The notes beneath the pieces were generated by a model. It was not told where the DNA came from, did no database searches, and was given only the letters and a program-made list of their open reading frames with translations. DNA of 64,000 nt, taken from positions 1-64,000 of the IMG/VR virus record IMGVR_UViG_3300009408_000001. One strand, 5' to 3'. Below are positions 1-64,000 of this stretch, piece after piece; within the stretch, counting starts at the first letter, position 1; every line of letters starts with the position of its first letter. Both the position numbers and the translations under genes were made by a program. The DNA comes from a virus.

Positions 1-96
1 CTTGTGGATGACTCCGGGGTGGCTGTTAAGGTCCGTCGGGCAATGACAACTACGGCAGAAATTGCAGCATACAACATCGTGGAAGAGGTCCACTAA
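1..96 (+). CDS. 3' end of an unidentified gene (partial)
   Basis: The first frame is open from the window edge to a TAA at 94-96 and encodes the last 31 residues of a protein that begins upstream. The tail is mixed hydrophilic and ends in EEVH. It is followed at once by a hairpin terminator, as expected for the last gene of a plus-strand operon converging on minus-strand genes. The fragment is too short to identify. Confidence 0.6.
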   Translation, partial: LVDDSGVAVKVRRAMTTTAEIAAYNIVEEVH

Positions 97-119
97 AGTA
101 GTCACCTGACAACATAGAT

Positions 120-144
120 CCCCGCCCTACTTGGGCGGGGGTTT
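120..144 (+). terminator. Hairpin terminator between convergent genes
   Basis: Perfect 8-bp stem CCCCGCCC (120-127) / GGGCGGGG (133-140) with a 5-base loop, followed by GTTTATGC. It separates the plus-strand gene ending at 96 from the minus-strand gene ending at 148 and may stop transcription in both directions. Confidence 0.8.
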
Positions 145-147
145 ATG

Positions 148-663
148 CTATATTACACCAGTCATGGCACCTAAAAACAATCGGGCTGGTCCGATAATTT
201 CACCAAAGCCATATTTATCACCACTGGCTACTGTAAACGAGGCGTACAATACCAGAACCGTTAAGGTGATGATAACCCCCTTAAGAAAGGAGTAACCCCC
301 CTTCTTTTTTTTTGCCGGTCCATACAGGTATTCCACTCTTTGTCGTTCTACTGGTACGGCACTTTGTTCTGGAAGCCGTTGTCGTTCGTGTTTGCGTCTC
401 CGCAGTTCCTCACGTACCCGACGCTTCTTTCTACGGTACCTCCATTCAGATAACTCATAGTACGCAGTAATCAAGGTAACTGTTAGTGTAGCACAAATTA
501 GTAAAATAGAACCTAGGTCTGATACACTCATACCTAGGACGTGTGGCTTTCCAGCAACGATCGACCACCAGTCCATTGGTATGTGTTCCACCACCGGAAC
601 CTCGTCTGTAACCAGTCCAGCAGCACCAATGCTACCAGCCAGCCCATTTTGCACATAAGCCAT
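148..663 (-). CDS. Membrane protein with a basic linker, function unknown
   Basis: A 171-residue protein with a clear hydrophobic segment at about residues 49-70, a very Arg/Lys-rich stretch at about 73-100 (RRKKRRVREELRRRKHERQR), a KKKK cluster, then a second membrane segment at about 128-146. The start is supported by AGGAGAAAGGT just upstream of the ATG. It lies 9 bp downstream of the RuvC-like gene in the same direction and is probably co-transcribed with it. The highly charged cytoplasmic segment between two membrane helices could bind nucleic acid or partner proteins. A holin role is possible, but no adjacent lysin supports it. I do not recognise the family. Confidence 0.75.
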   Translation of the reverse strand: MAYVQNGLAGSIGAAGLVTDEVPVVEHIPMDWWSIVAGKPHVLGMSVSDLGSILLICATLTVTLITAYYELSEWRYRRKKRRVREELRRRKHERQRLPEQSAVPVERQRVEYLYGPAKKKKGGYSFLKGVIITLTVLVLYASFTVASGDKYGFGEIIGPARLFLGAMTGVI

Positions 664-672
664 ACCTTTCTC

Positions 673-1224
673 CTACTTTCCAGAATGGGCCCACAGTCCA
701 ATACAGATAGCATCGACAGCATGTTCATCTAATGCTGAAGCGTACTGTGGTAACCAAACCCCGGGCATTCCAAATAATGCCTGGCGCATGTGGTCCTTGT
801 CAGAGCTGTTTCCTTTAACACCCATTGCAACTTTAGCCGCAGAGGGAGTAACCTTCTTATACGGGACTGTAGGGTCCCAACTCATTGTCTCTCGTATGAA
901 GGAGATCGACAACTCGTTCAGGGCTTTGAACGCCTGTGGGAAGCGTTCCATGTAGGAGGTCTCTACTGCAACCACCGTGGGTTCCCACGTTAACAGCAAG
1001 TTACGGAACGATAGGCTATATCCCATGACCGCAACTTCCCGTTCCTCGTATTGTTCTGACAAGAACGGTTTATTTCTAACTAAGTCTTTACGATGAACTG
1101 TAAAGGCCATTGGTACGTGTATCTCTCCCGTACTTAGATCCTTTTCTACGATAGCAAAACCAGTGTGAGTGGTTCCGGGATCTACAGATAAGACCCGTTC
1201 CCGGTCAGGGTATGGGATGTGCAT
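673..1224 (-). CDS. RuvC-like Holliday junction resolvase
   Basis: This 183-residue protein has the RNase H-fold signature of RuvC-family crossover junction endonucleases. The N-terminal strand LSVDPGTTHTGFAI holds D15, the second acidic residue E88 sits in VVAVETSYMERF, and the C-terminal motif DEHAVDAICIG supplies H168 and D171. A His-x-x-Asp pair in place of Asp-x-x-Asp is also known in Thermus RuvC, so the active site looks complete. The length is typical (about 170-185 aa). In phages such enzymes resolve recombination and replication branches before packaging. GGAG lies 9 bases before the ATG. It is followed by a membrane protein gene and preceded by probable virion genes, so it may be expressed late. 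Confidence 0.9.
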   Translation of the reverse strand: MHIPYPDRERVLSVDPGTTHTGFAIVEKDLSTGEIHVPMAFTVHRKDLVRNKPFLSEQYEEREVAVMGYSLSFRNLLLTWEPTVVAVETSYMERFPQAFKALNELSISFIRETMSWDPTVPYKKVTPSAAKVAMGVKGNSSDKDHMRQALFGMPGVWLPQYASALDEHAVDAICIGLWAHSGK

Positions 1225-1248
1225 TATTTATCGCTCCACTGTTATGTC

Positions 1249-2079
1249 CTAAGACCTCAAAGGAACGTCAGTGGCTTCAGAGTAAGTTTGTCTGAAACCA
1301 CGTGACGTGATTTCCAGAACGACCATAACAGGAACATGTGCGGCAATTTGTGCCCCGACTGCTTCTTCGTAGGTAATGTTAATCCCACCTAATGTGGAAT
1401 CTACCTGCGTTGGAACAGCTTGCACTACCGCCATCTCTGATATGACTGCCAATCCTGGATCGCCGTATATCGTCAAACACGCCTCCATCATCTCTGCCAC
1501 GTCAGAAGCAGTGATCACGAACTCACTGTTTGTCGCTACCGAGGCCAAAGTTTGTCCAACAACAATTGCATTTGCATCTGTAGCAATAGCGGTTGGGTGT
1601 AACTGACTGCTTGTTGCAGTATATTCTTCACTGGTCGACACCCCATCAATGGTAGTCACAATCTCAACAATTGGTAACGCAGTGTCAAACGGAATTCGCT
1701 TTAGGTAGTATGCAAAATAATCTACACCCGAAACGGTTATCAATGTCCGCATCCCATACCCTGTTCGTTCAGCGACGGTTAAGTCATTTGAAACCGGACG
1801 GATAATAAAGGGAATGTGTTCATATAGCGCCGCATCGGTTGGGGAATGTACTGCTGTACCAATCGCGGTCTTGTTATCCGTAGTTTGTCTCCACAGGTGT
1901 GCCCCTCGACCAGCAGCCACGTAATGGTTTTGTGGGTACGTGCCATTAGGGTATGTCGCATCGGGCTGCACTGAGAACAGTTCGTTTAAGGTTGAGTATG
2001 CCATAGGGGTGTAGACTTGTTGCTTCTTTTGACATTGCTCAAGCATCGAACTGTAAATGGTCTTTGTTGTTTCGAACAT
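1249..2079 (-). CDS. Probable virion protein, unrecognised
   Basis: I place the start at the ATG 2077-2079 (MFETTKTIYSS), because AAGGAAGAACC precedes it directly; the open frame extends 13 codons further upstream without a ribosome site and into the neighbouring gene. The 276-residue product is rich in Thr, Val and Ala and looks beta-rich, without signal peptide or membrane segment. It is followed by the RuvC-like gene and preceded, 10 bp away, by the 690-aa gene on the same strand. A structural role is inferred from position and composition only. Confidence 0.7.
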   Translation of the reverse strand: MFETTKTIYSSMLEQCQKKQQVYTPMAYSTLNELFSVQPDATYPNGTYPQNHYVAAGRGAHLWRQTTDNKTAIGTAVHSPTDAALYEHIPFIIRPVSNDLTVAERTGYGMRTLITVSGVDYFAYYLKRIPFDTALPIVEIVTTIDGVSTSEEYTATSSQLHPTAIATDANAIVVGQTLASVATNSEFVITASDVAEMMEACLTIYGDPGLAVISEMAVVQAVPTQVDSTLGGINITYEEAVGAQIAAHVPVMVVLEITSRGFRQTYSEATDVPLRS

Positions 2080-2089
2080 GGTTCTTCCT

Positions 2090-4162
2090 TTATAGTAAAA
2101 TGGTTTCGGTCCGCCCACCTACGGCCGACCCGCTGTGCAGTACGCTGATGCCAGTCTGGTATATGCTGGACGTTGGCCTGGACATGGCCATAGGGACTAA
2201 TTCGTTTGAACCGTATGTTTCCACCGCAATGGATGTAATGACCGTACCTCGATCTACATTGCTGAACAGTTCTTGAGAGACTGCCCTTCCCATTGCCCCG
2301 GTCAACACAACTGCTTCTCCGTCTGCCTCGGTAGAGACTCCTGCCGGATATGTCCCAATGTCGCTATTTCTTGGACCCGCTCTTTTCTTCTTACCCTTTA
2401 CATACATGCACCCATAGCTGGTTAGTGTACGGAGGATGTCAGTCATTGCATTGAACCGGGCATCGGTGTTACCAGATAGGTACGACGAACCGGTTATCGC
2501 TTCGAGTACGGTTCCTACCAAATCACCAGGGTCGCTACTTTCAATGCCCGTTAGGTTCAGGCTTTTAGCCCACGTGCCATAGGACATGTCCTCCGGACCA
2601 AGTGCAACGGACATAGTGGTAAACAACGACTGCATCACCTTCTTTGTTTCTCCACGGAACCGTGCTGTTACGGTACCTACCATGTAGGTGTACATTTTGT
2701 AGTACGCGATAGAACAGGCATTGGCATAGGTTGCGAGTTCCCCAGTCGTACGAATGGGTACCATTTTAGGTAACAGCGAGTACAGGTAGTCCACCGCACC
2801 TGTGTCCCGGTATTTCTTAGACACACTGGCGTACAGTAGATTGATTGGTACCGGCTCCACTGGGGTTACCCCATATATCTGGACACGCGGTATCAAATCG
2901 TCAGGGCTTCCACCGTCTGCCAGGTTCAACGCATACATGAGTAAAACCGCAGCGTCTTTAGATGACAGAGTCACGTCTACCTGACCCGGTTGCCGTAAGG
3001 TCATTATGGTTGGGAAGTAATCCACGGATGCCGCGTAAAACCAAGTCTGCAAAGTAAGGAAATCCACATTAGCGATGTCCTCGTTAGGAGCGTACTCTTG
3101 CTTCAGCTCAACAAGCCCAGTTGGAACCGCATCTACGGTCGTTGCCGAAATGGTTCTCCGCATCGTGGCGGTATCCTCATCTCGTTCCAAGTCATTCCAC
3201 AGGGCCAGTCCTGTCATGTCCCCGTATACGTGCTCTGTGTCCTCTCTGTGGTCTTTACGTATCTCAGTCCTTGCGTTAGCATATCCTGTAGGTATAAAGG
3301 CCGGAGAACACACCCTGTCCCTTATAAGGTGTTCTTCGGTCTGGGTTATCTCATATCGGAACGCCTTAATCCTAGCCGGTTCGGTTATGTTCTTTTGCAA
3401 AAGCAACATGGTACTGTCTTTACCCACGTTGTGTTTGATGTATCGGATGTTCCTATACAGGAACAGTGCTTGCTTATGGGTAAGGTGTTCCCGATACCGA
3501 GAAAGTCCCATGTTACTGGACAGGTAGTTCCACAGGTGAAAAGACCCCACCGAGGAGGTATGACAGTTCCTAAGTCTTATTGAGATTACTTCAAGTGCAA
3601 GGGTTTGGTACATGACCGCCAAGTAAGAAGCCGCATATAAGGGGTGGGATACAGAGTATGCCGATACCACCCAGCGTTGTAGGAAGGAGTACAACCATTC
3701 CTGCAATCCGGAAATTAAGTTATCTTCTCCCTCGCCAACCAGCGTTTTATCATACGTCATGATCGTGTGGTCAGGTGAAGATATTGCCGTCTCCATCTCT
3801 ACAGGATAAAAAATCCTGGGGATTAAGTTTACCTGGTCAGGATACCGCTTGAGGAGTTCTTTGTGATATATCCCACGTGGACCGTATTCTGATCGTGTGA
3901 TTGGATGATCTTTAAGTACCTCAGGTGACAAGGTTATTTCAAGGTGACTGTCCGAGGAAACAACCTTGATCTCACTGTCGGATTCATGGTACAGTCCAGC
4001 CAGGTTAAGGTAGGTCTTCCATGTCCGTGGGTCGTCTAGGACCAGGTATCCCATGTAAGTTAAGTATTCATTTACCTGCTCAATACTGTGATGGGACTTG
4101 ATCACCATTCCTCGAATGAGCGTAATTGACTCTTTTAAGTAAAGTCTATATTCCGCGTTCAT
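2090..4162 (-). CDS. Large unrecognised protein, probably virion-associated
   Basis: A 690-residue protein without signal peptide or membrane segments. The N-terminal half looks mainly helical and rich in Tyr, Leu, Arg and His. It contains a basic patch GKKKRAGPRN near residue 588. The gene is divergent from the portal candidate at 4235 and is the first gene of a four-gene minus-strand run that includes the RuvC-like resolvase. In jumbo phages proteins of this size beside the portal are usually head, neck or tail components, but no diagnostic motif was seen here. Confidence 0.7.
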   Translation of the reverse strand: MNAEYRLYLKESITLIRGMVIKSHHSIEQVNEYLTYMGYLVLDDPRTWKTYLNLAGLYHESDSEIKVVSSDSHLEITLSPEVLKDHPITRSEYGPRGIYHKELLKRYPDQVNLIPRIFYPVEMETAISSPDHTIMTYDKTLVGEGEDNLISGLQEWLYSFLQRWVVSAYSVSHPLYAASYLAVMYQTLALEVISIRLRNCHTSSVGSFHLWNYLSSNMGLSRYREHLTHKQALFLYRNIRYIKHNVGKDSTMLLLQKNITEPARIKAFRYEITQTEEHLIRDRVCSPAFIPTGYANARTEIRKDHREDTEHVYGDMTGLALWNDLERDEDTATMRRTISATTVDAVPTGLVELKQEYAPNEDIANVDFLTLQTWFYAASVDYFPTIMTLRQPGQVDVTLSSKDAAVLLMYALNLADGGSPDDLIPRVQIYGVTPVEPVPINLLYASVSKKYRDTGAVDYLYSLLPKMVPIRTTGELATYANACSIAYYKMYTYMVGTVTARFRGETKKVMQSLFTTMSVALGPEDMSYGTWAKSLNLTGIESSDPGDLVGTVLEAITGSSYLSGNTDARFNAMTDILRTLTSYGCMYVKGKKKRAGPRNSDIGTYPAGVSTEADGEAVVLTGAMGRAVSQELFSNVDRGTVITSIAVETYGSNELVPMAMSRPTSSIYQTGISVLHSGSAVGGRTETILL

Positions 4163-4234
4163 AGTGTATTACTCGTTCTAAGGTAACGGTGCAGGTCGCA
4201 CCACTCATACAATTTATAGGGGTCTGTAACAACC
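4163..4234. promoter_or_regulatory. Divergent intergenic region with presumed promoters
   Basis: These 72 bp separate the starts of two large divergent genes, so promoters for both strands are expected here. An AT-rich ATACAATTTATAGGG lies before the plus-strand gene. No copy of the CATATTACC promoter motif used elsewhere in the window is present, which fits late genes using a different signal. Confidence 0.4.
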
Positions 4235-6595
4235 ATGGCTAAGGGTAAGGATAAAGATAAAATGCCTCCAACGACGAAACCAGCGGCGGTGGCAGCTAAA
4301 GCAACAATTGACGCAAGGGTGTACTTGCCTACCACTAAGAAAAGAAACGCCGGTAAAACACAGAACCTCGATGGGGTTGTACAGGCCCTGTTGAAAAATG
4401 TGACCGACTCCATGGATGACAATTCGGCACACATGCGGTTGCTTCCTGACATAAAGCTCGTCATGCGGGTACTCGTGGCATCCATCCTTTCACCTAAGGA
4501 CTTGCTCGAACCCACTTTAAACTTCACCGCCAAATCCCCAGACACCTCTAAAGAGTTACCGGCTGGGTTACTAAACGAGATATCGGAGTACTTCACAACC
4601 GATGAGGGGTATAACCTTCTTCCAAAATTGCAGAACATGTTAGAAGAAGCGTTGTTTAAGGTTGGGTCGTTCACCTTACTTACATTGCCGGAGTCAACCA
4701 TAGTAGACCTTGTTCAGGAAACAAAGGCATATACTGCCGCACGTAACAATCTGGGCCTAGAGTCATACGGTGCAACTACCCCGGTGATATGGGGTAACCA
4801 ACCGGGTACAACAAAGATGTCAAACCTGGGTACCCTTTACAGCGACAAAGGATCGCGTTTCCGGTTACCCGAACTCATCAAACGAGATAGGTCAAACAGT
4901 ACCGCTAAGTCGTATGGCATGGAGAGTTTCTCGGCACCGGGAATACCCATGCGTAAGGTCGGAAACAGTGGTCCTGGTGAGAACGATGAGTCCACTCCTC
5001 TCGTTAAGATTGTACCTGCTGATTGTGTCTTACCTATTGTCGGGGACGGGGAACCACGTGGGTACATGTTGTTAACCTCTAGGTCCGGTAGTTTCGTGTC
5101 CAGAACAAAGAGTGATTCGGCTATCACTGCAATGCGGAAAGAATTACTTAAGCAAGCAGCGTCCTCTGCACTGGGTAACTTAATGCGTGCAACCGGCATG
5201 GAGACAAAGCAAACCGAAGTACTGGAACGCCCTGAAGAATTGCTGGCGGCGTACTCTGAAAGTATTGATGCTGAGATTCTAGAACAGTTAGAGACAGGGG
5301 GCGGTGAGGCAGGAGAACTTTCTGTGTCCGCATCCAATGAGGTATACGCCCTCATGCTTACCAGGGCACTGGCCGGAATTCCAACGGTGTTGATGTTTGT
5401 ACCCCCCGAACTGGTTACTTACTACGCCTTCGATAAAAACAAGTTGGGTATCGGGGTTTCCATTCTGGAGGAGACCAAAGATTATGGCCTGTTACGTGCT
5501 ACGCTTATGATCTCCATGGTAATGTCAAGCATAAAGAACGGGGTGGGCCACAGTAAGCTCTCCATTGAACTGGATGATGATGATCCAGATGCACCCACTA
5601 CCATTGACCAGGTCATGCAGAACCACGCGGGTTACCAGGTGAATCTATTTCACGATTCATTTCGGTCCTTCCCGGAAATCGCAGAAAGTCTACAGCGGGC
5701 AGGAGTCGAGTTAGAAGTTACCGGTGGTGATACTTTCCCAGGAACAAAAAGTTCATTGGAAGACGCGTCCCGGGATCACCAGACTCCTGACACGGATCTA
5801 CTAGATACACTCCGAAGATGGGAGTATTCTGGTTGGGGGGTTCAACCCGAGATGATTGACAGCACCCTTGAAGGGGAGTTAGCCACCTCTGTAGTATCTC
5901 GGTCAACCATGTTTGCTAAGACGGTGATTGGGTATGCTTCAATATCTGGTTCACACCTATCACACTTTGTGAGGTACTACATCTTCTCTTCTGGTAAGTT
6001 AATCAAGAAGATAAAAGAAGAATACCCGGATGAAGAAGATCGTCGGAAATTCATTAACAGTATCGAGGTAAAGCACCCAATGCCAGATCTGGTTAAGATC
6101 AAAGCACAGTCTGATGCGCTTGAGGAATACACCAACCTTGTAGAGTCGGTTACCAGGTCTGCGGTATCCGAAGACATGTTATCGGAGTTAATGGACGGTG
6201 ACATTGATGCCAGTGTAATGGAGAGTATCCGGAATTCATTCTCTTCCGCCATTATTCGAGATTGGATAAAGGACCAGAATATCCTCCCAGAGGTACATGA
6301 GCTCTTTTCCTCCGAAGGTGGTGAGGTCTTAACAGATCGTATCACTGGACACAATGAGACCCTAATGAAGATCATGGGTAAGGTCATTACCAAGCTGTCC
6401 AAGACCGAACGTAAAGTCGGAGATAAGATCGACAAGGCACGCAATCCTCCTGAGCCAGAAGAAGAACCCACACCAGAACAACCTAGTACAGAAGAACCCA
6501 CACCAGAACAACCTAGTACAGAAGAACCCACATCAGAACAACCTGGTCCAGAAGAACCTGGTCCAGAAGAACCTGGTCTAGTAGGAGAGTTGTAG
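4235..6595 (+). CDS. Candidate portal protein with a Pro/Glu repeat tail
   Basis: A 786-residue soluble protein. The middle has features seen in large-phage portal proteins: an acidic patch DDDDPDAPT (about residues 448-456), then GVQPEMIDSTLEGELATS near residue 545 followed by a long helical segment (SRSTMFAKTVIGYA), matching the portal pattern of a 'wing/stem' helix after a metal- or adaptor-facing loop. The C-terminal part is helical and charged. The last 45 residues are tandem repeats of EEPTPEQPST, then EEPGP, a low-complexity tail unusual in portals. The start follows an AGGGG stretch, and the N-terminus MAKGKDKDK is basic. Size and gene neighbourhood support a head protein. Another large capsid component cannot be excluded. 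Confidence 0.5.
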   Translation: MAKGKDKDKMPPTTKPAAVAAKATIDARVYLPTTKKRNAGKTQNLDGVVQALLKNVTDSMDDNSAHMRLLPDIKLVMRVLVASILSPKDLLEPTLNFTAKSPDTSKELPAGLLNEISEYFTTDEGYNLLPKLQNMLEEALFKVGSFTLLTLPESTIVDLVQETKAYTAARNNLGLESYGATTPVIWGNQPGTTKMSNLGTLYSDKGSRFRLPELIKRDRSNSTAKSYGMESFSAPGIPMRKVGNSGPGENDESTPLVKIVPADCVLPIVGDGEPRGYMLLTSRSGSFVSRTKSDSAITAMRKELLKQAASSALGNLMRATGMETKQTEVLERPEELLAAYSESIDAEILEQLETGGGEAGELSVSASNEVYALMLTRALAGIPTVLMFVPPELVTYYAFDKNKLGIGVSILEETKDYGLLRATLMISMVMSSIKNGVGHSKLSIELDDDDPDAPTTIDQVMQNHAGYQVNLFHDSFRSFPEIAESLQRAGVELEVTGGDTFPGTKSSLEDASRDHQTPDTDLLDTLRRWEYSGWGVQPEMIDSTLEGELATSVVSRSTMFAKTVIGYASISGSHLSHFVRYYIFSSGKLIKKIKEEYPDEEDRRKFINSIEVKHPMPDLVKIKAQSDALEEYTNLVESVTRSAVSEDMLSELMDGDIDASVMESIRNSFSSAIIRDWIKDQNILPEVHELFSSEGGEVLTDRITGHNETLMKIMGKVITKLSKTERKVGDKIDKARNPPEPEEEPTPEQPSTEEPTPEQPSTEEPTSEQPGPEEPGPEEPGLVGEL
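6461..6580 (+). repeat. In-frame tandem repeats (30 bp then 15 bp)
   Basis: Three head-to-tail 30-bp units start at 6461, 6491 and 6521, each beginning GAAGAACCCACA. They are followed by two 15-bp units GAAGAACCTGGTCCA at 6551 and 6566. They encode the Pro/Glu/Gln/Thr tail of the preceding gene and are multiples of three, so copy-number change would keep the frame. Confidence 0.9.
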
Positions 6596-6596
6596 G

Positions 6597-7013
6597 ATGA
6601 AGTACATCCACTTGGTTATACCGGGAAATGAACAAGTTGTACCATATTGTGATATTTTATGTGCTGAAAAGGACCTTGTCGTAGGTCACTTTCCACTGGC
6701 AGGAGGAACCCCGGGTGAGGCGATCGTTGTCAAAACCACGAGGGTTCCATCCTGTCGGTACATTGATGTCCGTGTTCCAGAAAAGTGCGGGTGGTCCCAA
6801 CTCGGCAGGGTTCGCATACACGGGACAGGTGACATCGCGTGGGTAGATGTATTTACCCTTCTGGGAGAGAGACGTATAGTGGTATCACAACATGCACCTG
6901 GCGAGACAGAAGTCTATTCAGTGTATGACCACGATGGTAACGGGTGGTGGGTTAAGTCGTTGTCTCTGACAGAGTTATTTGTTCTGTCTGTGTCACTGGT
7001 ACCGCCCGAGTAA
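6597..7013 (+). CDS. Hypothetical beta-rich protein
   Basis: A 138-residue soluble protein starting one base after the stop of the portal candidate, with a GGAGAG ribosome site lying inside that gene's end. The sequence alternates hydrophobic and charged residues with many Gly, Val and Trp, and ends in a hydrophobic stretch LFVLSVSLVPPE. No family recognised. Translational coupling to the upstream gene is likely. Confidence 0.65.
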   Translation: MKYIHLVIPGNEQVVPYCDILCAEKDLVVGHFPLAGGTPGEAIVVKTTRVPSCRYIDVRVPEKCGWSQLGRVRIHGTGDIAWVDVFTLLGERRIVVSQHAPGETEVYSVYDHDGNGWWVKSLSLTELFVLSVSLVPPE

Positions 7014-7071
7014 TCGGTGTGTCTTGGCGAGATAGGTATCCATTCGGATACCACTTACCAGGAAGGATCGC

Positions 7072-7221
7072 ATGACTAAATATGAAATGATAGAAGCGGG
7101 TCTAACGGGTACGGTAGTTTCGGTACTTCTGTACATGATAACCCAAACCTGGTTGGATATGTATGATCCACCGGTAATGATCCGGGCGGTGGATACCATT
7201 GTACTCGGACTTAGAGGATGA
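7072..7221 (+). CDS. Small single-span membrane protein
   Basis: A 49-residue frame preceded by AGGAAGGATCGC. The predicted membrane helix covers about residues 10-24 (GLTGTVVSVLLYMIT), after a short N-terminal head MTKYEMIEA, and a short amphipathic tail follows. It is the first of three consecutive tiny membrane genes. Family unknown. Confidence 0.55.
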   Translation: MTKYEMIEAGLTGTVVSVLLYMITQTWLDMYDPPVMIRAVDTIVLGLRG

Positions 7222-7225
7222 ATAA

Positions 7226-7396
7226 ATGCTTAAGTGTGACACCATTATAGTTGGGGCTGGGATCGTCACGGGAGTAATTAGTCTCTTATTGGCAGCCAGC
7301 GTTATCTACGGCGGCAGCCTGACCTCTCAGCTAGAGGAAACAAAAATGCTACTTAGGGAGAGTCAAACGGTAGCCGCTCTATGTAACCGCAAGTAG
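7226..7396 (+). CDS. Small single-span membrane protein
   Basis: A 56-residue frame four bases after the previous stop. A hydrophobic helix runs from about residue 7 to 27 (IIVGAGIVTGVISLLLAASV) and a charged tail follows (QLEETKMLLRESQ), so it is probably anchored with the C-terminal part as a short helix. The ribosome site is weak (TTAGAGGATGA), suggesting coupling to the preceding gene. Confidence 0.55.
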   Translation: MLKCDTIIVGAGIVTGVISLLLAASVIYGGSLTSQLEETKMLLRESQTVAALCNRK

Positions 7397-7401
7397 TCAC
7401 C

Positions 7402-7524
7402 ATGTGGACCTATGACAAAGTGGTAGACGTGGTTTCTTTATTCTCTGTAACCGCCATATTGGTGACGTACATAGCGAAGACAGTATATCTGTATTGGTTA
7501 TTTATGTCATACATGGGCGACTAA
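7402..7524 (+). CDS. Small membrane protein
   Basis: A 40-residue frame, almost entirely hydrophobic and aromatic after MWTYDK, with one membrane helix at about residues 9-36. It starts six bases after the previous stop and ends before a GC-rich stretch containing CCCGG-TGTA-CCGGG. Function unknown; one of the very small membrane proteins typical of this window. Confidence 0.45.
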   Translation: MWTYDKVVDVVSLFSVTAILVTYIAKTVYLYWLFMSYMGD

Positions 7525-7609
7525 CCCCCGGTGTACCCGGGACTCGGCGAGGCGTGTTGAAGACATTACGTTCGACATAGGTCGGACAAACGTTAACACG
7601 GTGGTTATC

Positions 7610-8203
7610 ATGAACAATGATATCTTTTACGATGAAGTCGCCAACGCCCCTTATGTAGAGTCCGGTGATAAGTCAACGGTCCTTTTGGGACTGCCTACCG
7701 ATTCGGGCGGAATCGGAAAAGTCGAGGTTTACCAGGGAACAGGACCTGGAAAGCGAGTGAAGGTATGCGAGCTTACCATGGAAATAGGGGATCGTGGGTA
7801 CGGGTTCGGTGGGGCCTTAGGACTATCTCGAAACGGAAATGTACTTGCAGTGGGTTCATCTCCACCAGACGAGGTGTTTGGAACATGTGGGACTGTGTTC
7901 TTATACCTTAAAACTGGGAAGCAGGAGTGGACAAGGGTAACCTCACTCGCTATAACTGGAACAGGACTGGAAAAAGATTACCAGTTGTTCACAGAAGACA
8001 TTGTCATTTCAAAAGGGGGGCTTACCTTAGTTATCGGTGGTGGTACATCACACTACGGGGGCTTGGTTACCTTTAACCTGGACGTTAAGAATGCAGTGTG
8101 GTTATCCACGGGTGCGTTTATAGACAAGGATTCAGGGGAAACCCAATCTGACGCTGCTGTCTCTACACTGGGGCGACTACGTGGTTTGTGGAGTAAGACA
8201 TGA
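7610..8203 (+). CDS. Beta-propeller-like (FG-GAP-type) protein
   Basis: I use the ATG at 7610; an in-frame GTG at 7601 has no better ribosome site. The 197-residue product shows two or three blade-like units of the FG-GAP type: YGFGGALGLSRNGNVLAVGSS followed by a strand with GTVFLY, then DYQLFTEDIVISKGGLTLVIGGG. It is too short to close a propeller alone and may pair with the overlapping downstream gene, which carries similar blades. The stop overlaps the next start (ATGA). It may be part of a three-gene propeller operon, 7610-9401. Confidence 0.65.
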   Translation: MNNDIFYDEVANAPYVESGDKSTVLLGLPTDSGGIGKVEVYQGTGPGKRVKVCELTMEIGDRGYGFGGALGLSRNGNVLAVGSSPPDEVFGTCGTVFLYLKTGKQEWTRVTSLAITGTGLEKDYQLFTEDIVISKGGLTLVIGGGTSHYGGLVTFNLDVKNAVWLSTGAFIDKDSGETQSDAAVSTLGRLRGLWSKT

Positions 8204-8862
8204 ACAGCCTTGCTTCCGGGGCGGTTGTTTCTTACCTCTCTGGGAGGCCAGTACCTGGGTTCCCAGTCAGCGTGTCTAAGGACGGAAACATTGCAGTGGT
8301 GGGTATGCCATATTACGGCGGAGGGACAGGTAGGGTGTTTGTCCACAGGTACGTTGACAAACACTGGACTGAAATAGCTACCCTATCTACAGACGACCCA
8401 GATGTTGGGTTTTACGGAAAGGGGGTTGGTTTGTCTGATAACGGGACTACCCTAGCCGTACTATCTGCTTCCCAGCTTCCTTCTGGTCGGCACCTTGCCA
8501 CCGCATTGGAGTGTTTTAAGTTGGGACCGGGTGGTAGACTCACGCCTATTTACACGGCACTTCTGTTCTCTAGTACACCCTGGGAATATTCCAGAGTGTC
8601 CGTATCGGATGATTCCATGGTTTGTATTTTAATGGATAAGTTCGGTGCGATGCGCGCCGTAAAACGGGTGGTCAATAGTGTGGGATATGCTTATGATCTG
8701 GACCCACCAGAACATACTGCACTTGCGGTTACTGCCCCTGTGAAGAAAGAGCCACGCTACTGGGGAGGTACACTCAGCAGCATTGAGTTCGTCTCCACGG
8801 GTTTTGTACTGGGACTTGGCTTTTGGGCAATGGAATGGCTCTTAGTTAAACTGTCGCCATAA
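8200..8862 (+). CDS. Beta-propeller-like protein with C-terminal membrane anchor
   Basis: A 220-residue protein with FG-GAP-type blades (GFPVSVSKDGNIAVVGMP with a GRVFVHRY strand, and FYGKGVGLSDNGTTLAVLSA). The C-terminal hydrophobic segment at about residues 198-216 (GFVLGLGFWAMEWLLVKL) looks like a tail anchor. ATGA overlap with the upstream gene implies translational coupling. It is probably a membrane-tethered propeller domain; a partner or ligand cannot be predicted. Confidence 0.65.
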   Translation: MNSLASGAVVSYLSGRPVPGFPVSVSKDGNIAVVGMPYYGGGTGRVFVHRYVDKHWTEIATLSTDDPDVGFYGKGVGLSDNGTTLAVLSASQLPSGRHLATALECFKLGPGGRLTPIYTALLFSSTPWEYSRVSVSDDSMVCILMDKFGAMRAVKRVVNSVGYAYDLDPPEHTALAVTAPVKKEPRYWGGTLSSIEFVSTGFVLGLGFWAMEWLLVKLSP

Positions 8863-8873
8863 AGGAAGACGAC

Positions 8874-9401
8874 ATGGAAACTCAAACCACTCCTGGGTTT
8901 TTTAAACCCCTTGACATTGAGGCGTTACCGTACCAACAATCCGGAAATGGCGAGTATGTTGTTGTCGGAACTACGGGAAGGTACGCTTCAGGTAAAGAAG
9001 TGGGGGTCTATAGGGTTACACACGGCAAGTTGTCACATGTAAAAGACCTTGTAACACGACAAGGAGATATGGGAACGAGTTATGGCGTGGTAGTGGCTAT
9101 CTCCGAGGAAGGCAACTATGTTGCTGTAGGTACTCAAGTAAAGAGTGCTGTCCGAGTGGATATCTACGTTGGCGAGGGTTTGTGGGAACACGCATCTACG
9201 GTGTACATCACCAGTGCGGACTATCGCAAAACAAAACTAAAGGTAACCTCTACCGGGGGTGTCGTGTATTCTTACGATGGCAACCCACACCTTACGTGTG
9301 GACCTCGTCGTGTGAACATGCGAAACTTGCTCGGGGTTGCATACCTCATGGGCTGCATTGGTGCAGTCCTTCATCAATTAGTTCTAACAGCCTTTCCATA
9401 G
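8874..9401 (+). CDS. Beta-propeller-like protein with C-terminal membrane anchor
   Basis: A 175-residue protein; AAGGAAGACGAC precedes the ATG. Blade-like motifs include SGNGEYVVVGTTGRYASG and SYGVVVAISEEGNYVAVGTQ. The C-terminus has a membrane-helix-like segment at about residues 149-172 (LLGVAYLMGCIGAVLHQLVL). The build is the same as its upstream neighbour's, so the two are likely diverged duplicates. Confidence 0.65.
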   Translation: METQTTPGFFKPLDIEALPYQQSGNGEYVVVGTTGRYASGKEVGVYRVTHGKLSHVKDLVTRQGDMGTSYGVVVAISEEGNYVAVGTQVKSAVRVDIYVGEGLWEHASTVYITSADYRKTKLKVTSTGGVVYSYDGNPHLTCGPRRVNMRNLLGVAYLMGCIGAVLHQLVLTAFP

Positions 9402-9409
9402 GAGACATC

Positions 9410-9661
9410 ATGGCAAAGTCCGAAGTCAAGAAGAACATCCCCGTTACAAAAACAAAGCCGAAGAAGACCCCACTCGGTTCCATGGTCGCTGGGTTAGTCC
9501 GAGAAGGGTTAAGTAAGTACCTGAAGACGGGTGGTGTGATTGCGATCCTGGTCGTGTCCGCACTGTATCTAACCGCATCTACCGTTTGTGACCTCAACCC
9601 TGAAATCACAGCGTGTGTTTACGTGAGTGATTCTATTCCAGCACCTACACTGGAACCATAG
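9410..9661 (+). CDS. Small membrane protein with basic N-terminus
   Basis: An 83-residue frame preceded by AGGAGACATC. The first 22 residues are Lys-rich (VKKNIPVTKTKPKK), followed by a membrane helix at about residues 42-57 (VIAILVVSALYLTAS) and an acidic, Cys-containing tail. The positive-inside rule predicts a cytoplasmic N-terminus. It closes the propeller operon and is followed by a terminator. Family unknown. Confidence 0.65.
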   Translation: MAKSEVKKNIPVTKTKPKKTPLGSMVAGLVREGLSKYLKTGGVIAILVVSALYLTASTVCDLNPEITACVYVSDSIPAPTLEP

Positions 9662-9669
9662 TAAGTGAG

Positions 9670-9697
9670 CCGCTGACTTATAGTCAGTGGTTTTTTA
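9670..9697 (+). terminator. Intrinsic terminator
   Basis: Stem CCGCTGACT (9670-9678) / AGTCAGTGG (9682-9690) with one G-T pair, loop TAT, then six T. The T-tract is followed directly by ATGC, the tail shared by one class of terminators in this window. Confidence 0.9.
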
Positions 9698-9714
9698 TGC
9701 CGCATGCTGGTATT

Positions 9715-9828
9715 ATGAACCCACTTAGGAGAAACACGCATGACGACGACCGTGTGGCCAAGATTGCAGTTGCTGCAACACTGGAAGGTATCGAACTGGC
9801 ACGACTGGTAAATACCCATGCTAGTTAA
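9715..9828 (+). CDS. Possible small protein
   Basis: A 37-residue frame (MNPLRRNTHDDD...) with normal amino-acid texture but only a weak ribosome site. A second ATG at 9740 in another frame has a good AGGAG spacing but gives only 23 Trp/Gln/His-rich residues. At most one of the two is likely real; the longer frame looks more protein-like. The 83 bases from its end to the next gene hold no feature I can support. Confidence 0.25.
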   Translation: MNPLRRNTHDDDRVAKIAVAATLEGIELARLVNTHAS

Positions 9829-9911
9829 CAGAGAACCACACTGGCAGCACTTAGAGATATTCTTTTCACATAGACGTAATGTCTAACACACTGGTAAACA
9901 GAGGAAGTAAA

Positions 9912-10613
9912 ATGGGCGACAACGACGAAGTAACAATCGAACACCCTCGGGACGAAGGCATGTATGTGTTCACCTACTCTACTGCGGAGCATGGCGTAAC
10001 TTCACTACGGGTTATGGATAAGAAGTTTAAAGTACCACCGAAGTCAGCCACAATGATAGTAAGGGAGAAAACGAATTACTTCCACATCATCCGACAGGAC
10101 GGTGAGGGGTTCTTGGTGGAGCAGGGTGTACCCACTCGCCTGTATCCTTGGGCAGGCGATATACTGGTCGATTACAATGGGGACGGAGGTGTACTGACTC
10201 TGGACGATGTTGGTTTGTCTACCTTCCGATTACCCAACGGGATCAAATACCCAGTTTATGACACTTGTGTGGAGGAAGCCGTTGCAGTTAGACGGTACGG
10301 TACCATCCTGTGTATTGTTGGTAGTACAGGTCAGGTGGCTTTCATTGACATGCTGGACTTTAGGGTGTTGTCGGTAGTTCAGATGGAAACACCTCTAGAG
10401 TACAGATGTGTCTTCTTAGCCAAAGAAGACATGTTCGGCCGTATTTCGGTAACACAGATGTCTAAGCCAATGCCAGGAAGTAGTTTGTCAATGAACTACA
10501 ACTTTACATCGTTTCACTTAATCCCTGGTTGGTGGAGTGGAAAGAAGGTAAGTCGGTATCTGATGTCTAAGTTTGTTTCAGCCGTGTACCGTGTACGCGG
10601 GTTCTTCAGATAG
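9912..10613 (+). CDS. Hypothetical beta-rich protein
   Basis: I use the ATG at 9912 because AGAGGAAGTAAA precedes it; an in-frame ATG 11 codons upstream has no ribosome site. The 233-residue soluble product is beta-rich, with a repeat-like alternation of Gly and Asp turns (VDYNGDGGVLTLDDVG; YGTILCIVGSTGQVAFID) reminiscent of WD/FG-GAP propeller blades but without the canonical motif. The C-terminus is basic (SKFVSAVYRVRGFFR) and possibly amphipathic. It ends 8 bp before a strong terminator. Confidence 0.6.
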   Translation: MGDNDEVTIEHPRDEGMYVFTYSTAEHGVTSLRVMDKKFKVPPKSATMIVREKTNYFHIIRQDGEGFLVEQGVPTRLYPWAGDILVDYNGDGGVLTLDDVGLSTFRLPNGIKYPVYDTCVEEAVAVRRYGTILCIVGSTGQVAFIDMLDFRVLSVVQMETPLEYRCVFLAKEDMFGRISVTQMSKPMPGSSLSMNYNFTSFHLIPGWWSGKKVSRYLMSKFVSAVYRVRGFFR

Positions 10614-10621
10614 CATGAACA

Positions 10622-10649
10622 GGAGGCCCTTAACGGGGCCTCCTTTTTT
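10622..10649 (+). terminator. Intrinsic terminator, GGAGGCCC class
   Basis: Stem GGAGGCCC (10622-10629) / GGGCCTCC (10636-10643) followed by six T and the tail CTTTGCCGTTTCAGCC. Close copies of this hairpin occur at about 20229, 41973, 42455, 60851, 61252 and 61674, usually just before a copy of the promoter motif. Confidence 0.92.
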
Positions 10650-10671
10650 CTTTGCCGTTTCAGCCATTATT

Positions 10672-10710
10672 AAGAACCATATTACCCTAATGATAACACG
10701 CCCGTGTTAT
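10672..10710 (+). promoter_or_regulatory. CATATTACC promoter motif with stem-loop (copy 1)
   Basis: AAGAACCATATTACCCTAATG is followed by ATAACAC (10693-10699), loop GCCC, GTGTTAT (10704-10710), an AT-rich spacer and GGAGATTTAAATT before the ATG at 10734. Homologous blocks stand before at least ten other genes in the window. The conserved core resembles the TATATTAC early promoter element reported for phiKZ. The inverted repeat would lie near the 5' end of the transcript. Confidence 0.75.
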
Positions 10711-10733
10711 TTAAATTTTTGGAGATTTAAATT

Positions 10734-11183
10734 ATGTCTGATGTTAAATTGTATTTGGTTCGGGGTCTACCTGGTTCAGGTAAGACCACACATGCCCATA
10801 ATAGAATCGCTGCCTTCAATGGGTCTGCGGTACTGGTCGAAGCCGACCAGTTCTTCATGAAAGGAGGACTGTACGTCTTCGACCCAAAAAGACTTAAGGA
10901 AGCACATGCGTGGTGCCTCTCCGAGGCACATCGCCACCTCCTACTTGGGAGTGACGTGTACGTGGCAAACACGTTCATCCAAACGTGGGAGATGGCACCC
11001 TATGTTAAACTGGGATTTCCGACCACGGTACTCTCCTGCAAGGGTGAGTTCACCTCGGTACACGATGTACCTCAACATGCGATCGACCGCATGAAGGAAC
11101 GATGGGACTCTGACGAGGCGATTGCCAAAGCGTTAAGGCCAGTCATGGAAATGACAAAGGCCCTTCGTGCGATTGAGGTATAG
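10734..11183 (+). CDS. P-loop kinase of the polynucleotide kinase-like AAA_33 type
   Basis: A 149-residue P-loop protein. The Walker A motif GLPGSGKTT lies at residues 11-19, and a phosphate-acceptor-side acidic motif VEADQFF follows at about 35-41. The segment YVANTFIQTWEMAPYV and the C-terminal helix VPQHAIDRMKERW match the compact kinases related to T4 polynucleotide kinase and N4BP2-like proteins. It probably phosphorylates a nucleic acid 5' end or a nucleotide; substrate unknown. It sits alone between a strong promoter motif and the next leader, suggesting early independent expression and possibly a part in RNA or DNA repair. Confidence 0.85.
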   Translation: MSDVKLYLVRGLPGSGKTTHAHNRIAAFNGSAVLVEADQFFMKGGLYVFDPKRLKEAHAWCLSEAHRHLLLGSDVYVANTFIQTWEMAPYVKLGFPTTVLSCKGEFTSVHDVPQHAIDRMKERWDSDEAIAKALRPVMEMTKALRAIEV

Positions 11184-11185
11184 TA

Positions 11186-11252
11186 CACCGTGACCATGAG
11201 CAATTGTGCCCATGGCGCATTGATATATTACTGCTCTTACTGAGCAAAGGAT
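11186..11252 (+). promoter_or_regulatory. Leader region with diverged promoter motif and GAGC hairpin
   Basis: This 5' region contains ATGAGCAATTG, also found in the leader at 62225, then GATATATTAC, and a small hairpin GCTC (11233-11236) TTACT GAGC (11242-11245). The 20-mer GCTCTTACTGAGCAAAGGAT at 11233-11252 occurs identically at 36143-36162 before another gene and carries the ribosome site AAAGGAT. The hairpin immediately before the ribosome site could modulate translation. Confidence 0.5.
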
Positions 11253-11258
11253 TTAAAC

Positions 11259-12164
11259 ATGCATACATTCACAAGCTGGACAGCAGAAACCGTGCTATCG
11301 GATAACTTCTGGGAAGAGCTGAATGCCACCGCCCCTAGTCTGTTCGGGGAGGTTAAGGCCGCCTTTAGCGGGAACTACTTCCACCTTCTTCCCGAGTTGG
11401 CAGCCGATGTAATGGTGGCTTACAGCTCGCCGTGTACGATCCCATCTGCTTCCCCAGCACCAGCTGGGACTAAGGTCCCCCTCGCCTCCACCATCGGGCG
11501 TGCGGGAGGAAGCATCGTAGGCCGAGTTCGTTTAGCAAAGTATCAGTATCCTCCACAGGTCATCGAGATCATCCTCACCGGTGGTGGCAGTCTGAGAATC
11601 CAGGAGGCCCTGAAGGCGAATGGAGACACTTCCCTGACACACATACGTCAAGTCCTCACAGGCAAGTGGTCCAAATACCCCGTACAGTACCTAGCCAAAT
11701 TGCACGTTAAGTCCAAACCGACAGTATCCCCAGAGGACAAACGGGCCATGCTGGAGGCCATGGGTGGTGATCTCGGGACAATGGGGGCATTGCCTTTACG
11801 GGAGGCGGCGGAGTACTTCGCCGCAAAAACAATGGGGCCTGTGATGGCCCAGCTGATGAACACTATGTTCGAAGGAGACGACTTCGTGCCGTCACCCAAA
11901 CTGCTAGAGAAGGCAAATGAATTCTCATTAGCAGTATGTGTAGACAAACTGCTAATTAGTGAATGGGTATCCTTTTATGAGGAGAACAAGACATACGTCG
12001 AGGTGGCAGGTGGTGCGGCAGTACCACTTATTACAGAAGTACCAGAGGAAAACGATGGGGGTACGACAGTACCTCCAGCCGAAGGAACCCCGACGGAAAA
12101 GAATGCGAAACTTGACGATGAACTAATTGAAGCATTGCGGGACAGTATGTCCGGTAGGAAGTAA
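11259..12164 (+). CDS. Hypothetical protein with acidic C-terminal tail
   Basis: A 301-residue soluble protein between a structured leader and a terminator, so a single-gene transcription unit. It has an N-terminal helical region, a Pro/Ala-rich linker near residue 65 (SPAPAGTKVP), a Gly-rich stretch, a mainly helical core and a flexible acidic Thr/Pro/Glu tail from about residue 255. Residues about 85-145 (KYQYPPQVIEIILTGGGSLRIQEAL...HIRQVLTGKW) could form a DNA-binding helix-turn-helix, but this is weak. Family unknown. Confidence 0.65.
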   Translation: MHTFTSWTAETVLSDNFWEELNATAPSLFGEVKAAFSGNYFHLLPELAADVMVAYSSPCTIPSASPAPAGTKVPLASTIGRAGGSIVGRVRLAKYQYPPQVIEIILTGGGSLRIQEALKANGDTSLTHIRQVLTGKWSKYPVQYLAKLHVKSKPTVSPEDKRAMLEAMGGDLGTMGALPLREAAEYFAAKTMGPVMAQLMNTMFEGDDFVPSPKLLEKANEFSLAVCVDKLLISEWVSFYEENKTYVEVAGGAAVPLITEVPEENDGGTTVPPAEGTPTEKNAKLDDELIEALRDSMSGRK

Positions 12165-12170
12165 CAGGAT

Positions 12171-12200
12171 AAAGGGGCCCTTCGGGGCCTCTTTATTTTT
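12171..12200 (+). terminator. Intrinsic terminator with UUCG loop
   Basis: Ten-pair stem AAAGGGGCCC (12171-12180) / GGGCCTCTTT (12185-12194), one G-T pair, closing a TTCG tetraloop, followed by ATTTTTT and the usual TGCCGTTTCAGCC tail. Confidence 0.9.
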
Positions 12201-12219
12201 TGCCGTTTCAGCCATTATT

Positions 12220-12258
12220 AAGAACCACATTACCTTAATGATAACACACCCGTGTTAT
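12220..12258 (+). promoter_or_regulatory. CATATTACC-type promoter motif with stem-loop (copy 2)
   Basis: AAGAACCACATTACCTTAATG, then ATAACAC (12241-12247), loop ACCC, GTGTTAT (12252-12258), spacer and GGAGATTTACC before the ATG at 12281. Nearly identical to copy 1 except for the loop. Confidence 0.75.
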
Positions 12259-12280
12259 TTATTCTAAATGGAGATTTACC

Positions 12281-12495
12281 ATGGTTAAATCCAGCAATGG
12301 CACAACCACCACCCCATTTACTTTAACGGTTTGGAAGGCATTATTCCAAACACCCGTGAAAGGGTAGTTAATAGCATCGGCGTCCTCGTTGTGAAAGACA
12401 ATGACGTTTACGAGTTGGTCGGGGTAGCGAGGGGTGGATCCGAAGAGCAGTACCTTCTGGATCGCCGCCGTTTGCAAACCCTCTTAAGACTTTAA
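12281..12495 (+). pseudogene. Small early gene with an apparent -1 frame disruption
   Basis: A full promoter and GGAG ribosome site lead to ATG GTT AAA, but that frame stops after 28 codons at 12365-12367. The overlapping third frame is open from just after codon 2 to the TAA at 12493-12495 and looks protein-coding over its last 58 codons (FNGLEGIIPNTRERVV..., ending DRRRLQTLLRL) yet has no start codon. Restoring one A in the run AAATCC at 12286-12291 would join the ATG to this frame and give a product of about 71 residues. This is either a real frameshift or a homopolymer sequencing error. Confidence 0.6.
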
Positions 12496-12531
12496 CTGCC
12501 CCGTGAATAAACCATGGGGTTATTGGAGTAT

Positions 12532-13095
12532 ATGACGATGGGGACCAAGAAGTTACCGTTAGCGGTACTTGGCGAAATCCTATCCCCTACATCAAAGTCA
12601 CATGACCTGCACCTATCGGAGGACAGGTCTACTTTTCTGTCGGTAGTTACCCTAGAGGGGTCTAACGTTAGAAAGGTAAGGACATTCCATGATGATGGGT
12701 ATGGGTATCGTGAACAAGGTACGATCGGGGTAGCTGATCCAGAGAGCTACAGAGGGGCAAGCTTCGCAACACACTGTGCAATGACAACGGGTGGTGCATA
12801 TGCCCTAGTCGGGTCTAGGATAAGTTCTGGACTGGTCCAGGTTCCGTCTCTCATCCTCTTTTGTAGGGATAGGGGTCGTTGGACAAAAACGTTTGAAGCC
12901 ATATTGCCACATGAGAAACCCGTTGAATCCAGCATGTATTCGCTAGGTGTTATGTCTGGCGGTACACACGTTTGGATGACGGTTAAATTCCGTGGGGATA
13001 ATCACCTCACAAAACATGTGTACATTTACACCGATGAATACGGATGGCACAAGTCCTCCGTATCAAAGGTACTACAGGAGAAGAAGTATGTTTGA
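12532..13095 (+). CDS. Hypothetical beta-rich, propeller-like protein
   Basis: The start is uncertain among ATGs at 12514, 12532 and 12538; GGAG at 12525 favours the latter two. The roughly 187-residue product has blade-like units (DLHLSEDRSTFLSVVTLEGS; ATHCAMTTGGAYALVGSRIS; SLGVMSGGTHVWMTVKF) with hydrophobic strands between Gly/Asp turns, like the FG-GAP-type proteins nearby. It overlaps the next gene by 8 bp, so the two are probably coupled and might form one propeller. Confidence 0.6.
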   Translation: MTMGTKKLPLAVLGEILSPTSKSHDLHLSEDRSTFLSVVTLEGSNVRKVRTFHDDGYGYREQGTIGVADPESYRGASFATHCAMTTGGAYALVGSRISSGLVQVPSLILFCRDRGRWTKTFEAILPHEKPVESSMYSLGVMSGGTHVWMTVKFRGDNHLTKHVYIYTDEYGWHKSSVSKVLQEKKYV

Positions 13096-13972
13096 TTTAG
13101 AAAAAATGCAACGCACATTACCCGGTATTGCCAGTGACGTTTTAGGGGGGCAGCCGGATGGGATTGCTAACTCCGTAATCCTGGATGACACGCTAGGTTA
13201 TGGCCTTCCAATCGCGTACCTACAGGGTGAGTACGCTGAGGTATATTTCTACCACGAAGATTGTAACACGATTTCCTTCCTTAGAACCATCCCACTTAAA
13301 ATGGTACCCAACCCAGTGGATCTTGACATTGTTGATGACATGCTGATCGTCGTTGGTGAAAGCCTGGTCTTTATCTTGGACCTTGTTACTGGCGGGGTTA
13401 TCCGAGAACTCACCATGGGTCGAGCCCTCTTCGGTTGCATTAGCGAGGAGAACGCCGCTAACATTGCATTGACCACCACATCAGAGGGGGATGGCAGCGT
13501 GAACGGTGGTAGTGCCAACTATGACACCTTGGACATCATTGATGCGGGTACAGGGGAGTTGGTTTACTCTCCCTACTTACCAGAGGGTATGTCGACCTTG
13601 GGCGTGACACAGGTAAGTGGTGGCGGATTTGCGGTGGAGATGTCACCGGACGATATGTGTTCCAGTCGTATCGTAGTACCCGTTTACCAGAACAAACAGG
13701 GTGTTTGGAAAACACTACCCATGGGTATTCCAAAGTACGGGGTGGTTGGTAGTGAGCCACTGTTTAAGTCCGCCAGTATGGAGATTTTAGAGGCTTCCAG
13801 TCTTGCAGATACAGACTGTTACGCATACTGCCTCACCGACGACGCCAACGTCACTTGGATCTGGTTCTGTACTGAAGGTGGAAATGCGATGCCTCCCACT
13901 GCTGTCAGACGTGGAGAAAAGTGGCCTGTATGGCTCACGCACGCGCTCGGTTACGATGAGTCTGGCAAGTAA
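13088..13972 (+). CDS. Hypothetical beta-propeller-like protein
   Basis: The ATG at 13088 is preceded by AGGAGAAGAAGT inside the upstream gene. The 294-residue product is acidic and beta-rich with repeated strand patterns (VDLDIVDDMLIVVGESLVFILDLVTG; ISEENAANIALTTTSEGDG; VSGGGFAVEMSPDD), consistent with a six- or seven-blade propeller lacking strict FG-GAP calcium motifs. No signal peptide or membrane segment. It is one of the propeller-like series in this window. Confidence 0.6.
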   Translation: MFDLEKMQRTLPGIASDVLGGQPDGIANSVILDDTLGYGLPIAYLQGEYAEVYFYHEDCNTISFLRTIPLKMVPNPVDLDIVDDMLIVVGESLVFILDLVTGGVIRELTMGRALFGCISEENAANIALTTTSEGDGSVNGGSANYDTLDIIDAGTGELVYSPYLPEGMSTLGVTQVSGGGFAVEMSPDDMCSSRIVVPVYQNKQGVWKTLPMGIPKYGVVGSEPLFKSASMEILEASSLADTDCYAYCLTDDANVTWIWFCTEGGNAMPPTAVRRGEKWPVWLTHALGYDESGK

Positions 13973-14057
13973 CACAGTACGTACGCGTACGGTGGTATTT
14001 ACCACAATCGCTCTACTCCTGGTGTGGGTAGGGCTTCCTTGGGTACTAACAGAATAG
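13956..14057 (+). CDS. Tiny single-span membrane protein
   Basis: A 33-residue frame overlapping the end of the previous gene by 17 bp. A basic head (MSLASNTVRTRT) precedes one membrane helix at about residues 13-30 (VVFTTIALLLVWVGLPWV). The ribosome site is weak. It is the first of two consecutive minimal membrane peptides. Confidence 0.4.
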   Translation: MSLASNTVRTRTVVFTTIALLLVWVGLPWVLTE

Positions 14058-14064
14058 GACGGTT

Positions 14065-14160
14065 ATGAAAGGGTTACTTGTAAACCAGGTGTGGCAGTGG
14101 GCACATGTTGGGGTGGTGGTGGTGTATTTAGTCATCACGGCCATTTGGAAGTTAGTATGA
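14065..14160 (+). CDS. Tiny single-span membrane protein
   Basis: A 31-residue frame with AGGACGGTT upstream. MKGLLVNQVWQWAH is followed by a strongly hydrophobic helix VGVVVVYLVITAIW. Its TGA overlaps the next start (ATGA), which supports expression as part of the operon. Confidence 0.45.
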   Translation: MKGLLVNQVWQWAHVGVVVVYLVITAIWKLV

Positions 14161-14480
14161 ACACGATACTCTCTGGATTCCCGAAGGGTCTACGCTGTAT
14201 CGGGCTTTCCGAAGAAAGAGTCTACTTAGACTACCTGCCGTCACGGGGGGTGTCATTGCAGGTAGACGAAGTTCGGATGCACCTTCGGGTCTCTGAAGAA
14301 GATGCAACAACCTACGTTGCTACACGAAGTAACATGGGAGAAGTGGACTTGACAGTCCGAATCAGTACAACGGGTATTCGTTCTAGAGAGAGGTTCATCA
14401 CTTCTATGGATATCCAATCATTTTTGAACCACGTCGAAGGAACTTTTACCTTCGCACTAAACCGTATACCAAGAGGATAA
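14157..14480 (+). CDS. Hypothetical small soluble protein
   Basis: A 107-residue protein whose ATG overlaps the preceding stop. It is a mixed alpha/beta sequence with many Arg and Glu (VRMHLRVSEED; ISTTGIRSRERF), with no membrane segment and no recognised family. It is followed within two bases by the next gene, using the ribosome site AAGAGGATAAC. Confidence 0.6.
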   Translation: MNTILSGFPKGLRCIGLSEERVYLDYLPSRGVSLQVDEVRMHLRVSEEDATTYVATRSNMGEVDLTVRISTTGIRSRERFITSMDIQSFLNHVEGTFTFALNRIPRG

Positions 14481-14481
14481 C

Positions 14482-15387
14482 ATGACACATAACGAAAGCA
14501 ACATCACGAACGTAACCCCAGAAATGGTAGAAGAACTGGAAAACGAAGGGATTGGGAGCCTGTGTGAAAGTAACGAACCGCACTATCCGCCACTGAATGT
14601 CAGTGAACACAGTCCTGCCCTTCAACAACACCTCGAGGCACTGGAGGACCGTACTTACTTCGGCGGTTTGGATGCTGCGCCATGGCAGGTAGAGGACTTC
14701 ATTACCGAAGACGAATGGTTGTACAACGAAGATCCCACCGATGCGACACAGGGGTTGTCACTGTATGGTCGTCCCGATTATGGTATCGCCGCTGGCTCAC
14801 AGGGGCAGGTACTTAGACTGACCTTCGTACATGATGGCAAGGAAATTGGTACCGTTGAAAACGGCATCATGTCACAGGACCGTAATGGGAAGATCCTTGT
14901 GGATACCCGTAAGGGTCTGGTAATGTTGATTCGTCGTTCATTTGGCTCCCCAATCTGGGGCGGACAGACTACTACCGGACTGCATACTCGGCAGACAGTA
15001 ACCCTGTACCAGTACAATGTGACCTATCAGGATGAGCCCGGCTGTGTAGATACCCTCGGGTCGTACACCTTTGACATGGGGGAAGACATGCGGTACAACG
15101 GCCTTTCTGTACTTGGTCTGGAACGCATTGCGGATTACATGGACGTCTGGGATTCTGCTCACCACACAGTGGGGCATACCTTGTCAGACGCTGGTAAAGC
15201 CGAGTTGGCTATGATAGTCCAGAACCAGATCAGTGAGATCATTGCTCCCTTCCAGGTGGTTATCTCCCCTATTGTTCCAGGCAGAGAACGCACTTGGCAC
15301 ACTGTCCCAGTAGCGATTAAGGGTTTAGAACCTGACTTTGCCAGTAAACGCATTGGGCTTACACAGTCAAAGCACCGGGCGAAGTAA
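14482..15387 (+). CDS. Hypothetical protein, 301 aa
   Basis: A soluble, acidic protein preceded by AGAGGATAAC. The N-terminal 60 residues are highly polar (Asn, Glu, Ser), and the rest is mixed alpha/beta with a Gly-rich strand region (LYGRPDYGIAAGSQGQ) and a basic C-terminus (SKRIGLTQSKHRAK). No membrane segments and no recognised motif. It lies in an operon of small membrane and unknown proteins. Confidence 0.65.
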   Translation: MTHNESNITNVTPEMVEELENEGIGSLCESNEPHYPPLNVSEHSPALQQHLEALEDRTYFGGLDAAPWQVEDFITEDEWLYNEDPTDATQGLSLYGRPDYGIAAGSQGQVLRLTFVHDGKEIGTVENGIMSQDRNGKILVDTRKGLVMLIRRSFGSPIWGGQTTTGLHTRQTVTLYQYNVTYQDEPGCVDTLGSYTFDMGEDMRYNGLSVLGLERIADYMDVWDSAHHTVGHTLSDAGKAELAMIVQNQISEIIAPFQVVISPIVPGRERTWHTVPVAIKGLEPDFASKRIGLTQSKHRAK

Positions 15388-15390
15388 CCC

Positions 15391-15675
15391 GTGTTCATCA
15401 ACCTATCAGAGTTAGAGCTTGCTTCTGAAAACGTAGAAGCTACGGTATATACTCTGACCTCACCCGGTGGTAAAGACGCGCGGTTGTGTATAACCTATAT
15501 CAAGATGGGAGACACCGCATTGGAACCGGTAACCGTGCACGGGGTGGATGCGTTCGCCGCAGAAGAAACAAAGGAAAGAAAAGAAGCCCTGTATGCCATC
15601 GCAACAACCGGCGTACAGGAAACAACCGGATTCACAGTCAATATAACGGACTGGCTGGATGTTTTAAAGTCCTAG
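15391..15675 (+). CDS. Hypothetical small protein with GTG start
   Basis: A 94-residue protein that must begin at the GTG at 15391, three bases after the upstream stop. It is beta-rich at the N-terminus (VYTLTSPGGKDARLCITYIKMG) with a charged central helix (EETKERKEALYAIA). Function unknown. Its stop lies inside the 14-bp palindrome CCTAGGTACCTAGG. Confidence 0.55.
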   Translation: MFINLSELELASENVEATVYTLTSPGGKDARLCITYIKMGDTALEPVTVHGVDAFAAEETKERKEALYAIATTGVQETTGFTVNITDWLDVLKS

Positions 15676-15710
15676 GTACCTAGGCAACCTCACCGGTTGG
15701 TTTAACCGGT
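15671..15710 (+). other. Palindrome and hairpin between genes
   Basis: CCTAGGTACCTAGG (15671-15684) is a perfect 14-bp palindrome overlapping a stop codon, and ACCGGTT (15692-15698) / AACCGGT (15704-15710) forms a 7-bp stem just before the ribosome site of the next gene. There is no T-tract, so an mRNA processing or stability element is more likely than a terminator. Confidence 0.5.
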
Positions 15711-15729
15711 AACTTAAAGGAGTAACACA

Positions 15730-15960
15730 ATGTTTGACCGATGTAAGAGTGCGACAACCGTACCAGAAACTGGCGCATTTGCGGATTACCTACTGTACAC
15801 CCTGTTTGCTGTACTGTCAATGGTGTTAAGCGGGTGGTGTGCACTAGTACGTGCCTGTATCTACAAGAAGACAGTCCTGGCTGTATTGGGGGTTGTCGTA
15901 CTGCCTCTCGTGGTAGGCGTCATGGTACAACCACTCTATGTTTTCCTATTCGGGAAATAA
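15730..15960 (+). CDS. Small two-span membrane protein
   Basis: A 76-residue protein preceded by AAAGGAGTAACACA. Two hydrophobic helices span about residues 18-42 and 49-72 with a short basic loop (YKK) between, so both ends probably face the periplasm. Family unknown. A terminator follows immediately. Confidence 0.65.
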   Translation: MFDRCKSATTVPETGAFADYLLYTLFAVLSMVLSGWCALVRACIYKKTVLAVLGVVVLPLVVGVMVQPLYVFLFGK

Positions 15961-15966
15961 TCCAAC

Positions 15967-15995
15967 ATGACTGCCCTTTGGGCGGTCATTTTTTA
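15967..15995 (+). terminator. Intrinsic terminator
   Basis: Ten-pair stem ATGACTGCCC (15967-15976) / GGGCGGTCAT (15980-15989), including one G-T pair, loop TTT, then TTTTTTATT. Confidence 0.92.
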
Positions 15996-16016
15996 TTGTA
16001 CTCAGGAGTAATGAAC

Positions 16017-18512
16017 ATGAAGAAACATCAGACTTACATTGGAACAAGTGTAGAAATCCTTGATCCAACAACAGCGCCTGACGGGGAAGTAACCACTACC
16101 GTTCTTTTTAATATACCGGGTACGCCTGGTTCCACGGTGGCCAGGGAAGTAACAAACCTAGATACACCCCTAGACGGAATGTGTCTGGCCCATGGCGGTA
16201 CGGCAGTGGTACACGGTGACCACTCCCTGTCAGTCATACATGTAGAGGGCAGTACCCAAACCTACGAGTTTACCCGAAAGATCACTGGGGTTGTTACGGA
16301 TGGGGCTGGAACCTGGATGTGTACCCTAGAAGCGGACAACGGGTTCATTGGCCTAGTGGACGTATCCCCTATTGTCCCGGGTACGGTAAAGTTGGTTTTC
16401 CCAAGTACACAGGAGATCCGGGAACAATTGCTCTCCACCGGGGTCAATGCTGGCGCAACGCTTGTAATTCAGGCGTTATATAACCGTGCAGTCAAGGCAG
16501 GTGAGTTAGAACCGGGTGTTTCTAGACGATCACATAACCGCAGTGACCTCACTGCCATCGGTCTACCCCACACTGGTCCTGATTGTGAGGGTGTGGAGGA
16601 AGTGAGGTACATAGGTCCAAGCGTCAGTCTTTCCCATGGGACCCTGATATACAAACACTGTGACTACACTTCGGATCCTGAAGAGATCCCCTTCTACCGC
16701 GTTCCATGTGACATTGGGGTCGGTAAGAGCAGAGTGGTACTGGTAAACGGAAACCACTTCGATGTAAGACTGCGCTCGGATGGATTCGAACCAGGTGTAA
16801 ACAGTAGGATTTATACAGAGGTAACTCCTTACTCGGTGTTACCAACACCCCAGCTAATAGCTATCTCCGAAAATGACCAATTTTGGTTCTATGAGGTAGA
16901 AGAGTTCGGTGTGGTTAACCTGGTGTTATTGGACACGGATACTTCCCGTACTAAACCGGTACTTCGTACTCGCATCAAAGATACCTGGATTGATGAGAAT
17001 GAGAACATCTGCTTTAGCTATGTTGGATACATGGCAGCCGACACGGGAGAATCCTTCGCCATCACCTTCGACAGCGATACCGGTGTGGAAGTTCCAAATA
17101 CCACAGGTACCATGTACAAACTAACCGGCCTTGAAGACACCACCCTGGAACATCTCCAGGACAACCTTCCTGGAGCCAGTATGTTAGGTACAGTAGACGA
17201 TGTAACCGGGGTACAGGCGCTAGCCAACGTGACTCCGGATGGTAAACTAAACATGTACTGGAGTGAGGGGGAGTCGGGAAACAACCGTGTAGAAAGAGCT
17301 CTGGACCTGTTCCCTGAACTAGAAGAGATGCCAGAGTCCTTTGACATCACCCTGTACGGAAATGCAGTTTGCGTCTATGGACTAGAAGACAAGTCAAAGA
17401 TCCATTGCTTCAGATTGTCCACTACCGAACCAATGGTGTCAAAGGTCATTGAGGTTAGCGTAGCCGTGGCCTTTCCAGAAACGGTATTCTGGGATGGGGA
17501 AGACCCGTTCGTGTGTTACAAGCAACCTGGGGGGTATCCTGACTCGACTAGCCTGGGAGTCATGATGACAAATGAACATGGGATACGTGGACTGTTCCAA
17601 TTGCCTCCCGCCGTACAGACGAAACCACTAACCGACTTACATACTTTGAAAAAGTGCAACCCGGCAAATGGGTTTACTTGGGACATGGGTTTGCCTGCTA
17701 AGACAGAACGTACCCAACTGGTAATGGCAATTGGGACCGCTCCATTAACATATACCAAGGTGGAAGCCAACATTGGTTTCATTCATTGCCAACGTAAAAT
17801 AAACGATGGCATCGTCCTCGAGTACGTCTGTGATGCTCCACTCCCAATCGAGGAATTGTACGTGGGTACCAGTTGTGTTATTTACCGGTCGGTTAGACGC
17901 TGGGACCTATTTGGGTTTACTCCGGTAGACGGAAGAAATAATGCAATCGTCTCTGTGGCAGGTGACGACGTGATTTACCCAATCCATAAGCGAGAATGGG
18001 AAGGGGTCTGTTGTGACGTGACGGGTAAAATCATGTTGCTGGTTAAACGAGAGGAGGAACAAACCACATTCCTGACGGTCAACTTCTTTCCAGTTACCCT
18101 GATTGAAAAGCTAGTGGTCATGGGCAAAGCTACTGTCGGTACCCCGCGTCTTGAATACGGAGAAGCTTCGGTAACCCGGGTGGTAGACGTTACCAGTGAA
18201 TATGGACAAAGTCTTACCATTTCGGTAACCGCCATTGCATCCAAGACGAACGCACCGTCCACAACGGAGGAGACAACCGGTTATTCTGATGACGAAGAAA
18301 CGGAGTATTTGGCGTTAGATGTTGAATGCCCGGGACTAGCGGGGGTATCGGAATGCAATGAACGCGTACTTAACTCCCCCCACATTCCAAGTGCAGATGT
18401 CAGGACGGTAGACAACCTATCCACCTGCGCTACCGAGACGGTAGACAGTACCCGTACCGATTCTGGAACAGGTTACACTGCTTCAGGTGATTCTGGATGC
18501 AACGCGGGTTAA
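16017..18512 (+). CDS. Very large beta-rich protein, probably propeller repeats
   Basis: Start chosen at the ATG 16017, 8 bases after CAGGAG; an ATG at 16011 is too close to it. The 831-residue product has no signal peptide or membrane segment. It is built of repeated short strands separated by Gly/Asp/Asn turns, the texture of one or two beta-propellers, but the FG-GAP or WD motif is not clear-cut. The last 90 residues or so are rich in Ser, Thr, Glu and Asp (STTEETTGYSDDEETE; TVDSTRTDSGTGYTASG) and probably disordered. The gene forms its own unit between a terminator and the promoter motif that overlaps its stop. Confidence 0.65.
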   Translation: MKKHQTYIGTSVEILDPTTAPDGEVTTTVLFNIPGTPGSTVAREVTNLDTPLDGMCLAHGGTAVVHGDHSLSVIHVEGSTQTYEFTRKITGVVTDGAGTWMCTLEADNGFIGLVDVSPIVPGTVKLVFPSTQEIREQLLSTGVNAGATLVIQALYNRAVKAGELEPGVSRRSHNRSDLTAIGLPHTGPDCEGVEEVRYIGPSVSLSHGTLIYKHCDYTSDPEEIPFYRVPCDIGVGKSRVVLVNGNHFDVRLRSDGFEPGVNSRIYTEVTPYSVLPTPQLIAISENDQFWFYEVEEFGVVNLVLLDTDTSRTKPVLRTRIKDTWIDENENICFSYVGYMAADTGESFAITFDSDTGVEVPNTTGTMYKLTGLEDTTLEHLQDNLPGASMLGTVDDVTGVQALANVTPDGKLNMYWSEGESGNNRVERALDLFPELEEMPESFDITLYGNAVCVYGLEDKSKIHCFRLSTTEPMVSKVIEVSVAVAFPETVFWDGEDPFVCYKQPGGYPDSTSLGVMMTNEHGIRGLFQLPPAVQTKPLTDLHTLKKCNPANGFTWDMGLPAKTERTQLVMAIGTAPLTYTKVEANIGFIHCQRKINDGIVLEYVCDAPLPIEELYVGTSCVIYRSVRRWDLFGFTPVDGRNNAIVSVAGDDVIYPIHKREWEGVCCDVTGKIMLLVKREEEQTTFLTVNFFPVTLIEKLVVMGKATVGTPRLEYGEASVTRVVDVTSEYGQSLTISVTAIASKTNAPSTTEETTGYSDDEETEYLALDVECPGLAGVSECNERVLNSPHIPSADVRTVDNLSTCATETVDSTRTDSGTGYTASGDSGCNAG

Positions 18513-18557
18513 AAACCATATTACTGTAGTGACACAATGACAATTCTGTCCGTGTCA
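18508..18557 (+). promoter_or_regulatory. CATATTAC promoter motif with long stem-loop (copy 3)
   Basis: TTAAAAACCATATTACTGTAG starts inside the stop of the preceding gene. It is followed by TGACAC (18530-18535) and GTGTCA (18552-18557), with a nested GACA-ATTC-TGTC stem (18539-18550). The arm sequence differs from the ATAACAC/GTGTTAT copies but pairs equally well at the same place. Confidence 0.65.
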
Positions 18558-18577
18558 ATTAAACTAGGAGCAACACA

Positions 18578-19234
18578 ATGCACGATTTAAAGAACGTATG
18601 GGACCCATTGAACTTACCGGACGGTGAAACACTGCCCATCCACTATACCAAACTGGGACTTAAGGCAAGTGTAGAAAAGGGGACACCAAAGTGTACCCTG
18701 CGCATTTGGAAAGCAGGTAACGAACACATGGAAGATACCATGTTATGTTCATTTGAAATTGGACAACGTCCTATCCAAGATTCAACAATTCCAGATGTTG
18801 CATCAATCATGTCCACCGTTCCAGAGGGTTTAATTACCCAACTCAACGACCTGTCCTTTGTGGAAGTGGGAACATGGGTACCCGACGACCTGGATCCACA
18901 TGTAACCAAACATGCAAATGGCACGAATACCGTTAGATTTGTATCGGAGACATGCATTACCATTGTAGCCGAAGTAACCCATGTTCTGGAGGTACCCAGT
19001 GCGTTATCCGGTTTCTCTACATTGGCTACGCATCGGGTAGCAGCGGATGGTGTTGATGGACGTACAGGGTATGTGTCGCTGTTCCTGATAAACACCCATA
19101 CGAACGAAGGCGTAGCGGAAGCACACATGCCCGTTGGGGAAGATGACCGTGACTGGACACACGCCATGGGTTTATTAAATGACAGACTCGCACTTGTCTA
19201 TGCTCAGCTTAATACACCAGAGGAGGATTTATAG
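18578..19234 (+). CDS. Hypothetical protein upstream of thymidylate kinase
   Basis: A 218-residue soluble acidic protein preceded by AGGAGCAACACA. Beta-rich; segments such as NTVRFVSETCITIVAEVTHV suggest a sandwich fold. Its TAG shares one base with the GTG start of tmk, so the genes are translationally coupled. No recognised family, and no evident link to nucleotide metabolism beyond position. Confidence 0.6.
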   Translation: MHDLKNVWDPLNLPDGETLPIHYTKLGLKASVEKGTPKCTLRIWKAGNEHMEDTMLCSFEIGQRPIQDSTIPDVASIMSTVPEGLITQLNDLSFVEVGTWVPDDLDPHVTKHANGTNTVRFVSETCITIVAEVTHVLEVPSALSGFSTLATHRVAADGVDGRTGYVSLFLINTHTNEGVAEAHMPVGEDDRDWTHAMGLLNDRLALVYAQLNTPEEDL

Positions 19235-19860
19235 TGAAAGGTAAGTTTATCGTAATCGAGGGACCGGATCATTCCGGTAAGTCCACGTTGCTTCACGGAC
19301 TGGAACAGTTGTTGTCCGATACGGCAACCTATAAGTTCACCCGTGAACCAGGTGGGTCTGCACTTGCGGAAGAAATACGAGCTGTATGGTTGTCCTCGGA
19401 GGGAGACGTGGTCCCGAGTGCCAGAACGGAACTGTTTCTAATGGCAGCAAGTAGATCTGACCACATCGAAAAGACCATTCTACCTGCAATGGCAGATGGG
19501 GTTACCGTGTTATCCTCCAGATACACTGACTCTACACTGGCGTATCAGGTAACCGGTGGCATGCCTGAAGCGATGGTAACCAACGTGATCAAGCAGTCAA
19601 CAGATGGACTCGTTCCTGAATTAACCATCCTGGTGGACATTGATGAGGAAACACGTCTACGGCGACATTCAGAACTGGCTTCCGCCGACTACATTGAAAA
19701 TAGGGGATCGGAGTTCCACATCCAGGTAAGGGAACAATACCTTGCTCTAGCTAAAATCAGTCCTGAGCGGTATTTGGTTATTCCAGGTACGCTACCGATA
19801 GAACAAGTACTGGCAAAGGCCATGTCCCGAATACTGGAAACGGTACACGGGAAAGGTTAA
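19234..19860 (+). CDS. tmk: Thymidylate kinase (dTMP kinase)
   Basis: Phosphorylates dTMP to dTDP with ATP, the step after thymidylate synthase in dTTP supply. The 208-residue length is typical. P-loop GPDHSGKST at residues 10-18, the dTMP-binding motif FTREPGG at 35-41, SSRYTDSTLAYQ at 94-105, LTILVDID, and the lid region near NRGSEFHIQVREQYLALA. The usual DR(Y/H) motif reads SRY here, so the Asp is replaced by Ser while the Arg is kept. It starts with GTG overlapping the previous stop (TAGTG) behind AGGAGG. It acts in the cytoplasm alongside the phage ThyA and NrdB encoded elsewhere in the window. Confidence 0.95.
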   Translation: MKGKFIVIEGPDHSGKSTLLHGLEQLLSDTATYKFTREPGGSALAEEIRAVWLSSEGDVVPSARTELFLMAASRSDHIEKTILPAMADGVTVLSSRYTDSTLAYQVTGGMPEAMVTNVIKQSTDGLVPELTILVDIDEETRLRRHSELASADYIENRGSEFHIQVREQYLALAKISPERYLVIPGTLPIEQVLAKAMSRILETVHGKG

Positions 19861-19866
19861 CCAACC

Positions 19867-19890
19867 AGCAGGGAGGAATTCCTCTCTGCT
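19867..19890 (+). other. Intergenic hairpin without T-tract
   Basis: Ten-pair stem AGCAGGGAGG / CCTCTCTGCT (one G-T pair) around loop AATT, just after tmk. No U-run follows, so it may be an RNA stability or processing element rather than a terminator. Confidence 0.6.
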
Positions 19891-19916
19891 ACACCACAAC
19901 TGGAGTTACAACGACC

Positions 19917-20225
19917 ATGAACACCAACCTTAAAAACGCGTTATCCTATTACGACTGTGTCATGGGAAACCATAATTTTTATGCCAAAGAAGGCACCCTA
20001 ACTCAGGCAATCGCGGTTGTGAAGTTTAAGAAACAACCGTTAGAGAACCACGAGGGTGAGAGGCCACTGGAACAAACCCTGGCCGAAGTAGAAGAGAACT
20101 TCGCTTCTGCGCTTGCAATGATCCGGGAACAGGGGATCGTTCCCGGGGATGAACCCGGTGTCGTTGCCGAGATGCAACGAGTAATCGCACCCTTGCGATT
20201 CTTGTTAGACTGCGACGAAGCATAA
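19917..20225 (+). CDS. Hypothetical small helical protein
   Basis: A 102-residue protein preceded by TGGAGTTACAACGACC. Mostly helical after residue 30, acidic (LEQTLAEVEENFASALAMIREQG), no membrane segment. It lies between tmk and a strong terminator. Family unknown. Confidence 0.6.
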   Translation: MNTNLKNALSYYDCVMGNHNFYAKEGTLTQAIAVVKFKKQPLENHEGERPLEQTLAEVEENFASALAMIREQGIVPGDEPGVVAEMQRVIAPLRFLLDCDEA

Positions 20226-20228
20226 ACA

Positions 20229-20261
20229 GGAGGCCCCCTTAACGGGGCCTCTTTCTTTTTT
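20229..20261 (+). terminator. Intrinsic terminator, GAGGCCC class
   Basis: AGGCCCC (20231-20237) / GGGGCCT (20244-20250) followed by CTTTCTTTTTT. Confidence 0.9.
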
Positions 20262-20278
20262 ACCGTCTCACTCATATT

Positions 20279-20316
20279 TCAAACCTACATTACTACTATG
20301 AGGACGATCTTGTCCT
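20279..20316 (+). promoter_or_regulatory. Diverged promoter motif with stem-loop (copy 4), A-B array
   Basis: TCAAACCTACATTACTACTATG is followed by AGGACG (20301-20306), loop ATCT, TGTCCT (20311-20316; one G-T pair), then GGAGTAACACA before the ATG at 20338. Arms differ from other copies, but the six-pair stem with a four-base loop is kept. It presumably drives the seven-gene alternating operon. Confidence 0.6.
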
Positions 20317-20337
20317 AGTTATAGCTGGAGTAACACA

Positions 20338-20811
20338 ATGAGTAAGACAATGCGTAAGAAACTAACCGTACCCACCGAACTGATTACAGAAATCAAGGAG
20401 GTGCAACACACCCTTCTAAATCTTAAGGGTGAAAAACCCATCGACCTGTTTAGGCTTCCAGCCGAACGGTTCATTAGGGAATCTCTGAAATTACTGGACC
20501 CGGGTAAGGATAAGGAACCTGGGACAGCGGAAGAGTACTACGAGTGCTTACCCTCTGACATTACTCCTGAACAAGCGGACTCTGTACATCTGCATGACCA
20601 ACGGTACATCCTAGCACAGAGTGTCGTTGGTAACCACGAGTGTGTCCTAGGGAACTTTGTTCCAGAGGTTCGCACTTCTGTGTATGTGACAAGTAGCTCG
20701 GGTCGAGGGGTCAGTTCCTCTATGACTCCGGCCCTACCAGAGCTTGGGGATAGGACCCCTGAAATTGCACACGTTGCAAGGGCTATTTACATGGGAGAAA
20801 ACAATGAGTAA
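20338..20811 (+). CDS. Family A paralogue 1 of the alternating array
   Basis: A 157-residue soluble protein. Its central motif EEYYECLPSDITPEQADSVH then LHDQRYILA (from about residue 63) is shared with the genes at 21117, 21917 and 22770 and defines family A: YYxCLP, about ten residues, VD/AD-x-VHxHD, then Y/F. The preceding region is helical and basic, and the C-terminus is more variable with a conserved short helix. The paired His and Asp (VHxHD) suggest metal or active-site residues, but no known family is recognised. It overlaps the next gene by exactly 8 bp. Confidence 0.7.
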   Translation: MSKTMRKKLTVPTELITEIKEVQHTLLNLKGEKPIDLFRLPAERFIRESLKLLDPGKDKEPGTAEEYYECLPSDITPEQADSVHLHDQRYILAQSVVGNHECVLGNFVPEVRTSVYVTSSSGRGVSSSMTPALPELGDRTPEIAHVARAIYMGENNE

Positions 20812-21124
20812 AGTTTGGAAAGAAGCAGAAACGGCTTCAAAGGTAGCTGACGCGGCGGATGCAAAGTTAGAAATCGCCAAGGCAAAACTTCAAACGGTAA
20901 CTGAAAAAGTGGTTAGACACGTTATCGCTGAAGTTGGTCCTATGCCTCCCAATGCTTCCTATGTGGGAGAACGCAGGTACCATGGTAAGGTCCACTATGG
21001 CTGTTGTAGACTACTCTATACCGATGTGGATGTTATCGACGCACAAGCCTCCATGACTTCCCGCGATTTCGGATACCTTCGGAATGTCATCAATTCTGTA
21101 TTGGACGGAGAAAATAATGCGTAA
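20804..21124 (+). CDS. Family B gene 1 of the alternating array
   Basis: A 106-residue protein starting in the overlap ATGAGTAA. The N-terminal half is a long Ala/Lys/Glu-rich helix (SKVADAADAKLEIAKAKLQTV). The C-terminal part contains YHGKVHYGCC and a final helix. It sits between two family A genes. Resemblance to the other B genes is in size, helical N-terminus and position; sequence identity is weak. Function unknown. Confidence 0.6.
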   Translation: MSKVWKEAETASKVADAADAKLEIAKAKLQTVTEKVVRHVIAEVGPMPPNASYVGERRYHGKVHYGCCRLLYTDVDVIDAQASMTSRDFGYLRNVINSVLDGENNA

Positions 21125-21581
21125 AGCAAAATTGACAGATGAAGAACTGGATTCCCTGATGGGTGAACTGGGTAGCAAGTTGTACACCCACACCAACCTG
21201 GTTACCCCAAACATGGATGCCGCTTTCCGTGAACCAGCTAGGTTGTTTTTGAAACAAGCCAAGGCGTACATGGCTCCTGCTGCTTCATTGCCCTTTGGGT
21301 CAAGGGAGGCCTACTACGCTTGTCTACCAGGAAAACTGACCAAAGAAACTGTAGATGCGGTACATACACATGACGACATGTACTTGAACTCTGCGTTCCT
21401 AACCGGGCACGGTTCGTACGACGAGCTGTGTGAAGTATCCATTGGTACTGGGACATCAGTGTTAGGCTATGAGACAGACGTTGTCCTGAAGGAGAATAAG
21501 CTCGAAGCCCTTAAGGGTTACACCCCGCAAATTATGGCGGCTGCCATCGACATTCTAGATGAGGACGAATCACGTGATTAA
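21117..21581 (+). CDS. Family A paralogue 2 of the alternating array
   Basis: A 154-residue protein starting in the 8-bp overlap ATGCGTAA. It has the family motif EAYYACLPGKLTKETVDAVH followed by THDDMYLNSA, preceded by a helical, basic region with FREPARLFLKQAKAY. The C-terminal helix PQIMAAAIDILDE resembles the ends of paralogues 3 and 4. Function unknown. Confidence 0.7.
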   Translation: MRKAKLTDEELDSLMGELGSKLYTHTNLVTPNMDAAFREPARLFLKQAKAYMAPAASLPFGSREAYYACLPGKLTKETVDAVHTHDDMYLNSAFLTGHGSYDELCEVSIGTGTSVLGYETDVVLKENKLEALKGYTPQIMAAAIDILDEDESRD

Positions 21582-21915
21582 TAAATCTGAAGCTAACGAA
21601 CTGGCCAGGTCAATTGACAAAGCAGTGGGTGTGTTCAAAGAGGAACAGCGGAAAAACAATCAGGTGATGGACAAGATCTACACGGTGTATAGTGAGGTTG
21701 CTATTCGTGCAACTGCACAACATGTGAAAAAACAGGCATGTACCGGGGGTGAGGACCCGACCACAGTTACCGGGATACTTGAGGAAGTCCACATCCGAAA
21801 CAGTGCGAGAGCCTATGTAATGGCAGCTGTGGTTACCAGGTCATTCCCACCTAATGGCATGGACGTTATCACCGACCGGGTAAAAGACGCAATGTGCGCA
21901 CTGAAGGACACCTAG
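21574..21915 (+). CDS. Family B gene 2 of the alternating array
   Basis: I choose the GTG at 21574 because GAGGACGAATCAC precedes it and because it creates the same 8-bp overlap (GTGATTAA) seen at the two upstream junctions; an ATG at 21559 lacks a ribosome site. The 113-residue product is largely helical (ELARSIDKAVGVFKEEQRKN). Function unknown. Confidence 0.6.
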   Translation: MINKSEANELARSIDKAVGVFKEEQRKNNQVMDKIYTVYSEVAIRATAQHVKKQACTGGEDPTTVTGILEEVHIRNSARAYVMAAVVTRSFPPNGMDVITDRVKDAMCALKDT

Positions 21916-21916
21916 T

Positions 21917-22390
21917 ATGAAATCCACAGAACTGAGTAAAGATGTCGAGAAAGAACTCATTGCACTTAAGGACGCACTCCTGTGTCCACCTTCGGTAGTG
22001 AGTACCAGTATGTTCATCCCCGCAGCAAAGCGTTTGATCCATGAAACCGAAGTCATACTGAAACCGATTGGCGATGCAGTACCGGGTTCCATTGAGGCGT
22101 ACTACGCTTGTCTACCCGCTGGCTTAGACCCGAAGGTAGTAGACATGGTACACGACCACGATGCCCTGTATCTAACAGCAGGTGTGCTAGCCGCTGTTAC
22201 TTCGGAGTGTGACCCTGGCAATTACACCTCCATTGGTAAACAAATGCAGGTGGCTGTGGACAGTGGGGGAGGGCGAAAGTTTGTATATGGCGAAGCGTTA
22301 TTAGCGGTTCCTGGACTAGGAGACCACAGTGATACCGTTCTTTTGGAAGCAGTAGACCTGCTTGAGAAACAGTGCGAGGATGAGAAATGA
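21917..22390 (+). CDS. Family A paralogue 3 of the alternating array
   Basis: A 157-residue protein starting one base after the preceding stop. It has the family motif EAYYACLPAGLDPKVVDMVH followed by DHDALYLTAG, a helical N-terminus with IPAAKRLIHETEVILK (parallel to the ARLFLKQAKAY region of paralogue 2), and a C-terminal helix LLEAVDLLEKQ. Function unknown; the conserved His and Asp are candidates for mutational tests. Confidence 0.7.
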   Translation: MKSTELSKDVEKELIALKDALLCPPSVVSTSMFIPAAKRLIHETEVILKPIGDAVPGSIEAYYACLPAGLDPKVVDMVHDHDALYLTAGVLAAVTSECDPGNYTSIGKQMQVAVDSGGGRKFVYGEALLAVPGLGDHSDTVLLEAVDLLEKQCEDEK

Positions 22391-22767
22391 GTACAACATG
22401 GGACGAGGTAGCTGAAGCTACAGCCGAATACGATTCCTTGGTAGCAGAAGAACTGAGACTGAAAGAGCGCATCCACAGTGTTTTAAAGAAGGTAGTTGCG
22501 GCACAGCCTGACGACCTGGACCAGGCGGAAAGAACGGTCGCAAGTGCATTATTCGTGGAGCAAGTGTTGGGTGAGTACGTTCCAGGTCCAGCCGAAAAGG
22601 TCAGCCTGACGAACAACGTAGCGCTGTTGGGACATCTAGAGCAGGTAGATCCCTCCCCGGCAGGTTGGAACACGGTCCATGTTCCAGGTATGGGGGGGTT
22701 ACATAAGCTTATCGCTGCTATGGAGGATGCTGAAGTGGCCCGAACGAGGAGAAACCAGGGGGAGTAA
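22387..22767 (+). CDS. Family B gene 3 of the alternating array
   Basis: A 126-residue protein whose start overlaps the preceding stop by ATGA. Strongly helical and acidic (EVAEATAEYDSLVAEELRLK), with coiled-coil character at the N-terminus, a Pro-containing middle and a helical C-terminus. Function unknown. Confidence 0.6.
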   Translation: MSTTWDEVAEATAEYDSLVAEELRLKERIHSVLKKVVAAQPDDLDQAERTVASALFVEQVLGEYVPGPAEKVSLTNNVALLGHLEQVDPSPAGWNTVHVPGMGGLHKLIAAMEDAEVARTRRNQGE

Positions 22768-22769
22768 AC

Positions 22770-23087
22770 ATGTCGGAGGAACAAACTAACCCCGAGTTTC
22801 TGACGACTCTCATGGGTACCATGAAGTCGATCTCAGCGGTAGAGGGGGATACGGTCGACCCAACAGAGTGGGACGATGCATATTACATCACCCTTCCTGA
22901 CGACATCACTATGGAAGTTGCTGATGCTGTTCACAAACACGACCAGAACTTCACTGTGGCGTCGAATATCGCATCCACACACATGGGAGTACCTTCTCCC
23001 GGGAAACGGTGTGGTACTCCACAACCCCAACCCAGTGTCGACATCGTAGCAATGTGTCTAGAGATACTGGACAAGTACAAAACATAA
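22770..23087 (+). CDS. Family A paralogue 4, shortened
   Basis: A 105-residue member whose N-terminal helical region is shorter. The motif reads DAYYITLPDDITMEVADAVH then KHDQNFTVAS, so the Cys of YYxCLP is replaced by Thr and the Tyr after HD by Phe. It keeps the C-terminal helix (VDIVAMCLEILDKY). It ends the operon before a 10-bp hairpin. Confidence 0.65.
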   Translation: MSEEQTNPEFLTTLMGTMKSISAVEGDTVDPTEWDDAYYITLPDDITMEVADAVHKHDQNFTVASNIASTHMGVPSPGKRCGTPQPQPSVDIVAMCLEILDKYKT

Positions 23088-23097
23088 CGTACACCCC

Positions 23098-23120
23098 CAG
23101 GTAGGAATCCTTCCTACCTG
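23098..23120 (+). other. Intergenic hairpin without T-tract
   Basis: Perfect 10-bp stem CAGGTAGGAA (23098-23107) / TTCCTACCTG (23111-23120), loop TCC, after the last gene of the A-B operon. No U-run follows. Confidence 0.65.
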
Positions 23121-23139
23121 TAACCTTGAAGGAAATACA

Positions 23140-23931
23140 ATGACAACACCTAGTCAACATGCAGTTCGTTTTAGCAGTAATATGGAACCCGTTGTAAATG
23201 GGAAGTATTCCGTTGTATTAGGAGGTAATGCCGATCTCCTCCTTATGAAGGGCGATGAGTTGCTGAACCGTATCTCCTATGTCACAATTGCAGATGGTAG
23301 TTGGGGCATTGGGTTTATTGTGATGATGTCGGGTGACAAACATGTCTGTGTGGGTACCGGTAAGGCTGGAGTTAACACGGGTTTCCGTATCCGTATGGTT
23401 GAACTGGCAACCGGTGTAGTGACTGGTCAGGTTTACGTCACACTGCCTGTGACTGGTAGAATTCCAGGTACTTACTTAGACCGGTTACTGGCACTGTCTA
23501 CCCGCAGTATTTATGACCGGACAAAGGACATTGGGTTACCCGGGTTGTTCACCAAGAAGAAGAGCTACACGTCTAAGTCGTTCACAGAGAACACCTTACT
23601 GCCTTCTTCTGGGGATTCGGCGGTGATTTATCTTAACAACTGTAGACAACTTGGAGTACGTCTACACAACGACAAGGTGGTGTGCATTACAGACTTACTC
23701 GGTGTTAAGGAGACCCCTTCTACCGGTGGGGTAGTGTATGACGATAACGGTTTGGTGGTGGCATACTACCACCCATACCGGGGTGACCGTAGAAACGTGA
23801 AGATCATCAATGCTACCACGGGCATGTGTTACGGCAGCCTTAGCATCTGGCGTCCTGGTGCAAGTCTGTCTGGAACGGTGTTGTCGTCGGTTTGTAGGGA
23901 TCTTATATCACTACAAGTACCCAAAGCGTAG
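23140..23931 (+). CDS. Hypothetical beta-propeller-like protein
   Basis: A 263-residue soluble protein preceded by TGAAGGAAATACA. Blade-like repeats (VVNGKYSVVLGGNADLLLM; GFIVMMSGDKHVCVGTGK; GVVYDDNGLVVAYYHPY) resemble degenerate FG-GAP/WD units. No membrane segment; a Lys/Ser-rich loop lies near residues 137-147. It belongs with the scattered propeller-like genes of this window and is followed by a terminator. Confidence 0.6.
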   Translation: MTTPSQHAVRFSSNMEPVVNGKYSVVLGGNADLLLMKGDELLNRISYVTIADGSWGIGFIVMMSGDKHVCVGTGKAGVNTGFRIRMVELATGVVTGQVYVTLPVTGRIPGTYLDRLLALSTRSIYDRTKDIGLPGLFTKKKSYTSKSFTENTLLPSSGDSAVIYLNNCRQLGVRLHNDKVVCITDLLGVKETPSTGGVVYDDNGLVVAYYHPYRGDRRNVKIINATTGMCYGSLSIWRPGASLSGTVLSSVCRDLISLQVPKA

Positions 23932-23941
23932 TCAGTTAACG

Positions 23942-23966
23942 AGAGGGAGTAACTTCCCTCTTTTTT
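23942..23966 (+). terminator. Intrinsic terminator
   Basis: GAGGGA (23943-23948) / TCCCTC (23955-23960) stem followed by six T. Confidence 0.88.
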
Positions 23967-23976
23967 GGAGTAAGCC

Positions 23977-24510
23977 ATGGCAACAAGTAAGTCACCTGAT
24001 CTATCTCCGTGGATTAGGGTGTTGAACAGTGTGGAGGATATGGTCCCACATCACACACGTATGAAGGAGAGTAGGCGAACCGGGTTGATCGAAACCGATG
24101 CACCACACATGGGCCTGTGGGTAAATTGGGATGGGAAGTCAAAAGTTACCGTGACCGGGTGTACTAAGAACCCACTGGGTAAGGAAGCCAATGTCTTGTA
24201 CGGTAAAGACATCTTCCCCTTGACGTGTTTTTACTATGTGGATAGTAATGAGTTGTCTGGCGAGATTGGACTGTTACCCATGGTACCAACCATGCCGGTC
24301 TTATTCATACACGACAACCGACTTGCACAGTTGTTTGAAGAGGCGCGTTATTACCGGGGAATATTCACCAGTGTCAACGGGGTAGTGTTTGTTAAGTTCG
24401 TAAAACGCCATCACGGTACGGTACTAAACGATGCGAATCTGGTAAGACCGGAACCCCCTTGGATTGTACGGGTGAAGCGCGGTTTGAAGAAGGCAATATT
24501 TAGACGATAA
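23977..24510 (+). CDS. Hypothetical soluble protein
   Basis: A 177-residue protein preceded by TGGAGTAAGCC. Mixed alpha/beta with several Trp, a central DIFPLTCFYYVDSNE strand region and a basic C-terminus (VRVKRGLKKAIFRR). No recognised motif. It is expressed alone between two terminators. Confidence 0.6.
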   Translation: MATSKSPDLSPWIRVLNSVEDMVPHHTRMKESRRTGLIETDAPHMGLWVNWDGKSKVTVTGCTKNPLGKEANVLYGKDIFPLTCFYYVDSNELSGEIGLLPMVPTMPVLFIHDNRLAQLFEEARYYRGIFTSVNGVVFVKFVKRHHGTVLNDANLVRPEPPWIVRVKRGLKKAIFRR

Positions 24511-24514
24511 GCTG

Positions 24515-24533
24515 AGCGGACTTGTCCGCTTTC
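24515..24533 (+). terminator. Short hairpin terminator
   Basis: AGCGGA (24515-24520) / TCCGCT (24525-24530), loop CTTG, followed by TTCCTTATGC; weak U-run with the TATGC tail. Confidence 0.65.
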
Positions 24534-24585
24534 CTTATGCTGTTATCTATAAATGAGTGACCAAATTTATACATGGGAGAATGTA

Positions 24586-26625
24586 ATGACTAAAGGCAAA
24601 CGAGATAAACGCAAAGAACAACACCGGGAGGAGTACCTAGAAGGAAAACTCCTTAAAGCCCACCGAGATTACTACAACGGGGATGAATGCGAGTTCACTG
24701 ACAAAGAGTACGAGTCACTCAAACGCCGTTACCTGAGTCTGTGTACACAGAATGCCAGTACACCTAACCCAGACATCGTAGAACGTGTAGGTGCGGCTGT
24801 AGACACCAGTGTGGACAAGGTAGCACATACCTCACCGATGTTATCACTGGATAACGTGTTTAGCGAAGACGAGCTACGAGATTGGGTGTTGAAGTGCCGC
24901 GAAACACTGGGAAAGGATTCTCACTTCTCGGTTGAACCTAAATACGACGGACTTGCTGTAGAGGCAGTTTATATCGCAGGTAAGTTAACTCGGTTGAGTA
25001 CCCGTGGAGATGGGGTTACAGGGGAATCGGTCCTGTACAACGCAGGAACAGTAGATGGCCTGCCCACGTTTCTACACCGGAAAGCCCGTGACCTGCCTCG
25101 AGTGGTTACAATACGGGGTGAAGTCGTAATGACCGCTAAGGACATGAAGGAAGAAAACCACCTACGAGTCCAACAGGGGAGTCGTCCGTACTCCAACACA
25201 CGAAATGCAGCGGCGGGTGCATTGCGTAGGTCAAACAGCGAGAGCCCCCTGACCTTCTATCCGTATGAAATGTCTCCTCCCGTTGGCGACTCTTATACGG
25301 ATACGATCAAAGAGACCTACGAGCTACTTGGACTAGGTGCAAGATATGTCGACATGTACCTTCCCACCATAGGGGAGTACTCGCGTGACTTAGATGTGTC
25401 TCGGCCACTGGAAGATGACGCCACGGTTCCACTGGATGGGTACGTTATAAAGGTTACACCCTTGGTTGACCAGATTTCACTGGGCAAGACCACTAGGGTA
25501 CCACGGTGGGCCATCGCCTTAAAGTTCGAGGAGATAGAAGAAACCGCTGAAGTACTGTCTGTGATATGGCAGGTAGGTAGAACGGGTGCAATCAGTCCAG
25601 TAGCCAGACTTACACCAACGCCTGTTTCAGGGGTAACCGTTACCCGTGCTACGCTTGCCAACCTACATGTCCTTAAGACAAAGGGGATTATGGTAGGTGC
25701 TATTGTGGGTTTGCAACGCGCGGGTGGTGTAGTCCCTGAGATTACCCGAGTGATTGACTACCCGGAAGATGCAGCAGAAGTGGTTATCCCAACGGTTTGT
25801 CCATCCTGTGGAGGTGGTGTAAGTACGTTGCCATCGGCAGATGGGAAGGTCGAGAAGATGCACCTTGTATGTTCTACAGGTATTGCCTGTCCCGCACGGG
25901 CCACAGGAGAGCTTCTCAAGCTTACATCTCGTCCCGTGTTAAATGTGTTAGGGATTGGGAAAGTAGCGGCTGACAAGTTAACAGGAGCCCCCTGGTGGGT
26001 AGATGCGTACAGTATCTTTACCTGTGACTTAGGGAAGCTGACGGAAAGAGGCATTGGGCACGCTGACGCGGTTAAGATCCTGGCTAACCTGGAGAAGGCT
26101 ACGAATACCGATCTGGCTAAATTCATACTGGCACTTGGAATAGACCATGTAGGAAAGTCACTTTCTCCTAAGGTAGCCGAGCACTTTCAGAACCTGGAAG
26201 AGTTCACCCATGCTACGGTGAGTGACTTGCTCGAGGTAAGTGACCTAGGTGAGGAAATTGCAGAATCAATCGTAGCCTTCTTCAAGAGTGATTTTGGAAA
26301 ACGGAGGTTGGATGGTCTTATTACTGCTGGGTTAAGTTACGGGTTCAAAGGCATTGTCAGGGCCACGGACACTCCGTTGTATGGTAAATCGGTTTGCATT
26401 ACCGGTAAGTTCTACAAGAACAGGGAGGAGATAGCAGATGACTTAAAGAAAATGGGAGCAACCGTCACGAGCAATGTGTCCGCTAAGACATGGGGCATTG
26501 TGCTAGGAGAAAAGCCATCCGCAGCTAAGGTGGCAAAAGCAAACAAACTGTCCACTGTGTCATTTACCTTCGGTCCCCCAGAAGGACACGATGGCATGTG
26601 GGACACGGTAAAACTAATGGGTTAA
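24586..26625 (+). CDS. ligA: NAD+-dependent DNA ligase
   Basis: Seals nicks using NAD+ to form the enzyme-AMP intermediate, in phage replication and repair. The start at 24586 follows GGGAGAATGTA; an ATG 11 codons upstream lacks a ribosome site. The 679 residues match full-length bacterial LigA (E. coli 671). In order: helical N-terminal Ia-like region; adenylation domain with HTSPMLSLDN (81-90) and catalytic K119 in EPKYDG; RGDGVTGE; NTRNAAAGALRR (204-215); OB fold (GRTGAISPVA, 331-340); zinc finger with C405, C408, C429 and C435; helix-hairpin-helix region to about 580; and a C-terminal BRCT domain (about 598-672). All parts look intact. Many phages use ATP ligases, so the NAD+ type is informative. 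Confidence 0.97.
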   Translation: MTKGKRDKRKEQHREEYLEGKLLKAHRDYYNGDECEFTDKEYESLKRRYLSLCTQNASTPNPDIVERVGAAVDTSVDKVAHTSPMLSLDNVFSEDELRDWVLKCRETLGKDSHFSVEPKYDGLAVEAVYIAGKLTRLSTRGDGVTGESVLYNAGTVDGLPTFLHRKARDLPRVVTIRGEVVMTAKDMKEENHLRVQQGSRPYSNTRNAAAGALRRSNSESPLTFYPYEMSPPVGDSYTDTIKETYELLGLGARYVDMYLPTIGEYSRDLDVSRPLEDDATVPLDGYVIKVTPLVDQISLGKTTRVPRWAIALKFEEIEETAEVLSVIWQVGRTGAISPVARLTPTPVSGVTVTRATLANLHVLKTKGIMVGAIVGLQRAGGVVPEITRVIDYPEDAAEVVIPTVCPSCGGGVSTLPSADGKVEKMHLVCSTGIACPARATGELLKLTSRPVLNVLGIGKVAADKLTGAPWWVDAYSIFTCDLGKLTERGIGHADAVKILANLEKATNTDLAKFILALGIDHVGKSLSPKVAEHFQNLEEFTHATVSDLLEVSDLGEEIAESIVAFFKSDFGKRRLDGLITAGLSYGFKGIVRATDTPLYGKSVCITGKFYKNREEIADDLKKMGATVTSNVSAKTWGIVLGEKPSAAKVAKANKLSTVSFTFGPPEGHDGMWDTVKLMG

Positions 26626-26634
26626 GGAATACAC

Positions 26635-27030
26635 ATGGTTAAGAAGAGTTCACTGCGGTGTGCCATAGAAGAGGCTGCCAGGAACAGCGGGATGTCGTAT
26701 GCGGAGGTGGCCAGTGGTTGTGGCCTCACCCTTAAACGCATGACGAACATGCTTAACGGAAACGCCAGTATGACGTTAACCGAGTCGGATACAATCTGTT
26801 ACACTGCTGGGTTAGAACGGGGTGTAGGGCGGTACCTGTTTGAGCGACTCATCCGTGATACAGGACACTTCAGTATGGATCTCTCTAAGGTATCGGCCGC
26901 ACTGAGATCTGAACTCGTCTCTTCAATAATGGCACCGTACCACACACAGGGGGTAGCTATTTCAGGAGAAGCACTTTCCACGGGTAAGCGACGTGGGGCA
27001 CCCTGTCCTGCCCAACCATCCCTTTTCTAA
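26635..27030 (+). CDS. XRE-type helix-turn-helix protein (single domain)
   Basis: A 131-residue protein nine bases after ligA. Residues 8-60 fit the lambda-repressor-like fold: a first helix (CAIEEAARNSG), MSYAEVASGCG, the recognition segment LTLKRMTNMLNGNAS, then TLTESDTICYTAGL. The C-terminal half is helical, then flexible and basic. It probably binds DNA as a regulator. It is the first of six HTH proteins within 6 kb. Confidence 0.7.
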   Translation: MVKKSSLRCAIEEAARNSGMSYAEVASGCGLTLKRMTNMLNGNASMTLTESDTICYTAGLERGVGRYLFERLIRDTGHFSMDLSKVSAALRSELVSSIMAPYHTQGVAISGEALSTGKRRGAPCPAQPSLF

Positions 27031-27050
27031 CAAGTCCTCGAGGAGGTCAC

Positions 27051-28235
27051 ATGGCTTTTACGAAAGCAATAGGGGTGGATTTACTGACACCACCCCAGGA
27101 GAAAGAGAACACACTGGCAAATGCTACCCAGGACATAATCGACAGCTGGGACATCCCTATCATGAACTGTGATAAGGAAGAGGAAAAGGTAGCGTCGGTT
27201 ATGTCAGGTGGTGATATTTCTACGGAAGCAGTCAGTGCCTCAGACAAGCGGATTGTAAACGGCACTTCTGACATTAACCAACTAGCACCGTTTAAGTACA
27301 AATGGGCCTGGAGCTATTTCCTAAACGCCAACAAGAATCACTGGACGCCCTTGGACGTCAACATGACTCAGGACATTGCTGACTACAATCAGAACCTGTC
27401 TGAGGTAGAGAAACACGTTTACTCTACGGTGTTGTCCTACCTCACGACCTCTGACATCATTGCAATGCGGAATATTGCGATTGCGGTTATGGAAAAGATG
27501 TCTGCCCCTGAGTTACAGATCTACCAGGCCAGACAGATTTACGAGGAGGCACTACATAGTTGGACATATCAGCATTGTATTGAAACTATCGGTTTAGACC
27601 AGAAAGAAGTCTACAATCGGTACCGGGTTGTACCCGCTATTAACGCTAAGATCCAATTGGCTAATAAGAAGATGAACGCGATCATGGATCCGGACATTGA
27701 CTTGAAGACACCAGAAGGGTTACGTGCGTTCCTGATGGGGTATATTTTCTTTGCAGCGGTATTTGAAGGGACCTGGTTCTACAATGGATTCGCCCCGATA
27801 TTTGCACTCCAACGCCGAGGTAAGATGAAAGGTACTGCTGAACAATTACAGTACATCATGCGAGATGAAGTAATGCACTGTAGTTTTGGCATCCGTGTCT
27901 GTAAGAACATCATGGCGGAAGAGAACATTGTTCCTGATCCAGCTGAGATTTCCAAGATGTGGAAAGAGGCAGAGGCAGCCGAGCACCTGTACGCCAGTCA
28001 CCTGTTACGTAACCCACTCTTGGGGTACAACTTAGAACAGCACATGGACCAATTTAGGTTCACAGCGAATCGACGATCCAGAAGCTTAGGCTTCGAGGAG
28101 CCCTATCCGGGTGCAATAGACGCAATGCCTTGGTTGGACGAACAATCGAACATGCGTAAAGAGAAGAACTTTTTCGAGACACGGGTTACGGAGTATCAAA
28201 CCGGATCTGCGTTGGAATGGAAAGAAGACAAGTAA
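27051..28235 (+). CDS. nrdB: Class Ia ribonucleotide reductase, beta (radical) subunit
   Basis: Supplies the tyrosyl radical used by NrdA to reduce ribonucleoside diphosphates to dNDPs. The 394-residue ferritin-like protein has the full set of di-iron ligands: D135 (LTTSDII), E166 and H169 (YEEALHSWTY), E239 (AAVFEGTW), E273 and H276 (RDEVMHCSF). The radical tyrosine Y173 sits four residues after H169. The N-terminal 75 residues are longer than usual, and the C-terminus is acidic and flexible as needed to dock with NrdA. No alpha subunit is encoded in this window; the partner may lie elsewhere in the phage genome or come from the host. AGGAGGTCAC precedes the start. Confidence 0.96.
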   Translation: MAFTKAIGVDLLTPPQEKENTLANATQDIIDSWDIPIMNCDKEEEKVASVMSGGDISTEAVSASDKRIVNGTSDINQLAPFKYKWAWSYFLNANKNHWTPLDVNMTQDIADYNQNLSEVEKHVYSTVLSYLTTSDIIAMRNIAIAVMEKMSAPELQIYQARQIYEEALHSWTYQHCIETIGLDQKEVYNRYRVVPAINAKIQLANKKMNAIMDPDIDLKTPEGLRAFLMGYIFFAAVFEGTWFYNGFAPIFALQRRGKMKGTAEQLQYIMRDEVMHCSFGIRVCKNIMAEENIVPDPAEISKMWKEAEAAEHLYASHLLRNPLLGYNLEQHMDQFRFTANRRSRSLGFEEPYPGAIDAMPWLDEQSNMRKEKNFFETRVTEYQTGSALEWKEDK

Positions 28236-28242
28236 ACCACCG

Positions 28243-28261
28243 GGTACCCATTTCGGGTACC
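28243..28261 (+). other. Intergenic hairpin after nrdB
   Basis: GGTACCC (28243-28249) / GGGTACC (28255-28261), loop ATTTC. No T-tract follows; probably an mRNA end or processing hairpin. Confidence 0.55.
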
Positions 28262-28281
28262 TTAACCTAGAAGAGAATAAC

Positions 28282-28947
28282 ATGAACGAAAATACACCTA
28301 GAAACCACTTCGGTACCCGTTTGCAAGCAGCCTTGGCCTTCCATGGCGAAGACACCAAATGGTTGTCATCGGTGACAGGTATCCCACGGGGTACTCTAAA
28401 CAAGTACCTTTGTAATGATAAGTGCCCAACGAACGGTAATGGTTGGGAGTTAGCAGTAGGTTTGGGCACCACCAGCGCGTGGATGGAATCCGGTTGCAGT
28501 ACCCTGGTTTACTATTCGGGTGTAATCGCTTCGTTCAACAACGACCAATACGACATGGTTAAGGCAATCAAACATCTCATGGGTCTCAAGGGGGCCAACG
28601 TAAAGAACGTGTCAAACCTGTCTGTTCATCTGGTTAACCGAATGATGGACAAATCCGAATACAGTTTCGAAACATTAAAACGGTACCTGGACGCTGTCGA
28701 CATTCCAATGGGAGAGGTTATCGCCGCACAACCCAACATGACCCCACTGTCCGACAAGGAGATTTACCTGTACAGTGCGCTCATGGAAAAGAAAGGTAAC
28801 ACTTACGTGTGTCGGTTAACCGGTAAGAGTTATTGGGTGTGCATGGATGATGGCGGTTCGTACAAAGTGTGTGGTAAACAGTTGCGTAAAATGCGTAAAG
28901 AGGGATTGTTCACCGCGTCAACCATGGTCGTCAAAAACCGTAAGTAA
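28282..28947 (+). CDS. Double XRE/CI-type HTH protein
   Basis: A 221-residue protein with two repressor-like HTH units. Unit 1, residues 10-72: RLQAALAFHGEDTKWLSSVTG, GIPRGTLNKYL, ending LGTTSAWMESG. Unit 2, about 92-150: IKHLMGLKGANVKNVSNLSV, HLVNRMMDKSEYS, then YLDAVDIPMGEVI. The 'xxxWxxxG' end of unit 1 is the pattern seen in phage CI-type repressor DNA-binding domains. The C-terminal 65 residues form a basic, beta-rich tail with several Cys and YWVCMDDGGSYKV. AGAAGAGAATAAC precedes the start. It probably binds DNA; target unknown. Confidence 0.7.
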   Translation: MNENTPRNHFGTRLQAALAFHGEDTKWLSSVTGIPRGTLNKYLCNDKCPTNGNGWELAVGLGTTSAWMESGCSTLVYYSGVIASFNNDQYDMVKAIKHLMGLKGANVKNVSNLSVHLVNRMMDKSEYSFETLKRYLDAVDIPMGEVIAAQPNMTPLSDKEIYLYSALMEKKGNTYVCRLTGKSYWVCMDDGGSYKVCGKQLRKMRKEGLFTASTMVVKNRK

Positions 28948-28962
28948 ACAACGGCATAAACA

Positions 28963-28990
28963 CCAGGGGCAATCCGCCCCTGGCATATGC
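28963..28990 (+). other. Hairpin followed by TATGC
   Basis: Perfect 8-bp stem CCAGGGGC (28963-28970) / GCCCCTGG (28976-28983), loop AATCC, then CATATGC. No U-run; it carries the TATGC tail seen after other hairpins. Confidence 0.55.
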
Positions 28991-29006
28991 TTAAATCGGA
29001 GTACAC

Positions 29007-29627
29007 ATGAAACACACATTTTACCATTACGGATATGCCGGTTACAAACAGTTGCAGTCCAGAGCCAAACAGGGGTCGAACGATCCTGGTGAAAGAAAGA
29101 GAATGCAGGACTTGGCAGACATCGCTGGATACCCCGGTATTTATCCGGATCACATCTCGCTGTTCATTGAACGCATCCCAGTGCAACACATGGGTGCCAT
29201 CTACAAGAAGAGTCACGAGGTGTGGTTCGCAGGAAATGTTATTACCGAGTACCAGATTGAGTTAAGTGCCTTGAAGGATGCCGGGTATGTACTAGAAGAA
29301 ACCCCAGAGAAACGAGAGTTTTACCATGGTCCACTGGCCGATGCATGGTACGATGAAAACGCAAGTGAAGACGAACGTGCAAAGGTAAAGAAACGCTTAA
29401 ACGAGCTCCGGGCTAAGAACCACACCATTGGTAAGGGTACCAAAGAACTCATGAAAGGAATCACCCCCTTCCTAGGTACCACCCGCGATGCTTTCTTTGC
29501 ACTGGAAGGAAATGATACGGACAAATACGCACCGTATGTACCGCACCTCATGATGTGGCCAGTTGGTGGAACCATTGAGATTGCAGGAAGTAGAAAGGTA
29601 CGAATTGGGGATAAGAAACTGGGGTAG
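29007..29627 (+). CDS. Hypothetical soluble protein, 206 aa
   Basis: The N-terminus KHTFYHYGYAGYKQLQSRAK is distinctive: aromatic, with conserved-looking His and Tyr. The rest is mixed alpha/beta with a charged helix ASEDERAKVKKRLNELRAKN near residue 125. No membrane segment. I do not recognise the family; the YHYGYxG start could be a nucleotide-binding or ADP-ribose-related motif, but that is only an impression. The 147 bases that follow hold no supported gene; a host-like TATACT lies at 29744-29749. Confidence 0.65.
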   Translation: MKHTFYHYGYAGYKQLQSRAKQGSNDPGERKRMQDLADIAGYPGIYPDHISLFIERIPVQHMGAIYKKSHEVWFAGNVITEYQIELSALKDAGYVLEETPEKREFYHGPLADAWYDENASEDERAKVKKRLNELRAKNHTIGKGTKELMKGITPFLGTTRDAFFALEGNDTDKYAPYVPHLMMWPVGGTIEIAGSRKVRIGDKKLG

Positions 29628-29774
29628 TGTAAGATGACAACCATTTACAGGATAGGGTTTATCAGTAAAGACGCCTCCTTAACGAAGCAGGATTAGAGAA
29701 AATAAGTTAGGTTGTGCGGTACCCTAACCCCTGGTCAAACCTGTATACTCGACATTACACGAGAGGAGTTTAAG

Positions 29775-30038
29775 ATGTTTGAAGATGAAACCCCAACTGG
29801 GGTGGTGACTGCCATGACAGTTGCTTTATTTTTTGCGGTGTTAACTTGGATTATGTTGTACATACACAACACCCCGGTGGACATTGACGACACCGTGTTC
29901 TTATCCATAACCGTACCCTTTGTACTACTGTGGTTGACTCAGAATAAGTTTAGCTGGACTGTACTTGTAATATATTCCATACAACAACATTGGAGTATGT
30001 ACTTTCCCCAGGGAATGTCACTCCCGTCGTTCTACTAA
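29775..30038 (+). CDS. Small multi-span membrane protein
   Basis: An 87-residue protein preceded by GAGGAGTTTAAG. After an acidic head (MFEDETPTG) there are hydrophobic segments at about residues 11-30 and 41-72, giving two or three membrane helices. It stands alone before a promoter motif. Function unknown. Confidence 0.6.
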   Translation: MFEDETPTGVVTAMTVALFFAVLTWIMLYIHNTPVDIDDTVFLSITVPFVLLWLTQNKFSWTVLVIYSIQQHWSMYFPQGMSLPSFY

Positions 30039-30050
30039 TCACCCGTATTT

Positions 30051-30089
30051 AAGAACCATATTACCTTAATGATAACACACTCGTGTTAT
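30051..30089 (+). promoter_or_regulatory. CATATTACC promoter motif with stem-loop (copy 5)
   Basis: TTAAGAACCATATTACCTTAATG, ATAACAC (30072-30078), loop ACTC, GTGTTAT (30083-30089), then TTTGGAGATTTAACT before the ATG at 30113. No GAGGCCC terminator precedes it, so upstream transcription may read through. Confidence 0.75.
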
Positions 30090-30112
30090 TTAATCAATTT
30101 GGAGATTTAACT

Positions 30113-30748
30113 ATGGGTTTTCGTATAGAGATCGGCATTCGCCTTGAAGCGATTATCAGAGTAAAGCGCATGCGCGTAGATACAGTGGCAGAGGAGGCAA
30201 ACCTCTCCCCATCCACGGTGAAGAACATCCTGAAGGGGAAGAACTACCCCTCTAAACCCACCTTGGCTTCACTGGCAAAGGCAGTCGGTACGACCATGGC
30301 ATGGCTAGCCTTCGGGTGCGTCTCCCACCGTCGGGATGAAGATACTGGGCAGATTTCCAATGTAGATATTTCCTGGGAAGAGGTACAACTGTACCTTAAT
30401 AACCTCAGGACGGAAAGGGGATACACGCTATTGTCCTTGGCAGAGGCAGCAGATCTAGACCCTCGGATTGTCTCGGATACGCTGTATGGTACAATGGGAC
30501 CATACCGACACCTATTGCCCGTCGCGGAAGCGCTTGACATTACCATGCAACAAGTGGTGACACTCGGGAAATCCAACCGGCGGGTACATACCCATCCACC
30601 CATGACTTCTTCTATGGTCGGTCTACTTGTTGAACGACTGTGGTACTGGAAACCAGGGGGGTTTTACCTCTGCGGTGACGGTTCCGTAATTGACCCAGTG
30701 CAAGCATGGGTGGAGGTATACGACTATGATGAAGCCCACAGCGTTTAA
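30113..30748 (+). CDS. Double XRE/CI-type HTH protein
   Basis: A 211-residue protein with two clear HTH units. Unit 1 (9-68): RLEAIIRVKRMRVDTVAEEA, NLSPSTVKNILKGKN, LASLAKAVGTTMAWLAFG. Unit 2 (90-150): LRTERGYTLLSLAEAADLDP, IVSDTLYG, LLPVAEALDITMQQVV. The first is a textbook XRE/CI domain ending WLxxG. The C-terminal 60 residues (VERLWYWKPGGFYLCGDG...) form a short beta-rich tail like those of neighbouring HTH proteins. It has its own promoter motif and overlaps the next gene by 23 bp. Probably a DNA-binding regulator or competitor of repressors. Confidence 0.8.
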   Translation: MGFRIEIGIRLEAIIRVKRMRVDTVAEEANLSPSTVKNILKGKNYPSKPTLASLAKAVGTTMAWLAFGCVSHRRDEDTGQISNVDISWEEVQLYLNNLRTERGYTLLSLAEAADLDPRIVSDTLYGTMGPYRHLLPVAEALDITMQQVVTLGKSNRRVHTHPPMTSSMVGLLVERLWYWKPGGFYLCGDGSVIDPVQAWVEVYDYDEAHSV

Positions 30749-31379
30749 CCTGGAGGTCTCTTCCAGACTTAAAGAGACCAGAATGGGACTGGGACTTACA
30801 TTGGATCAGGTGGGTATCTTTTTGACCGGTCAAAGGGTTGATAACGTTGCAATGGAACACCCCCTGTATAAGTTACAATCCTCGTTGGTTTATGACCTCT
30901 GTGACCTATATGGAATTACACCGGAGTGGGCGTTTTATGGTGTAGATTCGTCACACGCCGATCACTTCGCTGTTGGATCTAACCGGTTGGATTTGCCAGG
31001 AATAGCTTCCAGGTTACGAATGATCCGAAAGGAAAAGGGTCTAACCCAACGGAGCCTTTGCGATTCTTCCAGTGTCAACATCCAGGCGGTCGGGTGTTGG
31101 GAAAGAACATCGTGGCCTAGTCATCACAGTTTGGTTAAAATTGCTGCCGGACTGTACGTGGGTATATCTGAGTTACTTTACCCGAGTAGGCAAACGAACC
31201 CACCGTTGATGAACACGATCCCGGAAATGCCTTGTTCTCAAAAGGTATGGGCTGTTTGCAAAGAAGATAACCGACTCGTCAGAGTACATACTCCAGGGAA
31301 GGAATTTCACCCTACCACACCAGGCGGTGTCAAGGGGTATTTCCTGGAGAACGCCGAATGTTACAAATACCGGCAGTAG
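30726..31379 (+). CDS. Double XRE/CI-type HTH protein
   Basis: The ATG at 30726 (or 30729) follows GGAGG inside the upstream gene. The 217-residue product has unit 1 at 10-73 (RLKETRMGLGLTLDQVG ... DLCDLYGITPEWAFYG) and unit 2 at 91-152 (RLRMIRKEKGLTQRSLCDSS, QAVGCWER, KIAAGLYVGISELLYP). The second unit is the better conserved. The C-terminal tail (SQKVWAVCKEDNRLVRV...GGVKGYFLENAECYKY) is again a small beta-rich module. It is coupled to both neighbours by overlap. Confidence 0.78.
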   Translation: MMKPTAFNLEVSSRLKETRMGLGLTLDQVGIFLTGQRVDNVAMEHPLYKLQSSLVYDLCDLYGITPEWAFYGVDSSHADHFAVGSNRLDLPGIASRLRMIRKEKGLTQRSLCDSSSVNIQAVGCWERTSWPSHHSLVKIAAGLYVGISELLYPSRQTNPPLMNTIPEMPCSQKVWAVCKEDNRLVRVHTPGKEFHPTTPGGVKGYFLENAECYKYRQ

Positions 31380-31969
31380 TATCTGGATTTCCAGATAGGT
31401 TCGAGTTGACAATGTCACATTGCGGCATGTCGATGGAAGAGCTGGGTAGATGCATACGGGTTGGCCCTATCCGGTTGAACCATATCCCAACCGGGGAAGT
31501 AACACCCCTTGTATTACGCAAGGTTTCAGAGGCACTTGGAGTCACAACAGGATGGTTGGCATATGGGATAGAAGGCTACCACTACCGTGGAACTAGGTTG
31601 GGGACGCAGAACCTGGACCGCCGTGAGATAGCCGGTCGCCTTCTGGAACTCAGATACCACTTTGGAATCCACAGGATGGATGTTTCACGTGCACTTGGAT
31701 TCAATATAAGTTCTATTGAAGAGGCCCGGGGTGTTCCAGCCCGCTATCTGGATACCATAGCAAATTACTATGGGATGGATTTACATTGGGTACTGTACGG
31801 TGCGTGGACTACCGTCCCTGACTGGAAAAGGTATACCCCAGGAATAACCTTCGAAAGGGGAGTTTACTGGGTGAGATACAAAGATGGTCATATACGAAAG
31901 ACCACGGGGGTAGGTATGAATACCCTCCAACACCCTCAATGTATTACACATTGGGTACACGAAATATAA
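31358..31969 (+). CDS. Double XRE/CI-type HTH protein
   Basis: The ATG at 31358 follows TGGAGAACGCCGA. A 203-residue protein with degenerate HTH units at 12-71 (SHCGMSMEELGRCIRVGP ... VSEALGVTTGWLAYG) and 88-149 (RLLELRYHFGIHRMDVSRAL, TIANYYGMDLHWVLYG). Both end in the W-x-x-Y-G pattern. The C-terminal tail WKRYTPGITFERGVYWVRYK with its basic strand resembles the tails of its neighbours. Third gene of an overlapping operon, 30113-31969. Confidence 0.75.
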   Translation: MLQIPAVVSGFPDRFELTMSHCGMSMEELGRCIRVGPIRLNHIPTGEVTPLVLRKVSEALGVTTGWLAYGIEGYHYRGTRLGTQNLDRREIAGRLLELRYHFGIHRMDVSRALGFNISSIEEARGVPARYLDTIANYYGMDLHWVLYGAWTTVPDWKRYTPGITFERGVYWVRYKDGHIRKTTGVGMNTLQHPQCITHWVHEI

Positions 31970-31970
31970 C

Positions 31971-31988
31971 ACTGGGATTGTTCCCAGT
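31971..31988 (+). other. Intergenic hairpin in HTH cluster
   Basis: ACTGGG (31971-31976) / CCCAGT (31983-31988), loop ATTGTT, between two HTH genes and just before the ribosome site of the second; no T-tract. Confidence 0.5.
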
Positions 31989-32005
31989 AACACTGGAGTA
32001 TTAAC

Positions 32006-32515
32006 ATGTTGAGCATGAAAACGCTGGGTCAGAAAGTCCGCACCGAGCGGAACATAAAAGGAATCACCATTAAGGACTTGTCAAAGAGTTCAGGTGTGTC
32101 CGCCAGTACCATCTCCCGGGTGGAGAATGGTTTACCAGTAAAGGAGGCCATCCTTGCAAGGGTTTTACATGCAAGTGGCCTGTCCACCGAAGACTATTAT
32201 TTCGGTAAGGATGAACCCGTGTGGATCAAGGCAGGTGAATACATTCCGGAAGACCATAATGCACCATCCTACTGGATCTACAGTAAACAGAACGGGGTGA
32301 GTCTCATTCCTCGCCGTACCTTCTTGCACAAGGTGGCCACACACTGCCCTACTATGTGTATGTTCCAGTTGTCAGATGTGAGACTCCCGCCTCCTCCGGT
32401 AGGGGTACACATGGAAGACAATGTGTACACACCGGTCATCACCGTCACCTCTGCTGTCCCTCCAGAACACCTGGATGCGTATGAACGAATGCGCAACGAC
32501 TTGGCTGGCCTATAA
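32006..32515 (+). CDS. XRE-type HTH protein (single canonical domain)
   Basis: A 169-residue protein preceded by TGGAGTATTAAC. Residues 6-68 are the most canonical XRE domain of the cluster: VRTERNIKGITIKDLSKSSG, VSASTISRVENGLP, VLHASGLSTEDYYFG. The C-terminal domain (APSYWIYSKQNGVSLIPRR ... TPVITVTSAVPPEHLDAYER) is beta-rich and larger than the tails of its neighbours, perhaps a sensing or dimerisation module. A single-domain regulator of phage or host genes is the simplest reading. Confidence 0.8.
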   Translation: MLSMKTLGQKVRTERNIKGITIKDLSKSSGVSASTISRVENGLPVKEAILARVLHASGLSTEDYYFGKDEPVWIKAGEYIPEDHNAPSYWIYSKQNGVSLIPRRTFLHKVATHCPTMCMFQLSDVRLPPPPVGVHMEDNVYTPVITVTSAVPPEHLDAYERMRNDLAGL

Positions 32516-32524
32516 AGGTATGTA

Positions 32525-32543
32525 GGTGTGCGTTTCGCACACC
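32525..32543 (+). other. Intergenic hairpin
   Basis: GGTGTGCG (32525-32532) / CGCACACC (32536-32543), loop TTT; 8-bp perfect stem without T-tract after the last HTH gene. Confidence 0.6.
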
Positions 32544-32562
32544 AATTGCCGAGGGTTCTAAG

Positions 32563-32760
32563 GTGCCTACCGTTGTTAAAGTACTTATGGTTGTTGTGTC
32601 ACTAATATTGCTCGTCTACTTGGAAGGCGAGTTTGTATTCCGGTTCATTGACGGTGGATTTATACACCGAACGGTTGTTTACGGCAGGGTCGCCATGGTA
32701 ACCTGTTGTATTGTAATTGTATCAGTCATAGGTTACTGGTACTATGAAAAGGAGAAGTAA
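32563..32760 (+). CDS. Small membrane protein with GTG start
   Basis: A 65-residue protein starting at a GTG behind GAGGGTTCTAAG. Two hydrophobic segments, about residues 4-20 and 42-59, are separated by an aromatic loop, and the C-terminus YYEKEK is charged. The stop shares a base with the next start (TAATG). Function unknown. Confidence 0.6.
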   Translation: MPTVVKVLMVVVSLILLVYLEGEFVFRFIDGGFIHRTVVYGRVAMVTCCIVIVSVIGYWYYEKEK

Positions 32761-33008
32761 TGGAACTGTTTGCTAATGTGGTTTCTGTATTGTTTTGGAT
32801 GCTTGTGACCTTTGTGCTACTTGGAACGGTATCCGCCATCGCACTGGTGGTGTATGGCGATTCCCTAGTAGGGGAAGCAAGTACCGGGGAGGTCATAGCC
32901 ACCCGGATAACATTGTTCGTTATTTCAATATTGTTGTTCACATTGAACATCCCGAAAACAACATACGGAACCGTGCTGTTCATATATGTATCATACATGT
33001 TCGTATGA
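32760..33008 (+). CDS. Small membrane protein
   Basis: An 82-residue protein behind AAGGAGAAG. A hydrophobic helix at about residues 6-31 and another at 50-80, with a short acidic/polar loop (GDSLVGEASTGEV) between. It is probably a partner of the preceding small membrane protein. A terminator follows. Confidence 0.6.
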   Translation: MELFANVVSVLFWMLVTFVLLGTVSAIALVVYGDSLVGEASTGEVIATRITLFVISILLFTLNIPKTTYGTVLFIYVSYMFV

Positions 33009-33016
33009 TGTTGCGA

Positions 33017-33042
33017 GACACCCGTTGGGTGTCCGTTTTTTT
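33017..33042 (+). terminator. Intrinsic terminator
   Basis: GACACCC (33017-33023) / GGGTGTC (33027-33033), loop GTT, then CGTTTTTTT and ATGCCGG, again giving the TATGC tail. Confidence 0.9.
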
Positions 33043-33085
33043 ATGCCGGGAGTTAGTTATATGTGGCACGCACTGGGAGTGGGAT

Positions 33086-33295
33086 GTGATTCATGAAAGA
33101 CCCGATGGTACTGTAAGGGAGACGTTCTGTCTTTCTACCGGGCATTGGATAGTGATTGAAAATGAAAGTTACGTTAGCGTAGATACGAGTGCGGTATTTA
33201 CTGGGGCGCGTGTACGGTATTATCCTGGGGGATACACCTGTGTATCTCAAACAGGAGAGGTTATATTCTTACTTAGTAAACGAGGGGTGCCCTAA
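33086..33295 (+). CDS. Hypothetical small beta-rich protein
   Basis: The reading frame is open upstream through the terminator, so the start must lie after it; the GTG at 33086, preceded by GGGAGTGGGAT, is the best candidate (69 aa). The product is beta-rich with Trp, Tyr and Val strands (HWIVIENESYVSVDTSAVF; VRYYPGGYTCVSQTGEVIF). Start and function uncertain. Confidence 0.45.
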   Translation: MIHERPDGTVRETFCLSTGHWIVIENESYVSVDTSAVFTGARVRYYPGGYTCVSQTGEVIFLLSKRGVP

Positions 33296-33322
33296 TTGGG
33301 GTTACTGGAACAGGAGTAGATG

Positions 33323-33514
33323 ATGAACAAGTATGAAGTGATGGCTTGGGCAGTTGGAACCATTGCCACCATGATGTTTGTAACCAACCTAACCAGCAAC
33401 GAGTTGGCAAAGGGAGGGACCAGTTACCGACACACCCGTGTACCTGTAGCAATCGATCAGTTTTCGACTGATACTATCCCTACCCTAAACCAGGGTCAAT
33501 TACACACAAGGTGA
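33323..33514 (+). CDS. Small membrane-anchored protein
   Basis: A 63-residue protein; AGGAGTAGATG gives two adjacent ATG choices, the second being better spaced. A short hydrophobic N-terminal segment (MAWAVGTIATMMFVTNL) could be a membrane anchor or uncleaved signal, followed by a polar domain with basic and Thr-rich sequence. Function unknown. Confidence 0.5.
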   Translation: MNKYEVMAWAVGTIATMMFVTNLTSNELAKGGTSYRHTRVPVAIDQFSTDTIPTLNQGQLHTR

Positions 33515-33520
33515 TTTAAC

Positions 33521-33799
33521 ATGATAGTGGACACACTGTTAACAACAGAAGATACCCCAGGTATAAGGAAACTTTACCTTAAACGCAATGGGGGTAAACG
33601 AGTACTGGGTATATTTGACACCACTATTGCTGCACCGAATCCAAGCAGCGGTACACTCCCTGTAGAGTGGAAAGAAGGTAAGTTGGGTACCCGGCACCTC
33701 AAAGTGGATGGATACGCGAATGGGAAACGCTGTTTCTGGTATGTTGTAGATGAGGGTAAACGCTACCCACAGATGCGCGAACAATACGTCTTGTATTAA
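33521..33799 (+). CDS. Hypothetical small soluble protein
   Basis: A 92-residue basic protein six bases after the previous gene, with GGTGATTTAAC as a weak ribosome site. Segments LYLKRNGGKRVLGIFDTTI and RHLKVDGYANGKRCFWYVVD suggest a small beta barrel. Family unknown. Confidence 0.55.
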   Translation: MIVDTLLTTEDTPGIRKLYLKRNGGKRVLGIFDTTIAAPNPSSGTLPVEWKEGKLGTRHLKVDGYANGKRCFWYVVDEGKRYPQMREQYVLY

Positions 33800-33810
33800 A
33801 GGGGAAGTAG

Positions 33811-33864
33811 ATGAAATAACTTAAAGAAGTAATGCGACGCTGGTCCCCCATGTGGCGGGATTGA
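33811..33864 (+). pseudogene. Possible broken minigene
   Basis: Behind the good ribosome site AAGGGGAAGTAG lies ATG AAA TAA. Past that stop the same frame stays open for 14 more sense codons (LKEVMRRWSPMWRD) before a TGA. Either a leader-like minigene or a small gene interrupted by a nonsense codon. Too short for certainty. Confidence 0.2.
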
Positions 33865-34277
33865 GTTACAGACTGATGCTCACCGTGTGTATCGCATCGG
33901 TTTATCTGTATACAACAAAGGCTCCTTACAGGAGTGTACCACCAACCCGAGGATTTAAGAAAATGTTTACCATGGTATTTTGGATTTACACTTTATTCCG
34001 CATTGTGGATTACATTGACGATAGGCATTGGAGAAAGGTAGGGTTAACACCAACCACGTATGTGTATAGGGGAAAGGGATTTAGGTTTGGTAGGGTAACC
34101 GAGAACACTGGGTACCTTAGCAGACCTATCTTTAACCGATACCTAAACCGTCGGCATGGCAACGATCCCCTACCCCTGGTAAAGGTTAAGGAAGGTTACG
34201 TGTTCAAACAGCCGGAGCGCAGCTACCTACTCAGAAGTACCGACCACAAAATCGTTGTCTGGACTGACAACAAATAA
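33852..34277 (+). CDS. Hypothetical membrane-associated protein
   Basis: The start is uncertain (GTG 33852, TTG 33861 or ATG 33876); no clear ribosome site. The product of about 141 residues has a hydrophobic N-terminal helix (about 4-20), a second hydrophobic aromatic segment MFTMVFWIYTLFRIVDYI near 40-57, then a very basic soluble part with many Arg and Tyr. Probably an inner-membrane protein with a cytoplasmic domain. Confidence 0.5.
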   Translation: MAGLSYRLMLTVCIASVYLYTTKAPYRSVPPTRGFKKMFTMVFWIYTLFRIVDYIDDRHWRKVGLTPTTYVYRGKGFRFGRVTENTGYLSRPIFNRYLNRRHGNDPLPLVKVKEGYVFKQPERSYLLRSTDHKIVVWTDNK

Positions 34278-34279
34278 CC

Positions 34280-34301
34280 CAGGTGCCCAAACGGGCACCT
34301 G
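34280..34301 (+). other. Hairpin upstream of thyA
   Basis: Perfect 9-bp stem CAGGTGCCC (34280-34288) / GGGCACCTG (34293-34301), loop AAAC, without T-tract. Confidence 0.6.
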
Positions 34302-34317
34302 CACTAGGAGAAGTAAA

Positions 34318-35124
34318 ATGAAACAGTATAAAGCATTGATTCAAGAAGTCGTTGACAATGGTTCATTTCGACCAGATCGGACTGGGACGGGTACCTTCGG
34401 GTACTTCGGGTTACAACAGGAGTGGGACCTTAGAAAGGGGTTTCCACTGGTAACCGGGAAGAAAACTAACTTCGACATGATCGCCACAGAGTTACATTGG
34501 TTCCTATTGGGCGGTACAAACACCCGCTACCTAACAGACCGAGGGTGTAAGATCTGGAATGAGTGGGCAGATGAAAAGGGTGAATTGGGTCCTGTGTATG
34601 GTAAACAGTGGCGTAGTTGGTTGGATTCTGAAGGGTTCACTCACGACCAACTGGAAACCCTGATTGACGGTCTCATAGGTAACCCGTATGGCCGACGACA
34701 CATTGTCTCCGCTTGGAACACAGGTGACCTACAGCGGATGGCACTGGAGCCCTGTCACATTTTGTTTCAGTGTCACGTACAGGATGGGGTGTTGTCACTG
34801 CACATGTACCAACGCAGTGCGGACCTCTTCTTAGGGGTCCCTTACAACATTGCCTCCTACGCATACTTGCTGCACCTTCTAGCTGCGTACACGGGTCTCA
34901 CGGTGGGTAGACTGATTGTAAGTTATGGAGACATCCACATTTATAACAACCACCAGCAACAGATTGCGGAGTACATGCACTCCCCCACATACACCTTACC
35001 CGAACTGATCCTAGATGTCGATGCCGTTAAGCGATCGGACCTGTTGACACAGTTACCTGACAAACCGTATACGTTAGTCGAGTACGAACATGGTCCTTAC
35101 ATTGCCGCTAAAGTCGCAGTATGA
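34318..35124 (+). CDS. thyA: Thymidylate synthase
   Basis: Converts dUMP to dTMP with methylenetetrahydrofolate. The 268-residue protein aligns with E. coli ThyA (264 aa) almost position for position: R21 in DRTGTGT, RR at 126-127 (NPYGRRHI), the catalytic Cys at 146 in LEPCHILFQ, and the dUMP-binding segment QRSADLFLGVPYN at 165-177 including S167, D169 and N177. Start behind AGGAGAAGTAAA; the frame opens further upstream but without a start signal. Its end overlaps the next gene by ATGA. It works with the DHFR-like protein at 35555 and Tmk at 19234. Confidence 0.97.
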   Translation: MKQYKALIQEVVDNGSFRPDRTGTGTFGYFGLQQEWDLRKGFPLVTGKKTNFDMIATELHWFLLGGTNTRYLTDRGCKIWNEWADEKGELGPVYGKQWRSWLDSEGFTHDQLETLIDGLIGNPYGRRHIVSAWNTGDLQRMALEPCHILFQCHVQDGVLSLHMYQRSADLFLGVPYNIASYAYLLHLLAAYTGLTVGRLIVSYGDIHIYNNHQQQIAEYMHSPTYTLPELILDVDAVKRSDLLTQLPDKPYTLVEYEHGPYIAAKVAV

Positions 35125-35552
35125 ACACGACAAGGACAACACCAGAATACAACACGCGGTTCAAGCCCAGGACTTCGGTTACACTGGAACCGGGCATGGG
35201 GCTATACGACGTCAGTGTTACAGATTCCAATGGTGTTGCGGTTGCCACGTATTCAAACTACATAGTCCCTATGGTGGTGGTAGATGGGTTAGTAGCCTGG
35301 GTACCGGATACAGGATTCCTATATGGGTGTGGCATTCCCAATATGCCTCTTACCATGTATCGCATGGTTCCAGACATTGATGTAGAGATATCACGGGCGC
35401 TTAAGTTTGACCCCGTCCGTATTCTTCAGAAAAAGAAACAATTACTTATCCCAGTTTACACCTCCGGATTAGTATTAAGTGGCTATATTCTTGGGATAGC
35501 TACCTCGGTGTTTTTCTCCCTATTCTTCGAAATGAGCATACCGTGGAGGTAA
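35121..35552 (+). CDS. Hypothetical protein with C-terminal membrane anchor
   Basis: A 143-residue protein whose ATG overlaps the thyA stop. The first 100 residues are beta-rich and soluble (LEPGMGLYDVSVTDSNGVAV), followed by a basic stretch (ILQKKKQLLIP) and a membrane helix at about residues 113-135. Function unknown. It lies between thyA and the DHFR-like gene and is surely co-transcribed with them. Confidence 0.6.
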   Translation: MNTTRTTPEYNTRFKPRTSVTLEPGMGLYDVSVTDSNGVAVATYSNYIVPMVVVDGLVAWVPDTGFLYGCGIPNMPLTMYRMVPDIDVEISRALKFDPVRILQKKKQLLIPVYTSGLVLSGYILGIATSVFFSLFFEMSIPWR

Positions 35553-35554
35553 CC

Positions 35555-36061
35555 ATGTGTAAGTTAAGTTTGTTCACGGCTGTCAGTATGGACAGTTATT
35601 TGGGAGACACGGCCTCCCGTTTGTTATTTACAAACCCACACGCACTGAAGCGACTGAAGGAGATTTCACAGAACAGTGCGTTGATCGTGGGTAAGCACAC
35701 CCATGCACTACATGTAGACCAACTGAAGGGAACAGCGTGTACAGTGGTCACAAAGGATGCAGAATACACCGTACCGACTGGACATAACCTGGCGTACAGT
35801 CTCGTGGAGGCACTAACGTGTACAGCGTGGGACTCGAAGAAACTGCACTTTAAGAACGGACCGTATGTGATCGGAGGGGAGTCTCTTTTGGGGGAGGCAG
35901 TAGCAAGGGGTGCCTTCTGTGAGGTAATGTTTCTAAAGGACTGTATCCGAGAGGGCATTCATTTCAAGACAGACTTCCTCATTCCCCATGCGCGGGAGGT
36001 TGCGATTATGCATTTGGCGGAAGGGGGTACCCACTCTACCGCGTATGGCCTGGGATCTTAA
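35555..36061 (+). CDS. Dihydrofolate reductase-like protein
   Basis: A 168-residue protein of the DHFR/RibD C-terminal fold. The opening LSLFTAVSMDSYLGD (residues 4-18) is the characteristic 'ismDGyia' strand-loop; ALIVGKHTHAL (42-52) corresponds to the 'vmGrkT' nucleotide-binding segment, and YVIGGESLLGEAV (104-116) to the 'iGGg' motif. The Asn-Gly of RibD-type or Trp of classical DHFR at the loop reads D-S here. The start at 35555 is set by GGAGGTAACC. Next to thyA, regeneration of tetrahydrofolate is the likely role; a related NADPH reductase is possible. Confidence 0.75.
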   Translation: MCKLSLFTAVSMDSYLGDTASRLLFTNPHALKRLKEISQNSALIVGKHTHALHVDQLKGTACTVVTKDAEYTVPTGHNLAYSLVEALTCTAWDSKKLHFKNGPYVIGGESLLGEAVARGAFCEVMFLKDCIREGIHFKTDFLIPHAREVAIMHLAEGGTHSTAYGLGS

Positions 36062-36081
36062 TAAGGTTGGATCAAGCCGGA

Positions 36082-36125
36082 TTAAAAACCATATTACCTT
36101 AACGATCATAAGCGTTGTGTTTATG
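36082..36125 (+). promoter_or_regulatory. CATATTACC promoter motif with alternate stem-loop (copy 6)
   Basis: ATTAAAAACCATATTACCTTAACG is followed by CATAAGC (36107-36113), loop GTTGT, GTTTATG (36119-36125): seven pairs with one G-T. The arms differ wholly from ATAACAC/GTGTTAT, yet the stem stays in the same position. Confidence 0.7.
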
Positions 36126-36142
36126 GCATTATATTAATCACC

Positions 36143-36162
36143 GCTCTTACTGAGCAAAGGAT
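36143..36162 (+). promoter_or_regulatory. Leader hairpin and ribosome site shared with 11233-11252
   Basis: GCTCTTACTGAGCAAAGGAT is identical to 11233-11252. The small GCTC/GAGC hairpin sits directly before the AAAGGAT ribosome site of the gene at 36169. Possible translational control element. Confidence 0.5.
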
Positions 36163-36168
36163 ACCCAT

Positions 36169-36588
36169 ATGTTTAATCGCGGCCAAGCAGTCCAAACGAT
36201 GAAAAAATTTATCTTCACCACCGGCACCAGGGCTACTGATGTGTGGGTTGGAGCTGGAGGAGCAATGCTCCTGAAAAGCAAATACCTGAGAACGATGACG
36301 TCAGACCTAGATGTTGGGGTGGATGCAAGGGAGTACAACCGGCTGAAGTCTCACCCACTGTGTCTTGGCGAACAGCCGATCCATGGGATGCCTGGGGAGT
36401 TCCTACTCTCCTTCCCGGATGAGGTTGATGTACACAAGGAGGACCGCCGCTTCCTTAAGCTGGAGTCGTACTGCGGCATTCTTCACTGGTCGATGGGGGA
36501 CGTGCTGAAACTAAAGTTACGTCTCAACCGGCCGAAGGACATTGGTGACATCGCCAAACTGAAAAGTCCAAAGGGGAATTGGCTGTGA
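36169..36588 (+). CDS. Nucleotidyltransferase-fold protein (MNT/AbiEii-like)
   Basis: A 139-residue protein with the signature of the minimal nucleotidyltransferase superfamily: GAGGAMLLKSKYLR (28-41), the metal-binding SDLDVGV with D46 and D48, a third acidic residue D88 in DEVDVH, and the closing KLRLNRPKDIGDIAKL (116-131) typical of MNT/AbiEii-type enzymes. Such proteins transfer nucleotides to proteins or tRNA and occur in toxin-antitoxin and abortive infection systems. Here it is a single gene under a phage early-type promoter, so a role in modifying a host target or countering a defence is possible. It overlaps the next gene (GTGA). Confidence 0.7.
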   Translation: MFNRGQAVQTMKKFIFTTGTRATDVWVGAGGAMLLKSKYLRTMTSDLDVGVDAREYNRLKSHPLCLGEQPIHGMPGEFLLSFPDEVDVHKEDRRFLKLESYCGILHWSMGDVLKLKLRLNRPKDIGDIAKLKSPKGNWL

Positions 36589-36764
36589 CACCCAGTGTAA
36601 TTGGAATCCTGGTCGCCCTCCTGGCAGGGTGTGCTTGGATCGCCAGTTCGCTACGGGAAAAGAAACTGGATTCGTGGGTTAAGTCCCACACTCCAGTTGT
36701 AATAACCTCTCCTTCCTCCCGGAAGGAGAACTCAATCCCGACTCTTACGGACCGGGTAAACTAA
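36585..36764 (+). CDS. Small membrane protein or lipoprotein
   Basis: A 59-residue protein starting at the GTG in the GTGA overlap, behind AAGGGG. The hydrophobic segment IGILVALLAGCAWIASS contains LAGC, which fits a lipobox, although the N-terminus lacks the usual basic residues. The remainder is polar. Either a single-span protein or a small lipoprotein, coupled to the nucleotidyltransferase. Confidence 0.55.
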   Translation: MTPSVIGILVALLAGCAWIASSLREKKLDSWVKSHTPVVITSPSSRKENSIPTLTDRVN

Positions 36765-36769
36765 TAAAC

Positions 36770-36794
36770 GACCGGGTGTAACACTCACCCGGTC
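36770..36794 (+). other. Intergenic hairpin
   Basis: Perfect 9-bp stem GACCGGGTG (36770-36778) / CACCCGGTC (36786-36794), loop of seven; followed by AAGGAG, so it lies just before the next ribosome site. No T-tract. Confidence 0.6.
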
Positions 36795-36809
36795 AAGGAG
36801 TATGCTATA

Positions 36810-37718
36810 ATGAGTAAATCCCGCGCACCAGTATTTTCCCAGTCGGCTGCACCGTCTGGCCCATTGTCCATCCACCCACTTCCCGTCGGGCGGAGTGGCC
36901 ATGTCGAAGTCCGAACCGCCAACGGGCAAACCCGCCTGGTGGTCAAGCCAGTAAAACGCAATACCTATATCTCCATCCGGACACTAAGTCCGGATGAGCG
37001 TTATCAGAGAGGCTTCTCCACGGTCTCTGATTGTGGTAGATATTTCGCCTTCGGGCATGTAGAAAACAATAAGAAAAGGGAGAGAGCAATCGCTGTCTTA
37101 CTTTACTCCAGTACCGGTCGGTACTACGGAGTGGTACGTCAACTTGACTCCTCAAGGGGAGTCGAGGTCCTCACCGCTGAAGAGATCACCGCGATCACTG
37201 GTACAATCCACGAGGCGGCCACAACACCGCCCAATCTGGCTAATGTGGACCTGGGGAAGTATTCCTCGTCCATTGGGTCGATGCTTAACCCTCTTCTTCC
37301 GGACATTTCAACCCCCCAACAACTATGTTACGGAGCGTTCCTTCGCTCCGGTGTAGAAGGCGGTGCATACCTCCACCTTGATCTGGTTGACCCAATGGGC
37401 GAAAGCCTGTTAAAGGAACCACTTAAGGTCATAGCGAGATCAGATGCTGTGGCATCAGACGACAGTACTGTGGTCATTACCGTCAGTGCCGTCATGTTCC
37501 ACTCACAGATTATGGAGATTATGAAAGTCCACATTCTGTCGGACGGACACCTGTGGCCGGTTGCAGAGGTGTCTCTTGCTAAGGGCGTTCGTGCCAACAT
37601 GGCGGTGGCAACCGCTGTTGGTAAAGCAAGTTTCCTCCTCGAGGCTGCAGCCTTGATAAAGACTGATCTCCCCGGATGTTCAGGCATTGCGCCGTATTCC
37701 GTTTCGGATATCGCGTAA
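36810..37718 (+). CDS. Hypothetical beta-propeller-like protein
   Basis: A 302-residue soluble protein, basic and Pro/Ser-rich at the N-terminus. Repeats such as RGFSTVSDCGRYFAFGHVEN and DAVASDDSTVVITVSAVMF look like degenerate propeller blades. No membrane segment; family not recognised. Expressed alone before a strong terminator. Confidence 0.55.
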   Translation: MSKSRAPVFSQSAAPSGPLSIHPLPVGRSGHVEVRTANGQTRLVVKPVKRNTYISIRTLSPDERYQRGFSTVSDCGRYFAFGHVENNKKRERAIAVLLYSSTGRYYGVVRQLDSSRGVEVLTAEEITAITGTIHEAATTPPNLANVDLGKYSSSIGSMLNPLLPDISTPQQLCYGAFLRSGVEGGAYLHLDLVDPMGESLLKEPLKVIARSDAVASDDSTVVITVSAVMFHSQIMEIMKVHILSDGHLWPVAEVSLAKGVRANMAVATAVGKASFLLEAAALIKTDLPGCSGIAPYSVSDIA

Positions 37719-37721
37719 TTA

Positions 37722-37752
37722 AGAGGAGGGGATATCCCCTCCTTATTTTTTT
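37722..37752 (+). terminator. Intrinsic terminator
   Basis: AGGAGGGG (37724-37731) / CCCCTCCT (37736-37743), loop ATAT, then TATTTTTTT. Confidence 0.92.
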
Positions 37753-37767
37753 CCAATGGAGTACAGT

Positions 37768-38181
37768 ATGTATACGGAGTTAGAGAGACTGGTAATAGAT
37801 ATGGCGGAAATGTTACAGTTACTCCAGAAAGGAGTTCACTGGATTGCAGATGGGGAAAAACTGACAGATAAAAATGTCACTGCGTTACCCTGTCCAACCC
37901 TTACCGAGATCATAAAAAAACTGCAGCAGGCTACCTTCCTGACTAGTCCTGAGAAGCTGGCCGCTTTCGCAAGAGGAGAGTACAATGGTACAGATCTACT
38001 CAATGTTAAAGAGGATATCGTGACCATTGACAATGCGCAGGTTGGCATCCGGGTAGCAATGACACTGGGAAATGTAGCACCGAGACACAAAGCGATCCTT
38101 AAGAACATGTACAATTTCGAAGGGTCGCTTACCTGTACAATTGGTCCACCAGAACCACCCATGTCCAATACCATACACTAG
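37768..38181 (+). CDS. Hypothetical helical protein
   Basis: Start set at ATG 37768 by GGAGTACAGT; an ATG four codons earlier lies on top of the ribosome site. A 137-residue mostly helical protein (ELERLVIDMAEMLQLLQKG; EIIKKLQQATFL) without membrane segments. It leads a run of propeller-like genes (38191-41968). Function unknown. Confidence 0.6.
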   Translation: MYTELERLVIDMAEMLQLLQKGVHWIADGEKLTDKNVTALPCPTLTEIIKKLQQATFLTSPEKLAAFARGEYNGTDLLNVKEDIVTIDNAQVGIRVAMTLGNVAPRHKAILKNMYNFEGSLTCTIGPPEPPMSNTIH

Positions 38182-38190
38182 GAGAAACAG

Positions 38191-39267
38191 ATGCCCTCTA
38201 GTATATCGTACCGCCTAAATCCCACTGTAGCAAAATCCCTTACTACCTTTAATGCATCGGGAACCCACATGGCGGTGTTTGTCACACATGTAAGAAGGGA
38301 ACCCGTTATAAAGGTGTACCAAAATAACACTGCTGGAGAGTGGGTGGAGATACATGTCATCACCTCAAACCTCACTCCCGTGCTGTCCATGTCGGGTGAC
38401 GGAAGTGTTTTGTACTTCTTGAGGGGCGGCGTTACCAGTGGACTGTTTTCACTTAACCTGAGTACCCTTGGTGAAACACGGGTGGGTGAAATCCTACCGT
38501 ATACCACTGCGATGATGGTATCTCACTTAGGGAACACCGTAGTTAGACATCTTAACATGGGAATTGGGTACGCCCCAGAGGTGTGTATCGAACGAATAGA
38601 TGCGGGCGTTTCCATTGACACGGTCACGGTGGAAGGAGATTCCTGTACAGTTTCAAACAGTGGGGATACCTGTGTTGTAAGTTACCCCTGTCGAACTGGA
38701 GTACCCGGAGACAGTCGGGTCATAGAGTGTGTTTCTAATACGTGGAAGGTAGGTTCCGCTACACTGGGTTCCATGTTGACAGGACGCACTTCAAACGACC
38801 ATGGTCTCGCTGCAATCTCTGGAGATGGGAATGTCATATTTGCTGTAATGGTAATCGTGAGTTCCAGAGGGCGACAAAAGGTAAGTGACGTAGAGACGCT
38901 TGTTCAATATAAGCGAAGTCCAACTGGCTGGCAGTACGTGGGGAGTGTTACTGGCGGAGGGGCCTGTGGTAAGGAACCTGTCCTTAAACCGATCAGTGCG
39001 ATAGTGTGTTGCAACCGAGGGGCACACCTGGTGATGTACGGCCTTATGGAAGCTTCATTACCCGCAGGAAGGTTGTTTAAACAGGATGGCAATGGTAGTT
39101 GGTCCAAACACGAACTCCCAGTCAGTACTGAAAGTGTACTGAGTCAGTCACGTGAAACACCCTGTAAGCCAGGACTTTACGTAACCGCTAAAGAAGCGAC
39201 ACTCGAAATACGTCACACCTGTGAGGGTGGAATGTCAAGTGTCTTACTGATGCTTGATTCACTATAG
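38191..39267 (+). CDS. Beta-propeller-like protein
   Basis: A 358-residue soluble protein with about six or seven blade-like repeats: LSMSGDGSVLYFLRGG, MMVSHLGNTVVRHL, TVSNSGDTCVVSYP, AAISGDGNVIFAVMVI, each with the S-x-D/N-G-x-x turn of FG-GAP-type blades, separated by W/Y-rich strands. No signal peptide. Probably a complete single propeller. The operon continues without terminators to 41968. Confidence 0.7.
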   Translation: MPSSISYRLNPTVAKSLTTFNASGTHMAVFVTHVRREPVIKVYQNNTAGEWVEIHVITSNLTPVLSMSGDGSVLYFLRGGVTSGLFSLNLSTLGETRVGEILPYTTAMMVSHLGNTVVRHLNMGIGYAPEVCIERIDAGVSIDTVTVEGDSCTVSNSGDTCVVSYPCRTGVPGDSRVIECVSNTWKVGSATLGSMLTGRTSNDHGLAAISGDGNVIFAVMVIVSSRGRQKVSDVETLVQYKRSPTGWQYVGSVTGGGACGKEPVLKPISAIVCCNRGAHLVMYGLMEASLPAGRLFKQDGNGSWSKHELPVSTESVLSQSRETPCKPGLYVTAKEATLEIRHTCEGGMSSVLLMLDSL

Positions 39268-39276
39268 GAGAACAAA

Positions 39277-39666
39277 ATGAAGAGAAGATTTACAAACACA
39301 GTTGCATTGTTAGACAACTTGATTGACGGTTTCCCCATTCCGGTACTAGGGGTACACAACGGTAGGATCATACGGGTATTCGCTAAAGAATTCGAGGAAC
39401 CTTTCCCGGGTGTGTTACTGGACCCAAACAAGGATGACTGGTTTTACAATGGGATCCCTTCTGGAGGTGGCATTGTTACATGTGGTGACACCCTGTATCT
39501 GGTTTCCAGAAGGACGAATCGCGTATTTTCAACAGGCGGGGATACAATCACGTATGTATCCGTTGACCCACATACTGAGGAGATCACTGTGAAAACAGAA
39601 GGTGGGACGACGGTGTCCTTCTACGATGTGACATGTCCGGTAGACTTACCAGGGTGGTCAGGATGA
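39277..39666 (+). CDS. Small beta-rich protein, possibly a partial propeller
   Basis: A 129-residue protein preceded by AGGAGAACAAA. Strand-turn pattern (GRIIRVFAKEFEEPFPG; GGGIVTCGDTLYLVSRRTN; VSVDPHTEEITVKTEGGTT) suggests two or three propeller-like blades. Its stop overlaps the next start (ATGA), so the two products may assemble together. Confidence 0.55.
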   Translation: MKRRFTNTVALLDNLIDGFPIPVLGVHNGRIIRVFAKEFEEPFPGVLLDPNKDDWFYNGIPSGGGIVTCGDTLYLVSRRTNRVFSTGGDTITYVSVDPHTEEITVKTEGGTTVSFYDVTCPVDLPGWSG

Positions 39667-40814
39667 TTGTCATTCCCGATCCAGTGACGAGCGAATACAT
39701 CAGCCGAATCGGCTGTATCTCTATCGCAATGGACGGTACTAGAGTGGTGGGTTGTCCGGACACAAATGAGGTGTTCATCGAATACCCGGACCCACTGGTT
39801 AGACCCACCCACCACATTGGCCTTTCCGACCTTACGGGGTACGGTATTGCAGTAATGATATCCCCTGACGCGAATGTGTTGGCAGTGGTATCATATGAAT
39901 CACCGTTTCTCACTCCAGTTGAATCTGACTTAAATCCGTCTTTCATATCCCTGTACGTGTACCAGTACGTGGGGGGCGTGTGGCAGGAACGGGAGGTACA
40001 TGAATCTATTTGCATGGCAACTCCCCATGCTGGCATGTTGGACATGTCGGATGATGGATCCACTATTGTCCTGTCCGGTTCACTGGAGTACGAGGTACAT
40101 GGTTCTTCAGATCCAGCAGTGGGTGGTCAAGATGTCATTGAATTCAGTGATAGGTCCGCTGAAGTTATCCTCCTTACATCGGTTGACCTGGTAACGTGGT
40201 CCACTACAAACCGCAGCATCGCGGGTAACATTCGTGGACTGCCTCAAAACTTCGATACACCTGCGTTCATTAACTCTACCGGAGATGAACTGTACACGGT
40301 ATGCTGTTGGTCTACTGGAGGTAGTTCGGGGTCAAGACTTTATGTATCTAAGCTAGTGGGTGGCTTCTGGTCGGCACCTCAGTTGGTGATATCCGAAATA
40401 GGTGGAAACTTATCCCTTTCGGCAAACAAGACAGTTGGGGTTTGCTCCTATGTTGAAACCGCACCTATCAACGGTCACTTCTGGTCACTGGCGAAAGGTC
40501 CGGTAGGTTGGGCACAGGTGAACATTCTTCCAGACCCTGCGGCACGTTTGGATCCACTGATGTTAGGTAAGAGTGTTAAGGCTGGGTTGGCTGGTAGGAT
40601 CATGGCAGTAACCTCTAGATTCGATGAAGCGGTTTCGGGTAACATATCGCTGTTCACCGCCGGTGGAGCCTGGACACAGGCTACCATACAAACACCGGAT
40701 TCACAGCTGGGTCATTTCGGACACTTGCTACAGGTAGACGACAGAAACCCTTTAGAGACAATTCTTTTAACCACACATGACAAGACGCTGTATACGTACA
40801 CTGTTGCAGTCTAG
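39663..40814 (+). CDS. Beta-propeller-like (FG-GAP-type) protein
   Basis: A 383-residue protein starting in the ATGA overlap. Blades include CISIAMDGTRVVGCPDTNE, GYGIAVMISPDANVLAVVSY, MLDMSDDGSTIVLSGSLEY, FINSTGDELYTVCCW. Gly/Asp-rich turns match FG-GAP calcium loops. No signal peptide or anchor. It is related in style to the tail-fibre propellers of this phage but lacks their N-terminal virion module. Confidence 0.7.
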   Translation: MIVIPDPVTSEYISRIGCISIAMDGTRVVGCPDTNEVFIEYPDPLVRPTHHIGLSDLTGYGIAVMISPDANVLAVVSYESPFLTPVESDLNPSFISLYVYQYVGGVWQEREVHESICMATPHAGMLDMSDDGSTIVLSGSLEYEVHGSSDPAVGGQDVIEFSDRSAEVILLTSVDLVTWSTTNRSIAGNIRGLPQNFDTPAFINSTGDELYTVCCWSTGGSSGSRLYVSKLVGGFWSAPQLVISEIGGNLSLSANKTVGVCSYVETAPINGHFWSLAKGPVGWAQVNILPDPAARLDPLMLGKSVKAGLAGRIMAVTSRFDEAVSGNISLFTAGGAWTQATIQTPDSQLGHFGHLLQVDDRNPLETILLTTHDKTLYTYTVAV

Positions 40815-40822
40815 GAAACACG

Positions 40823-41968
40823 ATGGTAACAATAAACATTGACCCACCCCAGCCAGTGGACGGCATGAGGTTTGGATCGCACTTGGCAATGAGTCGATGT
40901 GGAAGGATTCTAGCAGTAGGTTCGGACGGATTGTGGAGTAAAGACCACAATGTGTTCCAAATCGATTTATATGAGTTACACGGGGAAGAGCGGGTTAAGC
41001 ACTTACAGCAAATCACTGTAAAGCTCCCAACAATCTTTCCTGTAACAGAGGTTGGTGGAATGGCACTGTCTGAACACGGCAGTACCCTAGTAGTGTCGGT
41101 GGGGGGTAACATCATTACCTATTCCAACTTCACACAGTCAACCACCTGGAATGTACGCCAGTTTTACTCCCTTGTAAAACCATGGAGTCGCATTCGGAAC
41201 TGGAAGGTTAGCTGCAATACTAACGGCACTATTTGTACCGCAACGCCCACGTGTCTATTTCGAACAGAGAGTGGCAGTGGTCCGATGTTATCGCTGTTTA
41301 AGAAGTCAAATTGGGAAGTGAAGAGTAGAGAAACAACGTACTTCCCTATGGCTGGCTCTTCTGCATCTGAAGAACTGGATACTTGTTTGTCTGACAACGG
41401 TAAAACATTGTTACACCAGTCGATAGTAGGTCGTGGTACCGGTGAAGGACGTCGCCGTATTTCCACATCCCGTCGAGACGGGGGAGGAGAATGGTTGTAT
41501 GACCAAAGCTGTAATGTTCCAAGTGGTGACCCATGGCCAGGTCGGAGTGGACCAGGGATTGCATTGTCCGGTAACGGTAAGGTAGCATACGCGCTTGATA
41601 CGGGACCTGCCTTGTTTAAGATGAAGGTGTCTCGACAGAAGACTACAGCGAGAATCCGGTGTACATTACCAACGTACGCATACACCGGAATGCTCGGTTG
41701 CAGCGTGGATGGTAGATTTGTGTTTCTAGGGTATACCGCACCTAAGGGAGGAAGCTTCACAAATAACATCCTGTACGGGGAGATAGATGAACAGGACCCG
41801 GAAGCAACTCCCTTTAAAACACTTACATCCTTTCCGGGGTACAGTGGCTCAAAACAAGAGTTCGTCGTAGATAGGAATGGCGCTACAATTGTAGTTTCGG
41901 ACCGACACCATGGAGTAGAAGGACACCAATACGGGAGGGTTCATCTCCACCTTACCAATCGGTTGTAA
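40823..41968 (+). CDS. Beta-propeller-like (FG-GAP-type) protein
   Basis: A 381-residue soluble protein with blades MRFGSHLAMSRCGRILAVGS, GMALSEHGSTLVVSVGGN, TCLSDNGKTLLHQS, GIALSGNGKVAYALDTG, GCSVDGRFVFLGYT and VVDRNGATIVVSDRHHG, giving roughly six or seven. The final fragment YGRVHLHL would close the last blade. It is the last gene of the 37768-41968 run and is followed by a terminator. Confidence 0.72.
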   Translation: MVTINIDPPQPVDGMRFGSHLAMSRCGRILAVGSDGLWSKDHNVFQIDLYELHGEERVKHLQQITVKLPTIFPVTEVGGMALSEHGSTLVVSVGGNIITYSNFTQSTTWNVRQFYSLVKPWSRIRNWKVSCNTNGTICTATPTCLFRTESGSGPMLSLFKKSNWEVKSRETTYFPMAGSSASEELDTCLSDNGKTLLHQSIVGRGTGEGRRRISTSRRDGGGEWLYDQSCNVPSGDPWPGRSGPGIALSGNGKVAYALDTGPALFKMKVSRQKTTARIRCTLPTYAYTGMLGCSVDGRFVFLGYTAPKGGSFTNNILYGEIDEQDPEATPFKTLTSFPGYSGSKQEFVVDRNGATIVVSDRHHGVEGHQYGRVHLHLTNRL

Positions 41969-41970
41969 AC

Positions 41971-41998
41971 AGGAGGCCCTTCACGGGGCCTCTTTTTT
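41971..41998 (+). terminator. Intrinsic terminator, GAGGCCC class
   Basis: GAGGCCC (41973-41979) / GGGCCTC (41986-41992) followed by six T and the TTTGCGTTTCAG tail. Confidence 0.9.
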
Positions 41999-42019
41999 CT
42001 TTGCGTTTCAGACATTATT

Positions 42020-42058
42020 AAGAACCACATTACCTTAATGATAACACCTCCGTGTTAT
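42020..42058 (+). promoter_or_regulatory. CATATTACC-type promoter motif with stem-loop (copy 7)
   Basis: AAGAACCACATTACCTTAATG, ATAACAC (42041-42047), loop CTCC, GTGTTAT (42052-42058), then TTTGGAGATACTAAG before the ATG at 42082. Confidence 0.75.
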
Positions 42059-42081
42059 TTAATTCATTTGGAGATACTAAG

Positions 42082-42395
42082 ATGACACATGCTGAACAGG
42101 CAGAACGGATACGCCATTTGGAACTAATGGTAACATCCCTAAAGTTTGACCTAGCCGAAGTACGAGGGGAGCTACGTAAGGAATTACTGGATCACAGCGG
42201 ATCCCTGGACAACCACACCTTGAGCGACAAGCGACACCTAAAGCTAGCCACAGCGACTCCCTGGACAACCACACCTTGAGCGACAATCGATACCTAAAAC
42301 TAGTCACACAAGCACTGGACACGGTTAAAGCAGTAGAGGCTAGAGAGGCGATAAATGGGATACCATCCTACATCAACCCTGTGGAAAAGGACTAG
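42082..42395 (+). pseudogene. Small coiled-coil gene disrupted at an internal duplication
   Basis: From the ATG the frame encodes a helical, charged protein (RIRHLELMVTSLKFDLAEVR) for 65 codons and stops at 42277-42279. The normal-looking sequence continues in another frame: HSDSLDNHTLSDNRYLKLVT and on to a TAG at 42393-42395. The switch lies where a 56-bp unit is duplicated in tandem. One extra base, for example a third C in GCC at 42247-42249, would restore a single frame of about 104 codons. Either a true frameshift caused by the 56-bp (not 57-bp) duplication or a homopolymer sequencing error. Confidence 0.6.
42193..42304 (+). repeat. 56-bp tandem duplication
   Basis: Copies at 42193-42248 and 42249-42304 both start CACAGCG and share TCCCTGGACAACCACACC and the following sequence with a few substitutions. 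Unit length is not a multiple of three, so the second copy is read in a different frame. Confidence 0.9.
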
Positions 42396-42454
42396 GTCAC
42401 CAGTCACCGGGGTTCCCAGCAACAAAGACGATACCGATAAACCAACATAAATAG

Positions 42455-42483
42455 GAGGCCCCTTTACGGGGCCTCTTTTTTTT
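42455..42483 (+). terminator. Intrinsic terminator, GAGGCCC class
   Basis: GAGGCCCC (42455-42462) / GGGGCCTC (42468-42475), loop TTTAC, then eight T. Confidence 0.92.
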
Positions 42484-42532
42484 GCCCATATCCGCATAGA
42501 AATACTATGCACAACAACAAGGATACATTGTT

Positions 42533-43750
42533 ATGGCTACCAAGTCTCATTGGGACACCGTTACTGACGTGGCTCCTGACACTGAGTTTACCGGAAAAGA
42601 TTCCCTTAGGATCTGTATGGCGATCTCAGCTAATGGTCAAGTTTCAGTAACGGGGAATCCAGGCGATGGCGTTGTGCGCGTACTTAGGTTGTTCCCTGAC
42701 TCAGGGTGGGAAGAGACTGCGTCTCTCTCTGTAGATCAGGAAGGTCCTCTTCAGAAGTCTGCATTTGGCACTTCTGTAGGGATTTCATCTGATGGTACCA
42801 CGATTGTAGTGGGTGATCCCGATGACGACGAACGTGCGTTGCACGGTGGATCAGCGTATGTATTTACATACCGACGAGGCGAGTGGAAGCTTTCAGGAAA
42901 GTTTTATCCGACTGACCTACATTTTGCTGCTAAGTTTGGGCATTCTGTCAGTATCTCGGGTGATGGTAAAGTGGTAGCGGTTGGGGCATACATGAGTTCC
43001 AACAGTTCTGATTACGCGGGAGATGTATACCTGCTTAGGAAAGGATTGTTTGGTTGGGACGAGTTGTGCATATTGTCCCCACCTGTGCCACGTACGGGTT
43101 CTTTTTTTGGCATCAGTGTGTCTCTATCCTTTTCGGGTAAAGAGCTCCTGGTGGGCGCTGATGGAAGCGAGCGGGCATACATCTATGGGACGTATGACTT
43201 CTCCAGGTGGATTCTCATAAAAGAACTTGTTCCAACTGCTAAGGGTAAGCACAACTTTACTCAGTTTGGTGCCTCTTGTGCGATTGCTGCGGACGGGAAG
43301 TCTGCGGTAGTAAGTGCGCATACAGAAGACATCAGGCAAGTGATTGGTGCTGGTGCAATTTACCATTACATTTCCTGCCGTGACCAGTGGGTCCAACGTT
43401 CTAAGATTTCGTTAAAGAATGGAAAGACGTTGGATTATTTTGGGTATAACCTGGATCTGTCCGGAGACGGAAGTGTCCTTGTAGTAGGTGGATACGCCTC
43501 TGTTGTAGATGGTGTTTGTGATCGGGGTGGTTATGTCATGCGTCTGGAATCTGGAGGTTGGGAACTGGATCGTAAGATCTCTCCAACGGACATTAAGGAA
43601 GATTCTGTTTTATCCTACGTAGCGGCAGTTGACCATTCTGGAGAAACGGTGGCATTAGCAAGAGGAGTCTCAACAGCTCCACTTGAGAAAAATGACCTCG
43701 CTAGCAATCTTCTCCGGCAACAGCTAAAGGACAAGCAAAGGAAGGCATAA
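42533..43750 (+). CDS. FG-GAP beta-propeller protein
   Basis: A 405-residue soluble protein, the clearest stand-alone propeller here. Seven FG-GAP-type blades are visible: ICMAISANGQVSVTGNPGDG; FGTSVGISSDGTTIVVGDPD; FGHSVSISGDGKVVAVGAYM; FGISVSLSFSGKELLVGADG; FGASCAIAADGKSAVVSAHT; FGYNLDLSGDGSVLVVGGYA; and a last degenerate one near YVAAVDHSGETVALARG. The C-terminus is a charged helix (LLRQQLKDKQRKA). No signal peptide, anchor or virion module. Strong similarity in motif to the fibres at 46916-52730 suggests common descent. It may bind the phage's own receptor or modulate fibres. Confidence 0.85.
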   Translation: MATKSHWDTVTDVAPDTEFTGKDSLRICMAISANGQVSVTGNPGDGVVRVLRLFPDSGWEETASLSVDQEGPLQKSAFGTSVGISSDGTTIVVGDPDDDERALHGGSAYVFTYRRGEWKLSGKFYPTDLHFAAKFGHSVSISGDGKVVAVGAYMSSNSSDYAGDVYLLRKGLFGWDELCILSPPVPRTGSFFGISVSLSFSGKELLVGADGSERAYIYGTYDFSRWILIKELVPTAKGKHNFTQFGASCAIAADGKSAVVSAHTEDIRQVIGAGAIYHYISCRDQWVQRSKISLKNGKTLDYFGYNLDLSGDGSVLVVGGYASVVDGVCDRGGYVMRLESGGWELDRKISPTDIKEDSVLSYVAAVDHSGETVALARGVSTAPLEKNDLASNLLRQQLKDKQRKA

Positions 43751-43763
43751 CTCAGTAACTGGT

Positions 43764-43791
43764 TCCCAGGGCAGAAATGTCCTGGGATTTT
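43764..43791 (+). terminator. Hairpin terminator with TATGC tail
   Basis: TCCCAGG (43764-43770) / CCTGGGA (43781-43787) followed by TTTTATGC. The loop is ten bases and the U-run is short, so termination may be partial. Confidence 0.6.
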
Positions 43792-43813
43792 ATGCAATCA
43801 TCAGGAGAATGCA

Positions 43814-44737
43814 ATGGAGTCGTGTACAAAGATAATGTCACTTGGGTATGTGGCCATGAACAAACCCACCGATAGCAACCTAATTGAAGTCTGTCCAATC
43901 GAACACCTACACCGTTTGGACGGTGAGATCACTACAGACACCGTAGAGGTGAGTTCATGTGGGATTGATAAGGAAGGTACACCTTACACCGTAAGCATCA
44001 ACATGGGCACCACCGTACCTTGTACGTGGTATGGTGAGACAAACCACATGTTATCCCCCGATGTCCGGCGGGGTGAACAAGTTTGGATATGGGCAATGGG
44101 AGACAGTAACCAGTACTATTGGATGAGTGCCGGTAGAGATGATCACCTTAGACGACTAGAGACACAGCGTTACAGGTGGAGTGGACTGCCGGACAACATA
44201 GATGAAGAGATCAATGAAGGCAACTCGTACTACCTGGAGATCTCCACACATAAAAAGACGGTTACCTTTAAGACATCGATGCGAAACGGGGAACGTGCAG
44301 GATACACAATGCAGTTTAACACCGGTGACGGCCAGGTTACCCTAGTAGACAATGAAAAGAATATCTTCCAACTGGACACGGCCAATACCCATATCTGGAT
44401 GGAAAACTCCAGGGGGTCCATTGTAGAGTTAAATAAACAAAACATACGGGCGTGGAATCCCGGTAACTGTGAAGTATGGCTAAAGGACAAGGACATATTT
44501 GTTCATAACGGGAACGGTGTTAAGGTTGAACTGGTTGGTCCCAACCTTACTACCACTGCACCAGGTACCCACACTTTAAATGCAGCGGCGTTCATAGTGA
44601 ATGCCCCTACGAAGCACAACAAGCCGGTTGTAGGTGGAACAGCGACGTATTCGAAGATTAACGCAGGTAGTATCTCCGCTGGTAAGATTAGCGTTGGCAT
44701 ACTGGTAGCAGGTAAGTTCAACTATCCAAAGCCCTAA
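43814..44737 (+). CDS. Baseplate spike-like protein (gp5/gpV type)
   Basis: A 307-residue protein preceded by AGGAGAATGCA. The N-terminal part has the features of an OB-fold baseplate protein: VSINMGTTVPCTWYGETNHM, then GEQVWIWAMGDSNQYYWM. The second half is a series of short regular strands (TGDGQVTLVDNEKNIFQLD; HIWMENSRGSIVELNK; EVWLKDKDIFVHNGNGVKVE) resembling the beta-helical spike of T4 gp5 and related puncturing proteins, and it ends in Gly/Ala/Lys repeats (KINAGSISAGKISVG). Likely the central tail spike or its hub. It is the only clear tail gene on the plus strand and converges on the tail-fibre operon. Confidence 0.6.
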   Translation: MESCTKIMSLGYVAMNKPTDSNLIEVCPIEHLHRLDGEITTDTVEVSSCGIDKEGTPYTVSINMGTTVPCTWYGETNHMLSPDVRRGEQVWIWAMGDSNQYYWMSAGRDDHLRRLETQRYRWSGLPDNIDEEINEGNSYYLEISTHKKTVTFKTSMRNGERAGYTMQFNTGDGQVTLVDNEKNIFQLDTANTHIWMENSRGSIVELNKQNIRAWNPGNCEVWLKDKDIFVHNGNGVKVELVGPNLTTTAPGTHTLNAAAFIVNAPTKHNKPVVGGTATYSKINAGSISAGKISVGILVAGKFNYPKP

Positions 44738-44751
44738 TTACGACATAAAAG

Positions 44752-44780
44752 GAAACCTCCCGGATAGGGAGGTTTCTTTC
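44752..44780. terminator. Bidirectional terminator between convergent operons
   Basis: GAAACCTCC (44752-44760) / GGAGGTTTC (44768-44776). Plus-strand reading gives TTTCTATGC afterwards; minus-strand reading gives CTTTTATG, so both strands have a short U-run. Confidence 0.8.
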
Positions 44781-44805
44781 TATGCCCGGCTGACAGGGTC
44801 CGCCG

Positions 44806-45387
44806 TCATCGAATGAATTCCCTTGTGAGGAACTCCCGATGTGCTTTGTCATACAGGTTATAAACCGGTACTCCAAAATGCCTTGCAGTTCTAACCGCCA
44901 CCGCTGGATACCCAGCAAAGGGACTTGATGTAGACTCGGTGTAAATTATCACCATCTTTGAAACATCAGAGGGACGCAGTGAGGAAAGTGCGGGTGAACG
45001 GTTAGAACCCACTCTAACATCATCCCACTCTCCAGCAACGGAATGGAACTGACTTGCGTCTTCCATCTTTACCGCTTTAGAGTGGCGAATTATCCCAGGA
45101 GAGATGGATTCCTTGTCCAGGTAATGCACAGCATCTATTAGACCTCTTCCTTGTAAGCTGAACCGGTACTTGGTACTGAAACATTCATCCTTCCTATAAC
45201 CAGAAGAACAAACCCAGGCTTCCCTGTTAGGAGACACCCTTTCAAATGCCTCGCACATCCCAGCCTTCCCGTTGCTTCTAAGGTTCCATCCTTTGAGGTC
45301 CAATGCCGTACCCAATTCCTTAGCGAAATCACACGCCCAACTGGGAGCATCTTCCGGTCCGATCCCCGTATACCACAGTTCACTCAT
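44806..45387 (-). CDS. SLOG-fold (DprA/TIR-associated-like) protein
   Basis: A 193-residue Rossmann-like protein. The opening LWYTGIGPEDAPSWACDFAKEL and WNLRSNGKAGMCEAFE (to about residue 49) match the SLOG superfamily pattern 'tGiGsr..p......la..L...G..lrsGgA.GaD.afE'. The end SSPFAGYPAVAVRTARHFGVPVYNL matches its closing 'gGT..A...A...gvPv.nl' motif. SLOG proteins bind nucleotides or nucleotide-derived signals; some phage members are processing enzymes and others take part in defence signalling. Last gene of the minus-strand operon, convergent with the spike gene. Confidence 0.7.
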   Translation of the reverse strand: MSELWYTGIGPEDAPSWACDFAKELGTALDLKGWNLRSNGKAGMCEAFERVSPNREAWVCSSGYRKDECFSTKYRFSLQGRGLIDAVHYLDKESISPGIIRHSKAVKMEDASQFHSVAGEWDDVRVGSNRSPALSSLRPSDVSKMVIIYTESTSSPFAGYPAVAVRTARHFGVPVYNLYDKAHREFLTREFIR

Positions 45388-45424
45388 CGTACTACCCTTC
45401 TGTATTTACCATACACAATCGTGA

Positions 45425-46873
45425 TTAGATTACCCCACAATCGACTTCGTCGACAAACAGGACGTCTGGTAGTTTCGGAACGATGATTGCTTCACCCATG
45501 ATGTACCCATCGAAGATGTCACCATCTGCGAACACTTCAACAACCACTGTTTCAGTAGCGTCTGGTGAGGCAGGATCACTGACGTCGCCATCGGTCACAT
45601 TCGAATCGGTGGTGGACGTGTCGCTGACATTGGAATCCGCGATATCAACCACTGTGTCAGACCCATCCGTATTGGCAGTATCGCTTGCGGACTGGGCTTC
45701 TAAGACATCTACAGTATCTGACACCGTCGTGGTAGAGGCCGCTCCATCCGGTCGGGTTATGGTCGTGGTCGTATTAGTCCCATCGTCCACAGCGACAGCC
45801 ACAGTGCCATCTACATAGAGCGTGGTAACTGTGCTGGTGCCATCTGGATTGGTAACCGTAGTGACCGATGCCACTGCACTTGCGATTTCGGTAGCTGTGT
45901 CAGACACCTGTCCATCGCTGGAATCCGAGACAGAACCGTCGCTGGAGGCAGTGTCGGTGGAATCCGAAGCCGTGTCACCACTGGAGGTAGTGTCGGTGGA
46001 ATCCGAAACAGAGCTGTCACTTGATGTGTTATCTGTGGAATCCGAAGCCGTGTCACCACTGGAGGTAGTGTCGGTGGAATCCGAAACATTCGAACTGGTG
46101 GTGGTTGTGGTGACAACCCCTTCGGAGTCCGTCTCAGTGGCGATAACCGTTACTGTAGTGTGGTTAGCAAGATGGGCGTCAAACTCCCCACGTAACGTCG
46201 AAATGGTCCCAAGTGCTACATCGTACTTGTCTTGTAAAACACGCATGTTACTGAACATCATGTTCATGTCTTCGCGTATTCTACCAATGACCTGCATGGT
46301 GCGTTCGTCTTGGTTCCTAAGTTCCTCTGCCGAACCCACAAGTGTACGAGAGCCTAAGAAGGCAGAAGCCAGTTCTTTTAGCGCTCTTGGAATGGGGTCC
46401 AGCTCGATGAGATCCTGCAACCGATGATCGTGTTCCCCAGGTGTCCACAGTACCGGTTTGCCCTTGAGGGAGTTAAAATCAACCTCCCTTCCCAACGCTG
46501 CGGTGATTGCCTTTTCGATGTTTTCCAGGACACGGGTTGTCTTAGATTCTGAACCACCTACGGCGTTGTACGTTACGTATATCGTACCGTACAACTGTGC
46601 ATTGGTTAACACTATACTGCCTGCAACTTCTAGCCCTGTATAGGCGGTTGCTTCTGGATCGAAGCCTTCGAATTTGTAATCTGTCCCAGGGACAAGAGGT
46701 GCCGAAGACCCTTCTGCACGTACGGAGAATCCTTTTGTGTAAAAGATTCCCTCCCGCATGAGGATATCATTACCACCTATCGCATTTAACACATGTGGTT
46801 CATCTACAATGTTGTTTGTCGGGTTTGTACCCGACCCATCTACGGAGTACTTTGATAGCTGGAAGACGCTCAT
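45425..46873 (-). CDS. Tail appendage protein with Ser/Asp/Thr repeat stalk
   Basis: A 482-residue protein. The N-terminal half (about 1-150) has the module VPGTDYKFEGFDPEATA ... GTIYVTYNAVGGSES, also found in diverged form in the genes at 56496 and 58197, probably a shared virion attachment domain. A helical region follows (about 155-240), then a long low-complexity Ser/Asp/Thr stalk (about 250-320) with 26-residue repeats, more Thr/Val/Asp-rich sequence, and a short hydrophobic end. Likely a fibre or whisker component. Very acidic. Confidence 0.65.
   Translation of the reverse strand: MSVFQLSKYSVDGSGTNPTNNIVDEPHVLNAIGGNDILMREGIFYTKGFSVRAEGSSAPLVPGTDYKFEGFDPEATAYTGLEVAGSIVLTNAQLYGTIYVTYNAVGGSESKTTRVLENIEKAITAALGREVDFNSLKGKPVLWTPGEHDHRLQDLIELDPIPRALKELASAFLGSRTLVGSAEELRNQDERTMQVIGRIREDMNMMFSNMRVLQDKYDVALGTISTLRGEFDAHLANHTTVTVIATETDSEGVVTTTTTSSNVSDSTDTTSSGDTASDSTDNTSSDSSVSDSTDTTSSGDTASDSTDTASSDGSVSDSSDGQVSDTATEIASAVASVTTVTNPDGTSTVTTLYVDGTVAVAVDDGTNTTTTITRPDGAASTTTVSDTVDVLEAQSASDTANTDGSDTVVDIADSNVSDTSTTDSNVTDGDVSDPASPDATETVVVEVFADGDIFDGYIMGEAIIVPKLPDVLFVDEVDCGVI
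45905..46090 (-). repeat. 78-bp coding repeats (Ser/Asp/Thr stalk)
   Basis: On the plus strand, GGAATCCGAAGCCGTGTCAC begins copies at 45959 and 46037, 78 bp apart and nearly identical for over 50 bp, with shorter partial copies on both sides. The unit is 26 codons, so frame is kept when copies change. Confidence 0.8.
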
Positions 46874-46915
46874 TTGCTATCCTCCCATTTGTTACGGATG
46901 ACCATGTCTCTCTCC

Positions 46916-48634
46916 TTAGCCTAGAACGTAAGCTGTTCCAGAGAGGTTTCCGGCTGCATCAACGCCATCTGCTCCCGCAATACCCCTAGAGCCATCCCAG
47001 TTAGAAGAGACAGAGGTACCAAGATAATCCAATGTCAGTGCAGAAGCTACCGTAACTTTGATACTTTCTGTCCATACACCAGCCACATTGCTCATAACGT
47101 AAACCGCACCTGTGTCAACCGCACTGCCGTCTACACCCATTGCGCCAATCAACAGTGTTGCACCGTCACTAGACAGGTCAACAGCGTGTCCATACAGGTC
47201 ACCGGTTGCTTTCACAGTTGAACCCAACTTAGCACTAAATGCCCACCCGGATGCAGTGAGATCGTAAACGAACACACTTCCCGCATTTGACACGATACTG
47301 TCTTCACCCTTAGCACCCACTACCACGCGTTTGCCATCACCGGACATGGTAACAGAACATCCGTAGTAATCGTAGATGCTTACATCGGTACTGGTTAACT
47401 CGACCAGTTCTGTCCATGCACCAGCGACGTTACTGAATAGGTACGCTGTTCCAGAGTAAGTCCCTCTTGTGGAATCTCCCTGTACCCCGATTACCATGGT
47501 TGACGCGGTAGAGTCAGTTGCAACGTCCCAGCCAAAAAAGGCAGACGCCGATGGGGTGACAGCGGTTATCTTAGAAGACTGTGCCCACTGTGAGAGTGAA
47601 TCACGGGTGTAGGTAAACACAGCCCCTGCGTCGGCCAAGGTACCAGAATCCTTCATAGGAGCACCTACGGTTACCGTAGAGCCATCCCCAGATACATCCA
47701 CAGAGTGACCATATCCATCATAGTTCGCATGATCCAGTGCGGTTAACTGTGTTTCCTCAGACCAACCACCACCGTTGTTAAGGAAGACATAGGCTTTCCC
47801 GGAGTTAGTTAACAGTCCGGTTGGTGCATCTCCACTTGAACCCACTACGATTACGGTACCGTTGTCACTTATGGACAGGGCATTTCCAAAAAGACCCGAA
47901 GCGACCGGAGTAGATGACACCAGTTTGGCTTCTTCAACATATACCCCGTTTGTAAGGCGATACACGTAAACCGCTCCTGCAAAGGAACCTGCGGTAGAAT
48001 CCCCAGGAGCACCTACTGCAATAACCGTACTGTCAGCAGAAATAACGCTCGCACCACCGTAACCCGCATCGGCTACTGGTGTAGATGCAGTTACTGTAGA
48101 AGAGACACCGGTGATGTTATCCGGTTCCACCGAAAAGTAACTTACTGGTCCAAATGGACTCACCACACCAGATACACCTTCATGGGCACAGCGTACGTAA
48201 TACGTAGTACTCCCCAATAAGGACACTCCGGCAGCGGCTAGGTTATATTCCGATAAGTACGTGGTGGTTCTCCCACTGGCGTGGTCGACTGTACCAAACG
48301 CTGGGTCAGTTGAAAACTCCCAATAGGCGGCAGACTGTACTTCACTTTCATATGCCTGTGTGATTCCAACGAACAAACTCGATGTAATCGTTGGGGTGGA
48401 TACAATACCCACCGCCCCGGTTACGGGGTGTGTGATTTCCGGAATGGCAATACCGGTGATGATCGTTGGTTCGATGGGTTCCCCACCGGGGGTTGTAGCA
48501 TTGTGGATACACAACTTATTCACATTTGATGTGAAGTCAACGGTCATCTCGTCCATAGCGCCCACATACGCGGCGTGGGCGGGAGATGCCCCTTGCTTCC
48601 AGCGCCAAGGCTGGGTCATTAACTTGAGTGTCAT
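46916..48634 (-). CDS. Tail fibre with FG-GAP beta-propeller head
   Basis: A 572-residue protein preceded by AGGACTAGAT. The N-terminal 50 residues (WKQGASPAHAAYVGAMDEMT ... NKLCIHNATTPGG) match the short virion-anchoring module of many fibres, where 'GE.....d..L.vhDGtTpGG' recurs. A fibronectin-like sandwich follows at about 60-172 (AAYWEFSTDPAF ... TTYYVRCAHEGVSGVVSPFG). From about 185 to the end there are seven FG-GAP blades (for example FGNALSISDNGTVIVVGSSG, YGHSVDVSGDGSTVTVGAPM, YGCSVTMSGDGKRVVVGAKG). Likely a receptor-binding fibre whose propeller forms the distal head. First of three such proteins. Confidence 0.85.
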   Translation of the reverse strand: MTLKLMTQPWRWKQGASPAHAAYVGAMDEMTVDFTSNVNKLCIHNATTPGGEPIEPTIITGIAIPEITHPVTGAVGIVSTPTITSSLFVGITQAYESEVQSAAYWEFSTDPAFGTVDHASGRTTTYLSEYNLAAAGVSLLGSTTYYVRCAHEGVSGVVSPFGPVSYFSVEPDNITGVSSTVTASTPVADAGYGGASVISADSTVIAVGAPGDSTAGSFAGAVYVYRLTNGVYVEEAKLVSSTPVASGLFGNALSISDNGTVIVVGSSGDAPTGLLTNSGKAYVFLNNGGGWSEETQLTALDHANYDGYGHSVDVSGDGSTVTVGAPMKDSGTLADAGAVFTYTRDSLSQWAQSSKITAVTPSASAFFGWDVATDSTASTMVIGVQGDSTRGTYSGTAYLFSNVAGAWTELVELTSTDVSIYDYYGCSVTMSGDGKRVVVGAKGEDSIVSNAGSVFVYDLTASGWAFSAKLGSTVKATGDLYGHAVDLSSDGATLLIGAMGVDGSAVDTGAVYVMSNVAGVWTESIKVTVASALTLDYLGTSVSSNWDGSRGIAGADGVDAAGNLSGTAYVLG

Positions 48635-48642
48635 ATCTAGTC

Positions 48643-50307
48643 CTAGATTAGAACGTAAGCTGCACCAGCCTCGTTTCCGTTTGTACCTTCCCCAAACGCA
48701 CCAACCACTCCGACAGTACCGGCGTCATTAAGTGACACAGAAATACCATAGTAGTCATATGAGGTACTGTTGGATGCAGTAATTGTAGAAGAGGTCTGTG
48801 CCCATTGGCCTGCTGCATCCACACCAAAGATGTACGCTGCACCGGCCACGGCGTTCACCGCATATGCCCCAACCAGGATGGTGGAACCGTTTCCAGAAAT
48901 ACATACAGAACGACCAAATGCATCTCCGTCGGTAGACGTACTTGCTACAATCCGTTGTCCAGCATCCCAGTTTCCGTTGGTCTCGGTAAAGACGTACGCC
49001 CCACCTGCATTCGGGGTGGTTAAGTCAGAACCGTACGAACCAACTACCGCAATTGTACCGGAAGAGTCAATGTCTACACTGTATCCGAAGTACCCGTATG
49101 CTTCTGCCACAGGCGAAACGAGTGCAGCGACTTCTGAGAAACCCCCTTTACCGTCGTGATCGAATATGTAGGCAGCACCTGCATCCACTTCACCGGATGG
49201 CACGTTGAACATCTGTGCGCCAACGATGAATCTGGAGCCGTCTCCACACATTGCGACAGAGATACCCACCTGGTCACCGTAGATGGTATTGTTGCCGATT
49301 AACTCGACAGGTTTAAGAAACCCACCGCCATCGTCCCACCATGCGTATACCGCACCAGAGGAGGTCCCATTGACATCGGCCAGATTAGCTCCAGAAATAA
49401 CCAGAGTAGCGTCATCTGAAATGGCCACGGAGATACCCACCTGGTCACCGTTGTTGCCGTTACCTACAAGAAAGTCCTGTTCCTTCCAGGGTTGGCGATC
49501 TTTGAACACATAGACACTACCATCATCCACACCGGCATCGTCCATCATGTATGCGCCGATGGCACAGAATGCCCCATCTATATTCAAGGCCACGGAGTAA
49601 CCAAATCGGTCACCGGCACCACCTGGATTTGGAATGATATCTGTCTCTACCCATGTACCACCCGACATACGAAAGATGTACACTTGTCCACCGTCTGTCC
49701 CGTTAGAATCTTGTAGGTAAGATCCCACTGCAATAGTAGAACCATCTCCAGATACACTGACAGACTGACCAAAGCGATCAGACCCCAGTGCATCCGATGC
49801 AAACAAGATCGCTTCCTCTGTAGTAACCGCAGCAGATGCAACGGTAAAGCCGACTTCCACGGCCCATGGTGATAAGGGTGCTAGACTGGATTCATGTCTG
49901 ACACGGGCGTAGTACGTTAGCCCAGAAGAAAGAACGGTGCTTGTTGCAGACAAATCCATATTCGTCAGGTTAACCGTATCTCGGCCACTGTCAAAAATGA
50001 TTGCATTGAATGCAGCATCCAAGGCAACTTGCCAGAAGGACGCAACATGTACACCGTCTCCTACCATGGCAGTCGCGGTCAGTACCGGAACAATACCGAC
50101 TCCTGTAGCACCGGAGAGTGGAGAGGTCATTGATGGGGTGGATATCAAATAGGTAACTGGGACAATGGCTGACCCTCCTAAGGTAGTACCGTCCTGGATA
50201 CGGATGTCTCCACCCCCATCACGAATGACCAGTTCCCCAATTGGACCAACATACTGGTCAACCAGGGTTGCTGATCCTTGCTTTAACTTAACTCGGATGT
50301 TAGCCAT
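48643..50307 (-). CDS. Tail fibre with FG-GAP beta-propeller head
   Basis: A 554-residue protein with the same order: anchor module (KLKQGSATLVDQYVGPIGEL ... IRIQDGTTLGG, 1-48), fibronectin-like domain (about 58-155, SFWQVALDAAFNAIIFDSG ... YYARVRHESSLAPLSPWAVE) and seven blades from about 165 (FGQSVSVSGDGSTIAVGSYL; FGYSVALNIDGAFCAIGAYM; FGYSVDIDSSGTIAVVGSYG; FGRSVCISGNGSTILVGAYA). Start behind GGGAACCTACC. The blades differ from the neighbouring fibres mainly in loop residues, as expected for receptor diversification. Confidence 0.85.
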   Translation of the reverse strand: MANIRVKLKQGSATLVDQYVGPIGELVIRDGGGDIRIQDGTTLGGSAIVPVTYLISTPSMTSPLSGATGVGIVPVLTATAMVGDGVHVASFWQVALDAAFNAIIFDSGRDTVNLTNMDLSATSTVLSSGLTYYARVRHESSLAPLSPWAVEVGFTVASAAVTTEEAILFASDALGSDRFGQSVSVSGDGSTIAVGSYLQDSNGTDGGQVYIFRMSGGTWVETDIIPNPGGAGDRFGYSVALNIDGAFCAIGAYMMDDAGVDDGSVYVFKDRQPWKEQDFLVGNGNNGDQVGISVAISDDATLVISGANLADVNGTSSGAVYAWWDDGGGFLKPVELIGNNTIYGDQVGISVAMCGDGSRFIVGAQMFNVPSGEVDAGAAYIFDHDGKGGFSEVAALVSPVAEAYGYFGYSVDIDSSGTIAVVGSYGSDLTTPNAGGAYVFTETNGNWDAGQRIVASTSTDGDAFGRSVCISGNGSTILVGAYAVNAVAGAAYIFGVDAAGQWAQTSSTITASNSTSYDYYGISVSLNDAGTVGVVGAFGEGTNGNEAGAAYVLI

Positions 50308-50318
50308 GGTAGGTTCCC

Positions 50319-51014
50319 TTAGTTAACCAGTTGGTAAAGTTGAGCACGTGGGTTGATTGTAACTAACCGGTTACGGTCACCTGCTAATAAGGCGGTGGTG
50401 ATTTCATCTTCTGCCATAGACAGCGCACTGTGACAGTTTGCATTACGCGTAACCATGGTACTGCACAGCTCTTCCATTTGTTTCAACGTGTCGATCTCAA
50501 TGTTTTTTCGAACATTGGCATTTGAAAAGTCCCCACTCAATGAAGGTGTAACCGGTACCTTTCCACGCCAGATGAGTGAACGAAGCCAACCCTTCTCCAT
50601 GAAAGACAACTGACTCATTGCGGTAGTCACTGACTCTGCATTAGCCCGGATCATTACACCCCGGAACTCGAACCGACCTTCCAGGAGTTCTTTAAAGGCA
50701 ACCTTCGCTTCCAACAGCCGTTGTTTGGCCAACTTACCGGTGTCAATACCGCGTACTTCGTAGTCCAGCACAACCACCGAACCCGTATCCCGCCGTGTCC
50801 AGTTACCGTATTCTTCACCTCGTTCTAATGGGGGTTTGTTCTCCACCACTTGGATCACTTGCAGAAAACCACCTATGTTTGCACTGGCGCGCAATACGGG
50901 TGGTACCATGTCTGGGTTAATACCACGTGCAGCACATATGTCACGTAACATGTCCTGGCTGTACAGTAGTGGACCCGCGATTAACTCATCGTTGTAGTAA
51001 ATCTCGCATTTCAT
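50319..51014 (-). CDS. DUF4376-like protein, possible fibre assembly factor
   Basis: A 231-residue protein between two propeller fibres. The central region from about residue 92 (GKLAKQRLLEAKVAFKELLE then GRFEFRGVMIRANAESVTTA) resembles the DUF4376 domain seen in phage proteins encoded beside tail fibres: helical 'a...r...e......g.f.f.g..i..d......i'. The N-terminal 90 residues are alpha/beta. It may be a chaperone or a fibre-attached component. Ribosome site TAGGAGAATAAC. Confidence 0.6.
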   Translation of the reverse strand: MKCEIYYNDELIAGPLLYSQDMLRDICAARGINPDMVPPVLRASANIGGFLQVIQVVENKPPLERGEEYGNWTRRDTGSVVVLDYEVRGIDTGKLAKQRLLEAKVAFKELLEGRFEFRGVMIRANAESVTTAMSQLSFMEKGWLRSLIWRGKVPVTPSLSGDFSNANVRKNIEIDTLKQMEELCSTMVTRNANCHSALSMAEDEITTALLAGDRNRLVTINPRAQLYQLVN

Positions 51015-51023
51015 GTTATTCTC

Positions 51024-52730
51024 CTAACTAAAGATGATAGCGGTACCACCGCCTACAAAAAGACTCTCGTTACTCGGTGCGCCAGACAACAGGACATCCG
51101 CTCGAGATGATAGTGAAACAGAACTCCCTAACGCTGCTAACGCAGTGGTGGTCGAACTTGTTACTGTTCCAGAAGGAGGCCATGTGCCGCCAGCATCCTT
51201 ATTGAACAGGTGTACTGACCCAGAGTTATTCAGGGTGGTGTCGTTTCCAGGGGCACCCACTGCAATGGTAGAGCCATCGTCACAGACACTGACTGACTTA
51301 CCGAAGGTTTCAAGTGACACGTCGTTACCCAAGAGGCGTGTAGAAAACACAAAGTCCCCTGTTGTACTGGAACGGGCGTATACGTGACATGCCCCTGCCC
51401 CTGTGAGGGTGTGTACTTCTCCTGGTGCGCCGATGGCCAGAACATCACCGGTGTCACTCAGTGACAGGCTGGAGCCGTAGATGCCGCCAGCAGCAGGGTT
51501 ATTAGACGAGATCTTCTGAATCTCTACCCACCCGGCTACTTGTAACGCGTACACATACACTGATCCAGAATCGGTACTCACAGCATCATCTAGGTGTGCG
51601 CCAACCACAATCAAAGACGCGGTTGAGTTAATAGCGACAGCCTTACCAAACGACGTAGCGCTAAAACCATCTGCACTGGTTAAGGATCCACGCAGCACCC
51701 ATACCCCACTGACATCAAGTGTAAAAACAGATACCTCACCAACAAGCGTTGGGTTGGTAGACCCGATGACCACGGTAGTTAGGTTATCTGAAATGGCGAC
51801 GGACGTACCGAAGCGACCACCTACTTTCGGAGTGGGGGGTACGAAGTTACTGATGAGTGACCACACCCCACCGGAATCCTTTCGGTACAGATAAGCACCG
51901 CCCGATTCCACAAGGCCCGTGTTTGCACCTGGTTCTCCAACGATTGCAGTAGAGCCATCTGCACTCATAGCAACACTTGTTCCAAAGTACCCGGATGTAA
52001 TTGGACTGGGTGGAGATACTTTTGTAGTTTCTACCCAGCCACTGGCTGTGTTGGAATAGAAGTAAACTGATCCGGCTAAGGCTACACCACTAGGTGCTTC
52101 ACCGGGTGTCCCTATGACACAGGTAAGGCCGTCGTCTGACATCCCTGTAGCAGATCCAAACAAGTCACCGGTTGCCAGGTCAGAGGAGGTTACGGTAGCC
52201 CGTTGTGTCGTGGGCATCGCCTGAGATACATCAAATGTAACGGTAGCTGACCACTCGCTCAATATGCCTGTATCGCCCTCATATCGGACGCGTACGTACT
52301 GTGGGCCAATCGGAAGTACAACACCCACTGCATTCAAGTCTAAGGTAGTAAGGTAATCCGTTGTCAACCCGGACAAGTACGTGGTGGAAATAAAGCCAGC
52401 ATCCGCTGATACTTCCCAGTACGAACCCATGTGGTTGTCTAGGACATTCCCCTCTCCAATCCCGTTGAACAAGGATGCAGTAACGATGGGTGACGGGAGG
52501 ACACCCGCTGTCCCTGTACGTGGGGATATAATCACTGGGGTTGCTACACCCCCAGTACCGGCTGTCCCAACGGGGACACCACCGGGTTTACCATTCGCCC
52601 CAATCCGTAGCTTTGTTACCCCACCTCTTCTATCTATGATGAGTTCTCTGTCCAATGGAGTGAATGCGAACATCGTGTCGTCAGAAAACGACTGGAGTGG
52701 TACAGGACTGGTTGGTGTTTTCGTCGCCAT
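51024..52730 (-). CDS. Tail fibre with FG-GAP beta-propeller head
   Basis: A 568-residue protein with the same build as its two neighbours: anchor module (ELIIDRRGGVTKLRIGANGK near 28-47), fibronectin-like domain (about 65-170, GSYWEVSADAGFISTTYLSG ... QYVRVRYEGDTGILSEWSAT), then about seven blades from 178 (FGSATGMSDDGLTCVIGTPG; FGTSVAMSADGSTAIVGEPG; FGTSVAISDNLTTVVIGSTN; YGSSLSLSDTGDVLAIGAPG; FGKSVSVCDDGSTIAVGAPG). A Gly/Thr/Pro-rich linker (VPVGTAGTGGVATP) joins the first two domains. Confidence 0.85.
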   Translation of the reverse strand: MATKTPTSPVPLQSFSDDTMFAFTPLDRELIIDRRGGVTKLRIGANGKPGGVPVGTAGTGGVATPVIISPRTGTAGVLPSPIVTASLFNGIGEGNVLDNHMGSYWEVSADAGFISTTYLSGLTTDYLTTLDLNAVGVVLPIGPQYVRVRYEGDTGILSEWSATVTFDVSQAMPTTQRATVTSSDLATGDLFGSATGMSDDGLTCVIGTPGEAPSGVALAGSVYFYSNTASGWVETTKVSPPSPITSGYFGTSVAMSADGSTAIVGEPGANTGLVESGGAYLYRKDSGGVWSLISNFVPPTPKVGGRFGTSVAISDNLTTVVIGSTNPTLVGEVSVFTLDVSGVWVLRGSLTSADGFSATSFGKAVAINSTASLIVVGAHLDDAVSTDSGSVYVYALQVAGWVEIQKISSNNPAAGGIYGSSLSLSDTGDVLAIGAPGEVHTLTGAGACHVYARSSTTGDFVFSTRLLGNDVSLETFGKSVSVCDDGSTIAVGAPGNDTTLNNSGSVHLFNKDAGGTWPPSGTVTSSTTTALAALGSSVSLSSRADVLLSGAPSNESLFVGGGTAIIFS

Positions 52731-52757
52731 TGTTTCGGTCCTCGTTGGTTTAACCGG

Positions 52758-52985
52758 TTATTTCAGCACATCTTCTTTAGATGTACCAATGAATGAAGAG
52801 GTCCCATTGCAGAAAGAGATTATCGCAGACAGACTACCGTATAGGGAGTCTACGCGCTTGGTTCTCTCTACTGGATCAGATGACTCTCTAATTAAGGCAT
52901 ACTGTTTGTCAAAGGACTCTCCTGCGCGCTTGAACCATGTCGCTAACCCCCTTGCGTCTTTTTCCTCACGTGACTCAACTGCCAT
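52758..52985 (-). CDS. Small helical protein in the fibre operon
   Basis: The start at 52985 follows AAAGGAGAATACCA; the frame continues eight codons upstream without a site. A 75-residue soluble helical protein, very charged (VESREEKDARGLATWFKRAG). It overlaps the gene upstream by 11 bp. Possibly a fibre chaperone or connector; family unknown. Confidence 0.6.
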   Translation of the reverse strand: MAVESREEKDARGLATWFKRAGESFDKQYALIRESSDPVERTKRVDSLYGSLSAIISFCNGTSSFIGTSKEDVLK

Positions 52986-53229
52986 TGGTATTCTCCTTTG
53001 AAAGCGCAATGGCTTCTTCTGCCACCTGGTTAGATAAGTGTAGGTAGTATCGTTTTAGAAACTCCACATGGGTTGTAAACTCTTGTCTGCTCTCTTTAGA
53101 AAGGACAAGTTCAGGTGGGTTGTTTGCAGCAGCCACCTGTAGGATAGTCAACACTCGTTTAATCTCAACGCTGGTTGCTTCCGATGTAGGTAGCTGACTT
53201 GTATCTTTATACGTAATTTCTAGTAACAT
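52975..53229 (-). CDS. Small helical protein directly after a terminator
   Basis: An 84-residue helical protein (EFTTHVEFLKRYYLHLSNQVA). Its ATG lies only three bases after the TTTTTATG tail of the upstream terminator, with no ribosome-binding sequence between. If the terminator is real, translation must start on a nearly leaderless transcript begun there or on read-through RNA. Confidence 0.55.
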   Translation of the reverse strand: MLLEITYKDTSQLPTSEATSVEIKRVLTILQVAAANNPPELVLSKESRQEFTTHVEFLKRYYLHLSNQVAEEAIALSKENTNGS

Positions 53230-53230
53230 A

Positions 53231-53263
53231 GCATAAAAAGACAGGGGCCCAAACGGGCCCCTG
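53231..53263 (-). terminator. Minus-strand intrinsic terminator with TATGC tail
   Basis: Perfect 9-bp stem CAGGGGCCC (53242-53250) / GGGCCCCTG (53255-53263), loop four. Read on the minus strand it is followed by TCTTTTTATGC. It separates the long fibre gene at 53325 from the genes downstream of it. Confidence 0.85.
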
Positions 53264-53324
53264 ACTCCCTCATAGGTTAACCAGGCCGAGGTGACCTAGC
53301 AGTTTAATGATTTGGAACTTCAGC

Positions 53325-54347
53325 TTATACCAAAGCATCCAATTGACTCACCGTCATCTTAACGCGGAATGCTTCATACAGAACCAATTTCGCAGCTTTG
53401 GTGATGGGGTCCAGCTCGATGAGAGCCTGATCGTTAACCCATTTACCGGAGAGAGCGTCGTACATTTGTACTGTGGGGACCAAGAATTCTCCAGACAGAC
53501 CATGGGTGAACTGATGCAGGGTTCCTTCAGTAACAGAATCGAAGGTTGCAACGCGAGCGTTCAACTGGCTGGTAAGTGCAGATGCACCAGCACCAGCTTC
53601 AGCTTTAACACTGTTGATCGCGTCAACCAAGCTACCAGTGGCGCTTGTGGTCAAGTTGGCCAGATTACCTTCAGCCCCTTCAGCACGGAGTACTTCAGCG
53701 GCAAGGTCACCACCGAGTCCACTTACAACAGCATCGTTAGCGGTTTTGTAGTCACTCAGATCAACACCGTTTGTGGAAGCCAGTGCAGCCACTTCATTGA
53801 TTGCAGCAACCAAGCTGGAGGTGTTGGCGGTGTTCAGGACATGGATGTCACCAAGATCACTTGTGATCGAAGCGATGGCAGCCTGAGCTTCACCAAAGGT
53901 ATCCATTGCACTATCAGCAGTACCTTGAATGGTGGAGTCCAAATTAGCGATAGACACGTTGACCAGGTTGGTCAGGGTGTTAGCGATATCGGGATCATCA
54001 TTCAGTGCAGCAGCCAGTTTTGTCAGAGTGTCGAGAGCTGCAGGAACAGCGGTACCCAACAGACCAGCAATTTGTTGTGCAACAGAACCACTAATGGTAG
54101 CATCACCAGACAGTTGATCCACAACTGCTTTGATAACCAGCATATCTTCTTCTTCAGCGAAGGTACGAACAACGATTGCACCAGCACTATCCAAAGAGGA
54201 CAAGCGCATTACTTTATCGATGTTGTTGTACCAAATACGGCCAGCCGTAAGTGGAGTAGGATCAGCATCCAAACGTTCGACATTTAAGTTGTCGATCGTA
54301 GAGGAACCTGCCATTGACATACCGTGTACGCGTCTAAAACCAGCCAT
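53325..54347 (-). CDS. Tail fibre-like protein with helical Ala/Leu/Asp-rich shaft
   Basis: A 340-residue protein. The N-terminal 65 residues (TAGRIWYNNIDKVMRLSSLD) match a short module common at the start of phage structural proteins ('pGriwyN.....lr...g'). The middle (about 70-270) is a repetitive Ala/Leu/Asn/Asp-rich region likely to form a helical or coiled-coil trimeric shaft (LDTLTKLAAALNDDPDIANT; SLVAAINEVAALAS). The C-terminus is beta-rich (QFTHGLSGEFLVPTVQMYDA). A plausible long fibre or appendage shaft. The opposite strand is also open for most of its length, a composition effect. Confidence 0.7.
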   Translation of the reverse strand: MAGFRRVHGMSMAGSSTIDNLNVERLDADPTPLTAGRIWYNNIDKVMRLSSLDSAGAIVVRTFAEEEDMLVIKAVVDQLSGDATISGSVAQQIAGLLGTAVPAALDTLTKLAAALNDDPDIANTLTNLVNVSIANLDSTIQGTADSAMDTFGEAQAAIASITSDLGDIHVLNTANTSSLVAAINEVAALASTNGVDLSDYKTANDAVVSGLGGDLAAEVLRAEGAEGNLANLTTSATGSLVDAINSVKAEAGAGASALTSQLNARVATFDSVTEGTLHQFTHGLSGEFLVPTVQMYDALSGKWVNDQALIELDPITKAAKLVLYEAFRVKMTVSQLDALV

Positions 54348-54434
54348 GATAAATTACCCTTTTGTAGGAAAAAAAGAAACACACTTATCTCGCCTCGCCG
54401 TGTTTACATATTACCCGCAACTAAAAAGGTAGGG

Positions 54435-54746
54435 TTACCGCGTGTAACTGGACATGATGCGTCTAATTGCCAGTAGGGTATCATCTACCTTTCTGGAATG
54501 TGACCCAACGTGTTCAATGCGGTAACTGTTTTCTGACCTGTACGCTACGAAGTCAAAATACTGACCGTCGTACCCCAACATTTTACTATCGGCGTCCGTG
54601 TCGATGTAAGCCACAAGATGCAATTCCTTACGCGAAATGCGCATGACGTGTTCCTGAGACTCAGTCTTTTCGGACAGGTCAGACGTTCTATCCTGGCCCA
54701 TTGTCGATTCCATAACCTGTTCCTCATCTTTCAGTACGGTCCCCAT
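54435..54746 (-). CDS. Hypothetical small protein in the fibre operon
   Basis: A 103-residue acidic protein. The first 35 residues are polar (EEQVMESTMGQDRTSDLSEK), followed by beta-rich sequence (KELHLVAYIDTDADSKMLG) and a C-terminal helix. Followed by an 87-bp gap without a gene. Family unknown. Confidence 0.55.
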   Translation of the reverse strand: MGTVLKDEEQVMESTMGQDRTSDLSEKTESQEHVMRISRKELHLVAYIDTDADSKMLGYDGQYFDFVAYRSENSYRIEHVGSHSRKVDDTLLAIRRIMSSYTR

Positions 54747-54762
54747 ACTATTCTGTAATTAT

Positions 54763-56493
54763 TTAAACGGAACCCAAATCTATCACGTCATTAACAGTGA
54801 TGAGGTCCGAGATGAGTTTTCCACCAATGGTTGTCTGTGCTGCAAAGCTAGCTGCTACCGAAGCAGGTACGCTGGTTGCTACCTCGGTTGCTACTGCTGC
54901 TGGCACAGCAGCGGCTATCGCACTGTCCACAACAGCAGGCGTTTGAGACGCTACCTCTGAAGTAACAATGGCTGGAACGGTAGCCGCTACCGTGTCCGCT
55001 ACTTGTGTTCCCAGTATACCTGCAATGGCAGCGGGAAGCTGGGCTGTCACCTCTGTAGAAACGGTCCCAGGAACCAATGCGTTTACCAGTGTGGAGATCT
55101 CAGTGGTTAACTGTGCTGTTACCTCTGCGGCTACAGCAGTACCCACTACCGCCTGTACTTCTGTGGAAATAGCAGTGGCATATTGTGCGGTTACCTCTGC
55201 TGCCACACTGGCGGATAAGTTGGCGGTCATCCATGTGCCAATTTCCGTGGCAATGTTAGCCGCCGTCTCCGTAGCAATCACGTTACGCAGAGTTGACAGA
55301 TCAGTAACCATTGCTGCGGTTATTGACTGTAACTCGATAGGGAGGTTCGTAAGTACGTTAGCAGCGGTTAACGCTGCCTGTGCAGCAGCCGTTACAATGG
55401 GATCCAAGATAGTGGGCAGGTCTACCGATACAAAGTTAGCCATTGCCGCTGCAACCGTTGTTCCCGCTACTGCAGGGAAGGTGGTTTGTTCCAACTTCAA
55501 TATCTCAGCGGCCATACTGTTAACCACGTTTGTGTTCACAATGGTGGCTAAACTGGATAAATCCGAAACCATCTGTGCGGTGATCTGTGTTAGCTCCACC
55601 GGCAGTTGGTATGTGGTTTCGAAAACAGTCATCGCGTTCTGTACACCGGTGTTGATCGTGTTTTGGATATTAGCGGAGGCGATCGCTGCTGCTACTGTAC
55701 TGGCGATATTTCCTGGGATGTCCAACACGGTTAACTGGTTACCGACCACAGATGTAACTGTATCTGGGATCGTTGTGTTTAGGATAGGTGCAAGTGCGGT
55801 ATTCAATGCCGCTCCGACTTTCCCAGGAACATCCTCTGCGGTAACCCGTGCAGTTACTTCATTAGCGATGGTTGTTGGAATGGAAAGTGCCGCAATTGAG
55901 AGCGTTAGTTCCGCTTTAACAGCAGGTGTCAATCTCAGGTTAAGTGCATCCGTCACCATCGTTGCCGTAGTAGCAGATACCTGTGCAGGTATGTTTGCTG
56001 CAACCAGTGCGGAGTTCAACTCTGTCAGTACGACATTCGGAATATCCAACACGGTTAACTGGTTTTTAACCTGCAACAAGATTGCCGTTGCAATGTCACC
56101 TAAAATGGCGGCTTGCACCTGTGTTGTAACCTGACTCGTCACGGCGTTAGCCACTACTGTGTTCAGGTTAAGTACATCTGCCACCGCAGTAGCCGTAAGG
56201 GATTGGAGGTGTGCAGGTAATACGGTGGTCAGGTCGACTGCCGCAATGGCTGCAACGACCGCTGTATTTACATCAGCTGTAACACTGGCAACAGCCGTGG
56301 CTACACTCTCACCCAGCAATCGAAGATTGATCCACGGGGTACCCACTACAGAAGGCCAGTACCATAACTCACCCGAAATAGATACGAGTGACGGTAACTT
56401 TGGATCTACCGTTGGGAGTTGGGCAAGTTCAGGTAAACCAAATGGAGTGGTGAACTCCATCGGGGCTAAGATTTTTACAGGGTTGGAAACCAT
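54763..56493 (-). CDS. Highly repetitive Ala/Val/Thr-rich fibre protein
   Basis: A 576-residue protein, starting with about 60 normal residues (MVSNPVKILAPMEFTTPFGL; SISGELWYWPSVVGTPWINL, a common fibre entry motif) and continuing with some 450 residues of degenerate repeats built from Ala, Val, Thr, Ile and Leu (for example VPASVAASFAAQ, TTEISTLVNALVPG, QLTVLDIPNVVLTELNSALV). QLTVLDIP recurs at least twice. Charge is very low. The pattern suggests a long helical trimer or beta-solenoid shaft. Unusual enough to deserve structure prediction. The opposite strand is open over 388 codons because of the composition. Confidence 0.7.
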   Translation of the reverse strand: MVSNPVKILAPMEFTTPFGLPELAQLPTVDPKLPSLVSISGELWYWPSVVGTPWINLRLLGESVATAVASVTADVNTAVVAAIAAVDLTTVLPAHLQSLTATAVADVLNLNTVVANAVTSQVTTQVQAAILGDIATAILLQVKNQLTVLDIPNVVLTELNSALVAANIPAQVSATTATMVTDALNLRLTPAVKAELTLSIAALSIPTTIANEVTARVTAEDVPGKVGAALNTALAPILNTTIPDTVTSVVGNQLTVLDIPGNIASTVAAAIASANIQNTINTGVQNAMTVFETTYQLPVELTQITAQMVSDLSSLATIVNTNVVNSMAAEILKLEQTTFPAVAGTTVAAAMANFVSVDLPTILDPIVTAAAQAALTAANVLTNLPIELQSITAAMVTDLSTLRNVIATETAANIATEIGTWMTANLSASVAAEVTAQYATAISTEVQAVVGTAVAAEVTAQLTTEISTLVNALVPGTVSTEVTAQLPAAIAGILGTQVADTVAATVPAIVTSEVASQTPAVVDSAIAAAVPAAVATEVATSVPASVAASFAAQTTIGGKLISDLITVNDVIDLGSV

Positions 56494-56495
56494 AG

Positions 56496-58196
56496 TTAAC
56501 TCCTACTTACTCTTGCTTCCACCATGCAGGAAACAGAGAGTGTTATTGAAATGGTGTCCGCATTAACGCGGTCCACACGCACTGCATCCCTTCGCCACAC
56601 GAGGTCTGTATCTTGTACCCAAATTACCGCAGATACAAAGTTATCGCCCAGCTTGTGGTTTATAGTGTGGACAGTACTCGGTTGGGTTGAGGAATAGTCG
56701 AAAGTACCGGACTTACCATCTAGCACAACTACCCGCAATGCTTCCATTGATGCTGCTAGTGCAGACAAGTCAAGGGTTAAACGATCTTGCTTATCCAGAA
56801 CAACCGCATGTTCAACTCTGGCCAACCCAGCAGCAGACGGGGAATCTTCCACGACTGGCTGAACAACCACCTTCATTCCTGAGTTGCCACTGGACGATAC
56901 CGCAACGGTGTTCAATGAAGACATGCTGATCTTTGTTAGATCATTGCGGTAAATACCCGCACCATCATGAACCCAAACTGTAACAGTAACGAACCCTGTG
57001 TTAAGTAAATGGTTTATGTTTTCCAGTGCAGAGGTGGATTCCAACTTTACAATGTACGCATTGGCCAGTGGTTTCTGAAGTACCACCTTGACGGTAGAGG
57101 GGAAGTCCGTTTCCACCAGAGCGTTGTTGTTGTCGAGGGTGGTTACCCGGGTCATGTCCTGTGTCCACAGGCCATTCCGTTTAACCCACACACAACTGGA
57201 TAGGAACCCACTGTTTAACTCATGTAGAATCGGGTGGTTTGTCTTAGCTGTGAGTGACTCGTACACAAACCCATTGGATATAACCCGTCTGATGCATGCA
57301 CGGAGTCGAATGGGAACGTCCGATGTTACCATAACGGTATTCGCGTCGGTCATCGTCGCATTGGTAATAGGTACAGCAAACGTACCGTCATCGTCTTCTG
57401 CCCAGAATTGAACATCTAGGTCAAAGGAGTTAAGCGCATGTGTGACGATGTGTTCCGTTGCAGGGAGTCTCGAATAGTAACTGTACCCGTCCACATTTTC
57501 GTACTGAGTGTAGTACCCGTCTTCAATAGTCTTCTTTAGAGAAGCGTATTCTTCAGAAGAATCTTTGAAGGACTGGTCAATCGCATTGAACTCAGATCTA
57601 ACGACACTCTGTTTCTGCTCTACGGTTTGTTGCCGCAGTTCGACCTCTGTAACCTGTACCAGGGTGGCCGACGTAGAGTTCTCTGGGGTAAGTCCCTTTA
57701 CCGTTTCCGCTATAGCGGAAACCCCGTCGGTAAGTGCAGCACAGAGTTGATCGTTTTTAAGAAGCGGCCGTCTAAACTCCCGCTGGTATCGTTCGTTTCC
57801 TCTGAAATCCAGCCAGTGTTGTGGACTAGATTTATCAAAGGTGGGTTTGACCATCTCTTCTTGGATCGCATTCACCAGGATCGTATCTACGTACCCACCA
57901 ACTGCTTGGTACGTTACGCGGATATATCTGAACCGGTTATTAGAAACCAGATAGGTGTGTACTTCCCTTGACGTCATGGACGTGAGGGGTAAGAAGAGTG
58001 GTGAGAAATGGTAATCGAGGTTTTCTTTAAGAGGGACCCACCCTGCGGTTTGTGCTAGGTCATTCCCTTCCAGTACTAAGGTGTGTTTGTAAAACGCACC
58101 ACGGGTTGGAAATATACCTACCGTCCTAAGGGTGTCATGTACTTCTGTGAATCGATTAGCCGCCGCGCCTGCTGTCTCGTCGTATGTAACCGCCAT
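56496..58196 (-). CDS. Tail appendage protein with four repeated beta domains
   Basis: A 566-residue protein. The N-terminal 110 residues include KENLDYHFSPLFLPLT ... FRYIRVTYQAVGGYVDTI, the attachment-like module shared with the genes at 45425 and 58197. A helical segment follows (about 120-235), then four similar domains of about 80-95 residues, each with 'H.LN..f......WV...G.w..d.t......N.v.v..' (ITHALNSFDLDVQFWAEDD; LHELNSGFLSSCVWVKRNG; INHLLNTGFVTVTVWVHDG; INHKLGDNFVSAVIWVQDT). They are probably Ig-like or carbohydrate-binding sandwiches along a fibre. Confidence 0.7.
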   Translation of the reverse strand: MAVTYDETAGAAANRFTEVHDTLRTVGIFPTRGAFYKHTLVLEGNDLAQTAGWVPLKENLDYHFSPLFLPLTSMTSREVHTYLVSNNRFRYIRVTYQAVGGYVDTILVNAIQEEMVKPTFDKSSPQHWLDFRGNERYQREFRRPLLKNDQLCAALTDGVSAIAETVKGLTPENSTSATLVQVTEVELRQQTVEQKQSVVRSEFNAIDQSFKDSSEEYASLKKTIEDGYYTQYENVDGYSYYSRLPATEHIVTHALNSFDLDVQFWAEDDDGTFAVPITNATMTDANTVMVTSDVPIRLRACIRRVISNGFVYESLTAKTNHPILHELNSGFLSSCVWVKRNGLWTQDMTRVTTLDNNNALVETDFPSTVKVVLQKPLANAYIVKLESTSALENINHLLNTGFVTVTVWVHDGAGIYRNDLTKISMSSLNTVAVSSSGNSGMKVVVQPVVEDSPSAAGLARVEHAVVLDKQDRLTLDLSALAASMEALRVVVLDGKSGTFDYSSTQPSTVHTINHKLGDNFVSAVIWVQDTDLVWRRDAVRVDRVNADTISITLSVSCMVEARVSRS

Positions 58197-59183
58197 TTAG
58201 GAACTCACTCTCACTAGGGTTATTCCACATGAAATCCCATCACCACTCACAATCGTTCGTGTGGATGAGGTCTTTACTGTCCGTATTTGTACCGAAACAG
58301 TATCTCGTGCTGCTAGTCCAAGTAAGTCATTCGCTAAAACAGAAGAAGGTTTGATTCTCCCATTCACCGCATATCGGAACTCGTACGCCAGTGGTCCACT
58401 CGCATCTGTCACCGTGGGGTTACCACAGACATTAAGCATATAGCTACCGGTGTACTGAACGGTTAAACTGAGTCCGATGTCCCTCCATTCTCCCGCAACT
58501 GAAATTCCCATGTCCCTAAGGAGACCACCGGTGTTTGCAGAGTTGTGATAAATGGTATTGGATTCCGCGATGATGCGAAGTGCATCGGCCAGGGAACTCA
58601 TTGACGTTACTATCGGTTCAACCAACGAAGTATCTAAGTCTAGGATATCTTCCATCATGATATTTCTATCTGGGGAAGCCAAGACTGTAGAAAGGACTTG
58701 TACTGCCTGCAAGATTGCATCAGTACCGGCCACATTTGAAAGTGTGACATTGTGTGGGGTTGGTGGGAACACTGGATCGACATTCACCACGGTTTCCCAT
58801 GGTGTGTTGATGAGAGAATTTAGCGTGTCCATACCGCTGGAAACCGCTTGGGTTTCTGCGTTTACGTACTTACCACCGAGTGTCCGGTAGATTAAGCGAT
58901 ATGACCCACTTCTGTTGGTATCTAAGAATCCGATTGCTCCAACAATGGGTTTACCTACCTCATCAGTGCCCTTTTCAAATGGCCATGCTGGAAAGTAGTC
59001 TCTCGTGGGTTCAAGCGGTTGGCCTGACTCCATGTCTATCACCACCACGGATTCCGCATAAAACGGAGCGTAGGTGGGTACCAAGTAGTTGTAAGAAGAG
59101 CCGTTGACGAGACTGATTGTGTGGACCTCGTCGGATATACGGTTACCTGGTAATGTTCCCAGGGGATCAAAATCGAAAGCCAT
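58197..59183 (-). CDS. Tail appendage or baseplate-connector protein
   Basis: Start set at 59183 by AGGAGTAACCATT; the frame runs 14 codons further upstream without a site. A 328-residue protein whose N-terminal half holds EPTRDYFPAWPFEKGTD ... GSYRLIYRTLGGKYVNAET, matching the module in the genes at 45425 and 56496. The rest is helical then beta-rich. First gene of the minus-strand fibre operon, divergent from 59247. Likely the protein that joins fibres to the tail or baseplate. Confidence 0.65.
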   Translation of the reverse strand: MAFDFDPLGTLPGNRISDEVHTISLVNGSSYNYLVPTYAPFYAESVVVIDMESGQPLEPTRDYFPAWPFEKGTDEVGKPIVGAIGFLDTNRSGSYRLIYRTLGGKYVNAETQAVSSGMDTLNSLINTPWETVVNVDPVFPPTPHNVTLSNVAGTDAILQAVQVLSTVLASPDRNIMMEDILDLDTSLVEPIVTSMSSLADALRIIAESNTIYHNSANTGGLLRDMGISVAGEWRDIGLSLTVQYTGSYMLNVCGNPTVTDASGPLAYEFRYAVNGRIKPSSVLANDLLGLAARDTVSVQIRTVKTSSTRTIVSGDGISCGITLVRVSS

Positions 59184-59246
59184 AATGGTTACTCCTGGGC
59201 GATATTCATAATATTTAACTGACACAACCCAATATGGATAAGAACT
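59184..59246. promoter_or_regulatory. Divergent intergenic region, presumed late promoters
   Basis: Between the first gene of the fibre operon and a plus-strand gene. AT-rich ATTCATAATATTTAACTG gives TATTATG on the minus strand, and AATATGGATAAG lies on the plus strand. No copy of the CATATTACC motif. Promoters are inferred from gene arrangement only. Confidence 0.35.
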
Positions 59247-60467
59247 ATGTATGAACTAATCAAAACCTACGTTAGACTTAATTACGAGTGGTCGGTTCTA
59301 GACGCTTCGGATGTTGTTGTAAGTGAATTACTGGGTGCCTACGATACGGTACATGTGGTTATGCACGATGGAGAACAGAGTCACAATGTTATCGACCTTT
59401 ATGATTCCTCATTTGGACAAGACATCACCCGGTTATCCCAAACCCTGAGTACCTGGGTTGCGGCCACTTCCAGTACCGATATGGTAATGTTTGTTAGTCA
59501 CCTGGACCACTCTAAGGTAAAGCGAATGCACGTGAGTGATCTACTTGCGTACCCGGTGAAGATCGCACTTGGGGACTCTACCAACGTCGCAGATGAAGAA
59601 GTCCCACACGGTGGAGCACTGGACATGGTGATAACCAACAAACCGGATGCCGACAAGGATTACGTTTCCGCAATGGCCTCGGGTTGCCTGGTTGCGGTGA
59701 ATGATTATATCTTACCTACCACGTTAGTCGGTAAGTCTCTATTTGTAATTGATGCGAAACCCTTCCTGTCCCTTACAAAGGACACCGCACCCATGGTGAC
59801 CGTCTTAAACCTATCTCCCCTTGGTAAGTGGGTGGACTTTGAGATAACCCGTGAGAACGCACATGTGTTGGAGAGACGTGCAGTAGATAAGGACCGTAAC
59901 CAAACCAGAGTGATTGTAGAAGTCGGTACGTTGGCTGCGGGTACTCCTCTTCTGGTACTGGGTGGACAGCCTCATTTTCTAGATGGCACGGTCACCACTG
60001 TAGATCGAGAACACGTTACCATCATTGTGAGTCACAGATCGGTTGCACGCCGTGGGGTGGAACTCCCACCGGGGGTTGATACATATGGGACAACCATGTC
60101 TGGTGTGGTGGATTCTGACTTTGACCCAATTGGATACCTAATGGGCCCTATGTGTCGCCTCCTTCTGATGGAGAACGATGACATCAATCGAAACATCCGT
60201 TTAGCGGGTAGAACTGGGATCCCAGGCGAGTACACTTTGTTTCAGGGTACCGATGCGCTGATGGTACAATCTAACGGAGACATGGCTAGTTACTACATTA
60301 CGGGTAGGTCAGAGCACAACTTTGCGTTGAGTACCACGGTGGGAATGCGTAAGAACTACCTGAGTGAGACAGCGGGGCACGTACCCTGTGAAGGTGGGAA
60401 CCAACGGGTGGATACATCACCCTACCCGGACGAGGTGAGATTACTGGCATTGTACAGCACGAAGTAA
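59247..60467 (+). CDS. Hypothetical protein, 406 aa
   Basis: A soluble protein behind GGATAAGAACT. Mixed alpha/beta N-terminal half with hydrophobic strands (TVHVVMHDGEQSHNVIDLY; STDMVMFVSHLDHSKVKRM) and a beta-rich second half with a barrel-like look (VGTLAAGTPLLVLGGQPHFL). No membrane segment. Divergent from the fibre operon, so a virion component is plausible but unsupported by motif. Confidence 0.6.
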   Translation: MYELIKTYVRLNYEWSVLDASDVVVSELLGAYDTVHVVMHDGEQSHNVIDLYDSSFGQDITRLSQTLSTWVAATSSTDMVMFVSHLDHSKVKRMHVSDLLAYPVKIALGDSTNVADEEVPHGGALDMVITNKPDADKDYVSAMASGCLVAVNDYILPTTLVGKSLFVIDAKPFLSLTKDTAPMVTVLNLSPLGKWVDFEITRENAHVLERRAVDKDRNQTRVIVEVGTLAAGTPLLVLGGQPHFLDGTVTTVDREHVTIIVSHRSVARRGVELPPGVDTYGTTMSGVVDSDFDPIGYLMGPMCRLLLMENDDINRNIRLAGRTGIPGEYTLFQGTDALMVQSNGDMASYYITGRSEHNFALSTTVGMRKNYLSETAGHVPCEGGNQRVDTSPYPDEVRLLALYSTK

Positions 60468-60499
60468 CCGGACTGTCTCTATTGGGCCCGAACCCGTTT

Positions 60500-60538
60500 C
60501 AAAACCGTATTACCTTACTGATAACACGTCCGTGTTAT
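60500..60538 (+). promoter_or_regulatory. CATATTACC-type promoter motif with stem-loop (copy 8)
   Basis: CAAAACCGTATTACCTTACTG, ATAACAC (60521-60527), loop GTCC, GTGTTAT (60532-60538), then GTGGAGCAGTGGT before the ATG at 60561. No terminator precedes it. First of three cassettes. Confidence 0.75.
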
Positions 60539-60560
60539 TTATTCTAAGTGGAGCAGTGGT

Positions 60561-60836
60561 ATGGAAAAGGGTATTAACGTGGGGTTCGAGAAATTAATCG
60601 AAAGCTTCAGGGCAGAGACAGTCCAACTCGAGGACAAATGGCGTGCAGGAACACTGTACCGGCAACTTAAGTACCGTCGGTTAATGGGTTACTCCCGTCA
60701 CCATCGGTCCATTGTGGATGTGGCTAAAAGGGAAGATGAGTTAGAGGAGGCTCACATCCTGATGCTCGCCGAAAGGACACGCGAATTTCACAAATACCTG
60801 AAGGGGTTCGGATACTACGGTTTGTTTCTAGGATAA
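60561..60836 (+). CDS. 91-aa helical paralogue 1
   Basis: A 91-residue basic helical protein. FEKLIESFRAETVQLEDKWR at 9-28, then an Arg/Lys-rich segment, an acidic helix DELEEAHILMLAERTREFHK and an end YLKGFGYYGLFLG. It shares length and pattern with the next two cassettes. No membrane segment. Expressed from its own promoter motif and ended by its own terminator, which suggests an early host-takeover or anti-defence role; no known family. Confidence 0.7.
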   Translation: MEKGINVGFEKLIESFRAETVQLEDKWRAGTLYRQLKYRRLMGYSRHHRSIVDVAKREDELEEAHILMLAERTREFHKYLKGFGYYGLFLG

Positions 60837-60850
60837 ACCAACATAAGCAG

Positions 60851-60879
60851 GAGGCCCTTAACGGGGCCTCTTTCTTTTT
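60851..60879 (+). terminator. Intrinsic terminator, GAGGCCC class
   Basis: GAGGCCC (60851-60857) / GGGCCTC (60864-60870) followed by TTTCTTTTT and GCCGTTTCAGCC. Confidence 0.9.
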
Positions 60880-60896
60880 GCCGTTTCAGCCATTAT

Positions 60897-60936
60897 TAAA
60901 AACCATATTACCTTACTGATAACACATCCGTGTTAT
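60897..60936 (+). promoter_or_regulatory. CATATTACC promoter motif with stem-loop (copy 9)
   Basis: TAAAAACCATATTACCTTACTG, ATAACAC (60919-60925), loop ATCC, GTGTTAT (60930-60936), TTTGGAGATACAAAGATT before the ATG at 60963. Confidence 0.75.
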
Positions 60937-60962
60937 TTAACCAATTTGGAGATACAAAGATT

Positions 60963-61238
60963 ATGGAAACAATTACCGATGAGATGTTCCAGAAATTAAT
61001 AGAAAAATTCAGAGTAGTGACAGTCCAGATCGAGGAGACATACCGTGCAAACGCACTTGTACGGCAACGTAAGTGCCGTCGGATAGTTGGCAATCCAAGT
61101 ACTCCGCGTCTCGAGGAGGAGTTGGTTAAAATGGAAGATAGGGCATGTGAGAGACACATCACGTTACTAGCAGAAAGGACACGCAGGTTTCAAGACCACC
61201 TGAAGCGGCTCGGATACCGTGGGGTGTTTCTAGGATAG
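60963..61238 (+). CDS. 91-aa helical paralogue 2
   Basis: A 91-residue paralogue: ITDEMFQKLIEKFRVVTVQI (4-23), basic middle (RQRKCRR), acidic helix, ITLLAERTRRFQDHLKRLG and the end YRGVFLG. It shares TDEMFQKLIE with paralogue 3 and the LLAERTR / LxG end with paralogue 1. Own promoter motif and terminator. Function unknown. Confidence 0.72.
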   Translation: METITDEMFQKLIEKFRVVTVQIEETYRANALVRQRKCRRIVGNPSTPRLEEELVKMEDRACERHITLLAERTRRFQDHLKRLGYRGVFLG

Positions 61239-61251
61239 GCAACATAAGCAG

Positions 61252-61280
61252 GAGGCCCTTAACGGGGCCTCTTGTTTCTT
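61252..61280 (+). terminator. Intrinsic terminator, GAGGCCC class
   Basis: GAGGCCC (61252-61258) / GGGCCTC (61265-61271) followed by TTGTTTCTTT and GCCG. Confidence 0.85.
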
Positions 61281-61305
61281 TGCCGTTAATGGAATCAAGG
61301 ATTCT

Positions 61306-61345
61306 GAAATACCACATTACCTTACTGATAACACGTCCGTGTTAT
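61306..61345 (+). promoter_or_regulatory. CATATTACC-type promoter motif with stem-loop (copy 10)
   Basis: GAAATACCACATTACCTTACTG, ATAACAC (61328-61334), loop GTCC, GTGTTAT (61339-61345), TTTGGAGATACAAAGACT before the ATG at 61372. Confidence 0.75.
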
Positions 61346-61371
61346 TTAATCCATTTGGAGATACAAAGACT

Positions 61372-61647
61372 ATGGCAAAAATTACCGATGAGATGTTCCA
61401 GAAATTAATCGAAGAGCACCGGGAACTAACCACACAGCTCGAGAAAGCCTACCACACTGGTGTGGCAAAACGTAAGAACGAGGCCAACCTGGCCTTTGGT
61501 GACGCAATTAGCCCTCGTTTCGAGGAAAAAATGGCTAAACTTGAGGCGAAGATCCAAGAGGAGCACATCCTGTTCCTCGCCGAAAAGACACTCGAATTTA
61601 ACAAAGTACTTAAGAAGTACGGCTACACGGGGGTGTTTCTAAGATAG
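61372..61647 (+). CDS. 91-aa helical paralogue 3
   Basis: A 91-residue paralogue: ITDEMFQKLIEEHRELTTQL (4-23), a basic segment (VAKRKNEAN), FEEKMAKLEAKIQEEHILFL and the end YTGVFLR. The middle is more acidic and coiled-coil-like than in paralogues 1 and 2. Own promoter and terminator; it precedes the csx16 unit. Confidence 0.72.
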   Translation: MAKITDEMFQKLIEEHRELTTQLEKAYHTGVAKRKNEANLAFGDAISPRFEEKMAKLEAKIQEEHILFLAEKTLEFNKVLKKYGYTGVFLR

Positions 61648-61673
61648 TAAGTAACATAAGCAGGAGGCCCTTA

Positions 61674-61694
61674 ACGGGGCCTCTTTCTTTTTTT
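61674..61694 (+). terminator. Intrinsic terminator, GAGGCCC class
   Basis: GAGGCCC (61674-61680) / GGGCCTC (61687-61693) followed by TTTCTTTTTTT and GCCG. Confidence 0.9.
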
Positions 61695-61726
61695 GCCGTA
61701 TTTACTAAAACTGGTTTCAATGATCC

Positions 61727-61776
61727 TGAAACATTAGATTACCTTAGCGAGCATAGACAATATTGTTTAGATCTAT
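61727..61776 (+). promoter_or_regulatory. Diverged promoter motif upstream of csx16
   Basis: GAAACATTAGATTACCTTAGCG keeps the ATTACCTTA core. ATAGA (61753-61757) and TCTAT (61772-61776) flank the palindrome ACAATATTGT, so an inverted repeat again follows the core. Confidence 0.55.
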
Positions 61777-61784
61777 CATGGTAC

Positions 61785-61828
61785 ACAACCGTTAAGCGCA
61801 ACGGTTGTTTACCCGGGCAATATCGCCC
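61785..61828 (+). promoter_or_regulatory. Structured 5' leader of csx16
   Basis: Two hairpins lie between the promoter motif and the gene: ACAACCGTT (61785-61793) / AACGGTTGT (61800-61808), nine perfect pairs, and GGGC (61815-61818) / GCCC (61825-61828). The ribosome site AGGAG follows at 61836. The leader is longer than those of neighbouring cassettes and could stabilise the RNA or control translation. Confidence 0.55.
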
Positions 61829-61846
61829 AACCCTTAGGAGATTGAC

Positions 61847-62137
61847 ATGTTTAAAACTTACTTCATCTCGCGCCATGCCGGTGCACAGGACTGGGCCTTG
61901 GCCCAGGGTATTGAGGCCGAAATGGTCTCACACTTCGACCCATCTGTCGTTAAAGATGGTGACATTGTGATGGGCACATTGCCCGTCCAAATGGTGGCGG
62001 CTGTAGTCGCTTCCGGTGCTCGGTACTTGCACCTCACCATGTCCATCCCAGCAGAAATGCGTGGAAAAGAAATCAGTTCTTCCATGATGAACGAAATGGG
62101 GGCATCTCTGCAAGAGTTTACTGTTAAGGCCATTTAG
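61847..62137 (+). CDS. csx16: Csx16-family protein, probable viral ring nuclease / anti-CRISPR
   Basis: A 96-residue protein that matches the Csx16 (Cas_VVA1548) family along its whole length: TYFISRHAGAQDWALAQGIE (residues 4-23), HFDPSVVKDGDIVMGTLPVQ (29-48), GARYLHLTMSIPAEMRGKE (57-75) and MGASLQEFTV at the end. Csx16 genes normally lie beside type III CRISPR systems and are reported as ring nucleases that cut cyclic oligoadenylate signals. There are no cas genes here; the gene sits alone, in a phage early-type cassette with a structured leader and its own terminator. The likely role is to destroy cyclic nucleotide messengers and so block type III CRISPR effectors, parallel to the viral ring nuclease AcrIII-1. 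Family assignment is from motif recall; activity is inferred. Confidence 0.85.
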   Translation: MFKTYFISRHAGAQDWALAQGIEAEMVSHFDPSVVKDGDIVMGTLPVQMVAAVVASGARYLHLTMSIPAEMRGKEISSSMMNEMGASLQEFTVKAI

Positions 62138-62149
62138 GTCTTAGCAGTT

Positions 62150-62186
62150 CCCAGTGCGCGCTTGCGCTGGGGCTCTTTCTTTTTTG
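62150..62186 (+). terminator. Intrinsic terminator after csx16
   Basis: CCCAGTGC (62150-62157) / GCGCTGGG (62164-62171) with one G-T pair, then GCTCTTTCTTTTTTG. Confidence 0.88.
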
Positions 62187-62202
62187 TATCTCCGCAGGTA
62201 TT

Positions 62203-62245
62203 CAGAACCATATTACATAAGTGAGCATGAGCAATTGACTTATGT
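62203..62245 (+). promoter_or_regulatory. CATATTAC promoter motif with long stem-loop (copy 11)
   Basis: CAGAACCATATTACATAAGTG; ACATAAGT (62215-62222) pairs with ACTTATGT (62238-62245), an 8-bp perfect stem starting inside the motif. ATGAGCAATTG within the loop also occurs in the leader at 11194. AACGGAGTACAAC precedes the ATG at 62268. Confidence 0.65.
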
Positions 62246-62267
62246 ATTAATTATAACGGAGTACAAC

Positions 62268-62501
62268 ATGTTGTATGTACAAAGACTGTGGGCGATATGT
62301 GTGATTGTCCACTCCCAGAAGACCCTGAGACAGGACTTCACGAAAACGACCTGGTTCTCCATAGCCAGTGGTTCAATCAAGGGCCCCAGAGGCATTGCCC
62401 TGTTCAGCACCTTCCCTGTAGTATCGGGGATCTTTGTATCGTTCATGGTAGTTTGGGCTATCCTGCGTCCCATCTTTAAACGAATAGGTAAGAAAATATG
62501 A
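62268..62501 (+). CDS. Small membrane protein
   Basis: A 77-residue protein with a hydrophobic N-terminus (LYVQRLWAICVIVH), a polar basic middle and a membrane helix at about residues 46-67 (TFPVVSGIFVSFMVVWAILR), ending FKRIGKKI. The stop overlaps the next start (ATGA). First gene of a three-gene unit of envelope-directed proteins. Confidence 0.6.
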   Translation: MLYVQRLWAICVIVHSQKTLRQDFTKTTWFSIASGSIKGPRGIALFSTFPVVSGIFVSFMVVWAILRPIFKRIGKKI

Positions 62502-62782
62502 AAGACGTATATCTAGTAATCGTAACATTGGTCTTGTTGGGTATTGCTCAGTTCGCACAGGCGAACAACGTAATTGTAGTTGCAGTACAATGTTCGTCCA
62601 ACGTGGTGGTCATTTCCATCAATGATAAGAAACAAACCACGGCGGTAACCATACCGTACAACCACCCTAACTACAGGGCAATACAAATGCGGGTGGATTC
62701 TCTTGCCGTGTGGGCAAATGGGAGCCGTGCTGTTGAACTGTGTCGGGTCTTCTCTGGAATGGGAGCACCTGGTGGTGTTTAA
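62498..62782 (+). CDS. Secreted or periplasmic small protein with signal peptide
   Basis: A 94-residue protein with a clear signal sequence, MKDVYLVIVTLVLLGIAQ followed by FAQA and a probable cleavage before NN (about residue 23). The mature part (about 72 residues) is beta-rich with two Cys (Cys32 and Cys82 of the precursor) that could form a disulfide. Probably periplasmic or membrane-associated; possibly a superinfection-exclusion or receptor-blocking factor. No family recognised. Confidence 0.65.
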   Translation: MKDVYLVIVTLVLLGIAQFAQANNVIVVAVQCSSNVVVISINDKKQTTAVTIPYNHPNYRAIQMRVDSLAVWANGSRAVELCRVFSGMGAPGGV

Positions 62783-62909
62783 GTGGTTACTGAGTTCGAT
62801 TGCCACACTGATGCTCTTAACCATACTAGGGTTATATTTCATTGTACCACACATGGTACCTACCGAGGTATATTACATGCAACCGGGAGCAATCGAACTC
62901 GACAAATAA
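62772..62909 (+). CDS. Tiny single-span membrane protein with GTG start
   Basis: The GTG at 62772 (or 62775) follows GGGAGCACCTG and overlaps the previous gene by 11 bp. A 45-residue protein with one membrane helix at about residues 5-24 and an outer tail VPHMVPTEVYYMQPGAIELD. Third member of the small envelope operon. Confidence 0.5.
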   Translation: MVFKWLLSSIATLMLLTILGLYFIVPHMVPTEVYYMQPGAIELDK

Positions 62910-62919
62910 CAGCATAAAT

Positions 62920-62945
62920 CCTCCCCAGTATGGGGAGGGTTTCTA
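62920..62945. terminator. Bidirectional terminator with TATGC on both sides
   Basis: CCTCCCC (62920-62926) / GGGGAGG (62932-62938), loop AGTAT. The plus strand continues GTTTCTATGC, the minus strand ATTTATGC. It separates convergent genes. Confidence 0.8.
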
Positions 62946-63545
62946 TGCACCGAGGGCAACCAATGCTTCTTCCAGTAAAGCTATCTTTTTTTCCAATGTT
63001 CCGATGGTGTTGTTCAGGTGACTTACTGTGGCGTGGGCGGATGTCCTGTCTCGGATCGCAATAGACCTAGCTCGTTCCAATTCTAGTATGGACGATGCAG
63101 GAATTGGATAGGAGGTAGGGTACCTGTGTTCGGTTATGTGAGGCTTAACCCCAATTACATCTGAGCACAGGTCAGCTATGGCACCCTTCACTGACTTTAG
63201 GGGTAGGGCGTCCGAAACGTACCCCAGTGAAACTGAGAGGTATATTTCATTGTACCCACTGCCACCGCCTGTTGGAACACCGGTAAGGAAGGCATCCGGT
63301 AGGATAGCGCTAGCACCACCACCCGCAGGTGTCAAGGTGACCATACTTACACCCGCTTGCAGGTGTAACTGGTACGTTGCCTCGGTGATTCCTTTTGGGG
63401 CATAGTACGCTACGTATACGTTGGTACCCCGACTTGTCAGTTCACCAATCGTTTCAATCGCGGTACAGGTGTAGGTTACCCCGTTACCAACCACAAAGGG
63501 TGGGGATGCCGTGTAAATCCCCGTTGCGTTAATTAGGGGTACCAT
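62943..63545 (-). CDS. Probable virion protein with C-terminal coiled coil
   Basis: A 200-residue protein. The first 120 residues are beta-rich with Thr, Val, Tyr and Gly (FVVGNGVTYTCTAIETIGEL; VSMVTLTPAGGGASAILPDA), and the last 45 form a helix with heptad character (ATVSHLNNTIGTLEKKIALL), suggesting oligomerisation. It lies 3 bp from the next minus-strand gene. Structural role inferred from composition and position. Confidence 0.6.
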   Translation of the reverse strand: MVPLINATGIYTASPPFVVGNGVTYTCTAIETIGELTSRGTNVYVAYYAPKGITEATYQLHLQAGVSMVTLTPAGGGASAILPDAFLTGVPTGGGSGYNEIYLSVSLGYVSDALPLKSVKGAIADLCSDVIGVKPHITEHRYPTSYPIPASSILELERARSIAIRDRTSAHATVSHLNNTIGTLEKKIALLEEALVALGA

Positions 63546-63548
63546 TGG

Positions 63549-64000
63549 TTATGCTCCTGTGTAGCTCTGTAAAGTCATTACACGGTGATTAACACCGTCT
63601 ACAATGTAAGTAATGTAAACCAACCCGAATTCTTCCAGTCGTTGGAACCCGGTTGGCAACTCTCCACCTCCGTTGTCTTTCTCGGCAATGCGAATGGCCT
63701 GTTCAATCGAAGCAATTGCGTTCCGAGTCTTGGAGGTAAGTAGACCGTTGTTTGATTCGTTCAACGGTATAATCGCGTAATCCGGGTATAGGTCTGAGAA
63801 GGACTTAGAGCTTCCAGGCCCATCGGGGAAAGCAACGAACCCAAGTGCTTTGAAATGGGTGGTTGCCCATCGTGCATTATCAAGTAGGTTAGCATCAACA
63901 CCAGACGGAAATCGCTTGGCCAATGCCGATGCCATACTGGATGGTGACATTACAGAGGAATAAGCATAGTGTGTAGCAACACTTGACGCGATCGCAATTG
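63549..64000 (-). CDS. Partial protein entering from the window edge
   Basis: The frame is open from the window end at 64000 through to the stop at 63549, and the first ATG (63950) has no ribosome site, so the true start is beyond the window. The visible 150 residues are soluble and mixed alpha/beta, containing WATTHFKALGFVAFPDGPG and DGVNHRVMTLQSY near the end. Probably part of the same virion operon as 62943. Confidence 0.55.
   Translation of the reverse strand, partial: IAIASSVATHYAYSSVMSPSSMASALAKRFPSGVDANLLDNARWATTHFKALGFVAFPDGPGSSKSFSDLYPDYAIIPLNESNNGLLTSKTRNAIASIEQAIRIAEKDNGGGELPTGFQRLEEFGLVYITYIVDGVNHRVMTLQSYTGA

What the first reader, a model, noticed from the sequence alone, without database searches (positions are those of the whole stretch)
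7610..43750. Large expansion of FG-GAP/propeller-like proteins outside the tail-fibre operon
At least ten plus-strand genes (7610, 8200, 8874, 12532, 13088, 23140, 38191, 39663, 40823, 42533, perhaps 16017 and 36810) encode propeller-like repeats without a virion anchor module. Most lie in early- or middle-looking operons. The same blade type forms the heads of the three tail fibres at 46916-52730. This suggests recruitment of receptor-binding propellers to intracellular or envelope roles such as receptor masking, decoys or fibre maturation.
Basis: partly seen in the sequence, partly recalled or inferred. Interest (0 to 1): 0.7.

Follow-up and report, generated by a model that had tools for sequence, protein, structure and literature searches.

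The report
Fibre-head propeller genes in assembly operons
A giant virus of bacteria carries eight extra genes related to the propeller-shaped tips of its tail fibres; most sit beside genes for building the particle, and some encode proteins with a tail that probably fixes them to the cell membrane, so they look like assembly parts rather than the receptor-masking decoys first proposed.

Summary
The window is part of a 197.5-kb phiKZ-like jumbo-phage record. The three fibres at 46916-52730 carry seven FG-GAP_2 blades each. Eight of the twelve other named genes are related to them: 42533 (clear), 7610 and 8200 (strong), 8874, 12514, 38191 and 39663 (supported through orthologues), 40823 (weak). 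Four (13088, 16017, 23140, 36810) have no support. Of 48 phiKZ-like records searched, only one sister phage has FG-GAP_2, and it keeps the same eight genes in the same order. Only 12514 follows an early promoter, in both phages. 8200, 8874 and four sister proteins end in a C-terminal membrane anchor, and none has a signal peptide, which argues against surface masking. A model of 8200 shows about three blades, a linker and a terminal helix. Best reading: fibre-head propellers recruited as late assembly factors. No functional data exist. A second relative independently has anchorless copies of its different, retroelement-diversified fibre heads, some behind early promoters, so a receptor-related role stays open.

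The parts
4235..6595 (+). portal protein homologue (PHIKZ129), probable head of the cluster A operon
   Evidence: phiKZ E 7e-61; PDB 9xpe PHIKZ129 E 2e-58 and 11ed 'Portal Protein gp36'
7072..7221 (+). tiny ORF with a hydrophobic segment, cluster A
   Evidence: ORF list; hydrophobicity judged by eye
7226..7396 (+). tiny ORF with a hydrophobic segment, cluster A; the sister has 138460-138657 in a similar place
7402..7524 (+). tiny ORF with a hydrophobic segment, cluster A
7610..8203 (+). stand-alone FG-GAP_2-like partial propeller (ORF opens at 7601 with GTG); sister orthologue 138679 has a C-terminal anchor, this one does not
   Evidence: blade HMM E 8e-5 to 1e-15; orthologue E 6e-8; hhalign 97%
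8200..8862 (+). partial propeller of about three blades with a C-terminal transmembrane anchor (residues 196-218); orthologue 139212
   Evidence: blade HMM 4e-7 to 1e-17; AF2 model; Foldseek to integrin and WD40 propellers; hydropathy
8874..9401 (+). partial propeller with a C-terminal transmembrane anchor; orthologue 139827 also anchored
   Evidence: phmmer to 7601 5e-7, orthologue 8e-10, hhalign 96%, hydropathy
9410..9661 (+). small one-span membrane protein, likely counterpart of sister 140355-140570
   Evidence: sequences; relation judged by eye and position
9670..9690 (+). terminator-like hairpin ending cluster A; the sister has one at 140601-140629 in the same place
12215..12250 (+). phiKZ-like early promoter upstream of 12514 (motif anchored at 12227); sister promoter at 141592
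12514..13095 (+). stand-alone partial propeller in an early unit, no membrane anchor; orthologue 141663
   Evidence: orthologue E 7e-7, hhalign 94%, blade HMM on orthologue 7e-4 to 1e-11
   Evidence: hhalign 0.2%; no PDB or Pfam relative
   Evidence: hhalign 0.1%; faint Pfam WDR19 propeller E 0.013; possible sister counterpart 144533 faint ACSF4 propeller 0.054
   Evidence: hhalign 0.3%
   Evidence: hhalign 0.1%; promoter
37723..37744 (+). terminator-like hairpin before the cluster B unit
38191..39267 (+). stand-alone soluble propeller-like protein, size of a full propeller; orthologue 176514
   Evidence: orthologue 2e-15, hhalign 95%; AF2 failed (pLDDT 33)
39663..40814 (+). stand-alone soluble propeller; orthologue 177608
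   Evidence: orthologue 2e-23, hhalign 98% over 307 columns
40823..41968 (+). probable stand-alone propeller, weak; positional orthologue 178781
   Evidence: blade HMM 2e-3 to 3e-7, hhalign 32%
41971..42477 (.). cassette between two terminators: early promoter 42027 and small ORFs; absent from the sister, where 178781 and 179899 are 2 bases apart
42533..43750 (+). stand-alone FG-GAP_2 propeller, six blades detected and room for a seventh, no fibre N-terminal domain; positional orthologue 179899
   Evidence: Pfam E 8.9e-28; blade map
43814..44737 (+). central-spike homologue (PHIKZ164)
   Evidence: phrog_3216 E 2e-72; PDB 6orj/9xph PHIKZ164 E 6e-37
46916..48634 (-). tail fibre with seven FG-GAP_2 blades
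48643..50307 (-). tail fibre with seven FG-GAP_2 blades
51024..52730 (-). tail fibre with seven FG-GAP_2-like blades

Best explanation
These are diverged paralogues of the phage's own fibre-head propeller, recruited as late morphogenesis factors. Shown by sequence: eight non-fibre relatives; same order in a sister phage; seven of eight in units without an early promoter that contain the portal gene (cluster A) or lead into the central-spike gene (cluster B); C-terminal membrane anchors and no signal peptides in cluster A; a three-blade model for 8200. Inferred: cluster A proteins sit in the inner membrane with the partial propellers in the cytoplasm, pair or oligomerise to complete a propeller, and hold portal or prohead intermediates at the membrane, where capsids of nucleus-forming phages assemble, much as T4 portal initiation at the membrane needs gp40. 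Cluster B proteins are soluble full-size propellers that act in tail-tip or fibre assembly, or are minor tail components. The early member 12514 would have a separate job.
For: Homology. One-to-one order in the sister. Tight operons in the sister: gaps of 6, 24, 3, 21, -55, 18 and 15 bases from the portal gene through cluster A, and 11, 21, 2 and 1 bases through cluster B into the spike gene. Portal and spike identity. Early promoters mapped in both genomes, none at the head of these units; terminators close cluster A at the same place in both. C-terminal anchors: 8200 and 8874 are two of only three such genes among 129 of this size in the record, and 137731, 138679, 139212 and 139827 in the sister also end in an anchor. 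Fold. Capsids of nucleus-forming phages assemble on the inner membrane (PMC12908238); T4 portal initiator at the membrane with gp40 (PMC9958956).
Against: No expression, localisation or proteomic data. Co-transcription with virion genes is inferred from spacing; a late promoter motif was not proven. In the window the cluster B unit is interrupted by an early cassette and terminators, so its timing there is less sure. The stand-alone genes diverge much faster (21-28% identity between the two phages) than the portal (36%), spike (57%) or fibres (33-50%), which is unusual for core assembly factors. Topology comes from hydropathy alone. The structure job for 38191 failed.
Confidence: 0.38

Rival explanations
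1. Minor virion proteins: the stand-alone propellers are built into the particle, for instance as extra head subunits on fibres or baseplate, without any assembly or membrane role.
For: Same fold as the fibre heads and same operons as portal and spike. Cluster B proteins have the size of a whole propeller. PhiKZ gp131C is a propeller at the baseplate periphery (PMC4901313).
Against: No N-terminal anchor; cluster A members are partial propellers with membrane anchors, unlike known virion fibres.
Confidence: 0.25
2. Intracellular binders of host targets: receptor precursors on the inner face of the membrane, or defence proteins. The phage reuses receptor-binding heads inside the cell to limit superinfection or to keep progeny fibres free.
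For: Fast divergence. One member, 12514, is early in both phages. Relative G002, with an unrelated fibre head, also has anchorless head copies, two groups of them behind early promoters, and they carry the variable repeats of the same retroelement as its fibres.
Against: Seven of eight genes are not behind early promoters, and superinfection control should act early. No export signal. G002 copies are close to their fibres (86% DNA identity for one) and may have arisen separately.
Confidence: 0.22
3. Receptor masking or surface decoys.
For: Fold shared with the presumed receptor-binding heads.
Against: No signal peptide or N-terminal hydrophobic stretch; anchors at the C-terminus; units shared with portal and spike.
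Confidence: 0.06
4. A store of spare heads: the genes are donors for recombination with fibre heads, or decaying relics of it.
For: Some blades of 42533 group with blades of the 51024-type fibres in a poorly resolved tree; G002 shows head copies in several places.
Against: Other copies are far too diverged for recombination; intact frames and gene order are kept between two distant phages.
Confidence: 0.09

Closest known systems
FG-GAP_2 repeat family (Pfam PF14312)
   Same: 42533 and the three fibres score far above the family cut-off
   Different: the other seven genes fall below the cut-off and are linked only through the phage's own blade profile and sister orthologues
PhiKZ gp131 tail-tip protein, C-terminal seven-bladed propeller (PDB 4GBF)
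   Same: phage of the same broad group; the fibre operon here has relatives of PHIKZ131 and PHIKZ135; seven blades per fibre head
   Different: no sequence match of fibre 48643 to any solved structure; the FG-GAP_2 family is absent from phiKZ; gp131 is a virion fibre, these are anchorless
T4 gp40 and membrane-bound portal initiation
   Same: a phage membrane factor working with a portal at the inner membrane, as proposed here for cluster A
   Different: no sequence relation tested; analogy of setting only
Integrin alpha-chain FG-GAP propellers
   Same: among the best Foldseek matches of the 8200 model
   Different: 8200 has about three blades and a C-terminal anchor, in a phage; TM-scores are low (about 0.4)
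DGR-diversified C-type-lectin-like fibre heads (Mtd type)
   Same: relative G002 has fibres and anchorless copies of this head
   Different: different fold from the window's propellers; no reverse transcriptase in the window's record or in the sister

Membership tests
FG-GAP_2 (PF14312) | score above the curated cut-off | tested here: met
   42533 and three fibres
FG-GAP_2 (PF14312) | the other seven genes above the curated cut-off | tested here: not met
   they are homologous by custom profile only
beta-propeller fold | four-stranded blades | tested here: met
   8200 model has about 11-12 strands in three blades, top matches are propellers; moderate confidence (pLDDT 69)
beta-propeller fold | closed ring of blades | not testable with these tools
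   8200 is too short alone; oligomer prediction not available; 38191 model failed
phiKZ-like / Chimalliviridae phage | phiKZ-type DNA polymerase, multi-subunit RNA polymerases, portal, sheath, tubulin | tested here: met
   (PhuZ relative 127465 at E 1e-9)
phiKZ-like / Chimalliviridae phage | chimallin (nuclear shell protein) | tested here: inconclusive
   no match to PHIKZ054 at E 1e-3; 136122-137333 lies in its place; chimallin is divergent and was not searched further
superinfection-exclusion or receptor-masking protein | export signal or surface location | tested here: not met
   no strongly hydrophobic N-terminal segment in any candidate of the window; no dedicated signal-peptide program was run
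PhiKZ gp131-type fibre | N-terminal virion attachment domain plus propeller | tested here: not met
   42533 starts close to the propeller; the others show no such domain

The most novel reading that the evidence does not exclude
Some jumbo phages keep anchorless copies of whatever fold their fibre heads use and deploy them inside the infected cell: propellers in the window and its sister, retroelement-diversified lectin-like heads in G002. They would act as intracellular binders of receptor precursors or other host targets, a new use of receptor-binding domains.
Probability: 0.17. Interest if true: 0.85.

Novelty: new variant of a known kind. Interest (0 to 1): 0.52.

Why it matters
Fibre heads are thought of as virion parts for adsorption. 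Here the same fold has spread into portal and spike operons, with membrane anchors, in two distant phages, and a relative with another head fold shows a parallel spread. If confirmed, this would show that receptor-binding domains are reused inside the cell, and would give handles on how phiKZ-like phages start capsid assembly at the membrane, which is poorly understood.

Tried and rejected
Pfam and PHROGs on the stand-alone genes: no family except for 42533. Single-protein scans of IMG/VR with 42533, fibre 46916 and spike 43814 found no relatives; alignment queries did. INPHARED has no close relative of 42533 or fibre 48643. PDB sequence search with a fibre found nothing, and with the 13088 pair only chance hits. 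AF2 of 38191 failed. A blade tree of 63 rows was largely unresolved. A look for late TATG promoters by eye was suggestive for 42533 and 43814 but was not tested statistically. Early promoters as drivers of clusters A and B: rejected from the map. A retroelement in the window's record: not found.
Full report
Setting. The window is bases 1-64000 of a 197,530-base virus record that may be a fragment. Its genes match phiKZ throughout: portal, sheath, terminase, DNA polymerase, RNA polymerase subunits and a tubulin relative. The spike protein 43814 is at most 39% identical to those of named phages. Two closer relatives were found in IMG/VR through an alignment of that protein: G001 (IMGVR_UViG_3300013233_000093, 222,906 bases, 57%) and G002 (IMGVR_UViG_3300042255_000023, 195,544 bases, 59%).

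The observation. Fibres 46916, 48643 and 51024 carry seven FG-GAP_2 blades each. Outside the fibres, Pfam sees only 42533. A profile built from the phage's own blades was searched against all 222 called genes of the record with 2,220 decoys. It adds 8200 and 7601 clearly, and 39663, 40823, 38191 and 8874 less clearly. The same profile, without any sister sequence in it, picks out the positional orthologues in G001 and nothing convincing in phiKZ or G002. Pair profiles against the fibre propellers support six genes at 94-98% and 40823 at 32%, and give under 1% for 13088, 16017, 23140 and 36810, like the 20 controls; 42533 needs no such test. The count is therefore eight. 16017 and its possible counterpart give faint hits to other propeller families, so a different propeller type there is not excluded.

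Fold. AlphaFold2 with eight aligned relatives models 8200 as about three blades (residues 23-158, mostly above pLDDT 70), a disordered linker, and a helix at 196-218. Its best PDB matches are mostly propellers, among them integrin alpha chains and WD40 proteins, and its viral matches include FG-GAP proteins. The model of 38191 failed and is not used. Proteins of 175-220 residues are too short for a closed ring, so pairing or oligomerisation is expected but untested.

Gene order in the sister. 7601, 8200, 8874, 12514, 38191, 39663, 40823 and 42533 correspond in order to 138679, 139212, 139827, 141663, 176514, 177608, 178781 and 179899. Six pairs have direct matches (E 7e-7 to 2e-23); 40823 has only position, and 42533 matches its counterpart weakly (E 1e-3), being closer to the fibres. 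Identities are 21-28%, against 36% for the portal, 57% for the spike and 33-50% for the fibres. The set is rare: of 48 phiKZ-like records searched, only G001 has FG-GAP_2. Two more distant phiKZ-like records have it inside large proteins of other layout.

Timing. A phiKZ-like early promoter was found by enrichment upstream of genes: TTATTAAGAACCAYATTACCTTAMTGATAACAC, 25 sites, all on the plus strand, best score of a shuffled control 2.9 bits against 23 or more. G001 has 26 sites of a related motif. None stands at the head of cluster A (7610-9661) or of the unit 37756-41968. 42533 is separated from the early promoter at 42027 by a strong terminator. 12514 follows an early promoter at 12227, and its orthologue follows one at 141592. 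Cluster A follows the portal gene: 4235 matches solved PHIKZ129 and a solved 'Portal Protein gp36'. Cluster B leads into 43814, which matches PHIKZ164 of PDB 6orj and 9xph, known to me as the phiKZ central spike.

Membrane anchors. 8200, 8874 and sister proteins 137731, 138679, 139212 and 139827 end in a hydrophobic helix within four residues of the C-terminus. No candidate of the window has a strongly hydrophobic N-terminal segment. Such tail anchors normally leave the domain in the cytoplasm (established knowledge). Among 129 genes of similar size in the record only three have this feature. Small membrane ORFs lie between them.

Mechanism proposed. Capsids of nucleus-forming phages assemble on the inner membrane (PMC12908238), and T4 starts its head from a membrane-bound portal with the help of gp40 (PMC9958956). 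Membrane-anchored propellers made with the portal could serve there; soluble propellers made with the spike could serve in tail-tip or fibre assembly, or be minor tail proteins. This is inference from gene position. PhiKZ gp131C shows that phages of this group use a propeller at the baseplate (PMC4901313).

A parallel case. G002 has no FG-GAP_2. Its fibre heads are Lcl_C/C-lectin-like. It has six anchorless copies of that head outside the fibre operon, in two groups behind early promoters at 104255 and 107641. It also has a reverse transcriptase (176683-177816) and a template repeat (176550-176674); 92 of 104 mismatches between template and targets fall on template A, the mark of a diversity-generating retroelement, and the targets include fibres and anchorless copies. 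G020 has one further stand-alone Lcl_C protein beside its Lcl_C fibres. So anchorless head copies occur in lineages with unrelated head folds. That keeps a receptor-related intracellular role open, with the caution that the G002 copies are young and early while most of the window's are old and not behind early promoters.

Verdict. The expansion is real but smaller than stated, conserved, and placed mostly in portal and spike operons rather than early ones. The best-supported reading is recruitment of fibre-head propellers as late morphogenesis factors (about 0.4). Nothing functional is shown.

Noticed in passing
G002: L178:5550-5674 (template), L178:5683-6816 (reverse transcriptase), targets in L173, L174 and L178: A diversity-generating retroelement in a phiKZ-like jumbo phage with targets in three fibre-like genes and six anchorless head genes; 92 of 104 mismatches at template A. 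No reverse transcriptase of this family in the window's record, the sister or 24 other large-phage records, most of them phiKZ-like.
   Followed up: partly
record-wide; window 10679, 12227, 18518, 30058, 36091, 42027, 60507, 60905, 61314: Strong early-promoter motif with a TATTAC core, 25 sites on the plus strand, often exactly 25 or 54-55 bases before a start codon.
   Followed up: partly
60561-61647: Three tandem paralogues (60561, 60930, 61339), each with its own early promoter.
   Followed up: no
42195-42290: A short direct duplication inside the small early gene after promoter 42027 seems to split it into two overlapping ORFs.
   Followed up: no
L005:122-1333 (record 136122-137333): A 403-residue protein sits where phiKZ has chimallin (between PHIKZ052 and PHIKZ055 relatives) but shows no match to it.
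   Followed up: no
L006/L007, record 174317-178879: Three large internal-head-protein paralogues in tandem.
   Followed up: no

Follow-up and report, generated by a model that had tools for sequence, protein, structure and literature searches.

A 96-aa product of the Csx16 (Cas_VVA1548) family is encoded at positions 61847-62137 (+ strand) of the window, i.e. of the first 64 kb of a virus record of 197,530 bases. We consider it probable that csx16 specifies a ring nuclease descended from the cellular type III loci of Pseudomonadota, which serves a nucleus-forming phage as an early anti-type III CRISPR enzyme. This reading draws on the identity and conserved residues of the protein, on the phage-type expression unit that surrounds its gene, on its phylogenetic placement and on the gene content of the phage.

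Identity, conserved residues and predicted fold of the phage Csx16

A match to Csx16 along the full length of the product had been claimed in the preliminary description, with a profile search named as the way to check it. Both family profiles matched far above their cut-offs: Pfam PF09652 (Cas_VVA1548; E 8.5e-30, 103.2 bits, cut-off 25), in which residues 5-93 aligned with profile positions 1-90 of 91, and NCBIfam TIGR02620 ('CRISPR-associated protein Csx16'; E 6.6e-27, 93.6 bits, cut-off 46.35). The motifs named earlier (SRHAGAQDW, GDIVMGTLPV, GARYLHLTMSIPAEMRGKE and MGASL) are all there. By profile search the 96-aa product is the sole Csx16 in the whole record, and it matched neither the PHROG families nor, in a sequence search, any PDB chain. 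Homologues were gathered from plasmids, phages, IMG/VR and 64 loci of GTDB genomes; searches of IMG/VR and of the GTDB genomes with the phage Csx16 as a single protein returned nothing, and the homologues in these two sources were reached by searching with homologue alignments.

Among 72 aligned homologues the invariant residues R9, H10, A13, W16, H29, G43, P46, R72 and G73 are all kept in the phage protein, as are the nearly invariant S8, G12, G38, D39, L45, G57, E75 and A86 (residue conservation was also examined on a set of 61 sequences). In Csx16 the modelled position of AMP lies against a face on which conserved residues cluster (PMC12409355); those of the residues listed here that are charged or aromatic are therefore likely to form the cA4-binding and catalytic set. 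AlphaFold2 (run on a 61-row alignment) predicted an alpha/beta structure (pLDDT 95.7, pTM 0.85), for which a Foldseek search against the PDB gave nothing at E <= 0.001. Its weak matches were Rossmann-like, and their top 50 included the ring nuclease Sis0455 with substrate, the viral AcrIII-2 and the cA4-bound CARF domain of Cam1. As no Foldseek match was significant, we treat the fold as supporting evidence: the predicted model agrees with a CARF-like fold, short of proof.

Gene content of the phage

The record is that of a new, divergent phiKZ-type phage which, judging by its gene content, almost certainly forms a nucleus. Counterparts of the phiKZ genes for PhuZ, DNA polymerase, RNAP subunits, SbcD and helicase follow one another in the phiKZ order, and the core genes of phiKZ-type phages (multisubunit RNAPs, DNA polymerase, PhuZ) are all present; the profile matches reached E 1.9e-52 for PhuZ and E 2.7e-177 for the DNA polymerase. 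A 647-aa ORF (record 135390-137333) directly precedes an RNAP subunit, as the shell gene does in phiKZ, and matched phrog_4795 ('nuclear shell protein', chimallin) over residues 73-646 (E 8.8e-33); the local order DNA polymerase - shell - RNAP is that of phiKZ. The same profile matched all other phiKZ-type records checked for a shell gene and none of the control genomes. It is the combination of shell protein, PhuZ and multisubunit RNAPs that leads us to a nucleus-forming phage; PhuZ itself is described as common, not universal, in such phages (PMC11724907). Its core proteins share only about 23-35% identity with those of named phages. The record, which is possibly incomplete, holds no tRNA genes and hence offers no host clue from this side, and the 652 spacers taken from arrays beside cellular csx16 genes gave only short chance matches to the phage.

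A self-contained, phage-type expression unit

The gene is preceded by a phage promoter element (61724-61750, + strand) of the form TCCTGAAACATTAGATTACCTTAGCGA, a variant of TTATTAAGAACCATATTACCTTAATGA, the consensus of a 27-nt position weight matrix built from 22 other sites, with csx16 and its neighbours excluded. With 18.9 bits the csx16 element ranked 25th when all 394,956 positions of the record's two strands were scored, while column-shuffled matrices gave 0-2 matches at >= 11 bits (one strand, half of the record). The promoter core resembles the phiKZ and 201phi2-1 promoters TATATTAC and TATATTACDWHDGTG (table in PMC7058600), and in csx16 departs from the consensus by one base (AGATTAC for ATATTAC). 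The related OBP promoter was termed early on account of its location upstream of early operons (PMC7058600), and from this promoter motif we infer early timing for csx16; sites of the same class also precede PhuZ and an RNAP-like gene. No sigma-70 site was found upstream of csx16, and the scan for such sites gave fewer of them than shuffled sequences did; the phage-specific motif would thus explain expression better than a sigma-70 promoter.

Downstream of the promoter, a short stem-loop (61754-61769), recognised by folding and by comparison with sibling sequences, is a degenerate version of the hairpin found just after the promoters of sibling units. It is succeeded by leader hairpin 1 (61780-61813; 14-nt arms, 93% complementary) and leader hairpin 2 (61815-61828; GGGC...GCCC), which are peculiar to csx16 when set against the sibling promoters and matched no known element in Rfam. 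The folding of the leader was far more stable than expected (z = -3.8; none of 200 shuffles was equally stable), and a role in mRNA stability is a simple guess. A ribosome-binding site (AGGAG, 61836-61840) lies 6 bases before the ATG, and the gene is closed by a predicted intrinsic terminator (62149-62186), composed of a 10-bp stem (62149-62172) and a T-rich tail. Upstream, the terminator of the preceding unit (61662-61691) parts csx16 from incoming transcription (all these elements lie on the + strand). The self-contained unit described earlier, with its promoter element, two leader hairpins and terminator, is therefore real. Read from its sequence, csx16 has the genomic setting expected of a type III anti-CRISPR gene, being borne by a mobile element in which no cas genes were found and equipped with a promoter of the phage class, a leader and a terminator.

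Neighbouring cassettes and the record-wide promoter class

Small cassettes of one gene each are lined up at 60.5-62.8 kb, every one with a promoter element and a terminator, and the csx16 unit is among them. Three tandem paralogous genes (window 60561-61647; about 91 aa each when read from ATGs) come with separate phage promoters and leader hairpins; their terminators are nearly identical (GGCCCTTAACGGGGCC), and their products gave no solid family match. The cassette at 60963-61238 (+ strand), with its own promoter at 60893-60919 and a terminator, has a layout like that of csx16 and codes for an unrelated protein; the one at 61372-61647 (+ strand) is its paralogue. On the 3' side of csx16 (window 62154-62782), near a promoter of their own (62210), two small ORFs overlap each other; one has a transmembrane-like stretch and the other a signal-peptide-like start, and accessory functions at the membrane or in lysis are conceivable.

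The promoter class TTATTAAGAACCAYATTACCTTAMTGA extends over the whole record (e.g., window 10679, 12227, 30058, 42027, 60905 and 61314), and its strong sites are all on the + strand. Often a hairpin, GATAACACRTCCGTGTTATT, stands directly 3' of these promoters and may act as a 5'-end stabiliser of early transcripts. Behind the promoter site at record position 185627, an ORF (record 186070-186588) is, by eye, a candidate Ntn-hydrolase/proteasome-type (HslV-like) subunit.

Cas genes in cells, in other viruses and in this phage

Recognisable cas, RAMP, Csm6 or CARF genes were found in the fetched flanks of 57 of the 64 cellular csx16 loci. The type III cas association that is usual for Csx16 is absent from the phage record: tblastn with 12 Cas/Csm6/CARF queries found none of them there (nor in three IMG/VR viral contigs and the Drs3 stretch), a RAMP profile search of the whole record was negative and no array-like repeats occur across it. 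The earlier statement that the window is free of cas genes and arrays consequently holds, and extends to the entire record. Association with cas genes is, in any case, a trait of context that stands outside the definition of the protein family, and other viral Csx16 likewise come without them. In the three IMG/VR viral contigs (L018, L019 and L020) csx16 sits near transposition, terminase, portal or tail genes; thus, cas-free, phage-borne Csx16 occurs elsewhere too and is not confined to this record.

Two further observations concern these homologues. The gene that follows csx16 in L018, a Mu-like phage contig, has a phrog_14939/phrog_2450 domain (L018:3068-3847), and the N-terminal part of its product resembles the N-terminal extension of the preceding csx16 ORF. 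Two near-identical csx16 copies were present in one Acinetobacter MAG (contigs L078 and L079); no cas genes were detected in their flanks, and they may be mobile-element copies.

Descent of the phage Csx16

Identities to most cellular Csx16 range between 40 and 51% (the best, 51%, is to Wenzhouxiangella), and those to the Csx16 of the methanogen viruses Drs3 and PhiF3 are about 30%. In a tree of 73 sequences (built from few columns and with many open forks) the phage protein falls among Pseudomonadota Csx16, with Halopseudomonas as its closest neighbour at a support of 81/88, which is not firm, and does not group with the other viral sequences. The AU test rejected a constraint that joined the phage protein to the viral copies L018 and L019 (p 0.026), but not one that united all five viral rows (p 0.066); a single origin of all viral Csx16 is hence not supported by the tree, yet not firmly rejected. 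This position, among Pseudomonadota and apart from the viral copies, points to a proteobacterial type III locus as the likely source, from which the gene was probably taken up separately from the other viral uptakes of Csx16.

Ring nuclease families among phiKZ-type phages

None of nine named phiKZ-type phages and none of 74 phiKZ-type records from IMG/VR gave a PF09652 match above the cut-off, which leaves this record as the only carrier of csx16 among 84. The 74 records were found with an RNAP alignment (45 exceed 180 kb, 29 are shorter, and a few are copies of named phages); a search of IMG/VR in which the shell protein was the sole query returned no relatives. By tblastn against 50,697 phage records, Csx16 was found only in Drs3 and PhiF3, perhaps the two phage genomes in which Csx16 was noted by the survey of Hoikkala et al. 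2025 (PMC12409355).

One of the IMG/VR records (G048; 207,092 bases, shell protein E 8.5e-43) encodes a protein of the AcrIII-1 family (L181:1495-1830, 111 aa), which matched PF08960 with E 2e-7 and 31.5 bits (cut-off 26); a NUDIX gene lies 0.7 kb upstream. PF08960 (AcrIII-1/DUF1874) has no match in the csx16-bearing record. That two phages with shell genes carry ring nuclease families unrelated to each other would fit selection by type III immunity, and the rare, scattered carriage, together with the different ring nuclease of the second such phage, suggests that this selection operates host by host.

Proposed function and alternatives

A representative Csx16 degrades cA4, and neither cA3 nor cA6, in vitro (PMC12409355). 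Nucleus-forming phages are hit by type III and Cas13 systems, since their mRNA leaves the nucleus, and escape type I; in addition, type III arrays are enriched in spacers that match chimalliviruses (Malone et al., reviewed in PMC12908238; PMC13282480). The presence of a nuclear shell gene strengthens the counter-defence reading, because type III immunity still reaches phages of this kind. We propose that the phage polymerase which reads phiKZ-type early promoters would transcribe csx16 after infection, and that Csx16 would act as a dimer in the host cytoplasm. When a host crRNA paired with exported phage mRNA and Cas10 made cA4, Csx16 would bind this messenger and cut it to linear products, by which the cA4-activated effectors (Csx1/Csm6, Can/Card-type nucleases and others) would stay off. 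The removal of cA4 would, in this manner, close the RNA-level gap left by a nucleus that shields DNA.

The effector NucC responds to cA3. Given the cA4 specificity of Csx16 in vitro, the phage protein would be of no use against the NucC-based type III system with which Serratia halts phage PCH45 (PMC13282480). A 2025 paper, cited in PMC12751052, disputes the anti-CRISPR action of natively expressed AcrIII-1, and the same caution applies to the phage Csx16.

Csx16 could, as a ring nuclease or a sponge, be directed against another cyclic-nucleotide defence (of the CBASS type, or relying on some other cOA-like signal) and not against type III. Interception of cyclic nucleotides is known in this group of phages, as phiKZ has Tad1 against CBASS and Thoeris (PMC13282480), and at about 50% identity to the nearest cellular homologue the specificity could have shifted; we nevertheless hold this unlikely, given that the tested Csx16 cut cA4 alone, that CRISPR genes accompany cellular csx16 at 57 of the 64 loci and that every invariant residue is kept. 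Less probable still is that csx16 damps type III signalling which leaky targeting, or another phage in the same cell, has set off, and thereby keeps the host from aborting during replication of this phage; the chemistry would be unchanged. Type III effectors are toxic to the host and ring nucleases are dampers in cells (PMC12409355), but sequence cannot tell such a role from direct self-protection, and the early-type promoter suits both.

The retention of all invariant residues in a protein whose identity to even its nearest relatives is about 50% indicates long divergence under constraint, which makes a functionless passenger from a host plasmid or chromosome very improbable, in spite of the carriage by a single phiKZ-type record. 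The compact single-gene unit with its phage-class promoter and terminator argues in the same direction, as does a GC content (0.509) near that of the phage (0.45-0.50 in the neighbouring genes). An assembly artefact, in which bacterial DNA was joined to a phage contig, might be suspected in a virus record drawn from a contig collection with no cultured isolate behind it; we find it scarcely credible, as the unit is embedded at 62 kb in the record, with phage cassettes of the same promoter class on both sides, and no cas or other recognisable host gene adjoins it.

An early, anti-type III ring nuclease is hence the reading that we retain. Of the anti-CRISPR claim in the preliminary description, the Csx16 membership and the phage-resident unit stood and the proposed role is the best reading, whereas the novelty is narrower than had been implied. 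We lean slightly towards a broader proposal, by which nucleus-forming jumbo phages would have independently gained unrelated cA4 ring nucleases (Csx16 here, the AcrIII-1-family protein in the 207,092-base record) as cytoplasmic guards, which would then be the first means of countering type III immunity in these phages.

Comparison with known systems

The phage copy is homologous over its full length to the cellular type III Csx16 (PF09652/TIGR02620), has the same invariant residues and may, from its predicted structure, have the same kind of fold; it differs by residing in a jumbo phage devoid of cas genes, as a single-gene unit under a phage promoter. It is a plain member of its family, and phage-borne Csx16 is already on record: the Methanobacterium viruses Drs3 and PhiF3 encode it too, although these are small archaeal viruses, whereas the phage described here is, from its genes, a nucleus-former of the bacterial type. 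AcrIII-1 (DUF1874/STIV_B116-like, Crn2 family) is likewise a small viral ring nuclease that cuts cA4, as proposed for the phage Csx16, but belongs to a different profile family (PF08960). AcrIII-2, the second named viral ring nuclease (PMC12751052), similarly represents a component of cellular type III systems that viruses have turned against cA4, but is a SAVED-domain protein of 230 aa and not a Csx16. Within the nucleus-forming phages the nearest parallel in cyclic-nucleotide counter-defence is the Tad1 of phiKZ, which is a sponge against CBASS and Thoeris and not a type III nuclease; a 2026 review of jumbo phages gives Tad1 as the sole anti-defence protein described in them. In the literature searched (subscription journals were mostly outside it) a ring nuclease in a nucleus-forming phage appears unreported. 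A phage Csx16 with intact invariant residues provides a specific and directly testable answer to how such a phage may survive type III immunity.
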